A DNA stretch of 64,000 nucleotides from Ulota crispa (Eukaryota > Streptophyta > Bryopsida > Orthotrichales > Orthotrichaceae). Below, piece by piece: positions 1 to 64,000 of the stretch. Positions within the stretch are counted from its first letter, which is position 1. Each line of letters starts with the position of its first letter. The position numbers and the translations under genes were made by a program. The notes beneath the pieces are model-generated. The model saw only the letters and a list, made by a program, of their open reading frames with translations, did no database searches and was not told the origin of the DNA. The stretch is from contig OY987244.1 of assembly GCA_963920765.1 (NCBI GenBank), positions 6,760,501-6,824,500 of the forward strand, given 5' to 3'.

Positions 1-15
1 GGGACGGAGGGAGTA
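1..15. mobile_element. Right end of a Stowaway-like MITE cut by the window edge
   Basis: The window opens with GGGACGGAGGGAG followed by TA. This is the reverse complement of the CTCCCTCCGTCCC terminus typical of Stowaway MITEs (Tc1/mariner group), which duplicate TA. The body of the element lies outside the window, so only the terminus supports the call. Confidence 0.55.
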
Positions 16-1981
16 CAGAATAAGTTACTTTATAGTTGACTACATCATACGACACGAGCTCAATTGGACACTTGGGTTAATTTGACAAAAACTCTTGCTG
101 CAAGTTGTTGCTATTGGCCAGCTATCAAACTCTGACCACGCCCCTTCATTTCAATCATTGTCCAACCAATAGTGAAACAAATAGAAAAACCTCATAAATT
201 TGGGCGTGTTAACAAATTACACAAATCCTCAACATTTGCGATTTTCAGATGCAACAGCGTTGGCACCTTTGCGATGAGGCACTCCAAGTAAAGCGGGCAA
301 GTGATATTTTGTGCTTGTTTAGCGTGTAACTGCACAGCCGGTGCTCTCATGTTTTGTTGGAGTGGTAGACGATGCTTAGGATTCTCTGCCTTGTACAAAG
401 TCTTTCAAGGTGAGCTCATTCACAATTGATTCTTGTTGTTTTTATTTTTTGCGCTACAGATGCCGAGGTAAGTGTAAAGCGGAGTGAGCTTCCGAGGCAA
501 TTAATTCACTTGTTATTATTCTGGACAATTCCAAGGTTAGACGAAGGAGCTGTAGATTGATTTCCCTAGAGCAAATCGAATGCAAATAAGTTACATGCTT
601 GGTCTAAGTCATTTGCGATGAAAAGAAAAGGATTTGTCACTTTTATTGTTAAGAATTGTAGATTTGATGTATAGCCTTCTCCATTTTCCATGATTGTGTA
701 CACTGGTCTTTCCTTCAAGCTCAGGGAACTTTAGCCTGGTTAAAACTAGCGCACGGACAAAACTCGGACAATGGCATTCCGTCCAAATTTTCATCCTCCA
801 GAGTACTTCTACGTCATCCAAGAGTGTTGGAAAATAAAATTGCTACTAAGTAGGCATGTTTCTCTACTAGACAAGTTTGGAACCACCCTCATAACAAGCC
901 CCAAAATTTCATTATCTTGGTAACTATATTGGTTGAATACATGACAAGTTGAAATATTCAACAAATCCTAAGAGCATCGCCATCGCAAAGGCAAGAACAG
1001 ACGCAAACGTCATTGTTGAGGGAAGGGAGAATTTTTTGAGCTTCACCACATGTCTGCATCCACGCCAAAGCCTTTCCAAATTTCTTGAGCAAAGCTACAA
1101 GCTCCCATTCACGCTACTCTCCAAGTCTTTAGCGTTCATGTTACAACTCATAAGAGGACTCAAATAGGTTGAGGCTAGTTCCTGCTCGTTTCCTTTCCCA
1201 GTACTAGAGAGAAGAAACTACAAAGTAGTGTGAGTGCGTGGTGGAAGAGCTACAGAAAAGGTGAAGCCGATACGTGAAGTGGCCCACATGGTAACCCGTG
1301 AATTCTCTGGTCACGTTTGATGTTGCGGAAATATGGTGGAGATGCCCTAAGTGTGAACACTTTGGTGAACAAAACTGATATTCAACTAAAGAGCTTTGAA
1401 ATAATTTTGTACAGCCGCTAGTCTGAACCAATTTGTAGAGAGATTTTGAGCTTTTTCGGTTTAAAACCTAAATTTCTCATTTTCATCCGATTTTTTCAGT
1501 GGATGCACCGGCTACTTACCATATACCTACAAACTTAGTCGGTTTCTAGGTTTTTTGCACATTTCATTCGACTGACATTCTATTGTTTTTCGGCTCTCCC
1601 CGTTCATTGGTCTGAACCGGGCCCTCGCAATTGATTCTCGTTAATTCCATCTTTAGCGCTACATTTGGCGGGGTAAGTGTGAATTGGCGGGGAGTGTGAA
1701 GCGAAGTGAGCTTCCGAAAGGAATGTTCACGCTTTCGAGGCAAGTAATTCACCGAACATTCCTGCACGATGTCGCATGTTTTTGACTCCGGACGAATCAA
1801 AGGTTAGGGAAAGGAATTGTATGCTACAGTGAATATTGCGTTTAGGTTGCTCCACACTAATTTCTTGACATTTCACACTATATAAATATTCTTTGTTGCT
1901 ACAGTAATTTTCATTAAAAGTTATTGCAATCAATAGTTTTTAAAAGCTTGTCAACAACAATGTAATTGCAAAAAGACAAAC
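16..1981. other. Intergenic, with diverged direct repeats
   Basis: No convincing gene is seen. A block at about 450-560 (GCGCTACAGATGC through GAGCTTCCGAGGCAA) recurs, diverged and with an insertion, at about 1655-1815. A related stretch reading TGTAGATTAGTTTCC appears again near 3365. At 1835-1930 there is a fragment of the dispersed repeat also present near 9160-9480 and 62510-62780. Open frames of 65-80 codons here show no recognisable domain. Confidence 0.5.
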
Positions 1982-2310
1982 TAAGGTAGAAGGCTCAAAA
2001 ACCATCCAGGCTCTAAAATCTCTCACCCTCCAAAATTTTCTCACTCTGTACATGTAATTTTTCATAGATTTCTAAAATGTATAGGTTGTGTACATTTGAG
2101 GAGGTGAGTGGTTATAGAGCCCTATGCCACTTCAGCTTCAAAATTTCATAACTAATTTTACAAAACTCCAAAAAATATAAAAGAACTTGGGTTAGATGTT
2201 AATTCTTCTTGTCTTTCAAGGAAATTTTATTGAAAAATATTTCAAGAAGTTCTACCTCCCAAAATTCACTTTCAGCCCTTAGGTGGTTGGTTTTCAAGCC
2301 TTCTACCTTA
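1982..2310. mobile_element. MITE with GGTAGAAGGCTC inverted ends, copy 1
   Basis: The left end TAAGGTAGAAGGCTC and the right end GAGCCTTC-like TCTACCTTA are inverted repeats of about 27 bp. The element is about 329 bp and non-coding. A second copy in the opposite orientation lies at 7706-8038 and matches along its length when reverse complemented, including the GAATTTTGGGAGGT region. The superfamily is undetermined; the terminal TAA/TTA could be a target duplication or part of the ends. Confidence 0.7.
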
Positions 2311-2400
2311 GGAACTTTCAAGTCATAAACCATGTGAAATCCAAGTATTTAGAGAGTTGCATGAGCCTTCAAGAGACCAAGTGATGAGTTATGAGATAAC

Positions 2401-3315
2401 TTAACCTCTAAAGGCCTAAGGAACCCACTTTGGGCTTTATGAGTACTCGGGCAAGCTCTATTGACTTTATAATTTGGAAATTTTTCATGGAATTTTTAGG
2501 ATGAATGCTACTCATCATAATCTACATGTGAAGCTTTATTTCATGTCATTCGGATAAGTATTGCAAAAGTTAGAAGGTTTTTTCAATTTCAATGTCAAAC
2601 TGGGCAGCAAAAAATATATTCTTCATTTTTCTTAATTTTTTTATAGAACTGTACAGATTGATACCTACTCAAAAAAAATTGAATCACTCAATTCCAAATA
2701 ACGAGATAAGAGTTACAAGGAGTTTTATTTTGCGGGCAATGAAGGTAGGAAGAGGGTAGAAAAAACATATCAAGTTATCTTTTACTCTCAATTTTGAATT
2801 TTTCAAATGAAAATGAATATAAAAATTACTAATTGTCTGTTAGAGCATTCTCACCATTGGGATTAACAATTTTCAAATTCTTCCAAAACTTATTAGCATA
2901 TTAGTTATACCTTTCATTCATCAATACCTTTCACTTTACAATTTTTGTAAAAATGAATCCAATTTTTTTTGGTTAAATTTTTTTACATATGCTTTCAACC
3001 CATTTTCCAACATATTGCAAAATTGCACAAGAAATACAACATATGTGTTTTTTTCTAAAAAGTTTGAAAATCAAAACTTCACCTTTTGGAAGGACTAGAA
3101 AAACCTACATTTTGAAGTTTAAGCACATTGATCTTGCAATTGGTGTGAATATTCATTTTGAAATTTTGGGACAATGTACTTGTGCAAGTCAACCAAAGGA
3201 TCCTACAATTGGATTTGTTAAAAAATAAGTTTCAGTGAAGATTTTGACCTTGATTTGGGGACTAGTATTTTGAAGCAGTTTTGGACCTCTAAATACAAAA
3301 AAAATTTAGGGGTTG
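2401..3315. mobile_element. Decayed member of the TTAA-bounded CCCCTAAAGGACC family
   Basis: The left end reads TTAACCTCTAAAGGCC, a degenerate form of the TTAACCCCTAAAGGACC terminus seen in better copies at 5218, 57818 and 63152. The right end AATTTAGGGGTTGA is likewise decayed. Internal similarity to the 5218-6154 copy is clear, for example CTCACCATTGGGATTA near 2850 and 5690 and similar AT-rich right halves. There is no transposase. Confidence 0.6.
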
Positions 3316-3913
3316 ATTTGGTAAAGCAACCTAATTGTCAAAGCAACCTAAATGCAATATTCCGTGTAGATTAGTTTCCTTGGAGCAAATCAAATACGGA
3401 GTTACGGACGCTTACATTCGGTTAGAGTCAGCTTTCATTTGCAAGAAATGCGGCAGGCATGTACCGCATTGCTATGCGCATCGCAACCAGTGATTATCTT
3501 TTATTTGTGTGAATTATTGTTTCTTATGCGGCGTTTCTTTCGCATTGCGGCGTGATCAGCCAGCCGCCCTGAGCCCTATTTGTAAACAAGGCTAGCCCTA
3601 ATAGGACAGTAAACTGGTCAGACACTGTTCAGTTTCTTTTTAGAACGGCGTTGCGGCACGGAGAAATAGAGAATGTTATAAAAGAATGACTTGGTCAGGA
3701 GCAAAGGGGAAGGAAAATGGACCGCAAATCGAAGTGTTCGTCGGCGACTTGAGTCATGATCTCTTCTCCATCCTGTAATGAGCGTCAAAGTGTCAAACAT
3801 AGAAGGTAGCGACTTAATGCACTGATGGTGAACAATAACGAAGATCCTAGGGTTTGCATATCCCATCAGTAAGCTTAAATGTGGTGCTCAGCTTTATTAG
3901 TTCGGTGCTCATG
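3316..3913. other. Unassigned intergenic sequence
   Basis: It begins with fragments of dispersed repeats (AAGCAACCTAAATGCAATAT near 3340). The segment 3420-3890 has somewhat higher GC and a minus-strand open frame at 3618-3866 with no recognisable motif, which I do not call as a gene. Confidence 0.4.
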
Positions 3914-4029
3914 GGGCATTTACACTAGCATGTGCGTATGCGTGTGCAGGGAAAAATAATACTAAATTAGGCATCTTATAATTTTGAAGTGAAAATAGGA
4001 GTGTGTAAGGTAAGAGGTTCTAATTGCAA

Positions 4030-4557
4030 TCAACTCTAAGAACATTTGGTATTTTGCAAGGAATATTTATGATTGCCATTAATGAGTTAGGTAGGCTTAG
4101 CAATAAAACCTTATCAAATCACTCTTTTTTAGTAATTTTTTTTCAATACAAGTTTGTTTTGAAGTCTATCTTCAACCTTAAAAATTTGATTTTGAAAATT
4201 AATGTGGATAATTTTTATAATCAAGATATTGCACAAGGGTGTGCATTGCAATCTTGGGTTTTTTAGTGTTAGAAAATCTTCAAAATGAACCTCAAATATA
4301 ATAGAGCTTGGAGAAAAGTCTACATTAGAAATTAGTTAAATAAAATAAGAGAGTTTATTTTGAAAGCTATGAATTGATTAAAGTTAGATAGGTAATGACC
4401 TTAAACCTCATATTTCTTTGGTGACCAACTTTTTAGATCTGACATGTGAAAGGACAATTGGAAGACTTCAAATCACTATTACAAATTTAACACCTTCATA
4501 TTTAAATATTCTAATCTTTGAAACCATAAGTGATATGTATATGTATATATATATATG

Positions 4558-4645
<88 letters not shown>

Positions 4646-4783
4646 ATCTTTAACATGTTTAGTTTGAACTTGTATGTTTATTGTGATAAAAAACTTGATG
4701 AAATTAATGAAAAAGTTAATTGTTTATGTAATTTTATAAGAAATCCAAGAAACTTGAAAGGGCCTTTGGCATATAGGGGTTCA
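4030..4783. mobile_element. Decayed TTAA-bounded element, second family, copy A
   Basis: The sequence matches the intact copy at 51856-52508 (reverse complement) and the copy at 8074-8717. Shared stretches include GAAGTCTATCTTCAAC, GAGCTTGGAGAAAA and AGTGATAT. The right end, reading GGCATATAGGGGTTCA, is a mutated form of GGCATTTAGGGGTTAA. A long TA microsatellite interrupts it. It is non-coding. Confidence 0.6.
4533..4642. repeat. (TA)n microsatellite
   Basis: About 110 bp of nearly pure TA with a few TATG interruptions, placed where the sister copies have a short AGTGATATTGT stretch. It appears to have expanded inside the host element. Confidence 0.95.
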
Positions 4784-5217
4784 TTTAAATATGGTGACTT
4801 GTGATCTTAACAGTATGTTTATTTTATTTTATTAGAGCAAGAAACAATAAAGCAAGGTAATGGACTATGGGTTGTGTTACATTTTGCAAGAAGTATTGAT
4901 AACTACATTTGATATTGAATGCTTACTTTGTTAATTTAGTTGCTTTATCAATTAATGAGAACCAAAAACCAAAACAAATTTTGTTTAAACAATTATCATT
5001 TATTACTAATATTATATTTATAAATATCTTTGTATATATACTTACATTCATGTATATGTTGTTATTCATATTCATGTGTATATATTTATGTTTATATTCA
5101 TGTTCATGGATGTATAAACTCCTTAAGTTTGCACCCTTGTCTACATTGCATAGTTTTGCAAAGATGCAATATAAAATGCAACTAAAAGGGATCCTTATGA
5201 TTTTGGTAGTATGACTG
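4784..5217. other. AT-rich spacer, nothing recognised
   Basis: Very AT-rich sequence with a plus-strand open frame (4909-5214) rich in Phe, Ile, Tyr and Leu. That is what AT-rich noncoding DNA gives. No motif or start context supports a gene. Confidence 0.4.
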
Positions 5218-6154
5218 TTAACCCCTAAAAGACCATTGTTCCTATGGGGGACAAATGGGATTTTGGGCAGGTACTTACGACCTCAATTTTTGTCCTAATT
5301 TTTTGAAACTTTTTTTGAAAATAGAAAAATACATCGGTTTTTGGGGAATTAATTTTTATTCCAATTGATGCCAAGGAGCAAAAGTTATGCCCAAATAAGC
5401 ACAAATTTGGGGACTAGGGGCAGCAAAAAATATTCTTATAAAAACTTGAATTTTTTTTTTTTTTTTTTTTTTTTTTTTCTCATACATTATATCTTTCTCT
5501 ACATCTGAAGCTTTGATTCATTCCATTTGGACTAGTTGTGAGAAAGTTATGGACAATCTTGTTTTTTGGGCAACTCAAGCATCTTCTTGACAAAATAACT
5601 TATAAACTTCATTTTTGAATGCATGTTTAACATTTTTTCAAAAAAAATTGTTGGAGAGGGTGAAGTTTGCTTTTTAGAACAATCTCACCATTGGGATTAT
5701 TGCATTTCAATTCCATTGCAAGGTTATTAGCAATTTAAGTTTTTGTTCAATCTCATACCTTCTTCTACCTAATGTTTTTTTTAAAAATGGAAATTAAGTA
5801 TTCTTTTTTTTAAAAAAATTTGCAAGATTCCCAACTAAACTTCCCACCATGCAAAAATAGAATTCCAAACTCAGTGGTGCAAAAATTTTAAGTTAAAAAT
5901 GTTCAAAGTTAAAAAATCTATTCAAGCAAGGTGCAAGAAAAGTTGTTTTTTACACTTTAAATGCAAATATCTTCCAATCTGTGTAGTCAAAGTTCTTGAG
6001 TTTTGTATGACACATTCTTATAGTAGTCTAGCACAAGATCCTATGGTCAGATTTGCAAAATGCCTAATTTTCAAACTTTTTTACTCTTTGCCATAGAGGT
6101 GGCAGTTTTGAGTGTCTTTTGACAAAATAAAAGCCATGGTCCTTTAGGGGTTAA
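5218..6154. mobile_element. TTAA-bounded (piggyBac-like) MITE, first family, about 0.94 kb
   Basis: TTAA followed by CCCCTAAAAGACCAT on the left and ATGGTCCTTTAGGGG followed by TTAA on the right. The TTAA target plus a C-run start of the inverted repeat is the signature of the piggyBac superfamily. There is no transposase inside. It includes a poly-T tract at about 5452-5480. Sister copies lie at 2401, 57818 and 63152. The family assignment rests on ends only. Confidence 0.65.
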
Positions 6155-6620
6155 GTACCCTAATTATTCCATTTGTAGGGTGCTATTGTATACCACATTT
6201 GTAAAGATATATTTTACCATGTTAATAAGTTTTTATAATTTTTATTAAAAAATTCTTTGAAATATTTTTCAATTTTTTTTCTCAAGACAAATTTGATTTC
6301 CAAATTTTGTTTTGAATACATCTTAGAGACCATGATTTAGTCTAGAACCATTAAAATGGTTGCAATTCAACAAACCCAATGAAAAAGCTTATTTTTTTTA
6401 CAAACAAAAGTAAAAGTAACACTTTTCCCCCTAGCTAAACTTTTTTGTTGGGTGTTGTTGAATTGCAACATTTTTAATGGTTCTAGACTAAATCATGATT
6501 TCTAAGTTCAAATCTAAATTCAAAATTCTCAAATTTAGCTTAATGATGGTAGAAATCTAAAACTTACCCCAAGGGATGTGCAAATATCAACCCCGATGTG
6601 CATATATCAATTCCCAAAAA
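6155..6620. repeat. Partial fold-back MITE related to the one at 36267-36681
   Basis: Shares TTGCAATTCAACA, a short loop region and TGTTGTTGAATTGCAA with the 36267-36681 element, then GATGGTAGAAATCTAAAA and a terminal stretch reading TATATCAATTCCC. The two halves from about 6330 to 6500 are inverted copies around CTAGAACCATTAAAA. The left terminus is unclear. Confidence 0.5.
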
Positions 6621-7002
6621 CAATCATAGATTAAAACTTCATTTAAATCACAAAAAAATAGTTGAAACTCATTGTGAATTAAGAGTTTATATTTTCAGAA
6701 ATTTTAGGCATTGAAAGTGAAAGCAACTCTTAACATGCATATAATGAATTTACCAAATAGAATTACCCTTCCACTTACGCATGTGTGTGCAAGAAGTGTA
6801 TCACAATGGAAATGAAAATGGGTATGCATGGGTGTGCAGCCCCAGAAAGATTGCTTCTGCATACGCATTTGCTTACGCTCATGTAAATGCCCCTTCAGCT
6901 TCAGTCCGACGTGTGGAGCGAGATAACCGTGCTTTGTCAGGCAAAATAGAGTTAACGTAATCAAATTTCCTTGACAGTTATTGTATATGGTTGGATTTGA
7001 AC

Positions 7003-7453
7003 TAAGAGCATCTCCACCCGGACTGGGCAAATGGAGACTTGCCAAAGGTTGGGCAAATGGAGACTTGCCAAAAGTTGGGCAAATGGAGACTTGCCAAAGG
7101 TTGGGCAAATGGAGACTTGCCAAAAGTTGGGCAAATGGAGACTTGCCAAAGGTTGGGCAAATGGAGACTTGCCAAAGGTTGGGCAAATGGAAACTTGCCA
7201 AAGGTTGGGCAAATGGAGACTTGCCAAAGGTTGCTATGCTACCCAATCCTCACCGGCACAAACACTCTACAATTCAAGAGCAAGAATTTTGGCTTGGAAA
7301 GAGGGTCCCAACCCCGTCCCCGGACCCCTGCTTGACAAGAATGGTGAAGAAAATGACCGGAGCGTGTCACGGGTGGAGATCCAACTAGTAAAAAGTAACC
7401 AAATGCCCCCTTAATATTTGGACGGCTGGAATCAGCCGGTGGAGATGGTCTAA
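7003..7453. mobile_element. MITE with GAGCATCTCCACC ends carrying a minisatellite
   Basis: TAAGAGCATCTCCACC at the left and GGTGGAGATGGTCTAA at the right form imperfect terminal inverted repeats of about 16 bp, a common form of plant MITE terminus. Much of the left half is a 26-bp tandem array (7025-7232). I found no clear 8-bp target duplication. Open frames over the array exist in several frames on both strands only because 26 is not a multiple of 3 and the unit has no stops. Confidence 0.6.
7025..7232. repeat. 26-bp minisatellite, 8 copies
   Basis: The unit GGGCAAATGGAGACTTGCCA plus AAGGTT (or AAAGTT) repeats eight times with only one or two substitutions per unit. Each unit contains a weak palindrome, TTGGGCAAAT against ACTTGCCAAA. 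Confidence 0.95.
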
Positions 7454-7705
7454 CTTGGACATGCGCTTCCACACGGCTGCCTGGCCCTACTTGTCTCCTT
7501 TTTGTTGAGCACCGCACCTGGACTTCAGAAAGTAGGTGCTGAATCGTTCTGTAGGACAAAATGGTGAATTTCTTACAAATAGAGGAGGCGAGAGTGACCG
7601 CCCATTAGCACTAGCAAATCTGACACACCTCCTTCGCTCCAACCAATGACTGCAAGATTGCAATTGCAATGTTGACGCAGCTCATGGTTGAGCTGATGCC
7701 GAGAC

Positions 7706-8038
7706 TAAGGTAAGAGGCTCATAAACCGACCATCTAAGGGCTGAAACTGAATTTTGGGGAGGTGAAACTTCTTGAAATATTTTTCAGTAAATTTTCCTTG
7801 AAAGACAAGAGGGAATTGGTATCTAACTCTAGTTATTTTGTATTTTTTTAGAGCAATGTGGAATCAGTTATAAAATTTTGAAATGGAAAGGTCATAGGGC
7901 TCTAAAATCGTCTACCTCCTCAAATATACGTCCACTGTACATTTCTAAAAGGCTATGAATAAGGACATGTGCCGGCAGAGTTCATTTGGGGAGGTGAGCA
8001 GTTTTAGTGCCCTAATGGGGTTTGAGCCTCCTACCTTA
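7706..8038. mobile_element. MITE with GGTAGAAGGCTC inverted ends, copy 2
   Basis: The left end CTAAGGTAAGAGGCTC and right end GAGCCTCCTACCTTA bound about 333 bp that match copy 1 (1982-2310) in reverse orientation. It is non-coding. Confidence 0.7.
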
Positions 8039-8073
8039 TACCAGGGTTTTTTTTTTGGCAAACATTTGCCCCC

Positions 8074-8717
8074 TCAACTCCTAAGGGGCTCAAAACGCAC
8101 TCCTCTGAATTTTATACAAATATGTCCAAAGTTTCTTCAAGATTTTTTGTAGTGCTTATTATTAATTTTAAATTCTTCTTGAAGTCTCTATTTAGCATCA
8201 AAAGTCTAATTTTGAAAATGAATTAACATGATTTGTCTATTCAAGATTTTGTGCAAGGGAGTCCATTGCAAATCTTCACTTTTTAGTGTTGAGGGCTCTT
8301 AGAAATGAGCCTCAAGTACACTAGAACTTGGAGAAAAATAACATTAGAAATTCAATTTAAAAAGTTATTGAATAGATTTTGAGAAGTTGCAAATTGTTTG
8401 GGATTTATGCATGTTATACTTTACATACTCATATTTTTTTGATATCCTTGGTTTTAGGTTTGAAAAACAAAAAGAGGATTGAAAGATTTCAAATCACTTT
8501 CACAACTTTAACACCCTTGTGATCAAATTTTATAATCTTTAATCTATAAGTGATATTGTGGTGTTTTCTTTTCCTATGTAATCTCTAACATGTCTACCTT
8601 GAATTTGTACGGTTATGTTTAAGAGAAGATGATCAAATTGATTAAAATGCTGGCAGCTTATTTACTTTCAAGCAAATTTTGAGATACTCAAAAATATCAT
8701 AGGCACTAAGGGGTTAA
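8074..8717. mobile_element. Decayed TTAA-bounded element, second family, copy B
   Basis: Begins TCAACTCCTAAGGGGC and ends CACTAAGGGGTTAA. The internal sequence aligns with copy A (4030-4783) and with the reverse complement of copy C (51856-52508), including GAACTTGGAGAAAAATAACA and ATGTAATCTCTAACATGT. It lacks the TA expansion of copy A. Confidence 0.6.
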
Positions 8718-10439
8718 GTTTTACCTCAAATTGTCACTGGCTACCATATCATTGAAAAAATATGGTGGAAAGATGGATGAAATTGCCAAATCCCTGCCCA
8801 AGCTAACACTAAATTTGTTAGGTTTTGGATGAATTTTACTAATATTAGTATAATTTATGGATAAATGTGCACATGTTGACAATTCTATCCAATTTTGTCC
8901 ATTTTTTCTTTACCTGCTTGCATTCTTGGATGCGGGTTGCTCTACCCTTGGAAAGGAAAAATAAATCCCTAGGCTACACAAGAACATGACAAAGAAACCA
9001 TTATTTGAACAAGTGGTTCTCATAAACGTCCGTTTGATTTGAACTCACAATTATTTTAAGAAGTGGACTTTTGTTCTTTCAGATTTTTGGTTCACACTTT
9101 TTTCCCAAGCATGAGCCTTGAATTACATGCTTTTTGCTCAAGCATATATTAGAGCCAAGGATTCTTCTTATGTGCACTGAATACTGCATTTAGGTTGTCT
9201 TGACAATTAGGTTGCCTTATCCCAAAAAGTTACCTCATAACTTATTGCTTGGCCACTTGTAGGCACATGCAATTGTTTAGATACTAGGATTTCATATGGT
9301 TTTCCATTTGGAAGCTAATAGTTTGTTCTTCTATAGTTTTGTTGATGTTGTCAACCTCTTTAAAATTAGTTTATAGCAATAATTATTGATAAAAGTTACT
9401 ATAGGAACAATAAATATTTATAGAGTGGAAAATGTCAAGAAATTAGTGTGAAGCAACCTAAACAAAATAATTAGTGTAGCAAACCTTGGCCAAGGTGAAG
9501 TGACCCCCTCCATTGCCCTTTACCTAGACAAATGGGACCTTAAGGCTCTGTCTACTGCACATTTGTGTTTTTGGGCCAAGGTAGAAAAGTTCCATAATAT
9601 TTCAAACAAGGATAAAAAAGTTATTTGCCCCAATTTTGGCGTTGTTCAATTGTGCCCTCCTTCATGTTTCCTCACCAAATTGGGCATTTGGGGTCCTTAA
9701 ATTCATATATGAATTTAATTTTTCAAAATGAAATCTCATAATAGTATATTACTTGGCCCCACAACCTCATAAATTAGATCACCAAACTCCTGACCTTGTT
9801 CATCCAAGCCAAGGGCAATGAGAGTCGGTTTCCATTGACCACTTGGAGGGCTAGGTCCTAGAAAGGGGCCTAGATGGGAGGTCAAGATCAAGACCTATGA
9901 GGTAGCTTTCCATTGAGAATTGTAGGTCCAACTCTTGAAGTGACAGTAATTGCCTGAACATTTCCAACTTCAAGTCAATTTCACTCTAGCCCACATTGAT
10001 TTTATCATGTGGTATGAAGTGAACAAGACTAGGGTCTTTTCATGATGAGAATCAATCCTTTGGCTGAATGCCTGACAGATTAGATTCAAATTTTTTATTT
10101 TCCATGCATGATAGAGTTACCAAATTTTGAGTTTACCAAACCAAAATGAACTAAGTTTAAACACTTAATACGCAAAAGTATTATGGGCATTTAAATGAAC
10201 ACAACAAGAATCATATCTTAAACATCAAATTCAATTGGGTTTATAATTGATGATGTCATTGGATTAATATGTTCATCTATAAAAAAGGACTTACGGAATA
10301 TTGAATATTCTTGCAATAAATTTTATAGAACTTCAAACAAACTACAAAACTTGGCTCCAAAAAGTAGTCCAAGCACAACTATAGACCATGTCAACCATAT
10401 CTTCATCAACATGGAGGACCATGCATAAGGGACTGTCCT
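8718..10439. other. Intergenic with a dispersed repeat
   Basis: The stretch 9160-9480 belongs to a dispersed repeat also seen at 62510-62780 and in part at 1835-1960. It carries TTAGGTTGTCTTGACAATTA at one end and GTCAAGAAATTAGTGTG at the other. Outside it nothing is recognised; short open frames have no motif. Confidence 0.45.
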
Positions 10440-11540
10440 AGCAATGTCATTGCATTGACCATAAACTAAAAAACCCTTACCAATGCTTGAGAGGTTTCTC
10501 TACTAGCCTCTATCTTCTCTCTTTCTAACTCTATAAGTTCCCTTACTTTCTCCCTCTCTAGGTCCACAAGTTCTCTGTGCCTTGTGTTTTCCTGGTCTTG
10601 AATTTTATTTAGACTTTCTACAAGTTCCTCCCTATACTATTTGAAACAAGGGCATCCCATAGAGCTTCTGAAGCCCGGGGCAATGTCTTCCTTATTTTTG
10701 CAGTATTAAGTTGAATCTCTATTTTTATTGGATCATATGTATAGTCATTTCTACGCTCAAGCGCATCTTGTTTCCCTTGTTTTGACCTTGACTACATGAG
10801 AAATTGTAACATTGTAAAAAAAAACATTGAAGTGAAATGGATCTTCATTAATTCACATCAGAAAAATTTAAAAGACACTATAGAATTCTACAAAAAATCC
10901 AAAATAAGTCATCATTTTTTTAAAAGAACTCACAATTTTTTTAGAAATTAGAGAATCAAACTATCACTACAACATATATCACACAAACTCATGGAAGAGC
11001 TCATATATTGGATGGATTGTAGAACATGGTAGAATCCATCAAATGCTTCTAATGTGTGTCTGAAGATGCTCTAGGCAATCAAGAGAATATATGATCATAT
11101 ACCTCCTTCTTCATTGTAATGTTCAATTTGAATAACCATTTGCATCACCTTCTAAATATGACCAGAGAGACAGCCTTCAACTAAGAACATTTGACTCATA
11201 TTCATATATCTTTTTGAAATTTTGCCTTATTTGATCCCACTTATTTTGGCATTGATTAGGACTCCTATGACATCTTAACTGATGACATATGTCTAACAGT
11301 CTTTCTCACTTTTGGATTTGGGTTTGATACAACACGTATTGATTGGTACTATTTGAATTGCCAATTTGTAACCACTCTTGATAGGCTGAGAAAAGGACCC
11401 ACACTTCATCACTATTCCCTGATCTAGCGGCAGAGGTGCGACCCAGACGCACACTTTGTACATCTTTTTCTTCCATTTCTTCATCACGGTATTGAAATTT
11501 TAAGTTAATAGCTTAAATTTGTGCTTTCATGGATCCAATG
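10440..11540 (-). pseudogene. PIF/Harbinger ORF1 (MYB/SANT-like) remnant
   Basis: Read on the minus strand, about 11180-11260 gives QCQNKWDQIRQNFKKIYEYE. This is the third helix and following helix of the MYB/SANT or trihelix-like domain of PIF/Harbinger ORF1 proteins (family pattern QCR-KWDNL--DFKK). About 100 bp further on, an S-W-S-Y fragment resembles the usual PSYW. At 10640-10800 the frame gives KIEIQLNTAKIRKTLPRA and EALWDALV, the C-terminal part. Numerous stops and shifts show it is dead. In this superfamily ORF1 helps bring the transposase to the nucleus and bind DNA. A transposase lies divergently at 13540-14499, matching a two-gene element. Confidence 0.65.
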
Positions 11541-12786
11541 GGCGGCTGAGATGTTGGATTATCCATTTTATTATCAATATTTAAGAAGATATCTAATATA
11601 GAATTGAAGCCCAAAACAATTTTAATACATTCAAGATTAAAATGCTCCAAATATAAATGAACCAAAACATTTGTATGAAATGATTACATGTTTAAAAATG
11701 AAAAATGATGTGTCAAAGCTAGTAAGCTTCCATCCGTTGACAAAAACAAAAAAATTAATCAAAATTTTAAATTGATAGCTTTCCAATCCTCACCTCAAAA
11801 AAATAAAACACCAAAGTGTTAACAATAATCTTCAGTAGTTAAAAAAAACTTACAAAAACAAGAAAAAAAATTTCTAAACTTAAAAGGTAAAGATTAAAAA
11901 CATTTAGAGTATCAATATGTGTAACTAGTGATTTTTGTGTTCATCATCATACTCATTTTACAATAGATGGAAAAAACAAATAAATAAATTAGAAGAGTAA
12001 ATAGAAAGAATCTTCTACAAAATAGAAAGTAAAATATCTTATTATTAAGAACTAGTTTACTTATCCGTTGTACCAACGGGTTGATCATTATAGAAAATGT
12101 AAAAGGTGTAACAATAGAAAATGTAAAAGGTGCAACTTGTTAAATAAAAAAATGTAAAGGGCGCAACTTACATGCATGGAATGCAACTCATAGTTGCACT
12201 CAAGCTCTTTACTTTTCATCCAAAACAGTCCATGGGATTCATTTATAGATATAGATGATACAATTATAGGCTACTTTCATTATCTGCTTCATGGATGCAT
12301 TTAAAGCAAAAATAAAAATAAAATAGAGCAAATATAGGCTAAGTATAGGAACAATATAAATAACCTCTAAAAATGGATGTACTTTGAAGACTACAAAATA
12401 GAATGGTATTAAAAATCATACAAGATCATAGTGTCTAGTATTACTCCAATAGTTATAATTTTAACAAATTGTGATTGATCTTGAAAGAATATCAACTCTC
12501 TCACAATTTTGTTGTTTTATTCATTGCTGAAACCTTACAATGGATACTAGTGGGTTGAATTATTAACTTTGTGGTATGTCTCCTCAATTGCCTTTGTCTT
12601 CGTTGCTTTGTAGAATAACAATAGATCAATACTCTCCAATGAGATAGTTCCAAAGAGAAAAAGAAAGTTTCTCTCATCAAAATCTCCAGTGAGGTTGTCC
12701 CAGTTTAGTGCAATACTTGGCATCTATGGAAGATGAGGACATTGCTTGTTTCATGATGGATTTTGACTTACAACCAAAAGACATAT
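11541..12786. other. Internal spacer of the decayed Harbinger element
   Basis: AT-rich sequence between the two Harbinger genes with no reading frame of note. Three similar copies of AAAATGTAAAAGGTGCAAC lie at about 12095-12180. Confidence 0.4.
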
Positions 12787-13409
12787 AGGTAGTTTATCCT
12801 ATTATCACTCCGCTCCTATTATCACTTTTCTATCTTCAAAAATTCATATCTTCTAGGGTTTAGTTTCAAATCTAAGTTTACTAGTATTACAAGAAAGGTC
12901 TTAGAGTCCCTTACTAGTAATGCAATTTTGGTTCCATTTGACCAAAATTTGCAAAAGATATAGTGTATTAGCTATAAAGACCTTAGTTAAATATATGATT
13001 TATTGCCCCAACACCTTAGCTATAGCCTTGTCAGTTGCAAATTATCAAAAAAAATGAAAATTTTCAACTAAGTTAGCAATTATGGATGATGATAAAGGTC
13101 AAAGAAAAAGAAAAAAAAGTTCAAAGATGAAAATGACAAAATATGATCATGTATGACAATGAAAACTTATAAAGAAGTGATAAGGAAGTGATTATAGGGC
13201 AATTTCAAATTTGAGCAGAACGTTGACCTTACCTCATTGAAACCTTGATAACTAACTCATATTTCACTCATTTAGGAATTTGGAAATGATACAAAACCTT
13301 GACTTGATTATCTTTCAGATGAGACCATAATCATGTCATTTAATATAGTATAACTATTTTTTAGTTGATTTTTTGTCTAAGGCCCAATGATAATAGGGTA
13401 AACTACCTG
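12787..13409. mobile_element. MITE with AGGTAGTTTACCCTATTATCA ends, copy 1
   Basis: AGGTAGTTTATCCTATTATC at the left mirrors GATAATAGGGTAAACTACCT at the right. It is 623 bp, non-coding, and full length relative to the copy at 56103-56729, which lies in the opposite orientation. CTATTATCAC is repeated in the subterminal region. It sits between the two Harbinger genes, so it was probably a later insertion. Confidence 0.75.
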
Positions 13410-13539
13410 TACTAGGGATTCAATGGGATCTCTAGTACATAAAACTAAGATTCTTACATTGGTGGGCCCCCTATTGCAAAGAAATATTGCAAAATGACCA
13501 TGAAAGCTTTTGCAAAATGTTCAAAGTTTTTATGAGGAT

Positions 13540-14499
13540 ATTCACTTATTTATATGAGTTAGTACATATGGATATGCATCGCAAAATATCTCATTTGTTC
13601 CATGGTATTCAAGGATGAAAATTGGAGGTGGAAATAAAAGTTGTCATGTCATTGTATAGATTGACTACCGGCAATTTCCTACTAAGCATATCAAAGTTAT
13701 TTGAAGTATTTCAAGCAACAATTTTAAAATTGTGAAGAGTTCCATAACATCAATGCTTTTACAAGGCAAGCATCATTTGCAATGGTCTAGCTCAAATGAC
13801 CTGAACATTGTGAAAAGGAAGTTTGAAAATGTGTGAGGAATACTATAAGAGTGTGTGGTGTCATTGACTGCACTCATATAGAAGTTGATTTGTCTAATAA
13901 TGCAAGACCTACGGACTTCAATGATAAAGATCATGATTGTAGTCATGTGATTTTAGCAGTTGTTGATTTGGAGATGTGATTTTGGATGTATTTGTAAGAT
14001 TTCTAGGTGTGGTATTTGATCTTCAAGTTTTCAAGAATTCATGATTCTACAAAGCAGCTGAAGAAGGTGAATGTTTGAGTGGAAAAAAGCATGAAATTGA
14101 CCATACATGGGTCCATAAGCTTGTTGTTGGGGATACTAGATCCACACAATCAGAATGGATGTTGATTCCTATCTTGGAGAGGAATTCATGTGGTGTGTAT
14201 GAAATTTATAATTTCAAGCAAAATAATACATGGATCATAATTGAATGCAATTTTGGCGAAAGTTGAAAAGAGTGTGGAGAATTTTATACAAACCCTTGTG
14301 GAATCTTATTGAGGCTTTGGTGCCCAAATCGATTTATGTTTATTGCATATAACATAGTTTTTGACTAGAATAAAATAAAATTGTGGATGAAAAAATCCCC
14401 ATTCTCGGCCATCATGATAAAGGTAAGCGTCAGCAAATATTTAGGCAAACAATAATAGACGAGGCCGAGACCATAGGGAAATCAATTGTTCAACACTTA
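13540..14499 (+). pseudogene. PIF/Harbinger DDE transposase, decayed and split by the large CACTA
   Basis: Fragments in order match a HARBI1/DDE_4 transposase. LYRLTTGNFLLSISKLF lies near 13655; CGVIDCTHIEVDLSNNARP near 13865 carries the first catalytic Asp; TDFNDKDHDCSHVILAVVD follows. Then come FLGVVFDLQVFKNS (second Asp, FDLQV for the usual HDLRV), FYKAAEEGECLSGKK, and IIIECNFGE near 14235 (catalytic Glu). Next is LKRVWRILYKPLWNLIEA and a C-terminal tail. Several in-frame stops and at least two frameshifts interrupt it. The tail frame, open from 14374, runs into the CACTA target site at 14497-14499 and resumes at 47578. The enzyme would cut and rejoin DNA in the nucleus; this copy cannot. 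Confidence 0.85.
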
Positions 14500-14513
14500 C
14501 ACTAATAGAAATT
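14500..14513. repeat. Left terminal inverted repeat of the 33-kb CACTA
   Basis: CACTAATAGAAATT, preceded by the target duplication TTA. It differs from the right terminus by one substitution and one inserted A. Confidence 0.85.
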
Positions 14514-17500
14514 GCTACAAAAAATAACAGAAACATAACAGATCCTTGTTGTTTGGGATAGTTGCATTTAGAAGTTCTGTACTTTCACTAATTTTTGTAC
14601 TGCCTTTACCACATGGTGCCCTCATTTTGTTGGTTTGAACACTGAAAACTTTTTGACACTTTTAAAACAATGCCTTTGTAATATTTTTCAGTTCAACATG
14701 TGTCCCATGCAAACCGGTGCTACAGCCAGACTGTGCCTCTCCTTAAAATTCGAAAGCTGATAATTCTATTCTCAAGTACAATAGACAGTATTCCATAGAA
14801 AGTGATGGCACCGTAAGCTTGAAAATGCATGGATATATATAGAGGTCAATCATAAAATTGGATATACAAAACTTTTTATCACAAAACCCAAACCTCACTT
14901 TCACTTGCTTCTGCATACCATGCACATACACATCTATAATGCTTGTGCCTGACTTTACACATAGAAAGTAACACGTGAACACATGCTATTTATGACTTGG
15001 TTATCAAAATGATGCTTCTAATTCTCCATTCACCACCTCCTCCTTTGCAGTTTTGGTTTCACTTGCCAAAATAAAAAACATTCAGCATTCATTCAATGTT
15101 CAGTGTACACTAGTATAATTGCATTGAATGCTTCATTTTTACATGACTGGTGAAAAGCTACTAGATTGCATTGGGATTGCCGCATTCTGTAGTTTGAAGA
15201 GCTCTTAGGGATTTCATAGTGAAGACTATGATGAATTTTTTAAGAACTTACATGAATGACAACACTCTTCACAAAAGTGATCAAAAAACTCCCTTCACAT
15301 CAACAACACACTGTCCCAAATACAACCTTAGGGGGTTTCTATTATGCCATTCTACACCAAAATTGTTCACGTGAATAAGATTTGTGGAAAAGTGGGCAAG
15401 TCATTTCATGAATGAGCCATGACGACCTCTTGCAGATCTTCATAGCGTACTAACTGACAAACAAAAACTTGTTCACGACTATTCTTTCACCGTTTTTTCT
15501 AGATATATGAAATTCCCTATTCATTACTCCAAATGTGCATTTCGTGACAATGCTCTTTCTTGACTCAATGACCAGCGCGTTTGAAAAATAACCCACACTG
15601 CTACATATAACAACTCACTGTTTCCTTGAACTACTAGCAAACGCAAAGGTAAAAGACATATTGACGTGATGTCATGACTTACACAATGTAGAAAGCCAAA
15701 ACCTCTTTTGTGGTACAAGTGCTTAGGAAGCACGCAACAATAATCATAGGACCGTCTATGTCACTTCTCTAATACGAAACAATCGGGACTTCAAACACGG
15801 GAAAATCCAACTGCTGCGCATAACTCCCTTCCTCTTTGCAACTTTGTGTACTGCAACTCCCACATTACACTACATCAGCATTAGAAAACCACTAGCTAAG
15901 TATGAGAAACCATTCCTTCCTTGTTAATGCAAAGTATACAGCATGGAAACCAATAGCAACACAGAAATGAGACCGAAATGGCAATTACAGTCCTTTGCCA
16001 CTACCGCGTTTTGATTTGTTGAATTGCATACTTGCAAAGAAAACTCATGCCATAAGACCACATCCATAAAACAAGAACATAAGATGTAATTCTTCACTAC
16101 TAATGACAAGGCTCACAACCTTTAGACCACCTTTTGCCTCCCCTATAGTATGCTCCAATGTAACTTTAGAACTCCTTGCAATGAAAATGTTATCCACATT
16201 GATTTCTGCAAACATACAACATGACCATATGAAAAAACCCACAACACTAAAGGAACAACATTCACCCACCACAAACAGGAAACATTACTAGCATCAATAG
16301 TACAAGCACACATAGGATACCTCTAGTTGCTTTGTTCTCTCATACACCTTTCTTTGTTGTACACTCCACACTTTCCTACACTATGACATTCAATTGGGCT
16401 CACATCAGACTTGATTTCCGCCAAAATCCACAATGAGAAAACCAAAGATATCCAAGTTTTAGAATATAACTTTGCTTTCCTGTAAGACTCTAGAATTCTA
16501 GCATTTCCATTTCCTTGTTCAGAATTGTCATCTCAAGTACTCAATTTCTCCTAAAACAAATAAAACACTTAACAACGACCCTCCATGACAATGTTGATTG
16601 TTACCACTATGCTAGACCAACTTCACAATACTCACTAGGTTTCAGAGTCTACCTTTTCCATATTGATATGCAACTCATTGCAAATCTAATTGTTCCTCCC
16701 TTTCATTTCAAACTGCCGTAATATGATAAAATACTTCATACATTGAATTGACATGCTAAATGCAGACTTACGCATGGACTCATGCGTAATCTACTACAAG
16801 TGATTCGATCAAACATTTATCGTCTTCCACCACTACACACGGTGCTGCTTACAACATCTCCCACATTCATTGTCAACTCCTTCATACCTGACGCAACATC
16901 TTCCCATACTATAGCCTACTGCAACACTGTCAGCTGTGTCTCATGCCCAGTTCAACTACTTGTACAAAAACAACACATATGCATTTGACAATTGATTTGC
17001 TCCCAACTACAGCATCCAAGCTATCAAGACCTACCCACCACATACAAGCAACTCCGTTTGCAACAACCTCAGTAGAAATGAATTCACATTCTATAAAACT
17101 ACCTAGCCGATACTGAGAATATGTGCAAAAAGTTGCAGCACGCTCCACATGAATGAGACTACGTCTTTGAGGACCACGCCATCAACCCCTACTATGCAAA
17201 GACATGAAATACAGCTTCCATTCTGCTTTGCAATGTGATGACAACATTCACCTTAATACAGATAAAACTACTTCTCCAAACCACTTGAACTACTCCTTAC
17301 GTAAATAGTTGGGTTTGTTACTGTCTTACACTTACTGTCATTTCATTGCTTCCCTTTGTCAAACTGACAGTGGGTCCTAGAATTTATTTACTTACTACCT
17401 ACCAACACACGTACAATCCACTGACCGACAAGACTCACTGGCTACTTCTCAACATCCTTTGATTTCCTCATTTCAGTACAAAATGGTGAAAAAATCCAAC

Positions 17501-20500
17501 ACCTCTGAACGCCATACACCTCCTCAAAACCTTGTAACACTTTTACATCTACTCTACAAGGAAATTAAAGACAGAAAATAAAATACCTTCCGTTTCCTTT
17601 AGTGACCGTAGCCGTCTTATTGACCTTATTGCCTGCTCTAAATAACATGAACAAAACCATCAATCAAGAAAAGCTCTACTCTCTTACTACGTCTAAAAAA
17701 CATGCATGCATATCATATAATATGTATGATCACATTTCTTTCACAATGCAATGTTTATATCTCACCAAATTACCTACTTATGACTACAAAACCCACTATC
17801 ACTGCACCTTTATTGCAACCTCTAGCTCCAAGAGGTTCCAGTGGCTGCCCTTCATCATACAAGTCCTACTCAGCACAACCCCTTTCCACAAAACAGGTAT
17901 TCATAATTGAAGGACAAAGCAACATCCTTTGAACTATACCTTTTAATGAGGACCCTATCACTCTCTCATTTTCCAGAGTCATCTGACTGAAATTTTGACG
18001 ACCTACCATGTGCTTTGCAACAGACATATTTCTATGAATCACATACTCGACAACATCTAGTCTCTATAAAGAAAATTCATATGGCCCATAAAAGTTTCCA
18101 TTTGCATACCCACCTCTGCAAGAACCCCATAACTCTCGTCAGTACCCCCATACCACGGGAGTCTCAAACTTCAGCCGCCACTAAAATTCCACCTTCATTG
18201 CACAATAGAGTCATAGATGAAAAGCAAATACCCACTTCACGCATGCACCATGTTAAAGAAAATAGCCTTTATGGTTTCATTGCTGTAAAGCAATGACCCG
18301 TCATGGTTTCACACATGTTTCCAAGTCCCATTACTACGGCAATTTAAAATTCTTAACCATCGTACAACTCCTCCTTAGTTACGTTTTCATCTTTGTCAAT
18401 ATCCAGTGACATAGTCCTCTCCTCCATCCAGGCATGTCATCATCACTTCCTACATTTTCTTATATAGCAATCACTAGTTGAACAGCACATACATGTAACT
18501 TTACTATATAGACATCCATAATGCTAAGACAATCTGGATTAAACAAGAGTACAGCTTCTTCCAAAATCAAAACCACAAGTGCATGTGACACAACTCTATA
18601 AAAAGAAAAAATCCCAAATAGTAATGACTAACACAGGCTTCTCATTCACTAGATATAACAATTTCAATCAGAATATTGAGTGAGAAATAACTAAAGATAA
18701 ACTTCAGAACCTACCGCAACTCCGTCTCCATGGCCTTCAGAGTTGTGACATGGGCTGCATGTAGAATCTCTTGCTAATTCTCCGTACGCAACTGATGAGA
18801 ACTTTGCTATATGTTTGTATAGAAATCATTGACATCCTACTCAATATTTGAATCCATGACAAGAAATACAAAGAAGACAGAAGCTTAACTTACTCTGTCA
18901 CATGATAAATGTGTACCACCTATTAAAATGAAAATCATATATAGTACGAGACGTTATACATAGAATTACATGGTGTTCCATCCTAGGAAATTCTACCACC
19001 CCTGGTTCAGATGTAAATCTAACATGTAGAATATTCATTACACTGACCAAATACAAAATCAGTAAATGCTTTCCAACCCCTTGTAAAATAGATAAACAAA
19101 GTCATCTTGCATCAGCATAAAACACTCTTCAATTTAGCTACTGCACCCCAATCCTCTGGAAACACAACTGATCCCCCCTATCACTCATTGAGAATTACTA
19201 CAAAATTAATACAACACAGCTGCTGAGATCAATTTTCAGTAGGTTCATAATACATTGTACATTTACAAACAAACTTACATCACGACAACAAAAAGTGAAT
19301 TCCTGTCACAATGATATTATACAAAACAAAATCCATCCTTTGCGAATTTTTGTACCAAAAATAGAGCAATACAATCTTCAAATGATTTGGATAATCAAAT
19401 CAATAATGTTTTCCATTTGGCAATCTAAGTAATACATCAAGAATGTACATCTGAATGAAGTAGTTATAACAATCACCTGCACAACATTGAACGTCCGACC
19501 AAATTGTTAGCACAGGGACTTCAAAACCTTGTTTACACCAAAGGACCATTAAACTCTATGATTGAAAGATTCAATGATACAAAACATTTGAAAAATAAGA
19601 ATAAACCCATATCACTCTCACACAATAACAATGACCTCAATCACCAATAACACGTCATCAACCACCAACACAACCACCAACACTTCCTTGAATAGAATGA
19701 CTGTACACACAACCTCAACTTCTTCAATCAATTGTTATTAGTAAAAACTTGAACATTTCCTACTTCATCACACAACAAAACAAATAAAAGGTCTGCTTTG
19801 AAGTTATCCTAAGATAGAAAATTACAATACATCCCAGTTTACATGGCCATTACAACAACGTGTACAATGGCAAGAAAATTCTTCCATACTTGCAAAAAAA
19901 GTCCACTCCAAAGGTCATCCTATTCAATGCTAACACCAGAAACCATTAAGCCTTCTCAAAAACAAACGTTAAGATTAAGTCAGCAACAATTTTAACAATA
20001 AAAATATCACCAGCGTATCCTTTGTACAATTTCTTTGTTCATATTTTTGGTTGTCATATAATTGCCATCACCGTTTAGTCAGACCTTTACAATTGCCATC
20101 AAGCAGACAAATCACTCCAAAGGTCAATAAATTCTATGCAAAAAATAGATCCTTTAAGCATTTTCATCAATAAAATGTTCAAATCACAATCTCATAATTT
20201 CTCACAACAACGCTATAACCATCATATTAAACACACAATCACTATGTTTCTTTCTCTGTACAGCATAGAGCCACCACCTACATTCCATTAGAAATTTACA
20301 GTGGGCAAGACAACCCATTTGGAGGGTATTCATGAACAACGACAACGACCACCAGCACTCCAGAATCCATTAAGCATGTTGAAGAACTATTGGTTTGAAG
20401 CACTTCAATGTAAACATAATTGAGAAGACCATAAAGGAAGAATTGATTTGCACAATTATGTAATTTGTACTACTTGAACATTAAACAATCGCCATCAACT

Positions 20501-20668
20501 TTCCATTACAACTTCATATTGGCCATCACAAAATGATCAGGGTATATGCATAAACAACAACATAGACTATTTCCACTCTTCAAACAAGGCGATTATCATC
20601 AACCCATTCTCATTTAATCAAAAAAACCTAACAACAATTGTTTGTAATGCAGAAACGCAGATTCTCAC
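14514..20668. other. Left arm of the 33-kb CACTA, non-coding
   Basis: About 6 kb with the plus strand strongly C- and A-rich; 19621-19680 has 23 C and 2 G by eye count. No recognisable protein domain. Short open frames occur on both strands. A minus-strand stretch at about 18713-18840 looks exon-like: a frame including HAAHVTTLKAMETELR ends at a splice donor. It contains TAG codons, so it is not called. Confidence 0.5.
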
Positions 20669-21648
20669 CTCTGCAAGTACACTCAAAAGAAGCGCACCAT
20701 TGGGTTTGCCATCAACACTGGACTTCACTACTATTGCTGCACAAGCAGCTTCAGCTCCCACATCTTTGTTGCGTTCACGATCGGAATCCACGCCTCCATC
20801 TCCATAAATTATTTCCAAAATTTTGTATTTCATGTCAATAACAACACGTGACCGCATACATTTCATCCTCACATATTCCACAGTCTGGTTTTAAAGGGGA
20901 ACTTCATCACAAATGACCTACCACATTTGTTAATTTGATCGGGCAAAACATTTCACCAAATCTACTACCATGACTTCACAAAAAATAAGGAATAAAAGTT
21001 TAGGGTTTAGTAATACCCTCATTCCATTCATGGACTACCAAGTTTGATATTGGAAACTACAGGAACACTTCTCACGCTTCCTCTGCCTTGTTCAACGCAG
21101 TCTTACCTCACGATTCCTAATTTCTTGAAGGTGTACACGCTGTTGGACACGTGCCTACATGAAAGCACAGATTTTCCCCTCAAAACAATCACCGCTTCAC
21201 ATGAGTAGAAGCTCAGCATCATAGTTCTCACACACACTAGATTCAAGCACAACCTACTAAATTTGCATTCACATACATGCATCACCACCCTGCCTTTCCA
21301 TTATATATGTACATTATACACTCCTCTGCCAATACTTTGGAATAAGCAGATGCATCACCGCAGTTGCATTGAACCTCTCCGTACTTCATTTACAACTGCA
21401 TTGTAATCCACCAGAATTAGGATTTCACTTGTTCAATTTCTCTATCACTTTAATAAATGGCATGAGTAGTAAAACAAAAGTTTATAATGCAAAAATCACG
21501 GATATTGTATTCATCCCCAAACCCTACCCACATGCCTATTGAATCAATGATGTACGTCTACCCATAACATGTACTAGTGCATTGCAAAGCCAAAAGCAAT
21601 ACCAATACCCTATGGAATGTGTGCGGCCATTACCTGTCCGTTAGCCAT
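20669..21648 (-). CDS. Candidate spliced gene of unknown function inside the CACTA left arm
   Basis: I do not recognise this protein. Three minus-strand segments join in phase 0 with GT-AG borders: 21648-21634 (ATGGCTAACGGACAG, in a good plant start context AAGATGGC), 21154-21107 (ARVQQRVHLQEIRNRE), and 20884-20669 (72 codons beginning TVEYVRMKCMRSRVV and ending LLLSVLAE). Together they give 93 residues without a stop, in contrast to the stop-ridden transposase upstream on the same strand. The next exon was not found. It begins about 420 bp downstream of the transposase stop, so it could be an accessory gene of the element, a captured host fragment, or chance. Confidence 0.33.
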
Positions 21649-22067
21649 CTTGAGTAACACAATATTTCCAATCTCATTGCATACCTAAAGCAAATTCCTT
21701 GAAGACAGAATAACAAACATGATAGTGCGTTGTCTAGACATGACTGAGGCAATATAATACTTGATGAATTCATCCTCCACACATGAACAACTATAAACGG
21801 TTTATATTATAAACCAAACTAAGTAAGGCTACCAAGAACATCTACTGAGATCACTTGTGACCTTCAACATAAACTATCAAGAAATAACATGTAAAACCAA
21901 TTTCATTCACCAACGCCTGATTCCACTGAGTCCTCACACCTGCAACATTGGTCAATCATAAGTTGAATACATGAAATTTGAGAGAAATATCTACAAATTC
22001 TTGCGTATCAATCAAATCAGATTAAAAATACCAAATTACTCACCTGATTCTCATTCACAGAATATTT

Positions 22068-22946
22068 TTAGTCCTCTTCAGAGGATTCTCCAACATCTCG
22101 ATCAAACACAAGGGCTTTGTCCTTAGTCTCCTCTCCGAGTACTGCATTCAAGCGGATGTTGCGGCCAATATGAATGGGCGCATCATCATATTCAAGATCT
22201 GCAGGAGGTGGACAAAGTCCAGCAAAATCCCCATTTTCTCCCATTCAAAACATTTCAGGCTCCCTTTCTTCTTTGTACGTACTATCCACTCTACGCCCTC
22301 AAACCTCATTATGTAGGACAATCTTCCAACCTCCCTCCTCTTCCACGTCAGAAAAGAAAACTTGATCACAATGCACAAGGAAAGCAAATGATTCATAATC
22401 AAAAGGTAAAAATGAGTTGAAGTTGGCCATGGTGAATCTCCATTCTTCTTTCTTTATAGTTGCATTTGCACCCCTATAATTTGCCTTTACCCATTCACAA
22501 ACCAGCAATAGAGTGCAATGTTGTCCATAGTTCAACTCCACTATCTCCAATTTTTGGCCAATATACTCAAGGGATGCATCAACTGGGTTTGGATCTTGTC
22601 TGCCAAATTGACAGGGTCTTCTAAAAATAGCAGCCACTCCAGAATCACATGTTTTTGGGATACTTTCCTCTGCACTTTTCACTATGTAGTGGTATCCATA
22701 AGCATACACACTCTGAATTTCCTTGCAAGTAAAGAGGGTGCCCTAGAAGAGTCCACAACATCATCTACAACTTTGAAGCCTTTATCTTGAGGAGTCTGCA
22801 CCTCCTCTTTAATCCATACCAAAAATGCCAGAATTTCCTCTAAATCGCTAGGATATGGCATCCATGTGCGACCCGTCCTTCGAGGATGTCTTCTACAAAA
22901 GTCGATTCTTGCAGTTGTTCTCTCCTGGAAGATCTCTTTGTATGTC
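22068..22946 (-). pseudogene. TNP2 C-terminal exon with DUF4216
   Basis: The acceptor after TATGAAG joins the DUF4218 exon in phase (R-T-Y-K-E-I-F). The frame gives FCRRHPRRTGRTWMPYPSDL, then DUF4216 (YGYHYIVKSAEES, CDSGVAAIFRRP, IVELNYG, LVCEWVKAN, FTMANFNSFLPFDYESF, HCDQVFFSDV, GGWKIVLHNEV, GRRVDS). A 2-bp slip in a GTGTGT run lies near 22710. In-frame TGA codons lie at 22299 and 22245. The first replaces the Arg of the conserved RGRRV. The tail is acidic and ends at TAA 22068-22070. Confidence 0.88.
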
Positions 22947-23226
22947 CTTCATACAATCCAAAACAACCTTAGAACTAAAGATCACAAACTCAAATAAACA
23001 TTTATGAACACATTAAACACCTCTCACCAATATTCAACAATTATGATACACTAAAATGACTATACTCATTATTGCTGCTTAATTCGACATGTACTTTTTA
23101 GTACATGGAAAATATTCTTAATAACTTACATTTAGAATTAGGCCAATACTACTGCTTTAGCATTACTAATGTATTCTTTGTGCTGTCATAGAAAAAGCAA
23201 AAATTAGATTATTAAATACAACTCAC

Positions 23227-24122
23227 CTTTGATAAGGCTCTAAGTGAGATGCATTGTCCAAAACAAAGTTGTGCATTGAATTTTGAAGTTCCATTGATAA
23301 ATGTCTGGGCTTCCCTTTTCCCTCCAAAATCTCGTCCACCATTGTTGGGTCCTCCTTGTCGTCCCACACTCTTCTAGAAGTAATGCTGTATTTTGACATA
23401 TACTCTATTACAAACCCTAGTGCTTCTTCAATTTGATAACCTTGCGCAATGCTTCCCTCAAGTTTAGCCAAATTTTTGACAAACCCTTTTAAAGTTTTGA
23501 AATAGCGCTCATACGGATACATCCACTTGGTGTGGATAGGCCCAAGCAAAAAAAGCTCCTCCACCAAATGGTTTGGCAAATGAGACATGATATCAAAAAA
23601 AGAAGGCGGCATTTCTTTCTCTAATAAACACATGGTCTCTGCACAATCCTTCATCAACTGCTCTTTACTTCCATAATCCACTATTTTAGCACATATTTGC
23701 CTAAAAACTCTGCTCAAGCAAATTATTGCAAGAGCTAGAGATTTGTTAGAAATTCTTCAAAAACACAATGGCAATATTTGTTGCAAAAGAGCATGATAAT
23801 CATGTGATTTGAGACCACTTAACTCCCCCTTGCTGATTTTATTATGCAAAGCACTTGCATAATGAGTTGGAGTGCTCAAGGACTTCAGAACAGATAACAC
23901 CTTCCCCTTATCTTCTAGAGATAACACATAAGGAGCATCTGGCATATAATACTTGTCTAGATGATGAGGAATTCTTTGCAAATGAAGGTTAGGTCGGATA
24001 TGTCCTGCCTGCATGTTTGCCCTAACTGCAAGTGAATCTTTATCGCCAAATGTTGTTTTTAGAATGTTTTCACAAAGGTTCTTCTTGCAATGCATCGGGT
24101 CCAGTCCATGACGTACAAGCAA
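23227..24122 (-). pseudogene. TNP2 DUF4218 exon
   Basis: LLVRHGLDPMHCKKNLCENI matches the R-H-N-L-D-V-M-H-I-E-K-N-V-C block. Further on, MPPSFFDIMSHLPNHLVEEL and MYPYERYFKTLKGFVKN are the hallmark of DUF4218. One in-frame TGA (23757-23759) stands between LLPLCF-like and RISNKSLALA sequence, where the family has no break. The exon ends at a GTGAGT donor (23226-23221). Confidence 0.9.
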
Positions 24123-25640
24123 CTTTTGCACACACATGTCTAACAATATCTTCAGTAAAATTGTTGTGACAGTAAGTGTAGTATTTGATTAGTATTTTAG
24201 ATATGAACAAAATTCAGCATTGATGATACGATGAACCAAAAGCATCACTACAAAAAAGCATATTGCAAATATTCACACAACCATCCCAAAACTATTGGAA
24301 ATGAAGTTTGCTAGTTCTCTCGACCAACCATGGTCTCTGCGGCAATCACACCAATAGATCCAAGTATTTCAGATTAGGTAAATTGTACATTCAAAAGGTC
24401 ATTCCAATCATCATTTTCATGAATACATGAAGATGTAGACATACAGTTTCTATGCATTCAGATGTACAAAAAAAAGAATGAAATATACCAAGGTCTGTAT
24501 ATGCTAACAAATACATATTGTAGAAGTGTCGCTATAGCATTGTCACTTGCATTAAGGTAACCGCATACTAATTGCGACTTCCTCACAAGCATTACAATGA
24601 AGCTGCCTAATTGATGTTTTAATCAGCCTTTAAGGTATTTTGTTGACAAATTAAGAGTCTGCAGTAGTCTTCATAGATGATCAATGATTCCTTTTTGCGT
24701 TGTTGATCTTTTCTCACTACACATCTCATGACTTTGTGCTTCAGTATTTTAAGTTTTGACATGTCAAATTACGTTGTATACAATCAGTAATTATGTTTAC
24801 TAATTCCTATCTCCAATTTTTTTTTAATGTGCTAGACAATAAGGTGATGTTGTGTTGGTGACTAGATTTATATGGCATCTAAATTCATGCACTTTGGACG
24901 ATGAGGATTAAGCACTAAAGTCAAATGTGAAAACCCATTCACATCATGTCTTCTAATAAGTTCAGCATAACTTGGCTGCTTAATTGTTTCAAAGCTTAAT
25001 CATAATATAGATAACCTAAGCCAAATGTTGGGCGCCATTTGATTAGGGCTAACTATACATAAATGTTATATTCTTACCGCATTAATTTCTTCAATGCAAC
25101 TAGATTTTTAACCTTCACCCTTGAGATTATATTATCAAAATGTATTTCAAAATTTAATGCCTTCAACACTACTCTAGTCTTGAATATTAGATGAGAAAAT
25201 CTCAGTTTGGTTACCTACATTACAAACTACTATAAACTTAATACTTCTTTCATAAAATTTTCTATTGCTTTGCTTTGAGGTCAGCACCTAGAATGAAATC
25301 AACTTAAAAGCACTTGTAATTAGCTGGGACACTACGTTTAAAAGCACCCAATTCTTAAGAATTTTTAACTGAGAAAAATATACGGCCCCAGCTATGCTAG
25401 TTCTGAAAACTCCAATGAGCCATCCTGAATATAATTTGTGCTAAGAGAACAGAAGCACCTACTTTAGACAGTGAGATATGAGATTTTCATAACTTACACA
25501 AGTATTGTCAAGTATATTTTTTCCCATGCATCACTCACCAAACCAACAATATTGTCACTGCATTCGCTAAAAAAGAAATATCTGACTGCATATGTATACC
25601 AACACAATAGCAGCACTAAGAATAGCTTGAGAAAACTTAC
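24123..25640 (-). other. TNP2 intron of about 1.5 kb
   Basis: Between HELPNWT and LLVRHGLDPMHC. The donor is GTAAG at 25640-25636 and the acceptor ends at 24123 after TGCAAAAG. No coding motif or transposon insertion is seen within it. Confidence 0.55.
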
Positions 25641-25790
25641 CGTCCAATTTGGAAGTTCATGGAAAATTGTCTTCCTTTTGACGCCATGGAGTTTCACAAG
25701 GTCGTCGTTGCTATTTTCCACTCCACCTTCTCTTAGGAATACCTGTCTTGCAGTTCCCCATCAAAGAATCTTGTCTCCAATTGGCCTCTA
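25641..25790 (-). pseudogene. TNP2 linker exon
   Basis: RFFDGELQ, then VENSNDDLVKLHGVKRKTIF and HELPNWT at a GGTAAGTTTT donor. The F-x-G-E segment and the K-S-I-F-x-E-L-P-Y-W-like segment are standard between the catalytic and DUF4218 parts of TNP2 proteins. A one-base shift separates its two halves. Confidence 0.65.
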
Positions 25791-25835
25791 TGGAGCCATG
25801 TCCCACTCTTGAAAATTGTTGAAAGTTACTCTTAC

Positions 25836-27076
25836 CTTATAAAAGGGATGATTGCCATCCAAATACCTTCTCCCACCCAGATACAACATTTTCCCAAGTA
25901 GTCGTGCATGCTCAGCACAAGTTTCTGGACTACAAAGTGGGCACCCCCTTGTAACCATGGACTTGTTGCCCTGATAGAAGCCCGTATGCAGGTAAGTCAT
26001 TGATAGTGAATATCAACATAGCTCGTAATGTGAACCGCATGTTGCCCTCTTGTCTTGACACATTCACTGTCGGAACACCTCGCCATAGTGTTAGCAAATC
26101 ACAAATTATAGGAGCCAGGAACACATCTATATTATTTGCAATAGCAGCTTTTGGGCCAGGAATGAGTAAAACCAAAGAAACAAAGAACTTCTTTGTCAAC
26201 AGCCACGGCGGAAGGTTATATATTGTAAGTAAAAAAACCCACGTCAAATGCTTAATAGCATTATTCTTGTAAGGAATAATGCCATCCCCAACCAATCCAA
26301 GTCTTAAATTTGTCTTCACTGCTGCAAAGTCTGGATATAGTTGGTCCATAGTCTTCCACTGCACACTATTTGCAATAGACCTCATCATTCCGCCATTAGA
26401 TTTGTGATAGTCATACCACGTCATGTACTTTGCAATCTCAGGTCATTTAAACATTTGTACAATATGCTTGATGAAATCAAAGTATCGAACAACCCGTTGG
26501 AGAATTGCAGTAGATCCTTTGACCTAACAATTTTTGAGGCAAGTTGGACATTTGATTGAGTTCTCATGTTTTCCTTTGTATAGGATGTGGCCATGAAGAC
26601 AGCAATGCACTTGGCGGTGCTGCAATCCCAACTTCACCAGCAAACTCTTCACCTCATAAGAAGTTCTCGAAAAGCAATTTGAATTGGGTAGAAGGTCTCT
26701 AGCAATCCATTTTAGCAGTGCATCCACAAATGTCTATGGAACAGAATATAGACTGCATAGGGAGTACAAGACAATTGCGCACTGTAAACAATTCTGAGTG
26801 CTACCTTCATACACCAATTCTGCTAATTGCTGTACCATGTACTCCAAGTTTGCTTTGTTCCAATTTTGCTCTTCTTCCACGTTACCAAAGTCAAACTCGC
26901 CATGGTTGTCATTATGCATAACCTCTTCGTGAATGTCATCCACTCTACCAAAAGCATCTCTAGCCATGTTGTCAACATCCACAGGATTTTGTGGCGGCCA
27001 CCTAAAATCATCTTCAGAATCGTTTCTTTCAGATTCACGATAAGGCTCACCATCTCTGTTTGTCGGTCTGACAAGA
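25836..27076 (-). pseudogene. TNP2 catalytic-domain exon
   Basis: It runs from an acidic leader (ESERNDSEDDF) through FGNVEEEQ, YEGSTQNCLQCAIVLYSLCS, TFVDALLKWIARDLLPNSN, KCPTCLKNC, MTWYDYHKSNGGMMR and LPPWLLTKKFF. It continues with LLIPGPKAA, NNIDVFLAPIICDLLTLW, TINDLPAYG, and LGGRRYLDGNHPFYK at a GTAAGAGT donor. Every block has its counterpart in TNP2 proteins. Three in-frame stops (26734, 26524, 26443) and a frameshift in a run of five G near 25935 break it. Confidence 0.88.
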
Positions 27077-27390
27077 CCTCAAACATTTTGGCTGTCCACA
27101 GTCTGGCACAACGCAATATTTGTGCAATTAGACATACAGATGGTCATTCATCACAAAAACATATGTCATTTTCACTTAAGTGGTTTTGCTTGACATGCAC
27201 TTACATATGAGGGAGATTGTGAACATATGGTAGAACATCAAGAACAAATTTGGTCTAACGAATACATCATGTGTACAAGGTAATTAAATTGAAAATTTGG
27301 GCAACCTAATAACAAACTCATATAAAAGGTTAGTGAATGGTTGATATGTACCAATACTTATATTTTGCCCAAGTAGATATATGAACTTAC

Positions 27391-27627
27391 CATGACCGGG
27401 TAAACTAAGAACCGGTCCCTTCCATGTCTAATGTAATGCCTGGCTACAATGTCCATTTTCTTCATATATGCGCCCCTGCATTGTCTGCACGCACAAGGAT
27501 ACCGTGATAACCCCAATCTATTAGCAATTGAGCGCTCAATATGGTAAGCAGTGCACTGCCTACGGCGCATGACAGTCGATTTTGTAATACGGCAGATGTG
27601 TTGGTGGTCAAAGACAAAATAGTGCAC
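27391..27627 (-). pseudogene. TNP2 N-terminal Cys/His segment exon
   Basis: YPCACRQCRGAYMKKMDIVA is followed by RHYIRHGRDRFLVYP. This is the C-C-C-H pattern of the transposase-associated domain at the N terminus of plant CACTA transposases (family form CPC--C-N------V--HL---G). It ends at a GTAAGT donor. The upstream border and true start codon are unclear. Confidence 0.65.
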
Positions 27628-30600
27628 TTATTTCTAAATATGAAAAATTTAGAGAAAAATGTTGTCCACCTTGTACCTACAATGGAAATTAAATTTTCCC
27701 TTGTCAGCATAGGCTTAGCATAAAATCTCATTAAGTATGACTATATTAAAACAAGATGTAAAGTATGTGGCGTCAAAGGAAAAGATGCACTATAGGCAAG
27801 TGACATCCTTGCATTACCTAAGTTGAGACAGTCCAAAAGCTTGAGGTAGTATGAATTACTGAATTAATTGTTGGTATGCCCCATAGTAAGTTCATTACAT
27901 TTTTGATAAGTCATATTGTATGGCATTTAGGAAATAGTCTCTTCCCACGTACTTGTGGTAATTTTTTTTTTACATATATGATACTTCAGCTGCAGTTTCA
28001 AATGCAGCATATGCTATTGTAGCAACCCTATAATATTGTTCACCCTTTTGTTTCCTCTCTGTATCTTAATTGTACTTCTAGCAGAGGGATATCTCACTCC
28101 TCTGGTTGAATACGGCCTGTGTTATAAAGGAACTTCATATCTGATGTAAATTGCAAAGTAAAGCGGAAAACTTAAGGTGCTAATAAGTAAATCTTCCATA
28201 CATGACAATCCTATTTCAAAAAATAACTATCATTTTTCCCTACCCTATGGGACATCAACATTATTGTATGAAAACGCAGCTTCAGCTGCATACCACGGTA
28301 GGCAACAAGCATTTGACGCTTGTAGACAGTTTAAAACATGTAATCATTGACTATTTCCCAAGAAACTTAAGCAATAGCATTGTCAATTGCAAATAGCAAT
28401 AAAAGTTGGTCAAGGTTCAATACTTCTTGTTTCTAGAGTATTGATACCTCAAACCTAAATTTCAAAGAAGTAATGTTGCATGAGTAATATGTGGCAAGAT
28501 TCTCACGGACTTATCCTTACATGGTTGTTTTGATTTCCAATCAATAAAAGAAGGAATTGTTACTTTTACTTCACACTTACTTGGAAGTATGTTAAATGGC
28601 ATTATTGTACTCTAGAACTATAGAATTTTTTTAAGCATTATAGAATTCCATATACTGCTCAATAACCAAAGGATATCAACGGCATTTCTCATTGAAGGCA
28701 TTATACATGGAAGCTTAACAACAACACCGTCAAATTCATTACAAGGCTTCTAACCTATTTGAAATATACCCTTAGGTTTGAAGGACATATTTTTCACTAA
28801 AGCTTAAATAACACACAGAGGAACTTTGAAATTAAGTGCAAATACTTACCTTTGAATCAAGTACTAGAGACATTAATGTGAATAATTTTAGGACAACCTC
28901 TTGAATTTGTATTGAGCTATAATGCCATACTATACTTCTAATGCAAGTGTAACAGATAAGCGATATGATGGAAAACTTGAATGAAATACATGACTTGTTC
29001 ATTGCATTGTGCTAATTGACATGGACATTGATTTCTTCTTCTATTTTATCATACTTCTGGTCATTTGAGGTTACGTAGCTCAGAGCCATGTTTTACGTTA
29101 TCCCTAAACATAATTGGATTGTCTATTATGTGATACAGATAAGCAATTCAAATGGTTTAGTGACTTACCATCTTCTTAGAATAACAATCTTACACATGAG
29201 AGATTTTTTATATGAGACCGGAGGAAGTACTGTGTATAAATGAATCCTCTGCTATGCGGAAAATTAATTGGGAGATCAAATTTTTTGTTAATTGGGCAAA
29301 ATACTCCAGTTAAGCAAAATCTGAATTTTTCTAATTCTGGACTTCTGAGGTGAATGACAATGACCTTCATGAAGAATTATTTGAAACCATCAATGATGAC
29401 ATATCTTGAAGGAATTATCACATAAGTATATTTAAATCTCTATAATAATCTAGCAACTGCGGAATTCATTATTTCCAAAATCCATTTTCCTGAAAGTATA
29501 TTTTATTATGGAATACCATGTCACGACTAATAAGTGCGTAGAACATGCATACAGCTGTTAGAAATTATTTATCAAATTCACTAAAAAATGAAATTACATC
29601 ATCCCATTTCCAACTGTAGTGGTTTGAGAGTGTGACGTAATGACTTACATTGCCACCAGAGAGAGTCGATAGTTTCTTTCAGAATTAACCCTTCGTGTAG
29701 ATCCTCAAGGGAATGCCAATTTTTGACCTGCGCAACATCAAAGTTTCTACAAGTGAGTGCCATTGGAATCTAATTCCATGGAGCATGTATGCAAAATATC
29801 TTGAATTCCTTTCATTTTCTCTATATGCATGATAAATAATGTGTGTGCCATCACTGGAATGTAGTTTGTGATAAGATTCTTTCTAAAATCCGCATATTTG
29901 TTATAGACAACGTTTTTTAGTGTTGATTTCATATCTAAGAACATTTTCAAATACTTTGTATATACCCTAATTGTTAGAAGTTGTAAAATGTGGCAGTGGA
30001 ATTTGTAGTGAGGTTTGGAAATCCGGTGGCCACCCGTAGATGGTCATACATTGTACTAATACAAATTAAATATTGCAAACTTCTTGATGAGTAGCTTCCA
30101 TTGTGATGGTCCTCAACAATACCTTTATACATCTAGTATTAAGAAATTGCAATGAACAGAGCAAACTCTTTTAAATTCTCTCTGTATTTTCTTGAAAGTC
30201 TTCACGTTTTCCCTATGAGATATTCAACATTTATGTGTGTTTCCTCTATGATTTTTCTATGTGTCACATTTCCTATGACACAGGGAAATGTGAGACAGGG
30301 ATAAATTGTAGAACAAATACACAATAATGATAAAACCCTAACAGGGAAATCGTGAAGAATTCCAGAAAGTACACAGGAAATTTAAAGGAGTTTGCTATCA
30401 AATAATTAAAAAAATCTTTCAAACAAAAATTTAAGTTTGCAGAGTTGAAATTATCCTTGAGCAAGAGCAAAAAATACAAAGTGAATGAAGTCTTTCAAGG
30501 GTTGAATGGGCTTATTAAAGCACATAGCTTTCACAAATTTATGACTTCCAATTGATAAAGTCTGTTTGAGTTTCTCAAGTGGCATTATAATTTTAACTAG

Positions 30601-31559
30601 TATTTTTTCTATTGATTTTACTAATTGCTTTCCCTAGCTACCAGCACCAACATTCACCCGGTAGAATGCAAACATCTTATTCACTTTTTTGCCTTTTATA
30701 TGTGCCTATACACAGGTTGATTGTTCAAAACTCGTTTGAAATTACGTATAGACAGATATGCGCCAATGCAAATTGAAATTCACAGCGAAAGAGATGTTTG
30801 AAGTGGACAGTCAATTGCATTATCATATTCACACCACTCAGTGAGCATGCAAAATCTCTTTGGAAAAACCGTTCTTGGGCTTCCAATTGTGTAGCTCAAG
30901 TAGAACTTTCTTTCGAATGTCCAATCCTCCACTTGTGTATCATTTGAGGGACAGGGTCTGCAAAACATAGTACCATTTAGAAGCAAAGAAATATGTGATA
31001 GCAGAATCACTCAATTCTTCAAAAGAATATATTTTTAAAACCTTGCAAAGGGAAGGGTGACGACCTTTTTAATTATGCCAAAATTCACGTAATTGTATAC
31101 AACCACTAACCTTATATAGATAGCCAATTGCCATCGCTTCATACTTCAAATTCTCTGCCAAATTGTTGATGTCCATTGTGGTTCCAATTGACTACCACCA
31201 AAAGCGTGCACCTCTATCCGGCTGACGTGTTCAAGAAGAGCACTTGTAGTGAAGGTGGTCTTGATTTGCCACGCTTCAAACTGCAATTAGTATCAAATGC
31301 TGCAAATTAGGGAAGTGGTCCCCCGTCTATGAAGGCCATGTTCTTTGCAGTTGATCATGTAATGACGTGTGCAAATTCATCTGCCAGTGCAAGCATAGAA
31401 AGTGAGTCTCATGCACCATCCTATGACTGCTGTTGTTTGCTCTAAAATGCATCCTCATCCGTGTAGCCCAGCAGAGAATGCGTTTAGCCTTCTTGGAACT
31501 TGTGCCTTATCAAAACCCTAATGAAGAGATTGGATAAAATTCATCCATTGTGAACGTAG
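27628..31559. other. Upstream part of the minus-strand CACTA unit
   Basis: No known domain. Several minus-strand exon-like segments exist. The best is 29727-29649, which reads VKNWHSLEDLHEGLILKETI then DSLWWQ between a GCGCAG acceptor and a GTAAGTCA donor. Another open stretch is at 30962-30780, following a TTTTGCAG acceptor. They may be 5' exons of the transposase transcript, but I could not link them in phase. Confidence 0.3.
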
Positions 31560-32206
31560 TAGGCGAGGGGGTTTGCTCTTTCCTTATCTATGTCACGCAT
31601 TCTTACATAACTCAATCAGCGCGCCTCTGAGGACAACACTCCGTGTGTTTTTTACTTTGTTGTTTTCGAGTTTCTTCAAAGGAAGTTAGAACTTCAAAGG
31701 TAGAGGTCACAAGAACAGCGACTGTAATCGTACTCTCTCCATATTGTAAGCACACAATTGGTTTTTGCAGTAAGCAGCCACTCTGTCGGCTTTCATCACT
31801 TTGAGAGATTTAAACCTACTGAACTACCATATTTGGTTTCTTTAAAGAACAACACATGCAATTTGTACAATTAGATTTAGAGAGAGAATTGGAATTTGAA
31901 AGTACGGGATGAGTGTCGACGGATTAGAATGATGTGTTAGAAATTAACGTTTCAAGAACAAACTGTACATCAAATTAGTTTTTTGTAATTAATGCGCCGC
32001 CTTATTTTGCTACATTGCGATCTGCAAGAGCATAGGACTTTCATGCATTGCAATTACAGTAATTATTAAAGAAATGGTTTATGTAATTTGAGGAGTATTA
32101 CACATAGTAGAGGCGGGAATTTTATTCACGTTTGCATTGTCTTCTGAACTTCTTATTACTTGAGGAAGACTGACTAGTTTTGTAACTTGTCTCTTATAAG
32201 AATCAG
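31560..32206. promoter_or_regulatory. Likely bidirectional promoter region of the 33-kb CACTA
   Basis: This is the stretch between the minus-strand transposase unit and the first clear plus-strand TnpA exon. Coding-strand sense flips here from minus to plus, so both transcripts probably start within it or near it. No TATA box or initiator is certain. Confidence 0.3.
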
Positions 32207-32638
32207 GAAATGTCCACTTGCTTGAAGGATGCAGACCTGCCGGAGTTGTGGATGCATCAAGAAAATTGTCTATGAGCAAACAAAGAATGAAAGAAGGTTG
32301 GATGGGATCCCCAGTTGATAGACATTGCATTCCCTGTAAGGTTGTGGATGAGACTCCTAAGAGGGGTAGGGGGCAACCAAAGTTGACATCTAAAACACCA
32401 GATTTGAGTTCAAGCAAACCAAAAGGGAAAAAATTGCGAGCAGCAAATGCGGATGGTATACTCGAACGTCTAGAAGTGGTACCTGATGTCTAGGACTTGC
32501 GTAAGAGAAGGGAAGAAGATGCTCTAGCCTGTGGAAGGCATCTTTGATCCGTTCTTGATCCTCCCATAACTGACGGTGGCCGAATTGCTGAGGCCATGGT
32601 TGCAACTGATCGCAATAGGGACAACAACATGCTACCAG
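32207..32638 (+). pseudogene. TnpA-like exon with AT-hook-like motif
   Basis: Acceptor AATCAG, donor G|GTAATG. The frame includes MSKQRMKEGWMGSPVD, ETPKRGRGQPKLTSKT (AT-hook-like core RGRGQP), and after two stops ITDGGRIAEAMVATDRNR. The two stops are TAG at 32491-32493 and TGA at 32545-32547. Confidence 0.6.
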
Positions 32639-33344
32639 GTAATGCATGTCAAGAGATAACATTATCCACTGAATCCTCCACAATTTGATCAATGATAAGT
32701 GAAGATTTGTAGATGTATGTTGGAATCATAATGCATGATGGGATAATACATACATATCACTATTATTATCAGTAACTACAATGACAAATATGAAATTTGT
32801 CATTTTTGTTGGAATTTTTGTTGGCAAATATCTGTAGTTTGTGCATTGCAAAAGTGGAAACACTTTAGGAATGACTTTGATATTGCGTTTACAGTATGCT
32901 ATGAAAATAAGCACCACAGCTTTGCGTGTAAGTAAGTAACTACAGTCTTCAAATTCAAGGTCATTAGATGCAGTAGTATTAGTATGTAACTGCAGATGGG
33001 TGAGTCAATCCTCTCACTTTATGTTGCGACTTTATAGTACTAAGATTATTGTTTATGATGTAACAATATTTGCAATGTAAGCATATATGTTACACTTTTG
33101 CAATGATCCAAAAAAACGTATTTACTTGTACCTGAAGTGGATGAAAGCAGAGGAAGAAAGATAAGCATTTGAAGTCCGAGAATGTGAGCTAAGAAAGTTG
33201 TGTAGCTACACTTTAATTTTTTAAGTGAACTTCCGAAATGCAACTTGCTTAAAGATCTTTGCACCTTGGGGCTTCATTATTGTTGCCCCAATACATGAAT
33301 GATATTATTTTACTGAGAAATTTCCTATTGCGTGTTATGTACAG

Positions 33345-33619
33345 AGTGTGCAGAGAAAATGACACAAGCAGTGCAGGATCCAGAGCAACTGCACGCCGAT
33401 GCTATTCCACAATTGCCTATCCACCACTTGGATACGGAGCCAGTTAACAAATACTCAAGTGGGTCAATGCATGTGTCCAAAACAACGCAACAAACTGACA
33501 AGTTTGAGAGAGAGGTGGTAATACTTGATAGTTATGGGGGTTCCCAAAATGCAAGAGGGATATCTTCTTCTTCAAAACATAGAGGAAGTCTAGCATTGAG
33601 CAAGACAGAATTAGAGCCT
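33345..33619 (+). pseudogene. TnpA-like exon 2
   Basis: An acceptor TGTACAG gives a join G|AG that is in phase with exon 1. The frame CAEKMTQAVQDPEQLHADAI and onward is open to ALSKTELEP, where a GTACGT donor follows. It is polar and low in complexity, with no known domain. The frame remains open to 33841, so the donor is not certain. Confidence 0.55.
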
Positions 33620-34529
33620 GTACGTTATTTTTTGAGACCTTTCAATTTCAGAGTATTCCGTCTATGTCTGATATTAGTGTATGAAACAATATTAATGCAA
33701 GGACAATTCAGAAGAATAAATCAACTCATGTGTAGAAGATCACAGACTAAGAAGGTTGTGTCTTGCAAACTATCAATTCAGGATGAAGTAAGTCTTTTAA
33801 AAGGGTTTTCAATGCAACTAAAGGTTCCCTCTAATTATAAGTGAAGGACATGAAGTGAATGTCAACTTCAATAGCACTATTGTTAGAATACGTGAAGCTA
33901 TATTGAGTTGTTGGTGAACTTTTTTTAGGTAGTATATACAATTTTTTGTAGGTAGTGTATAAAAATTTGTGACTATAGCTATGCATGCAACTGTCCCCTT
34001 CCAAGTTCTGAAAAGTTCACATGAAAACAACAAGTATATAATTGACTGCTAGAATACAATGGAACTTCGGAAACATTCTTGATCATCCTAGGTGACTATT
34101 CATGCCAAAGGGTAGAATTTAGAGACTCCACCGTATTTGTGAACTTTTTGGAAATTGACTCTTATTTCAATGAAGGCCAGCAATTGGTATTCATAAACTG
34201 GATGGTATTCCTTGTTGACATGAGAAGTGTCTAGCGCCAATGTTCCATTATGGATGGCTAATATAAAGATTTATGTTGTAAGAATTGGAGGGAAGGAAAT
34301 CCCGACGAAGGCTATCACCCTGCGCTGCTCGCATGTCCCGTACAAGTCGGCATTTTGAATGTGATTCAAAGAGCCCCACTAGTAGAAAACTCCTTCCAAA
34401 ACAATAGAAAATCAATAGTTTCTTGTTGATTTGGGCACTTGCCCTCGCTAATTGACTAATTTAATAGAATTTTGTAAAAAACTAAATACGTTCTGTTGAT
34501 TTGGACACCATTATCTAAATCAACAGAAA

Positions 34530-35430
34530 TTTTGGAATCTTTTGAGGATCTTTTGGAAATTTTTTGTGAATCTTTAAGAATCTTCAAGAATCTTTTGGGA
34601 ATCATTGAGAATCTTTTCAGGATTTTAGAATCTTTGAGAATCTTTTAGGAATCATTGAGAATGTTTAAGAACAATTGAAAATCTTTGAGAATCTTTGAAA
34701 ATCTTTTTGGAATCTTTGAGAATCTTTTGGAATCTTTGGGAATCTTTTCAAGTTTTTTTGGACTCTTTGAGAATGTTTGAGAACAATGGAGAATCTTTGA
34801 GAATCTTTGAGAATCTTTTTGAAATCTTTGAAAATCTTTGGAAATCATTAGGAATCTTTTCAAGTTTTTTTGGAATCTTTGAGAATGTTTGAGAACAATT
34901 GAGAATCTTTGAGAATCTTTGAGAATCTTTTTAGAATCTTTGAGAATTTTTGGAATCTTTGGGAATCTTTTCAAGTTTTTTTGGAATCTTTGAAAATGCT
35001 TGAGAACAATTCAAAATCTTTTAGAATATTTGAGAATCTTTGAGAATCATTTAGGAATCTTTGAGAATCTTTTCAAGGTTTTTTGGAATCTTTGAAAATG
35101 TTTGAGAATAATTGAGAATCTTTTAGAAAGATTTGAGAATTCTTGAGAATCTTTGAGAATAGTTTGGAATATTTGAGAATCTTTGGAAATGTTCTAGGAA
35201 TTTTGAATTTTTTTGAGAATTTTTGAAAATCTTTATGAATAATCTTGGAATCTTCTTGGAAGCTTTGAGAAGCTTTAAGAATTTTTGGAAATCTTTGGGA
35301 ATTTTTTGAGAATTTTTTTGGAAAATTCAAAAAATCTTTGAAAATCTCTGAGAATTTTCAAGAACCTTTTTGGAATCTTTGAGAATCTTTTTAAAATCTT
35401 TATGAAATTTGTTAAAGTACTTCAAAATAT
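34530..35430. repeat. Degenerate GAATCTTTGAGAATCTTT minisatellite
   Basis: About 0.9 kb of variants of AATCTTTGAG and AATCTTTTGG. A higher-order unit of about 100-115 bp starts with GGAATCTTTTCAAGTTTTTT and recurs near 34739, 34853, 34966 and 35067. Open frames across it are by-products of the repeat. It lies just inside the left end of the small CACTA, where En/Spm-type elements usually carry arrays of TnpA-binding sites. Confidence 0.85.
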
Positions 35431-36266
35431 TTATAGAAATAGAATCTTTTAGATTGAATTAGAGTCCTTTAGGAATCTTTTTGTAATTCATCAAAATACT
35501 ATAAAATATTTTTAACAAAAAGGCTATTACAATAGTTTAGGTTTGTTTTTGAAATCTTTCTAAAATCTTTTCGGACCTTTTTTAAAAATTTTGAAGTTTA
35601 AAAATAAAAGAAGTTTCAGAAAAAAGAAGAATCTTTTAGAAGTTTGAGTGTACATTGACTGGTTTTATTTTCTTTACTTTTCACAATTTGGTAAGATTTA
35701 AAATTAGCAGCCTTTAAAATCAAGTAAAAATATGACCATAATAACAAAAAAATCAATAGTTTTCTGTTGATCTGAACACTTTTGGACACAACTTCACTAA
35801 TTCAACAAAACTTTATATAAAAAGTACAACATTTTGTTGTTTTAAATACCAAAATTTCTTTACAAACAAATATAAATGATGCTCCTCAATTCTTTGAAGA
35901 AATCATATATGTCCCTTAAGGATTAAAAGTACCAAAAATATCTTTGTATTATATGATAACCAAGTGTATAGTTTAATGTAAATTCTTACAAGAAACCAAA
36001 GGTGATTTTTACATTTCAAATAACACAAGGATATATCTAACATTTCAAAATAGAAGAGTTTTTTTATTAATTTTCCAAAATAATAGGAGTATAATTGATA
36101 TTCCTACAAAAAATAAGGAATATTTTTTATGTTTTACATATTTTTGGCGTAAATTTGATATTTTGAAAGACTTAAAAGGGTATTTTTAGTATTTTTCCTT
36201 CTGTTACTAATCAAATGACTTAAAAAAAAACAATCTTATAAAATATTTTTATAAGCTTTAAAAGAT

Positions 36267-36681
36267 GGGAATTGATATGTGTACCACACCCTTCCAATTA
36301 GTATACCACACCACGGGGTAAATTTTAGATTTCTACCATCAAAAAGCTAAATTTGAAAATTTTGAATTCAGATTTGGACTTAGAAACCATGGTATTTTCT
36401 AGAACCATAAAAAAAGTTGCAATTCAACAACACCCAATGAAAAAGTTTAATTAGGAATAAAATTGTTAATTTTACTTTTGTTTGTAAAAAAAGATAAGCT
36501 TTTTCATTGGATGTTGTTGAATTGTAATCTTTTTTATGGTCCTAAACAATACCATGGTCTCTAAATCCAAATTTAAATTCAAAATTCTCAAACTCAAATT
36601 TTTGATGGTAGAAAATCTAAAATTTACTTCAATGGTGTGGTACAATAGATCAAAGGGTGTGGTTCACATATTAATGTCCTT
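36267..36681. mobile_element. Fold-back MITE inside the small CACTA
   Basis: Two arms of about 170 bp are inverted copies. The outer ends match as ATATGTGTACCACACCCTT against ATATGTGAACCACACCCTT. Inner landmarks are TTGCAATTCAACAACACCCA and its complement. A related partial copy is at about 6155-6620. Confidence 0.75.
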
Positions 36682-37277
36682 AAAAAATATCCAAAACTAT
36701 TCAAAAGTTTATAGAATTTTGATTTTATAATTGCACGGGTTTAATTCCATAACTTTTCACGACTTCATGTTATTTGAAGCTATCAAACTAAGGAGGCTAT
36801 TTTAACAAAATAAGGTTCTTTTTACAAAAAAACTAGCACTAAATAATAATTATTAATAAATCCAACCTTTGCCTGCAACAATCTTTATGAGATTTGTGAA
36901 TTCCAAAAAAAATTTATAAACAAAATCAAAAAGATGGAAATAAACAATTTATTTAAAATTTCTAAACACCTTCTCTGATTTTAGCTCATAACTTTTGATA
37001 AAAAGATTGAAATCCAAAAAAAACTGTTGGAGGTGAAAGTAAAATACATTAACCAATTTTTTTTAGTTCTAAGTTTTTTGAAAAAAAGTCTTTTAATGGG
37101 CAGAAATAGCCTCCAAAGTCTACTAGATTACTAAAGACATGAACATTTAATGTACAAATAGAATCAAGATACCAATGTGTACATGTGTATTTGCACATTC
37201 TCTAATGATTTTTGAGAATGTGATAAAGTTGTGGAGTGTAAGAAGAGAGGTGGAGAGTTTAAACCCCACTACTAGCA

Positions 37278-37937
37278 GCTGCCCGGGGGTTCGGGCAACT
37301 GCCTGTTTCCTAAAAAGTTCACATTTTTGTAAAATAAAAACAAATTCTATAAAAAAAAAAAAAATTAAATTGAAAAGAAATAAAATTGAATAACATAAAA
37401 GAAGTAACAGAAATCAACAACAAATTAACAAAAAACTTTAAATAATCAACAGAAAATCAATAGAAAAATACCCAAATCAACTTGACCAAATTCACAGAAA
37501 AAATCAACAGTTTTTGGTTGAAATTCTGTTGATTTTGTGCTAAATTTTCTACTAGTGGCAGTTGCCTAGCAATTGAGGCAACTGCCCGATAGTTGGGGCA
37601 GCTGCTTGACAGTTAAGGTAGCTGCTCGGGATTCGGGCAGTTGTCCAGTGGTTGGGGCAGCTGCATGTCCCCTAAAAAATTCACTTTTCACAAAACAAAT
37701 TAAAATTCTATGAAAAAAAATTTAAAATTGAAAAGAAATAGAATTGAACAACATAAAATACGTAACAGAAATCAACAAAAAATTAACAAAAAACTGTAAA
37801 TAATCAACAAAAAATTAACAAAAAATCAACAGAAAATCAATAGAAAAGTACCCAAATCAACTTGACCAAATTCACAAAAAAAATCAACAATTTTTAATTG
37901 AAATTTTGTTGATTTTGTGCTAAATTTTCTACTAGTG
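37278..37937. repeat. Duplicated right terminus of the small CACTA
   Basis: Two copies of the last 280-300 bp, each ending TTTTCTACTAGTG, at 37557 and 37937 (380 bp apart). They are separated by GC-richer CAGCTGCC-like repeats. Both copies keep CCAAATCAACTTGACCAAAT and TTGATTTTGTGCTAAATTTT. Only the outer copy has the CCC target duplication next to it. Confidence 0.85.
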
Positions 37938-38364
37938 CCCTGAGATGAATAGGATGATCCACAGCCTTTGAAAACATTCCGGCTCACGATATAGGCAGTC
38001 GCAGAGCCCAGAGAGCTCTGCACAACGTCGGCCTCACCGGCGTCTAGAAACCGACCGAGGGAAGTCACCTTGATACGACTGTGATGACGGTGCGCTTACT
38101 GTACCTCTGACATATGCATACTACAGGGACATAATGTTTGTAAGGAAGGAATTGTCATTGTCAAATATTTACATGTAGCCGCAAGTGCGACAGTAGTCGG
38201 AGCACTGCATGCAAATGTTAGTGAATTGTTAGGCAGCATATTCTGAACTTGTTAGCTGTGTTGTTACATTTGATTGCAATAATGAGAAATGAATTATAGC
38301 CACAGATGTCATGTCTTTCCTAACCCTTACATGTATTAATACCTAAAAGTTTTTTCCATTACAG

Positions 38365-39404
38365 AGGACCGGTCCCATGGGAGCTTATTGAAGAAAGATA
38401 GACAAGGTCATTCAAGTTACAAGGTAGCATCTCCGGAGAGATTTCCAAAGCAGAGGATGTATGAATCTGTAAGACGTAGAAGATCTCCATCACCTCGGCG
38501 ATTGAGATCACCATCTCCTTCACAGCATGGTAGGAGACGGGGCATGAGGACCAGTAGTTGCACGTTATCTAGGTCACCACTGCTGAGGGCCAGCTTGTAC
38601 GTGAAAGAAGGATTGTACCAAACGTCAGGGGCCATAGAAAGAAGAGAACGCCGACACAATCAACGTGCTTGCGAAGACGATGTAGCTCAACGGGAAAATT
38701 CTGGTAAGACATCTGTTACGTTGACGGTGGATAGCGATGGAAAACCATCCGGGAGATTTAAGAAAACCTGGTTAGCTAAAATTACAAAGTTATCAGTGGG
38801 GCTTGACCCTTCCTGCACACATATCAGGAAGCAGTCTTATGAGGACATGTAGACGTTCAAGGAAAGGCTGGATGATGGTTTTGAATATGTGGGACGATTG
38901 GATGAAGGCCATCTCAGGAATTTGATGGGCAGGGCAATTTCAAAGAAGAGGGCAGCACTGATAAAAATGATCAAAGCTCGTGGGGAGCAGCCGCTGCACA
39001 TTGGTAACGACGTGTGGCGTCGTTTGGAGCAGTTAGCATATAGTAAGGAAACAGAGCAGAAATTTGACCAGGGGAGATACGCTAATGCTTGTCAGAAAAC
39101 TGTTAGCAGAGCAGGCGCGGCTGGCGTTCACAGTGTAAGAGAGAGATTTCGTTCAGCATGGAGGAGATCATTTGATCTTGATGATATCAGAGAGGAAATA
39201 GAGAGGGACAAAGGGTTTGGAAGGTGTAAGAACAGATTGGTAACTCAAAGTTTCAAGCGCCAAAGTACCCGAGAAACTATGTTGTTCAAAGACAGCTCGT
39301 AGTCCCACTGGAGCGGAACCGAATCAGATGGAGGACAGTGTGATAGTATCTACACTCAGACGTATAAGAGGTCTAACAAGGGAAATATCAAGTATGAATT
39401 GCAA
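38365..39404 (+). pseudogene. TnpA-like exon with RS segment and Transposase_24-like domain
   Basis: A good acceptor, TTTTTTCCATTACAG. The N-terminal part is basic and Arg/Ser-rich: SVRRRRSPSPRRLRSPSPSQ. Next comes SGRFKKTWLAKITKLSVGLD, then after a TAG (38850) TFKERLDDGFEYVGRLDEGH and KQ-like KFDQGRYANACQKTVSRAG. Last is HSVRERFRSAWRRSFDLDDI. After a second TAG (39300) SHWSGTESDGGQ and IYTQTYKRSNKG follow the usual order of the family. It ends at a GTGAGT donor. Confidence 0.75.
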
Positions 39405-40078
39405 GTGAGTTTTCAATATTTTCATAAACCCAATTTCACCTTATAATGAGGTATATACTAGCGTGTATGGTTTTAGGTGCATGAAAATTGTGTAAGCAAG
39501 GAAACAAGATATTTTGAAAATTTTCGAAGTGACCATGTTTATAAATTATGTGCATTGTTGTGCGCGGTCATTGAGCAGTCAAAGTTAGAGAGCATAATGC
39601 TGCCAGTTTGCTTACATGCGGTTGTTCTTTGTTGAATTTGATATTCTGGGTTGAATATTAGTTCTTAGTACGTTTAATAAGGGAGTTATATGATGAGTTT
39701 AAAGATAATGACGTCTCAGCACATTTGTATTTGTGAGCATTATCTCTGTCTCAATGCCAATGTAAGTATGTAAGATGGAAGTCAGGGACAGTGCACTATG
39801 TTGTAGAAGTTAGTACTAGGAGTATAAAGCAGTGATTAATCCTTTGCTGATTCGTTTCATATTACTTCTGCACAATTCGTAGATAACATTCGATTTTTAT
39901 GAAAGATGTTGGCTAATGTAAATTATGAAAACAAAATGCCATTGAAAACTCATTTATGATTGAATTCTGTAGAGTCCTTGAGAACAGGCGGCGAAGTACA
40001 AGTAGGAAAGGTATGTCATGAACAGGAACTGCTACTCTAATGAAAGGACTAAATAGGCAATGGAAATTTGATGTGCAG

Positions 40079-40330
40079 GCCAGCAGAAGTGCAAAAGCTA
40101 GGGACTGCATGGAGGAAGAAATGGTCGCTGTTAACCGCAGCATCAAGGGGTTACAGTCATGTTATGATAAAAAAGAAGGTGAGAGTGATATGAAAGACAA
40201 GTACATTTTGAGGCTGAAAGCGGAAATTGAGTTGCTCAAATCCAACAACAGCAAAGCCTCTGCATCAAATTTTGGCATGTAGTCGGATGGGAGAAGCGAT
40301 ATTGCATGCACTAATTGCACAAGAAGTACA
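40079..40330 (+). pseudogene. TnpA-like coiled-coil exon
   Basis: The acceptor GATGTGCAG joins the previous exon in phase 0. ASRSAKARDCMEEEMVAVNR, then KEGESDMKDKYILRLKAEIE and LLKSNN show heptad-like hydrophobic spacing. A TAG at 40280 follows NFGM, and the frame then continues SDGRSDIACTNCTRST to a GTACGC donor. Confidence 0.6.
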
Positions 40331-40477
40331 GTACGCACCCATATCACTTTCCTTGTGGTCCGCATTAGTTCTGTCAATGGTTATTTCTGCATGATTAATA
40401 GGAAAATGCTATTAGCCACCACTCTGAAGTACTTAGAGTTGCTGACATGTAGGACGTGACTATATTATTGCATGCAG

Positions 40478-40585
40478 CACTGCAACATGCAAGAATGGAT
40501 GAAAGACATAGGTGAAGGATTTGAAGGAGATATGACGGAAGCAATGGGAGTTTGTCTGCTTGGAAAGGGAGTTTGTCATTCATGA
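40478..40585 (+). pseudogene. Probable terminal TnpA-like exon
   Basis: Acceptor TTGCATGCAG, in phase 0. HCNMQEWMKDIGEGFEGDMT, then EAMGVCLLGKGVCHS and a TGA at 40583-40585. Confidence 0.45.
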
Positions 40586-43500
40586 TTGGTACATATTGAA
40601 AAAATCATCTGACAATCACAACAACTTTACATAGTGTGTATACATATATTAGGCTTTTGTAGTTCATTGCGTGAATTTGAAGGGTAACATATGATGTACA
40701 ACATAGTGCGTGTATTGTGTGCTAAGATATAGAAAGAAGAGGAGGTTGAAAACCAAGTCTTTTCAGCACGGAGGTGTTTCAGCACTTTGTCGTTTGTTAG
40801 TGTGGTGAAAATGTGGTCATCTCCGGTAGGTGAGCCTCATGTTATTTGGTTGTGTATGTACCTGAAATATAGCATGGAAGGTACCTTTTGTAATTCCGAG
40901 GAATGTCGGAAAGAGTGGAAGTTCATATCTTCTGATGAACTCTTAATTTATTATATATCTTTTGTGCCATGTAGGTCCTTGTAGTACCTGATTTCTTGTT
41001 TTCAAAGTGTATGGATGTAGTCTGCTAGGTTGTGCAGACGTCTGAGACAGTGATGGCAACTGGGGGGGAAGGGAACATCTTTATACTGCGTGTTATGCAA
41101 ATTTGGGAGAAAGGTACATCCTGGGACATTTCCTTGTTTCCGCCGTTATGTACATTTTTGCTTTTTCCAAATAAACAAACTTGTAGTTTATTGTACAATA
41201 CTGTATTTGCATGACTTTACTACAAGAATTTCAATATGTAGAAGCTTGAGCAATATGTATGCAAGCATTTATCATATGGGAATGAAAGCAAAGTATGAAA
41301 TGGAGAGTGCGTTTTCCTGAGGTACGATGTACCTAATATGCTAGATAATGTTTCTATAATGTAGAATGATCTGAGAGCACTATAGTTGTTCCATAGCCAT
41401 GGCTGGAAAAATGGAAGTGCATAGAGAAAATGTTGAAGTTCAATAAAAATTCATGCTATACGTATGACAGAAGTGGTAATTTTCTATTCTGTAGAGCAGG
41501 TTGGGTAGAGGAAGAATGTGGCGGCTGCTGCTGTAGCGATAAGGAGGCGCTCATACTTATGTAATAAAATGTATATCATTTGCTCATCTTTGTTGTGGTA
41601 ATATGTCTGCCATAGAGTGATGGAGAAGAAACTCAAAATGCGGGTGCGGTACTCTGTGAGTGATGGAGTATCCCTCTTATAGATAACACCACCGTTGAAT
41701 GTGGCAGTGAAGTTCAGTTAGGGCAACAATGAAAATGGCTGCAGTTTGTGATTGCCAGAGGAACTCCTAAGGAATGTCAAGTTTAATGGGTCTGATGACT
41801 TGAAGTGCAAATCACACTTGATACAAACAAGTTTACCTTACCAGGTGAATTTTCTCTGATTATTGGGAATCGTGTTCCCGAATGACTGTACTGTGGATGA
41901 CAGTCTTATTAGAAGAACGCCTTAGTCATGGAATAGTTAGGAAGGGAGAGTTTGGGAGGTACTGATGTTCCGTAATTTGGAGAGTACTGAGTGAATATTG
42001 TGTGAGAAGCACAAAGAATAATAGTTTGAGAATATTATATATTCTCCAATCACGGAGTGATGCATTTTTGGTGGAGATTTTATTCAAAATAACATGATAT
42101 TTGATGAATTGGGAAAAAGAAAACATTTTGGGACTTTGAAGAGATCACCTCAAACCGAGCTACTTCCGTATTTTTGGTACAAGTGTCCTCACCTGAGACT
42201 CACTGAAGTGGAGGAATTTGGGAAGGAAAAAATCTTAGTGGCTTAGACTAAATCTAATACCTTCAAATATGGTTTAAAACAAGTTTTTGGGATTGAGGTG
42301 GAGTACAAGATGGCACCTCCGATTTTCCCAATTTAACAAATATCGTGCTAAATGGTGTTGTATTTTGTTCTTATCTCTACTGGTAGTGCAATTCCTTATT
42401 TTAACTAGTAGTGGAGAATTCAGAAATGTGATGTCATTTGCATTTATAACGTAATGTGGGCTTGGTCTTTGTTTGTCATTTCAAAAAAATCAATGATGTA
42501 TAGGATTTTGAAGTGATTAAATGTTGAATGGGAGGAGCTTGTGTATTTTGAAGTGGGGGTTTACCGTAGGAGAATTGCTAACCTTAAATATTTTGCCTTG
42601 ATTGAAAGTATGCAGTGAGGCTTTGTTTTTTTAGTTTAATGTCAATCATTACAACCAGTGGCAGCTTTTTCACAAGGCCTTTATAACGGACTTGGCGAAC
42701 AAAGAATTTGTCTGTACTTAGAAGTTACTGACGTTCTAAATGTAACTGTGCCTTGTAGCATTCCTTGGCAGGAATCGTAAAGATTAGCTATGTAGCCATT
42801 GCTACAGAGATTTGCATAAAGTAAGACATGTTTATTATGTGCTGACTGGTTCATGTGGGTTAATGAATTTGTAACAGTACAAAATGTTGACCTTCAAAAT
42901 AATTAGTGACTCGTAAATTATAGTCGATGATCATAGAGTGGGCATGTATTTCATTCTATGCTCGAAGGAATGGAAGGCCAGAAGAAGGTATTGTTGGCAG
43001 CTGTGGGAAGGTTTTGTGTGTCCAGGACGCAAGTGCTGCTAGAGGATTACTGGATCAGAATATACTTGTCTAGAGATGACGTGTATAAGTTGTGAGGTCA
43101 TTGTAGATTTATTCCGTGTCCTCAAAATGTGATGGTGAGGTTTGTGGGGTGTGGAAGTAAGAGCATTTTAGATTTCCTCATGCGCTAAGTAAACATTGCT
43201 TATGCCGTCTTTGTAATGCAAGAATAGTGGCAGAGTATGGGTAACTGGTGAGACGTTCATAAATTCTGTACAATGTATTGTATTGACATCATTTTGCAAT
43301 GTTGTATGACCTAACTGTGTGGAGAACATGGTAATCCAAAGAAAAGTTAAGAGTATGTCAATGATGTTTTGTGAAAATTGAAATGGAAAAAGTCCTCCCA
43401 TGAAAGTACGGCTAGGTCCTTTGGCACTGCTAATACGTGACTCTTTGCATGTTCCTAAAAATTGCTTATTTCAAGCAGGATGTTATTCATCATAGAGTGG

Positions 43501-44918
43501 TTTGCCAAGGCGGGCAAGTGAAACACATCTTGGGATGAGATACACACGGTTAATGAAGCTTCAGTGATGACGTAGTGGTCTGCTGGATACTGGATAGTAA
43601 GCATTGTGAGAGTACAAAAGTTGTAGACATGTAGGTCTTGCCTTTTCAAGTTGTTTTGATGTTTTGATGTATTGTGGAAACCTTATTGGGAATCAGTAGT
43701 GAAGTACTAAGCTGAGGCTTACTTGAATTCAAGAACAATTGTATGGAACTTTGTAATGCGTCCGAACTGGTACGTGCTTGTCATATAGTTTTGCGTGTAT
43801 TGAAAGGTGTGTTAGTATGTAGTTACGGTGGAATTGTTAAGCATGCCAATTTTGAAATTATTTGCTGAATAGTTTATGATTATAAGTTGTGTGCAAGCAT
43901 TATGTGTTCATTGACTAGGTTTGTTGGTATTTTTGGGTGTTTAGGAAGACTTTGCGTTTTGCATTTAGAGGGGAGAATGAGCTGCCTTCTGAGTGCAGTT
44001 GACATGTGGACGACAATGTAAATTTATTGAAGTCTTCTCTAAATCTGCAGGTATGACTGTTCTGTAATAGGAGGAAAAGTGTATATATTTTATTAATTAA
44101 AAACAGAAATTGAAAGTGTTATGTAGGATGACTGTGTATGCAGAGCATATGTTTAGTGATTTTGATGATGACAAAATAAAGGAAAATGAACATGCGGAAG
44201 AAGACTAAATTGAACATGAAGGATGAAGTACCGTCCTTTTTTGGAACCTAGGGAAGTGAGAGTGTGAATATTGTATGAAGACAGTAGTGAGTTCCATGAA
44301 ATCTTGCACTCCAATTTTATTAAATTTTTCTAGGTAGGAACGTGTGTTTGTATTGTGAGGCGGAAATGGAGCAAAGTTCATTAAACCAGCTAAATTTAGC
44401 AAGATTGCTAACCAAACTGTCATGCAGCAAAAATAAATGTTAACTTTCCAGTGTTAAATTTGAAAATTTTACCTTTTTAGGAGTGTTTTTAGCCACTTGT
44501 GCTAAAAGTGAATGTCATATTTGGGATCACTGAAATGGAAGCATTGAAAGACTTGTCGTAAGACAGTTTCATATGTCGCTAAAGTACAGTATGAAGTTTT
44601 AACAAGAGTTTAATGTTGATGGTACTTGTTGAAATTCTTGAGTTGAAGTTGTATTGGAAAGGTGATTGTAAGAAGAAGGGTTTATTTGGTACTGAAGTGG
44701 TGGTACTGTATTTGGGGATTGAATAACAGTTATGGGACATATAGATTTTGTAGTTTCAGAAGTTGATGATGATTTGTACTAAAGTTAATGATTATTTGTT
44801 TGAGACCTAAAGCAAACAATGATTTATTAGGAAGGAATTTTTTTGAACACTTACTTCAATATATCCATCAATTTATTATTGTTAATATTGAATATGACTT
44901 CCCAAACTCTATTTAGGA

Positions 44919-45290
44919 AAATCCTTTGTGCCAAAATAACAAATGCAGTGTTTAATGTTGAGGAAGTAGATTTGGACATTGGTATTGCAACTCCTCATAA
45001 CTATCTAAGAATTTGTCGTTCTATGCTACGCACATTCAGAGGACATGTTATATTGTTGGGGAGTCGTACTTATTGTTTGTAGGTGGAGTTGTTGAACCTT
45101 GTGTAAGTGGGGTTTTTGTCATACAGTTTCATATGAAGCTAGGATTGCTTTAGTGCTATGTTACATGTATATTAATATAAACCTAAACCACCAATACTTT
45201 TATAGGCAGCAAAGGATGATTGTAAAGAGAGGCTTAGTTTTGTGCCTAGTTTTGCGCATGGGTTTAAGAAGTTGAAGTTGGCAAAATATG
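44919..45290 (+). other. Exon-like segments of an unknown plus-strand gene in the right arm
   Basis: After a CTCTATTTAG acceptor (about 44919) a frame reads KILCAKITNAVFNVEEVDLD, then IGIATPHNYLRICRSMLRTF and on to a TAG at 45080. A second segment at 45206-45290 lies between a CTTTTATAG acceptor and a GTAAGC donor. It reads AAKDDCKERLSFVPSFAHGF then KKLKLAKY. I do not recognise the protein, and the joining is not established. Confidence 0.28.
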
Positions 45291-45354
45291 GTAAGCGTGT
45301 GTGGAAGTGGACATTAGAACGGAAGATTATAGAAGAATAGAACTGATATTTGTT

Positions 45355-45357
<3 letters not shown>

Positions 45358-45442
<85 letters not shown>

Positions 45443-45457
45443 TATATGTATATAGTT
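45358..45457. repeat. (TA)n microsatellite in the right arm
   Basis: About 100 bp of TA repeat with ATACATATATATGTATAT at its end. Confidence 0.95.
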
Positions 45458-46052
45458 TTTTTGTTTGTTTGCTACGTCATTGGTGAATTGAGTGAATATG
45501 CTCTGTTTTGGAAGTGACTGTTGTTTGTACTTTGCTTCATTCAAAATATTATGAAAATACATTCCTACTACTTGATTGCAATCCTGGAGATAATGTGTAT
45601 GCTCAATGTATGTGTTGTGTATTTTTCAGTTGTGTCCCAGTGTTGTAATATTCTCTTAGATGAAGACGGCTGTGTAATTTGACTCATGTGCAGGTCTAAA
45701 CCCTATGCAAAGAAGGCGTCAGGATGAGGCAAAACTGAAGGACTTTGTTGTGAATATGATTACTCCATGAGTGCTGTGCGTCTTACAAGAATGTAAGTTC
45801 TTATGTTGCATTGACCTTGTGTGAAGCAAGCTGATGAGGTCACTATTATGATTTCTTGCAATGTTCATTATGGAATAATGGAAGGAGGAGGTACCAGTGT
45901 TTAATAGATTACATGGAGTAGTGAGCGTTGTTGCAAGTGTGAGAACTATGCATAGTCGGTGGAGATTGGAGAGATAAAAATCCCATTTTTGTTTATGGTG
46001 TAAATTGTGATGTGAGGAAGAACTTGCAAAAGTGTAAGTACCTGCTGTACAG

Positions 46053-46186
46053 AATGCCGCAAGTGTTTCAAATTTGGGATTAAACATGTGAGTGTGTTAA
46101 ATGTCACGTTCTTGAGATTTCTGAGTATGTCAATGATGTTGACGTTGAGAAGGAGGTGAATGACAGCAAGTGCATGAAGAATACAG
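46053..46186 (+). other. Exon-like segment with CxxC in the right arm
   Basis: Between a TGTACAG acceptor and a GTGTGT donor a frame reads MPQVFQIWD, a TAA, then TCECVKCHVLEISEYVNDVD and VEKEVNDSKCMKNT. The C-x-C-x2-C spacing is suggestive only. The TAA could be a former CAA. It may belong with the segments at 44919-45290. Confidence 0.28.
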
Positions 46187-47559
46187 GTGTGTAAAGTTCT
46201 TCATTCAGACGTATGTATGAACGTTATTCTTAGCAAGTAGGAAGTAAAAGGGTCTGCTTGCGTAGTGGTTTTATTTGAGACTAGGTATAGTGAATAAAAG
46301 AAAGCATATGCTAACATTACCATTTCTGGATTGAGTATATCATGTCAATCACCTGTATACAATAAACAAAATATTTCTTGTGCAAAGAATTATATTTGTA
46401 TGGAATACAACCGTTGTCTAGCCTTTCAAGAAGAGGAAGAGATTTGGGAAGCTCTGCAAGGATTTGGGAGTACAGCACATAGTATGGAGTTGAACACTTG
46501 GTTTATTGTGTCTCTCCTACATTAGCAATAGAGTGTACTTGTATAGATTGCTGGCTTAGTTCTGTGTATAGTTTTTGTAGGAAATAAGTACGGGTATGCA
46601 GGGGCCACTCTTGCATGCATTCAGAAGTTCTATTTGTATAGAATTAGGAGGTGAGCATGGAAAATGCACTCTCCGGCAATGTTAATGAAAGAGAAGTTTG
46701 TATTGTATGTATAATAGGTGGAAGACAGGTTTTTTTGATTGGGTGCATTTGTTTGATTTGTATACTTTGCCTCTATTCACTTGAAAGGTACTTTTGTGCT
46801 AAGCAAAGAGTCTTGTATGTTTGCGATACTGTGGAAGATGATTATTTAGTTTTGTCAGTACAAGTGTGGCACGTATGTGACTTTTGTAATGTGGAGGCAA
46901 GGAGTTTGGGAAAATTGTATTATTGTAGGTAGACAGATTTCTTTAAGTAGCATGAACATCAAGTAAGAGCATGACATGGGTTTAAGTGGTTGAAGAACTG
47001 CTGTTAATCTTCAGCACTATTTGCTATTGATTTATGTTTGTTTAGTAAGGAATTTGTGTGCAGGAAATGATTGGAAGAGAAAACTAACCCTTAAAAGAAA
47101 TTAATGAGTATTGAATAATCTAAACAACAAAGGGGGAAAAAAAAAACAAAAAAACTGAAATTACTCACAAGTGCATAGCATGCAAAGAACTTATTGGAAT
47201 GAGGAATGAGTAATTGAAATCTGTTAAGGAAGTTATGAACAAAGAATAACAATATGGATTGAAATAATTAGAAGCGCAATGAGAAAATTCCTCAAAAAAA
47301 AAATCGTATGACAAGCATGTATTCAACAGTATTGGAACTAATATAATCCCCAAAATGAACAAAAAAGCAAGAAATCCTTGTTGAGATGAACAGATAATGT
47401 ACTTCGTATTAACTGAACTACAACAAGTACTGAACAAGTATTTAACACAAAACTAACAGAGAAACAACAGAATGGAGTACCTAAGCATCCAAATCAACAT
47501 GTCCAAAGCCACTAAAAAGATTAACAATTTGTAGTTACGAAACTGTTAAATATTTAATT

Positions 47560-47574
47560 AATTTTCTACTAGTG
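47560..47574. repeat. Right terminal inverted repeat of the 33-kb CACTA
   Basis: AATTTTCTACTAGTG, followed by the target duplication TTA at 47575-47577. It matches the ends of the small CACTA exactly over TTTTCTACTAGTG. Confidence 0.87.
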
Positions 47575-47577
47575 TTA

Positions 47578-47610
47578 GCTAATGTTGAAACTTGCACAAA
47601 TAAACTATAG
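47578..47610 (+). pseudogene. 3' end of the Harbinger transposase, displaced by the CACTA insertion
   Basis: GCTAATGTTGAAACTTGC onward reads ANVETCTNKL and a TAG at 47608-47610. It is in the same frame as the tail GKRQQIFRQTIIDEAETIGK then SIVQHL that ends at 14499, if the CACTA and one copy of TTA are discounted. Confidence 0.5.
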
Positions 47611-49069
47611 TATGTGCCTTATAGACAAAGTAAATATGATTAATTTCCTAAACTCTTGATGTGATTGATGATAACACTACTAATTTGCTTATTGAATTTA
47701 ATATTTTAGTATTCAATTTTATATTTGAGTGTTTGTTGCACATACATTTATAATTGTTTGTGGACAATTGTAAGTTCCACTTTGTAATGTGTGTGGTGCT
47801 CTGTAAGAATTTTTTCTAAGAATTTTATGATTGCGGAAGTAGTTCAAACTTTTGGCATTACATTGTCCCAATTGTATGAATTGAAGGTTGAAAGAAACAC
47901 ACAAAATTTATAACTTTTGATTTCATATTTGCAATTAGTGTATGCAACTAATTAGAAAGGACAACTAAAATTAATTGATTTTATAATTATGTAGACAAAA
48001 ATAGTTAATTAATTGCACACCAAGTACAAATTAACTAATTATTTACCAAACAATGGAAATTATTTAACTATGTACTCATGTATTTTAGCTTTAAAATTTT
48101 ACAAGTTATATAATTATATAAGTTTTGTTGTTTAAATAACACGTCAATAAAAACATATCTACGTTTTTTAAAAATTTGTTGCGTACATAATTAATTAGTT
48201 AACAAGATAATTTATATTGCATATCTAATTAACTAAACAAATAATGAGTGCATAATTAAATAGTTGAGTTGATTTCCATGAATGAAGAAATAAACAATGT
48301 TGAATGACAATTGAAGAAATTAAAAAGTCAATTCACTGGAGAAACCACCATCATAGCATATATGAAGTTACGAGAAGCCACATGTAACTTTTAGTGCATG
48401 TAAATTTCTAAAAGGATGTTACTAAAAACCAAAGGACCGTAGCCTTCAAAATTTTGGACTAAATTGAAAATAGAGCCCTCTAGGAACCCCTCTAGGCCCT
48501 CCAGGTCTATATTTGTGAATTCCATGGACTAGAGGCTTGGAGATCTGACTGTCCATCTAAAAGGTAGAAAAACTGCAATAAAAACCTCCTAGGCCTCTTG
48601 CTCTTGGAGGTCTAGTAGGTCATTGGAAATTGGCTCTCATAGGGGTCAATTCATCCTAGCCGTGCACCTTTTTCCAATAGTTAAGTTCTTGTTATTCTTA
48701 TAAAAAGAACTTTATATTTTTTCAAGTTGTTTATTTATTTGGCATGTGAGATTATAATTGATTTTGCAAGCCAAATTTGCAATTTGATTTTTTTGAAGAT
48801 AATGCATTTTTCTTTATTTATGCAAGTTAAAGGTGCGGCTTATTTCTGTAATATTTCAAAAGAATTCAAACAACCTGTTTATTTTTGTGAATTGAAGTCT
48901 TCCAAAAGATATTATGAACCAAGATAATTTATTATTATACTCTTCTCTATTCCATGATAAAAGTTATATTCTCCTTTTATTTTTTCAATTTTTATTTCAC
49001 ATAATGCTAAAAAAAGGCTTTAATAGAGTAGCATGTTTTTCCTAAGTCCACCAACCATGATCAATTTTT
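47611..49069. other. AT-rich intergenic, probably the far part of the split Harbinger
   Basis: 47930-48260 has many TTAATTAG/CTAATTAA motifs. 48430-48640 is a more balanced segment with CTAGGCCCTCC-like repeats. No gene or clear terminal repeat is found. Confidence 0.35.
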
Positions 49070-49400
49070 TTTGCTCCACCATTGTCAAATGCCATTGCAT
49101 TTGCAATAGAATAAACAATATTAAGTCTTCAACAAAAGCCTGAAAAGTTTATTATTGGACTTTTTGTTCTTCAATCTTTATAGACTCTTTGTATTGTGCA
49201 TTTTGCTTATCTTGATTTTAGTCTTGAGTTTTATTTGAAGTTTTTACAAGCTCTTTAAATTTGCTTACAAGAAGTGCATCTTGCAAAGCTTTTGTAAATT
49301 GAGGTATTGTATTCCTTCTCTTTGCTGTATTATGATGAATCCATGTTTTAGTTGCATTGTTTGCACTATCATTGTTCAAATACATTTTGTCCTCTTTGCC
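49070..49400 (-). pseudogene. Second Harbinger ORF1 fragment
   Basis: On the minus strand, HHNTAKRRNTIPQFTKALQD then ALLVSKFKELVKTSNKTQD aligns with the C-terminal part of the ORF1 remnant at 10640-10800 (QLNTAKIRKTLPRASEALWD, then ALV). It is a separate, partial copy of a related element. Confidence 0.5.
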
Positions 49401-49546
49401 TTTAACATAAATATATAACAGATTGTTGTATCACAACACAGCATTCTTATAAATAAAAACTCACATCTTTTTTATTGAAAACACTTTGTTATAATTTATT
49501 TATTTTAAAATTGAATTATAAATTTCAAAGAATACCATAAAATTAA

Positions 49547-49973
49547 GGGGAATTTACAAACATGGGCATGATAATTAAAGATAGGAGCACAATTTCAAAA
49601 TAACTACAAATAGGGGCACAATTTTTTAAAAATGTAATTTTTTGTAATTTTTTTTGATTTGGACATTGGTTGGCTTAGATACCTCACATGAAATGTTAGC
49701 TAACTTCCAAAAGAATTTAAAGTCTTCAAAAATTGCCATCCCCTTTACTAATTTTTTTTTTTTTTAGGCTTGATTTGGAGAGGCATTTTTTTTTGAAATT
49801 AGCTAACATTTAATGTGATATGTCTAAAACTTTTAATCAACCAATGTCCAAACCAAAAAAATAGTACAAAAATTACAATGTTTTTGAAATTGTGCCCCAA
49901 TTTGTAATTATTTTGAAAATGCACCCCTATCTATAATATTTTACATTTTCATGCCCCTATTTGTAATTTCTCC
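49547..49973. mobile_element. Fold-back MITE, GGGGAATTTACAAA ends
   Basis: The left arm GGGGAATTTACAAACATGGG and the reverse complement of the right arm (GGAGAAATTACAAATAGGGG) match over about 180 bp with mismatches, both carrying ACAAATTGGGGCACAATTT-like stretches. It is 427 bp and non-coding. Confidence 0.65.
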
Positions 49974-49984
49974 AATATAAAAAA

Positions 49985-51048
49985 TGCAAGAAAAAAAGGC
50001 CAATTGACCTCATATGCACTTCATAACATGACATGATCTCTAAGTGGCAAAAGAAGGGCTGGCAATCTTTCATAGGGGCCACTGTACACAACCCTCAAGA
50101 AAGTCTACGTACCACCCTCTCATGGAATTCAAAAAAGTTGGTATAACAAAGAACTTAATTGGCATTTTGTTCTTAGATTTTTTGTATGTGATCCTCATGC
50201 TATCATGATCAAGCACACCAAATTTCAATTACAAAAAACCAAAATCCTATTTTTGGTAAATGGTTTTGTGTCAAAATCATGGTTTTACAAGAAAGTTGAT
50301 TAATAAACATTGGTGATGAATTTTTGAGATTTGATTGCATGAATATGTAGGAGGCATCCATATGCACATCTTTCTTTCAAATAAACATTTCCAAAAAGTT
50401 TCAAATTCCTTCTATAGAGATTTTAATGTTAGGATGATCTTGACCAAATGTAGTAAACTACATATTTCTTCATGGAAATTAGTTTTTGGTTAAACAAACA
50501 TATCATCATGTTTATAGGTACAAACTCAATCCCACTATATGAGTCAAATAACAAAAACTAATTTCCATGAAGAAATATGTAGTTTACTACATTTGGTCAA
50601 GATCATCCTAACATTAAAATCTCTATAGAAGGAATTTGAAACTTTTTGGAAATGTTTATTTGAAAGAAAGATGTGCATATGGATGCCTCCTACATATTCA
50701 TGCAATCAAATCTCAAAAATTCATCACCAATGTTTATTAATCAACTTTCTTGTAAAACCATGATTTTGACACAAAACCATTTACCAAAAATAGGATTTTG
50801 GTTTTTTGTAATTGAAATTTGGTGTGCTTGATCATGATAGCATGAGGATCACATACAAAAAATCTAAGAACAAAATGCCAATTAAGTTCTTTGTTATACC
50901 AACTTTTTTGAATTCCATGAGAGGGTGGTACGTAGACTTTCTTGAGGGTTGTGTACAGTGGCCCCTATGAAAGATTGCCGGCCCCTCTTTTGCCACTTAG
51001 AGGTCATGTCATGTTATGACGTGCATATGAGGTCAATTGGCCTTTTTT
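49985..51048. repeat. Near-perfect long inverted repeat (hairpin), about 1.06 kb
   Basis: Left arm about 49985-50489, spacer about 62 bp (50490-50551), right arm about 50552-51048. By eye the arms differ at only a few positions (for example GATCTC/GACCTC near the base). The transcript would fold into a stem of about 0.5 kb. No coding content. The outer ends are AAAAAAAGGCCAATTGACC; no obvious target duplication. Confidence 0.95.
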
Positions 51049-51134
51049 TACTTTGCAATTTTATATTTCATTCTTACTCCAATCCCAACCAAGCATATCA
51101 AAATCCAACCCCAAACAACTAAAATCCAAATGTT

Positions 51135-51285
51135 GATAAAAAGTTTTGAGTCAAAATCATGGATTTACATGGTTTTACAAGAAAATGATTGAAAAACATT
51201 GATGATGTATTTTGGGGATTTGATTGCATGGGAATATAGGTGACATCCATATGCACATCCATACGCACATCTTCCATGCTAAAAA
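51135..51285. repeat. Diverged third copy of the hairpin arm
   Basis: GAGTCAAAATCATGGATTTA, TTGATTGCATGGGAATATAG and CATCCATATGCACATCC match 50267-50370 of the left arm in the same orientation, with more divergence than between the two arms. Confidence 0.75.
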
Positions 51286-51855
51286 GCCCCATTAAGTAAC
51301 ACAAAATTGATCTTCAAAGGGTCTAGTGTGACCTATGATATGTTCAATTTTTTTAGTAAGCAACTGCAAGGTGTTTGTCCCTTTCACAATTTGGAGAGTT
51401 TTTTAGCTTAACCAACCAATATCCTACATTCTCTTGGGCCAACCGGTTGTCTAGAGTATACTCCTAGATAAGCCTATATAAATAAAGAATATTCTTTGTT
51501 TTCCTCTTAAATGATTGAGTTTTTTTCTAAATTTTTAAATTCAATTTGACAATTATCAAAATCAACTGGCTAGCTCGTAACTAAATGCCGGTACGCCCTG
51601 TACATTGATCCCCTTTGGTGTTTAGGGGTTAACCCTTGAGCGCCAAGAGTTATTTTAGGATTTAGGAGAAAATGGGGGGGTTAATGGCTACCACAGTTTG
51701 GAAAATTACATCCAAAAAAAGTGACCGCAAGATTTGAAAACGGACTACCTTCTCTGCTGATGGGGACCAGCCATGATTGTTTTCACCATACAAACTAAGA
51801 GAAAAATTGAGATAAAGTTGTGGGCCCCAACGACAGGATCTTGTCCCTAGGGTGC
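51286..51855. other. Intergenic, with one stray TTAA-family end
   Basis: TTTAGGGGTTAA at 51621-51632 looks like an isolated right end of the TTAA-bounded families, but no matching left end was found. Otherwise nothing is recognised. Confidence 0.4.
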
Positions 51856-52508
51856 TTAACCCCTAAATGCCCAAGGCCTTTCTAACTTCTTGGCATTTTC
51901 AGGAAAGTGAACAATCAACTAATATTTTCATAAATATCATCAAGTATTTTTAAACTGTAACCATACAAATTTGAATTTGACATGTTAGAGATTACATGGA
52001 AAAAGAAAACATAACAATGTCACTTATAATTTGAAAGATTATAACATTTGAACATGAGGGTGTTAAAATTGCAAAAGTGACTTGAAGTTTTTGAATCCTC
52101 ATTTCATATGTCAAATTTAAAAAGTTGGTCATCCAAAAAATATTAGGTTTAAGGTCATTGCATATTTAACCTCAACCAATTTACGGCTATCAAAATCTAC
52201 TCTTGTATTTTTTTTTAAATGGATTTCTAATGCAGATTTTTCTCCAAGCTCTAGTTTATTAGAGGCTCATTTTCAAGATCTTCCATCACTAGAAATCTCA
52301 AGATTGTAGTGGACACCCTTGTACAAAATCTTGAATAGAAAAATCATGATTTTTTTTTTCAAAAATCAGATTTTTGATGTTGAAAATAGACTTCAAAACA
52401 AACTTGTGTTCAAAAGATAATATCAAAAATAGTGATTTGATAAGATTTTATTTATCTTCAAAGTTTTGCAAACACCCAAATTGGGTGCCTTGGGCATTTA
52501 GGGGTTAA
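51856..52508. mobile_element. TTAA-bounded (piggyBac-like) MITE, second family, copy C, intact ends
   Basis: TTAA then CCCCTAAATGCCCAAGGC at the left and GCCTTGGGCATTTAGGGG then TTAA at the right: perfect inverted repeats of 18 bp inside the TTAA. 653 bp, no coding capacity. Copies A (4030-4783) and B (8074-8717) are older, inverted relatives. Confidence 0.78.
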
Positions 52509-53562
52509 GGGTCAAGATGCCAAGTCAAGTGTGTCATGCCAAATTCCAAGATGTTATCTGGACACTCATTCTTCCGTCATTTGTTTTTGGTTTTTTTTTT
52601 TTTTTTTTTCTAGTTGCTCCATTCGAAGCACTCAAGCGCACTTTTCGCTTCCTGCAGGATTCCAGGAATCAGTCACACCGCATGTTCCATTTCACCGGAG
52701 TAGATTCCAGCAGCATAGATCGGACCGTCGCCATGCGTCACGCAGAAAGAGACAAAGTGTTGTGGTTGCCACAGCCAGTTATGTGTAAAACCCTCGGCGA
52801 AAGTAACATGGTTACCAATTGTACCAATTGTAAAGAAAGTTGAGAAAAGCAGATCATGTACGCCACTGCTGCCCCTGCAGTGGTGGTTTGACTCATTCCT
52901 GGCACCGAATGTTTGCTTGTAGGGAGAGATTCGAGGGAGGTAAGCGACGACTCTCCTGACGGATTAGCAGGACCAATGCCCTGTTTTGATTCCCCAAAAG
53001 AAAGATGGGGATTGGGGGCAATGGAGAGAATGGACCCGGATTGTGCAGTGCTTGGTCCAACAAGCATCAGTGCCGACGTCGTCCTTTGTGTGGGGAGGGG
53101 GAGAAAAGTCGTCACGGTGGGGTATTGGAAAGGCTTATTTTTTGTATTTTTGTTGGTAGAGCGGCACGCATCCCACAACGCAAGCATGTAAGGAAATTTT
53201 GGATAGAATTGGATAGAATTAATATTGTGTGTATGTTCATTCATAAAATTTAGTAACATTAATAGTTTTCATCCCAAATATGGAGAACCTAGTGTTTATT
53301 TGGGGAGGGATTTGGTGACTTCATCCATTTTCTTCATCAAGTTTTTCTAGTGTAATGGTCGCATGTCAAAAACTAGGGTAAGATTTAGGCAAATTTTAGT
53401 TAGAAATTTTTTTTGTGGGTAATGGGGGATGCTAGGGCCACACATGCCAAAGCAGTATGTTTAAAATGGATGAAGGAGTAACTTGTATTTTTGGAACATA
53501 TATTTTTGGAAAACATAGAGACAATCACTTTTCTAAAATTTCATCTATTGTACTAATAAAAT
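52509..53562. other. GC-richer island with unrecognised open frames
   Basis: 52600-53190 is clearly less AT-rich than its surroundings, with open frames on both strands (plus 52517-52843 and 52913-53191, minus 52738-53259). None has a recognisable domain, and a GT-AG structure is not evident. It may be a degraded host gene fragment. I make no functional call. Confidence 0.3.
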
Positions 53563-53641
53563 TTAACCCCTAAATGCCTGAGACATTGATTTCTAATATA
53601 AAATCCACCGGAATTTGATGCCGCAGGCATTTAGGGGTTAA
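53563..53641. mobile_element. 79-bp TTAA-bounded miniature element
   Basis: TTAA, CCCCTAAATGCCTG, about 43 bp, CAGGCATTTAGGGG, TTAA. The perfect 14-bp inverted ends differ from the larger families in the last bases. It is nearly all terminus. Confidence 0.7.
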
Positions 53642-56102
53642 GTTGAACATAAGGGCCATAGGAATGAGGACTATAATCCTGTTTGCACTTCTCAAACTTG
53701 TCACTATTGCATTTGCATGCAATTTATTGTGAATCAACTAATAAAAATAAGGAGTGATCAGTTTTTAATTTTGAAACTAATATTTACGTTCCCTATCAAT
53801 GTCACCACATCGGCACACCCTAAGGAATGATGAATAAAAAACAACTTCATAGATATTTTGATCAAGCTTTTCTCCCATGTAAAATCAACTTCCAAAACTT
53901 TAGATGAAGTCCATGAGTTGTGTACTATTACAGGAATAAGTAAAATCACACGTTATTAAGTTGGTCATGAGTTTTGATCAAATTGGAGTATTCCTTGAAA
54001 AAAAAATTGTTGGCAAACTGTTGAATTAATCCAACAAGAAAGTTCTACATATCAATTCAGCAAACTCTCCTCCAAAATATCGGTAATTCTCATGTGTATA
54101 TGAGAACAAACTACTGAGTGTTACATCTCTACTTCCACTGACCCAATTTTTTTGATGTCAGTACCAACACAAAATAAGATTTTAACCCCTCTTACAAATG
54201 GCTTCATGTATTGCACATACATGTTTGTGAGGCCAAGGTGAAAAAGTTTTTTTTTTTTACAGACAAGGGCTAAAGGAAGTATCTACTCTTATTTTTTAGT
54301 TCATCAATTTCATCTAACTCCGTATGTTAAGAGTAAAACAGGATCTCTAAATTTAAATATGCTTTCAAACTTTCCAAATTCAACGTCTTGACAAAATAAA
54401 TATAAGCAACCCTTACACGTCAAAGTGGAAGTTTTTTTGTCCCTCTGGATAACAAAAAAATACTCTGAAGGATGGAAAAATGTCATTTTTTCATCTGATT
54501 TATATTTAGAAGTGCTCGGGGAGATCACTCCCTCTTATATTTTGCATACATTTGCAATAATGACCTATTTAAATGGGGGTTATTTATCTTGTCAAAAATA
54601 TTATAGGACATGGTGTTTTTTAAAATAACGGTAAATGTTAGTGATTAAGTGCACCATATTGGTACTTATGATTTTTCTAAGGGGTCATTTTAAGCTACCC
54701 TACATTACTTACAATCCTTTATTTTCCTTCTCTCCCAATTCCTTGTAAATCATTCTATTTGTTGTATGCATTTTGTTTCCTAATTTTTCAGCTTCAAACG
54801 CTATTGAAACCCTAAGTGTTTAGATTGGGAAATCAAACCCCAGCGTACGCCATCGCAAATCCAAACCCCAACACGCAGCATACAGGTGGGAATTCTTTTT
54901 CAAACAACTCTGACTTCCAATAGCGTCCCCACAACAATGAAGGCAAGTCCAAAAAATAATACTAAAACCATTGGATACCCACTCCTCCAATGATGACCAA
55001 GCGGTTGGTGACAGCCATCCATCCACAAATTTTGGACAGTAAGATGTACTTTTTGTTCTTGTTGAAAGAACCCTAAAGCCCATGGCCCCAAACCATATAC
55101 CCTACACCCTATACCCTAAGTACTCACTAGTCACTACTAACCTTTCTTCTCTATGCTATTTTACATCTACAACTTACATAATTCTATCATTTTTTATCTA
55201 CCCTATATTGTATATAATCATGTTTTCCACTACCAAACCACCCTATATTAGATGTATTTTTTTTACAAATTTTACCCATAATTAATATAATGGACCCTAT
55301 ATTTTATTGAAGGTAGTTTCTACTTTTTTTGCAAGTGACCTCCCCGAGTATAAGTGATCATAGCCACATGATCCATCATGTTAGGCAAAGACCTCACCAA
55401 ATGCACTCATAATTTTGGGTAACCCAAATGGTGAGAAGATTCACAAACACAATGTTAGGTCCCATGTTAACTACCCTTCTTGCTATTTTCATGAGGGCAC
55501 TATGCAATGTTGACTTTTGCAACTTTTGGAAATAATACTATAGTAGATGGGCACTTGCAGCACCACTCTAAAGCACTTAGGTAGGTATACCATATTCGAC
55601 CGTTTACAAATTTGGGGTATTATGAGGTCTTGATAAATTCAAGATTTTTTTTTGTAGGATTAGCCTTTCAACAAGCTATCATGGAACTTCATTTTTGTGG
55701 AAAAAAGAATTGTAGAATATTTTTTATTGAAGGGCAAAGTTACAACTTATAGGACCCTAAAAGTAGTTGTAGACTAACCTTAACATTGCTTGAATGTATT
55801 CCTGTACAAGTACTTGGCTGTCCCAATCCCAACCCTCCCATACTAGCTCCTAAACTGACTTATGGCAAGACTCATTTGTGCAAGTGACATTCACTGCTCC
55901 ACTTTGGGTTCAAGAATGTGTGAAGAACACCTCAAATGTAGAGTGCAACATTGGGAGGTGGTTGGTGATGGGTATGTCTACCTTAGAATCACTATAAAAG
56001 GACTTGTCATAGTGACCAGCCTAGCGTTTAGGATTAAACTTTTACACCTTTTGATTGTTGAAAAATCCAAACTTTTCCAGCTCGGCCTCATAAATACGTA
56101 AA
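53642..56102. other. AT-rich intergenic, nothing recognised
   Basis: No domain, terminal repeat or RNA gene seen. Minus-strand open frames near 54820-55091 lack any motif. Confidence 0.4.
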
Positions 56103-56729
56103 CAGGTACTTTACCCTATTATCATTGGGCCTTAGACAAAAATCAATAAACAAATAGTTATAATATATCAAATGACATGGTTATGGTCTCATTTGAAAGA
56201 TAATCAAGTCAAGGTTTTGTATCAAGTTCCAACTTCCAAATTCCTAAATGAGTGGAGTATGAAATAATTATCAAGGTTACAATAAGGTAAGGTCAAGGTT
56301 CAACTCAAATTTGAAATTGCCCTATTATCACTTCCTTACCACTTCCTTAGAGATTTTCATTGTCATACATGATCATATTTTGTCATTTTCATCTTTGAAC
56401 TTCTTCCTTTCCTTGACCTCTATGATCATCCATAAGTGCTAACTTAGTTGACAATTTTCATTTATTTTTATATTTTGCAACTAACATTGCTTTAGCTAAG
56501 GAGCGGGGGCAATATATTGTATATCTAACTAAGGTCTTCATAGCTAATACACTATATCTTTTGCAAATTTTGGTCAAATGGAACAAAAATTTCACGATTA
56601 TTAAAGGACTCTAAGACCTTTCTTATAATACTTGTAAATTTGGATTTGAAACTAAATTCTAAAATATATGAATTTTTGAAGATAAAAAAGTGATAATAGG
56701 AGCAGAGTGATAATAAGGTAAACTACCTG
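56103..56729. mobile_element. MITE with AGGTAGTTTACCCTATTATCA ends, copy 2
   Basis: CAGGTACTTTACCCTATTAT at the left and ATAATAAGGTAAACTACCTG at the right; 627 bp. It matches 12787-13409 end to end in reverse orientation (for example GGAGCAGAGTGATAATAAGG against its complement). It is non-coding. Confidence 0.78.
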
Positions 56730-57430
56730 TATGGATTATGGAGTATATCAAGCCAGGAAAAATAGCTGGTGCTGACAGTGTATTGGTGTAGGCAGTGGGA
56801 TAGAAGTGCTGCACTGACAAAGTTGTGCAGGGGTGAGGGGTTAACTTGCACAGTTGGCATGACGTAAAGCCCTAAAACAGTGGCCCAATTAGGAGAAAGG
56901 CGGAATTAGTTGTAACTCTAAAGGAGCCGCACTAATCAGTACCCACTTGGATCAGTTGCATGATGCACTCTAATGAAGCCCCTGGTGATTGGTAACTAGA
57001 GCTTTGGCACTTCCCCTGGTGCCTGCATTCTCCTCATGCGTCAAAGTCCCAAAATCCTTTACAACGGCGTCTATGGTGGGCTACATGGGAGAACACTAAA
57101 TCTCACGCTGTACTTAAGGACTTTGAGTCTTACACCTTGTTTAGGGGGCTAGGATGAAAAAGGTCAGTTTTTCCTTATGCCATAAAATGTAAGAAATTGG
57201 ACAAGTTTAGAAAGTTACCATCATGAGATTGAATTCAATAATTTTTGAGTTTGAAGTTGAATTGTATTATGACACCTCATTTTAGCTGTAGAATCTGAAA
57301 AGGAAAGAAAATAACAACCACTTCCCAAGTAGGGGCAAGTTCTTATTTTTATCTTTTATGTAAAATAGCACAAATTTTCACCTTGGTCCCACAAGCAAGG
57401 TGGCAATGTCATTAAGTTTGGCAAGTGATT
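56730..57430. other. Intergenic, nothing recognised
   Basis: Mixed-composition sequence without a gene or repeat that I can identify. Confidence 0.35.
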
Positions 57431-57593
57431 TAGGGCATCCTTCAAAGTGAGGGGGTGGCCGGTCAAACTATATATGGACCATTGATAATTGATCAAATAG
57501 GGTTTTAGTTTTTTTGGGATCCCATCCAACCAATTATTGGTGGGCCAAAAAGAATTTGATCGGCCACCTCCCTCACATGGAAGGATGCCCTTA
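57431..57593. mobile_element. Short MITE, TAGGGCATCCTTC ends, copy 1
   Basis: TAGGGCATCCTTCAAAGTGA at the left mirrors CACATGGAAGGATGCCCTTA at the right. An inner pair TGGCCGGTCAAA and TTTGATCGGCCA extends the inverted repeat. About 163 bp. A relative lies at 58284-58457. Confidence 0.65.
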
Positions 57594-57817
57594 GTGCTCT
57601 CTAGCTACATGAAATCCTTTACAATTCTCAGCCATGTATGACTAGAGCACCTGGTTTCAAGTATGCTGCAAGTATTGTAAATCATCAATGCAAATACAAG
57701 GCTCACTTCCATTGTTTATATAACACATGTTTGCAATGCGTGCCCATGTAGGGTGTGTTTCGTGTCTATCAATCAACAAAATTTGTGAAGATATGCCCAA
57801 CATGCTTTGGAGCATGG

Positions 57818-58270
57818 TTAACCCCTAAAGACCAACTGTCCCCTCGGGGGACAAAAGAATGTTGGGCATGTAGGTAGAGCTAACTACTTTTTGTGATTTT
57901 TTGAAACTTTTATTAAAGGTGTGGAATTCAAATACCTATGTGGGCATCTAATTCTTTCTTCATTTTGAAGTTTATTGAAAAAGATAAAAATGAATTACTA
58001 GAAAACAGGCGAGATCAGGCAGTCCAAATTTTTTTTTAAATGCAATTTTTAAAAAAGTTTTTGGACTGCCCAATCTCGCCCGTTTTCTAGTAATTCATTT
58101 TTAACTTCTTCAATAAACGTCAGAATGAAGAAAAAATTAGATGCCTACGTAAATCTTTGAATTTGCCATCCATAAAAGTTTCAAAAAATCACGCAAAATA
58201 GTTTAGCCATAGGTACATGCTCAAAATCCCATTTGTCCCCCAAAAGGGGGCTTGGTCCTTTAGGGGTTAA
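57818..58270. mobile_element. TTAA-bounded (piggyBac-like) MITE, first family, palindromic form
   Basis: TTAA, CCCCTAAAGACCAACTGTCC at the left; CTTGGTCCTTTAGGGG, TTAA at the right. The two halves are inverted copies of the family's left part, meeting in a stem around TGCAATTTTTAAAAAAG. Landmarks are GAATTACTAGAAAAC and its complement. 453 bp, against about 937 bp for the unpalindromic copy at 5218. Confidence 0.75.
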
Positions 58271-58283
58271 TTAATTCATTCAA

Positions 58284-58457
58284 CACACTAAGGGCGTCCT
58301 TCCAAACTCCATTGATGCCTAGTGAAACTATATTTAGCCGACCAATAATCGGTCGGATCAGAGTTCCATTTTTGAAACCCTGATCTAACCAATTATCGGT
58401 CGGCTAAGTATAGTTTCATTGTGTACTGATGGAGCATGGAAAGATGCCCTTAGTGTG
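58284..58457. mobile_element. Short MITE, CACTAAGGGCGTCCTTCC ends, copy 2
   Basis: CACACTAAGGGCGTCCTTCC and GGAAAGATGCCCTTAGTGTG are inverted ends. Inner arms around CCGACCAATAATCGGTCGG and CCAATTATCGGTCGG make it fold back almost completely. It starts 14 bp after the TTAA element ending at 58270. Confidence 0.7.
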
Positions 58458-59588
58458 AAAATGTCAACAATATGCAATCAAAGATGCTTGAAATTGCTGG
58501 ATAGGGCCAAAAATCTTTTGCACTAACTTCAAATGATCATATCTCTGAATCCAAACAGTCAAACCTCACAAAAAATCAGTATGTCTTCTTGTACATAACT
58601 AATATGAAAAAATTGTCCTTGTGATCAACTGACTAAATATGACAGTTTTGAGTGGTTTTGAGAAAAAAACTGGGTTCGATCCTCTAAGGGTTAATGTAAG
58701 GTAAGAATGAGTTGATTGAGTTCTCATTGCCATTCATTCCTGTGATGTTTCATAATCAGCTCAAGTGGCCAAAAATACTATTATGTGCTAAAGAATCAAA
58801 CCTAACGTAAAGTTCCGGTTTTGACATTTGCAGTACTATATATAAAAATTTTGAAAAGAGTTCCAAGTTTTGTCACATTGGCGAACACTGTTCTGTGCTG
58901 GTAAGGACAAACACCTAACAAGTGGATGAGAACCAACGGCTCCTCAGGGGGCAACCCCAGAAAAGCCAAGTGAGCGGTGATAATGCTTTGCAAGAAGGAC
59001 ACTCCAAGACAAGGACGATAAAAAAACTAGATTCAATACAGTGCAACCTCGCCGATATGAAGCCTGCACACGTTATGTGCCAAATTTTGGCTACAAAATC
59101 CTAGCTTTCTGCACGACCAGAGTTATCTTCGTGGACACGTAGAGACGACCTCTGTACTCGTATATTCTTAGAATATATTTTGATAATATTTTATGATGAG
59201 TTGAAGAAGCTCCAATAACTGACATCAGACATCGAAAACAACATCACGTATGACTAACCTGTCCACAACTAGTTCTCTGAGAGACATCGATTTGTTTCGC
59301 AAATAGCATTACATAAACAAACTGCAACTGTGATTCTGTTCTAAGATTTGCAAGCATGTTAAACAGTTGTAGAAGAATATCCACTGAGCTGCAATGCAAG
59401 AGCTAGATGCAAGGAATTAGCCTCAAAATTGCGTTTGGTAGAACTCATGATGAAATCATGCTCACATAACATGTCTTTTCAAGATTAATCTGTATTAAAA
59501 CCTAATTCTAATTCTAATTCTAATTCTATGAAAGAATATATCATACAAACTGGTAGAAGATCCAGAGCTAAGGACACAATTTTTTGAC
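58458..59588. other. Intergenic downstream of the VQ gene
   Basis: No gene called. Five tandem TTCTAA hexamers lie at about 59501-59527. The 3' untranslated region of the VQ gene should extend into 59400-59588. Confidence 0.4.
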
Positions 59589-60035
59589 TCAATTGGTCCT
59601 GGCCTTAGGCGTAGCAGACAACAATGGCAAGAAATTCAAAGTGACAAGTCGAGGCGAAGGAAGGGCACCGAGAATCGTCGACGGCGTTTCGAGCACCTCG
59701 CCACGGCTTGCGAATTCGTAAGCAAGGTCGGCGTGGTCTGCGTGAGAATTCAAATCAGTTTTGAAATTGGACTTGGAAGCGTCCGTTCCGAAGAACTGGA
59801 GAGTCCGGGGCGGCTTCGTCGCCGACGACTTTGCCACGGGATTGCCCGTCAATTTCTGCACCAATTCCAGAAACTCTTCAGGCTGGATCTTGTACACTCG
59901 CGGCGAGTACGTGTGAATGACGCGCGGCGGCTTCGCGCACCCGCCGCTCGACGCCTTCGGGAGCTGCACACCAATCGACGACTTGAGCGAACTAGCCGGT
60001 TTGCTGGCGTTTACGTGAGCTTCAATTGCCCCCAT
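59589..60035 (-). CDS. VQ-motif protein
   Basis: Single exon, 148 residues, starting at the first in-frame ATG (MGAIEAHVNA). An upstream in-frame TAG excludes a longer start, and the GTG at 60056 is not a plant start. Residues 36-64 read PPRVIHTYSPRVYKIQPEEF then LELVQKLTG, giving the diagnostic F55-x3-V59-Q60-x-L62-T63-G64. Upstream PPRVIHTYSP is typical of one VQ subgroup. The rest is Ser/Ala/Pro-rich and low in complexity, with a hydrophobic LVTLNFLPLL near the C terminus, as usual for these short proteins. VQ proteins are plant nuclear or plastid cofactors that bind WRKY factors in defence and development; which WRKY is not predictable. Its GC content is far above the surroundings. Confidence 0.88.
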   Translation of the reverse strand: MGAIEAHVNASKPASSLKSSIGVQLPKASSGGCAKPPRVIHTYSPRVYKIQPEEFLELVQKLTGNPVAKSSATKPPRTLQFFGTDASKSNFKTDLNSHADHADLAYEFASRGEVLETPSTILGALPSPRLVTLNFLPLLSATPKARTN

Positions 60036-60305
60036 TCCCGCCAATTGGCTCGCCACACCAGGCTATGGACAACGAATTAGCACAACTTCAACGATCTCGC
60101 TCGAAAGAAATTTCAACACTCTTTGAAAATGCAAAGCGTCGCGCTTCAGTTATAAACCTTCAACAGAAAAAAAACAGAGTAACTGCAATTGCTACCTGGT
60201 TCTTAAATCGGAAGAAGCTAACCCTAGATCATACGCGACCGAGAAAAAGATCGCAAAGAAACACGTTCTTGATCGAGGAGCTCGTAAGTTATGATATCGA
60301 TTAAC
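60036..60305 (-). promoter_or_regulatory. Promoter and 5' untranslated region of the VQ gene
   Basis: On the minus strand AGGTTTATAACTGAAG (about 60143-60158) offers a TATA-like TTTATAA about 115 bp upstream of the ATG, compatible with a start of transcription near 60120. The position is inferred from sequence alone. Confidence 0.4.
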
Positions 60306-60308
60306 ACA

Positions 60309-60870
60309 ATGGCGACTACTGACTGTGCGGGAATGAAATTTTGCTCAACAGAAAGAAGAAGAACCAGCTTAGCACGCACAAAGCGAAGAGAGTCAGAGCT
60401 CTGTAATGACTTATGACTTGATGATGATACAAGAAAGCTTGTTCTGAACACTAATGGCGACTACTGACAGTGCGGAATGAAATTTTGCTAAACAGAAAGA
60501 GCAAGAATTAGTTTAGCACGCTCAAAGCAAAGAGAGAGAGCTGATGACTTGATGATGATTCAAGAAAGCTTGTTCTGAACATAAATGGCGACTGACAGTG
60601 CGGAATGAAATTTTGCTACAACAGAAAGAGTAAGAATTAGTTTAGCAAGAGAAAGCGCAGAGAGAGAGAGAGCTCTGTAATGACTTGATGATGATGATGA
60701 TTCAAGAAACTTGTTCTGAACACAAATGGCGACTACTGACAGTGCGGAATGAAAACTTTGCTAAACAGAAAGAGCAAGAAGAATTATGCTTAGCACGCAA
60801 AAGCGAAGAGAGAGCTCTGTAATGACTTATGACTTGATGATGATGATAATTCAAGAAAGCTTGTTCTGCA
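60309..60870. repeat. Four-copy tandem repeat of about 131-145 bp upstream of the VQ gene
   Basis: Units begin ATGGCGACTACTGACAGTGC at 60309, 60454, 60585 (with a small deletion) and 60726. Each ends TTCAAGAAAGCTTGTTCTGA. They differ by short indels in AGAGAGAG and GATGATGAT runs. It lies about 270 bp upstream of the VQ start codon. Confidence 0.92.
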
Positions 60871-61314
60871 TCGCTCGCGGCGTCGATCGCTTTTGTATGA
60901 ATGAGGCGATTGAGCAGCAACAGCCGTATCATGGCATCCGAATCCACGGACACGGCAAGAAAAGCGAAGACTGGCGTAGTGCGGCCCTACGTTTTGCTGG
61001 CGGCCTGGCCTGGGGCGATGCTTCAAAGAGCCTAGCATAGAAATTACCTCAACAACATCATGTCGCAAATCTCGGCATCTAAAAATACAGCCCCCGCGCG
61101 ACGTCACAAACCAAGTCGGCTACAGTAATTTGCCCCATCCACTTTCACCGGTTCACGTCAACACTCGACACCCGCGACGGCGACGACGACGTGCCTAGGT
61201 TATCTGTAGGACGCCCCTCGACGAACTCGCAACAGTGAAACCCTCGCGGCGTTGTCCCTACTGGAGGCTTCCATTGTTAGACCATGCGGTGATGCGGGCA
61301 TGCGCTCGAGGCTC
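60871..61314. other. GC-rich intergenic
   Basis: CG-rich stretch (for example GACGGCGACGACGACG near 61180) with open frames on both strands but no domain. It could be a far-upstream regulatory region of the VQ gene or of a plus-strand gene that I cannot identify. Confidence 0.3.
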
Positions 61315-61480
61315 CTCCAACGGGCTTCCCAATTGGTCCTCCAACGGCCCATTCAACGGCCCCTCCAACGGGCCCTTTAACGTGCTCTCCAACGCACTCT
61401 CCAACTGGCCATACAACGGGCGCTTCAACGCATTTTGTAACGGGCCCTCCCACGCACTCTCCAACGGGCTCGGTTTACTG
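61315..61480. repeat. Degenerate 12-bp repeat, TCCAACGGGCCC type
   Basis: About 13 units of variants of TCCAACGGGCCC. Being a multiple of three, it opens frames on both strands (SNGP-like on the plus strand). I regard these as by-products of the repeat. Confidence 0.8.
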
Positions 61481-61506
61481 CACATTCGTGTATGTGGGGC
61501 CACTAA

Positions 61507-61830
61507 GGCCCGGTTCAAACTAGTGTCCGGCCGGAAATTTCTCAAACGTGATTGGTTGAGATTTGGCTTTTCTCCGCTGTTGAGTTCAAACTGCGGGTTT
61601 GTCTAGTACTTTTACATCCATCTTCACCACCATGGAGACCACCTTATATAAACACGTCAGTGGTCAAGATAGTGCAGATTTGGGGCCTGCTCCAAGGGTG
61701 GTACCAAACTTGTCCGGCAGAGGCACACTCTTGGATGACACACAATTACACGGCAAAGTTTCTATCGGCCAAAACATTGGATGGGGTGCCGATTTTTGTG
61801 TCTTGGCTGGTCGCTAGTCTAAACCGGGCC
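61507..61830. mobile_element. Tourist-like (PIF/Harbinger) MITE
   Basis: GGCCCGGTTCAAACTAGTG at the left and CGCTAGTCTAAACCGGGCC at the right, flanked by TAA on both sides (61504-61506, 61831-61833). The 3-bp TAA duplication and GGCC-start ends are typical of Tourist MITEs. 324 bp. Pieces with GCTAGTCTGAACC near 1411-1423 and TCTGAACCGGGCCC near 1610 suggest older relatives. Confidence 0.8.
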
Positions 61831-61833
61831 TAA

Positions 61834-63151
61834 TGGACTATGGAGGAGCTTTGATTTTTCATATTCCATCAAATGTAAGAGCATCTCTAGCCATGCACTT
61901 CAAACGGAGAAGTATTGAGCCCTTGCTTGGTCGGTGTGTGAAAATGAGATCCAATGGGGACGAGTCATTTGGGAAAATTCGGCCGGCCTTTTCAAGCATG
62001 TCCTTTGACACCTCAAGCTCTAGTGCGCTTGAAAGTAGCGATTTTATTTTCTGGAAAATTTAATTGTTTACCTTCCAAATAAGGAAAAAAAATCAAGAGT
62101 TGTCGTTGTTTGTTGGAGAGCTCCCTCACATGTTTCTAGGAATAAGGAATAAGGTCGTTGATGTTGTTTGTAAGAGCAAATATGGGCGCCGATTTCGAGA
62201 GGTCTAGCAAGGAACGTTGGCTCTCCAACTCGGAGCTGCTCCCTTCAATAGATTACAATATTTCAAATCTCCTTTGGTACCCTTTGTTAGGCGAGCAAGG
62301 TTGATGTCTAGAAATTTACCATCTGGAGATTGAATATCAAATTTTTTGTTCATTCAAAGAATCGGATTTGCAATTGAACCTTGGAAGGGGGTAAAACTGA
62401 CCAACCCAACTTCTTACTTCTATCCTTGTTTATAAAAAAGGTTAAGCAGTTCCACCTTGGCTCCATAACACATATGGACATTACATCTCACCCCTCCAAC
62501 AAATTTCTTCACATTTTATAGTATGTAAATATTTACTAGTATTACAATAATTTTTATCACTGATTATTGCAACAAATTTTAAAGAGTCTAGCAACAACAT
62601 CAAATATGTGGAAAAACAAATTAGTAGCATTGAAGTTGCAAACTATATAAAATCCTAGTATTCAAAATGCGCCTCCAAGTGCCCAAGCAATGAGTCATGT
62701 GGTAGCTTTCCAAGAAAAGACATCCTAATTGTTAAGGCAACCTAATCATAATTGCAACATTTAGTGTAACATTTCTGGAATCCAGCAACAATTTCCAAAC
62801 TATAAAAATACAAAATATATTTAATAAAAGCATGGAAGTCGTTTACGGAAGAGGAATATGACTTTGCTTTTCAAACCAATGATTGGAAAGGGTCAATTAT
62901 CAATTCAAAGTGTGCCAACTGAAATGGCAAAAAACTAGCTGAACTTTGAAACTAGCTCACAAAAGAATAAGCTAGATTATCCAAAAATAAAGATTATTAT
63001 GACTTGTTGTACTATAATTATAAAAAATCGTATGCACGCCAAGGGAAACATCGTTTGAAGTTGGAATACAAAATTTTAGCTCGTGAAGCCCAAAAAATTC
63101 CCCAAAGGCTAGTACAAAACATTGTGGATTTGTGTTATTTGCCAAATCTAT
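61834..63151. other. Intergenic with a dispersed repeat
   Basis: TAAGAGCATCTCTAGCCATG near 61878 looks like another MITE end. 62510-62780 is a copy of the dispersed repeat at 9160-9480 (AATTGTTAAGGCAACCTAAT near 62730). No gene is seen. Confidence 0.4.
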
Positions 63152-64000
63152 TTAACCCCTAAAGGTCCAAGTGATCCTTTGGAGGTCAAATGGGGTTTCA
63201 GGCATGTACCTATAGCTAAACTACTTTATATGATTTTTTGAAACTTTTACTGAAGGTGGGAAACTTTTACTAAAGGTGGGGAATTCAAAGATATGTGTGG
63301 GCATCTATTTTTTTCTTCATTCCAACATTTATTAAAGAAGTTATGCATGAATAATTGAAAAACAAGGGAGAAGTGGGCAGCCCAAAAAAATTTGAGTTTT
63401 TTTAAAATATAAATTAGAAACTGGTTTGTCAAAATTATATGTATGTGGGAAGCTTTGAATCATTCAATTTTGATTAATGAGATGAAAGTTATGAGAAGTT
63501 TTAGTTTGCGGATAGGTATGGGACTCCCAAACCTCCATTTCTTTTGCCCCTTGTAAAATTTGGTGCTTTACTTTTTTTAGCTCTTTGTATATTTGTTTTT
63601 TGACTTTTATTTTTCCCAAGTTGTCGTAAACTAAGATTCCTTGGTTTTCACCATTTGGATCAAAGTAATACAAGTTTTTGAATTTTACATAAATCCTCCA
63701 ATTTTGCCTAGTGTATATGCAAATTTCATGACCTTACGATATTGCAAGACTGTACAAAGTATGATGCACACCTACAGTTGATTTGAAAATTCTCCCACAC
63801 ATACCTAACTTGGTCTTCTACATGAGAAAAAAAAACCTCAATTTTGCGTAGAGCAATTTTTTTGATATAGGAGTGGTCAAAGGCTTCTAAAATTTTTGGG
63901 CAGCAGATAAAAAAAACTTTTTATTCACTTCAGATGTCAATACCTCACTCATGTACATTTAGAATGAGCTGATTTTTCCCACAAGTACCTCCTGTAGTAT
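63152..64000. mobile_element. TTAA-bounded (piggyBac-like) element, first family, running off the window
   Basis: TTAA, CCCCTAAAGGTCCAAGTG at the left, then GCATGTACCTATAGCTAAAC and GATTTTTTGAAACTTTTACT match the 57818 copy. A 20-bp segment around AACTTTTACTGAAGGTGG is duplicated. The right end is beyond the window. No transposase is visible in the part present. Confidence 0.65.

Follow-up and report, generated by a model that had tools for sequence, protein, structure and literature searches.

Plant CACTA transposons (En/Spm, DTC) combine CACTA...TAGTG ends, a 3-bp target duplication and subterminal repeats with a transposase carrying Transposase_21, DUF4218 and DUF4216 domains and with a second gene, ORF2, which often carries Transposase_24. 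In the portions of the literature drawn on here, grapevine CACTAs measure 10-25 kb (PMC2528002), a soybean element measures 20.5 kb (PMC2613891) and wheat CACTAs are described as 'up to 30 kb' (PMC4290129); the corresponding portion of PMC6097303 gives no CACTA size. The grapevine elements, known as Cactavine, are old and mostly defective, with ULP domains in five families. The soybean Tgmt* is a putative autonomous CACTA with tnp2, a 3-bp duplication, subterminal repeats and one large gene with alternative transcripts, while short tandem repeats are typical of the wheat elements. En/Spm elements of the red alga Chondrus, as cited in PMC6431247, are also enlarged (16-20 kb) and carry 4-5 ORFs.

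We analysed a 64,000-nucleotide stretch of the Ulota crispa genome, hereafter the window, in which positions 14500-47574 form one CACTA element. With a probability of about 0.97, this is an old copy, no longer active, of a low-copy, very large CACTA family; its target was a Harbinger-type repeat, and a smaller CACTA and several short repeats afterwards inserted into the element. The family shares the ends, duplication, subterminal repeats and transposase domains of the plant elements and likewise has a second conserved gene, and differs in its length of about 29-32 kb, its non-coding arms of about 7 kb and the lack of a Pfam match in its second gene. Like Cactavine it is long and old, but it reaches 28.8-32.0 kb, and no ULP1/Peptidase_C48 match was found in the 18 fragments scanned. 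Its two genes are divergent, which may set it apart from other plant elements with tnp2 and ORF2 and differs from the single gene described for Tgmt*. It carries these two genes and non-coding arms, as compared with the 4-5 ORFs of the Chondrus elements. Wheat CACTAs have a similar upper size, whereas the tandem content of the arms here comes down to a 12-bp unit present twice and an AT run. The element is thoroughly documented, belongs to a known kind of CACTA and approaches the upper limit of published sizes; the first-pass annotation was right that it is unusually long, but the published sizes make it less exceptional than claimed.

The element measures 33,075 bp between its CACTA and TAGTG ends and is flanked by TTA on both sides, in agreement with the single unit of about 33 kb originally proposed. 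Subtracting a nested element and its 3-bp duplication leaves a core of 29,511 bp, in line with an earlier estimate of about 29.5 kb. The borders and their surroundings are as follows.

14500..47574, unstranded: whole CACTA element, recognised by its ends, TTA duplication, empty sites and colinear copies
14497..14499, unstranded: left target-site duplication TTA
47575..47577, unstranded: right target-site duplication TTA
14500..14513, plus strand: left terminal inverted repeat CACTAATAGAAATT
47560..47574, minus strand: right terminal inverted repeat CACTAGTAGAAAATT, read from 47574
14000..14499, plus strand: host sequence, part of a dispersed repeat that contains the remnant of a Harbinger-type DDE transposase, split by the element (500 bp tested)
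47578..48077, plus strand: the same Harbinger-type host repeat, resuming beyond the element (500 bp tested)
14500..14799, unstranded: left subterminal region; degenerate repeats resembling AAWCAACAGAAAA, 1 match in this copy at no more than 3 mismatches
47275..47574, unstranded: right subterminal region; degenerate repeats resembling AAWCAACAGAAAA, 5 matches at no more than 3 mismatches

Three copies of the invaded repeat lack the element and run uninterrupted through a single TTA (two copies) or GTA (one copy). These empty sites are paralogous repeat copies, joined exactly at the element's outer ends. They fix the borders, which had been described as firm, and demonstrate the past insertion of the window element. 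The window contains five occurrences of the pattern CACTANTAGAAA, where 0.05 would be expected: at the two outer ends, at one nested left end and at two nested right ends (37557 and 37937). The subterminal motif is matched 35 times in the ten ends, whereas interior draws average 4.6; this enrichment is descriptive, since the ends that supplied the motif were also those used for counting. Comparing ends with interior by exact 8-mers (minimum count 10) returned poly-A only.

The following later insertions, all absent from the related copy C11a, lie inside the element.

34377..37937, unstranded: nested non-autonomous CACTA, 3,561 bp
15327..15518, unstranded: high-copy short repeat in the left arm
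42085..42347, unstranded: high-copy short repeat in the right arm
44373..44541, unstranded: high-copy short repeat in the right arm

The nested CACTA is flanked by its own target duplication, CCC, at 34374-34376 and 37938-37940, and contains an internal tandem array at 34530-35401. Its right end is doubled, and only the copy at 37937 pairs with 34377 by CCC/CCC. The outer right end is 70-73% alike to the two nested right ends over 142-145 aligned columns, which bears out the subterminal similarity to a shorter relative seen at first pass.

Between the arms stand two genes, both broken in the window copy.

22071..27627, minus strand: broken tnp2 transposase gene, recognised by domain matches and purifying selection
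27361-27627, minus strand: Transpos_assoc, weak and under the Pfam cut-off
25933-26442, minus strand: Transposase_21, E 6.1e-41
23226-23756, minus strand: DUF4218, E 4.9e-28
22302-22742, minus strand: DUF4216, under the cut-off in the window copy and over it in copy C11b
32254..40456, plus strand: second gene, broken and placed as ORF2/TnpA would be, recognised by genome-wide pairing with the transposase and by selection (38340-39299 only)
32254-32562, plus strand: second gene, basic stretch with an AT-hook-like run
33305-33718, plus strand: second gene, middle stretch
38340-39299, plus strand: second gene, Arg/Ser-rich and conserved stretch
40037-40456, plus strand: second gene, stretch of coiled-coil appearance

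Pieces of the transposase give dN/dS values of 0.05-0.41 and two pieces of the second gene give 0.16-0.39, the latter with 38340-39299 as the only window interval. These ratios indicate that both genes were formerly under purifying selection. Judged from its sequence, the window copy cannot now be autonomous, because stops and frame changes interrupt the pieces of its genes, although some of these may lie at intron edges. The exon, AT-hook and coiled-coil labels of the second gene were assigned by eye. Fragments of this gene match no Pfam family at or above the cut-off, a codon-phase scan gives no signal in its middle and last stretches, and a fold prediction of its main stretch from a two-row alignment is poor (mean pLDDT 49.5); for these reasons, a DNA-binding role of its product is put forward by analogy with TnpA/ORF2 proteins. 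We infer the transposition reaction as follows: the element would have moved by cut and paste, the tnp2-type transposase of the leftward gene recognising the CACTA ends, the product of the rightward gene binding the subterminal repeats in the manner of TnpA/ORF2 proteins, and staggered cutting of the target giving rise to the TTA duplication.

Further copies, a check proposed in the first-pass annotation, are present in the same genome. Four have both ends and matching 3-bp flanks.

29,378 bp: further copy, flanks TTT
28,830 bp: further copy, flanks GAG
32,017 bp: further copy, flanks CTA
22,549 bp: further copy, internally deleted, flanks TTA

Two 3-mers drawn from these flanks would agree by chance with a probability of 0.027. 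With the window copy included, all five have matching flanks and the same gene order, with the tnp2 transposase leftward and a second, multi-exon gene rightward, and in none of these five, read end to end, do the ends stand apart or enclose unrelated content. Copies C11a and C1 have a right terminus that has degenerated from CACTA. The window copy is colinear with C11a from end to end (27,524 aligned columns, 73.9% identity). The family comprises at least 28 transposase loci, five of which were read whole, and 26 of 28 close transposase loci show the divergent pair of transposase and second gene at a median spacing of 9.55 kb.

This evidence also bears on how the unit arose. Real nested insertions are present (34377-37937 and several short repeats), so one could imagine a composite, in which a separate element encloses an ordinary autonomous CACTA of 10-15 kb or neighbours supply unrelated ends, and a 33-kb unit that was never mobile as one. 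Yet the sole inner pair of CACTA ends with a matching duplication belongs to the 3.56-kb nested element, identical outer ends and gene order recur in five copies at different places, and the empty sites join exactly at the outer ends; we reject the composite, which has next to no chance of being correct. If the copies instead all stemmed from one insertion through segmental or whole-genome duplication, their likeness would be uninformative on transposition of the large unit. C3 and C11a can indeed be aligned throughout, non-coding parts included (69.5-85.7% identity per kb bin). However, the flanks of the five copies are unrelated, sharing a single 26-bp match (over 1 kb each, or 166 bp for the right flank of C11b), and their flanking triplets are TTA, TTT, GAG, TTA and CTA, which leaves duplication with a negligible probability, and it too is rejected. 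The preferred reading remains a single very large CACTA that was inserted as one unit.

For the arms, landmarks confirm the earlier estimate of about 7 kb beyond each gene.

14500..22070, unstranded: left arm, about 7.6 kb by landmarks, with no coding signal
40457..47574, unstranded: right arm, about 7.1 kb by landmarks

Oddly, the arms remain alike in length even as their sequence diverges. Where kept, the arms measure 6.3-7.7 kb in the five copies. Most simply, they are non-coding ballast carried along with the element. Selection might instead maintain how long they are or what they contain (spacing, transcript leaders, chromatin shielding), the giant form working better; we consider this functional reading possible but doubtful. 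The left arm is 7.0-7.7 kb long in all four copies that keep one and the right arm 6.3-7.1 kb in all five, despite observed synonymous differences of 0.25 to 0.76 per site among copies, but few deletions in an active lineage would account for the same pattern. A codon-phase scan against C11a passes no window in the left arm and only one in the right arm (44118-44295), which contains 18 stops; the arms drift at about the synonymous-site rate, and in the most distant copy their alignment is patchy. Copy C6 is missing most of one arm, perhaps lost after insertion, and C11a is apparently short of about 0.75 kb. The distance from the second gene to the right end is 8.1-11.0 kb in four further loci versus 7.6-9.0 kb in the five copies, so arm length is not fixed. 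That the arms are captured host DNA, as in Pack-CACTA elements, is improbable. Gene-fragment capture by CACTAs is reported in the portions of PMC2528002 and PMC4290129 cited here, and C10:11710127-11713131, which adjoins no listed transposase, resembles the left arm (67-77% over pieces). Against this, left-arm matches at C11:1.49, C11:2.30, C1:0.23, C2:19.78, C7:0.69 and C7:21.05 Mb lie in or beside CACTA transposase loci, those at C9:18.70 and 18.71 Mb are short (63-114 bp), and the coding scan shows nothing gene-like. The left-arm search became informative once its query avoided a high-copy short repeat, and right-arm searches were swamped by such repeats; as assessed on the left arm, gene capture has little support.

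Length is usually regarded as costly to a DNA transposon. A cut-and-paste family that has retained a body of roughly 30 kb, about 14 kb of it in non-coding arms, even in copies that are deeply diverged is therefore a useful test of transposon size limits. Tentatively, and with the odds against it, the lineage may be long-lived, its arms of about 7 kb being kept in length while their sequence drifts, with length aiding movement, expression or escape from silencing. The locus further illustrates that a single genome can suffice for validation, given flanks that match over 3 bp, copies that are colinear and a dispersed repeat that supplies the empty sites. Annotators should take it as a warning that 30 kb of seemingly low-copy plant DNA can be one transposon.

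The left end of the CACTA transposon at window positions 14500-47574 is CACTAATAGAAATT at 14500 and its right end is the inverted CACTAGTAGAAAATT, ending at 47574, with TTA adjoining each; reading both termini bore out the ends and flanks claimed in the first-pass annotation. By chance the motif CACTANTAGAAA would be expected 0.05 times in the window; it is present at five places, the three inner ones being part of a nested CACTA at 34377-37937, which has CCC on either side. Removing this insertion (3,561 + 3 bp) from the 33,075 bp leaves a core of 29,511 bp, as the earlier estimate of about 29.5 kb had it. The right terminus of the nested element is doubled in tandem, with one end at 37557 and the other 380 bp on at 37937, and positions 34530-35401 inside it form an AT-rich tandem array.

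Searching the 275 Mb genome (157 contigs; the window is C3:6760501-6824500) gave five matches to the left end (301 bp query) and 11 to the right end (400 bp query), self included. Contig C11 carries the best non-self match of each query, the two in correct orientation and about 29 kb from one another; this locus proved to be a second full-length copy, C11a. Four other copies, named after their contigs, were read end to end:

C11:1493435-1522812, copy C11a, 29,378 bp, TTT/TTT, right terminus decayed to ...TAGCA
C1:211422-240251, copy C1, reversed, 28,830 bp, GAG/GAG, right terminus decayed to CGCTAGTGG
C6:5578259-5600807, copy C6, 22,549 bp, TTA/TTA
C11:3570818-3602834, copy C11b, 32,017 bp, CTA/CTA

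About 6.8 kb is gone from the C6 copy, namely the greater part of the left arm together with the transposase end. The window element (the C3 copy) and C11a, which is without the nested CACTA, are colinear end to end, with 73.9% identity over 27,524 aligned columns and a Jukes-Cantor distance of 0.32. Matching 3-bp flanks were found in all five copies; two 3-mers from the copies' flanks agree by chance at 0.027, which by multiplication gives about 1e-8 for five of five. Comparison of the ten flanks of the five copies (nine of one kb, one of 166 bp) gave a single shared 26-bp match, so these are separate insertions. The first-pass annotation had proposed looking for further full-length copies with different 3-bp duplications and the same gene order; C11a, C1 and C11b answer that description, and the internally deleted C6, flanked like the window element by TTA, shares the gene order.

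Both borders of the window element are fixed by empty sites. The 500-bp flanks joined with one TTA gave 11 matches genome-wide, two being the window itself and three extending far through the join:

C9:16104624-16105619, empty site, query 5-1000, 76%
C7:6203943-6204634, empty site, query 321-995, 75%
C4:8719071-8719734, empty site, query 1-667, 73%

Base by base, the join holds a single TTA in C9 and C4 and GTA in C7, and the repeat resumes across it; by search coordinates, four other matches (65-68%) run only 25-54 bp beyond the join and two stop short of it. The target is a dispersed repeat flanking the window element (14000-14499 and 47578-48077), whose other copies are the empty sites. The C4 copy of this repeat carries a transposase remnant of Harbinger type (DDE_Tnp_4, E 5.3e-15); DDE_Tnp_4 with this motif marks PIF/Harbinger elements. 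Elsewhere in the window we noted:

7024-7233, about eight 26-bp repeats, both strands open for >130 codons
59592-60062, minus strand, gene for a VQ-motif protein (Pfam VQ, E 2.6e-07), some 12 kb to the right of the element; VQ genes being a mark of plants, it indicates plant DNA
60303-60844, tandem repeat with units of ~131-144 bp, adjoining the VQ gene

All five copies carry two genes in the same order and orientation. In the window copy the leftward gene, a tnp2 transposase, gives Transposase_21 at E 6.1e-41 and DUF4218 at E 4.9e-28. Two further domains stay below cut-off there, Transpos_assoc (E 0.0037) and DUF4216 (E 9.9e-06), the latter passing in C11b. The rightward second gene, in the ORF2/TnpA position, reached the cut-off of no Pfam model and has four conserved stretches, labelled by eye as basic with an AT-hook-like run, middle, Arg/Ser-rich plus conserved, and coiled-coil-looking. 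When the C3-C11a alignment was scanned for codon phase, 54 of 2,696 scan windows passed, the majority in the transposase (22.4-27.6 kb, as mirror frames on the two strands), with others at 28.3-28.5, 32.2-32.4 and 32.9-33.2 kb (3-16 stops) and in the second gene at 38.66-39.23 kb; its stretches at 33.3 and 40.0 kb had none, and the sole passing window in the arms, 44118-44295, contains 18 stops. Pieces of both genes in the window copy hold stops and frame changes, and this copy itself looks dead. The other copies have at least one such piece, the C1 transposase being free of them by construction, as it served as reference.

The arms, the stretches between each gene and the element end, are close to the 7 kb first proposed: 7,571, 7,672, 7,000 and 7,205 bp in the four copies keeping the left arm, and 7,118, 6,838, 6,769, 6,329 and 6,870 bp on the right in all five, measured from gene landmarks that in C11a and C11b come from partial matches. 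Arm sequence diverges about as fast as synonymous sites do, and the arms of the most distant copy align only in patches. Nine arm gaps of at least 40 bp separate C3 from C11a: three are high-copy repeats, one a foldback and one an AT run; two adjacent gaps (626 and 125 bp) seem to be losses from C11a, because C1 carries similar sequence, and two are without assignment. Selection for a constant arm length, a reading drawn from these four left and five right arms, is possible but unlikely; the drift of arm sequence, its patchy alignment in the most distant copy and the second-gene-to-right-end distances of four further loci (below) speak against it. Pieces 67-77% like the left arm also occur at C10:11710127-11713131, with no transposase nearby among those listed, and may be a derivative or a source of arm sequence.

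The three other undeleted copies measure 28.8, 29.4 and 32.0 kb. Nested insertions inflate copy lengths; C11a, for example, has in its left arm, at element positions 2241-3144 (in C11:1493001-1502000), a 90% self-complementary foldback insertion of roughly 0.9 kb that the window copy lacks. In the literature consulted, CACTA elements measure 8.3-10.1 kb for Chenopodium Jozin, with a 16.5-kb form bearing a satellite array (PMC8978399), 13 kb for soybean TgmR* (PMC4219821), 17 kb for Antirrhinum Tam1 and 20.5 kb for soybean Tgmt* (PMC2613891), 16-20 kb in Chondrus (cited in PMC6431247), 10-25 kb in grapevine (PMC2528002) and 'up to 30 kb' in wheat (PMC4290129). Against these figures the family is at, or slightly over, the top size found. 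Beside the grapevine, soybean Tgmt* and wheat figures, the size is less unusual than the first-pass annotation held in setting it against a range of roughly 2-20 kb for most described CACTA elements. Our literature search, mostly without subscription papers, found neither this family nor constant-length arms described.

The best supported mechanism is cut-and-paste, which the tnp2 transposase would carry out with a TnpA/ORF2-like helper. By analogy with statements on other families (PMC8195511, PMC4158355), the second-gene product may bind subterminal repeats. Allowing up to 3 mismatches, the degenerate motif AAWCAACAGAAAA has 35 matches in the ten 300-bp ends, where interior segments average 4.6 (maximum 10, 200 draws); this enrichment is descriptive, as the motif was picked from the same ends; an exact 8-mer comparison of ends and interior gave nothing.

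The layout extends across the genome. With 150 of 523 transposase candidates scored, counts being lower bounds, at least 28 are ≥70% identical to the window's; the second-gene search gave 100 matches, or 80 after 20 extra fragments of already listed loci were dropped by hand. At 26 of the 28 close loci scored, the second gene lies within 20 kb and on the side expected (C7:21043797 and C6:20248024 are without it), all 26 divergent, with a median gap of 9.55 kb (range 7,868-13,077). The more distant transposases scored have it in 21 of 122 cases, all divergent, a smaller share that is expected since the second-gene query has diverged; it lies on the opposite side in one of 28 and one of 122. Transposases <50% identical to the window's (C2:5348745/5359221, C1:40011184/40019413, C8:12251198/12262468 and others) are likewise paired with a divergent second gene, at a distance of 6.8-11.3 kb. 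Nine of the 28 close loci have a right end 7.6-11.0 kb past the second gene (8.1-11.0 kb in four further loci against 7.6-9.0 kb in the five copies; that at C9:8.11 Mb rests on 46 bp); the queries used found none in the other 19, which does not show that it is absent there. Putative short elements, in which a left and a right end of the family face each other, measure about 2.6-3.9 kb, with one longer case of about 17 kb:

C7:6442671-6445234, short
C5:16091010-16093770, short
C9:617062-620069, short
C1:38267303-38271240, short
C2:1101385-1104619, short
C6:10753265-10770300, ~17 kb

By the Nei-Gojobori method, leaving out gaps and stop codons, dN/dS was 0.05-0.41 for pieces of the transposase and 0.16-0.39 for two pieces of the second gene; saturation of synonymous sites left one comparison without a ratio. 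The synonymous distance between C3 and C11a is 0.31-0.62, which at 6.5e-9 substitutions per site per year would put their divergence, no closer than to an order of magnitude, at tens of millions of years. These dN/dS values indicate that the family moved for a long time as a coding lineage, and its divergent two-gene arrangement, shared by 21 of the 122 distant transposases, looks older than the family itself.
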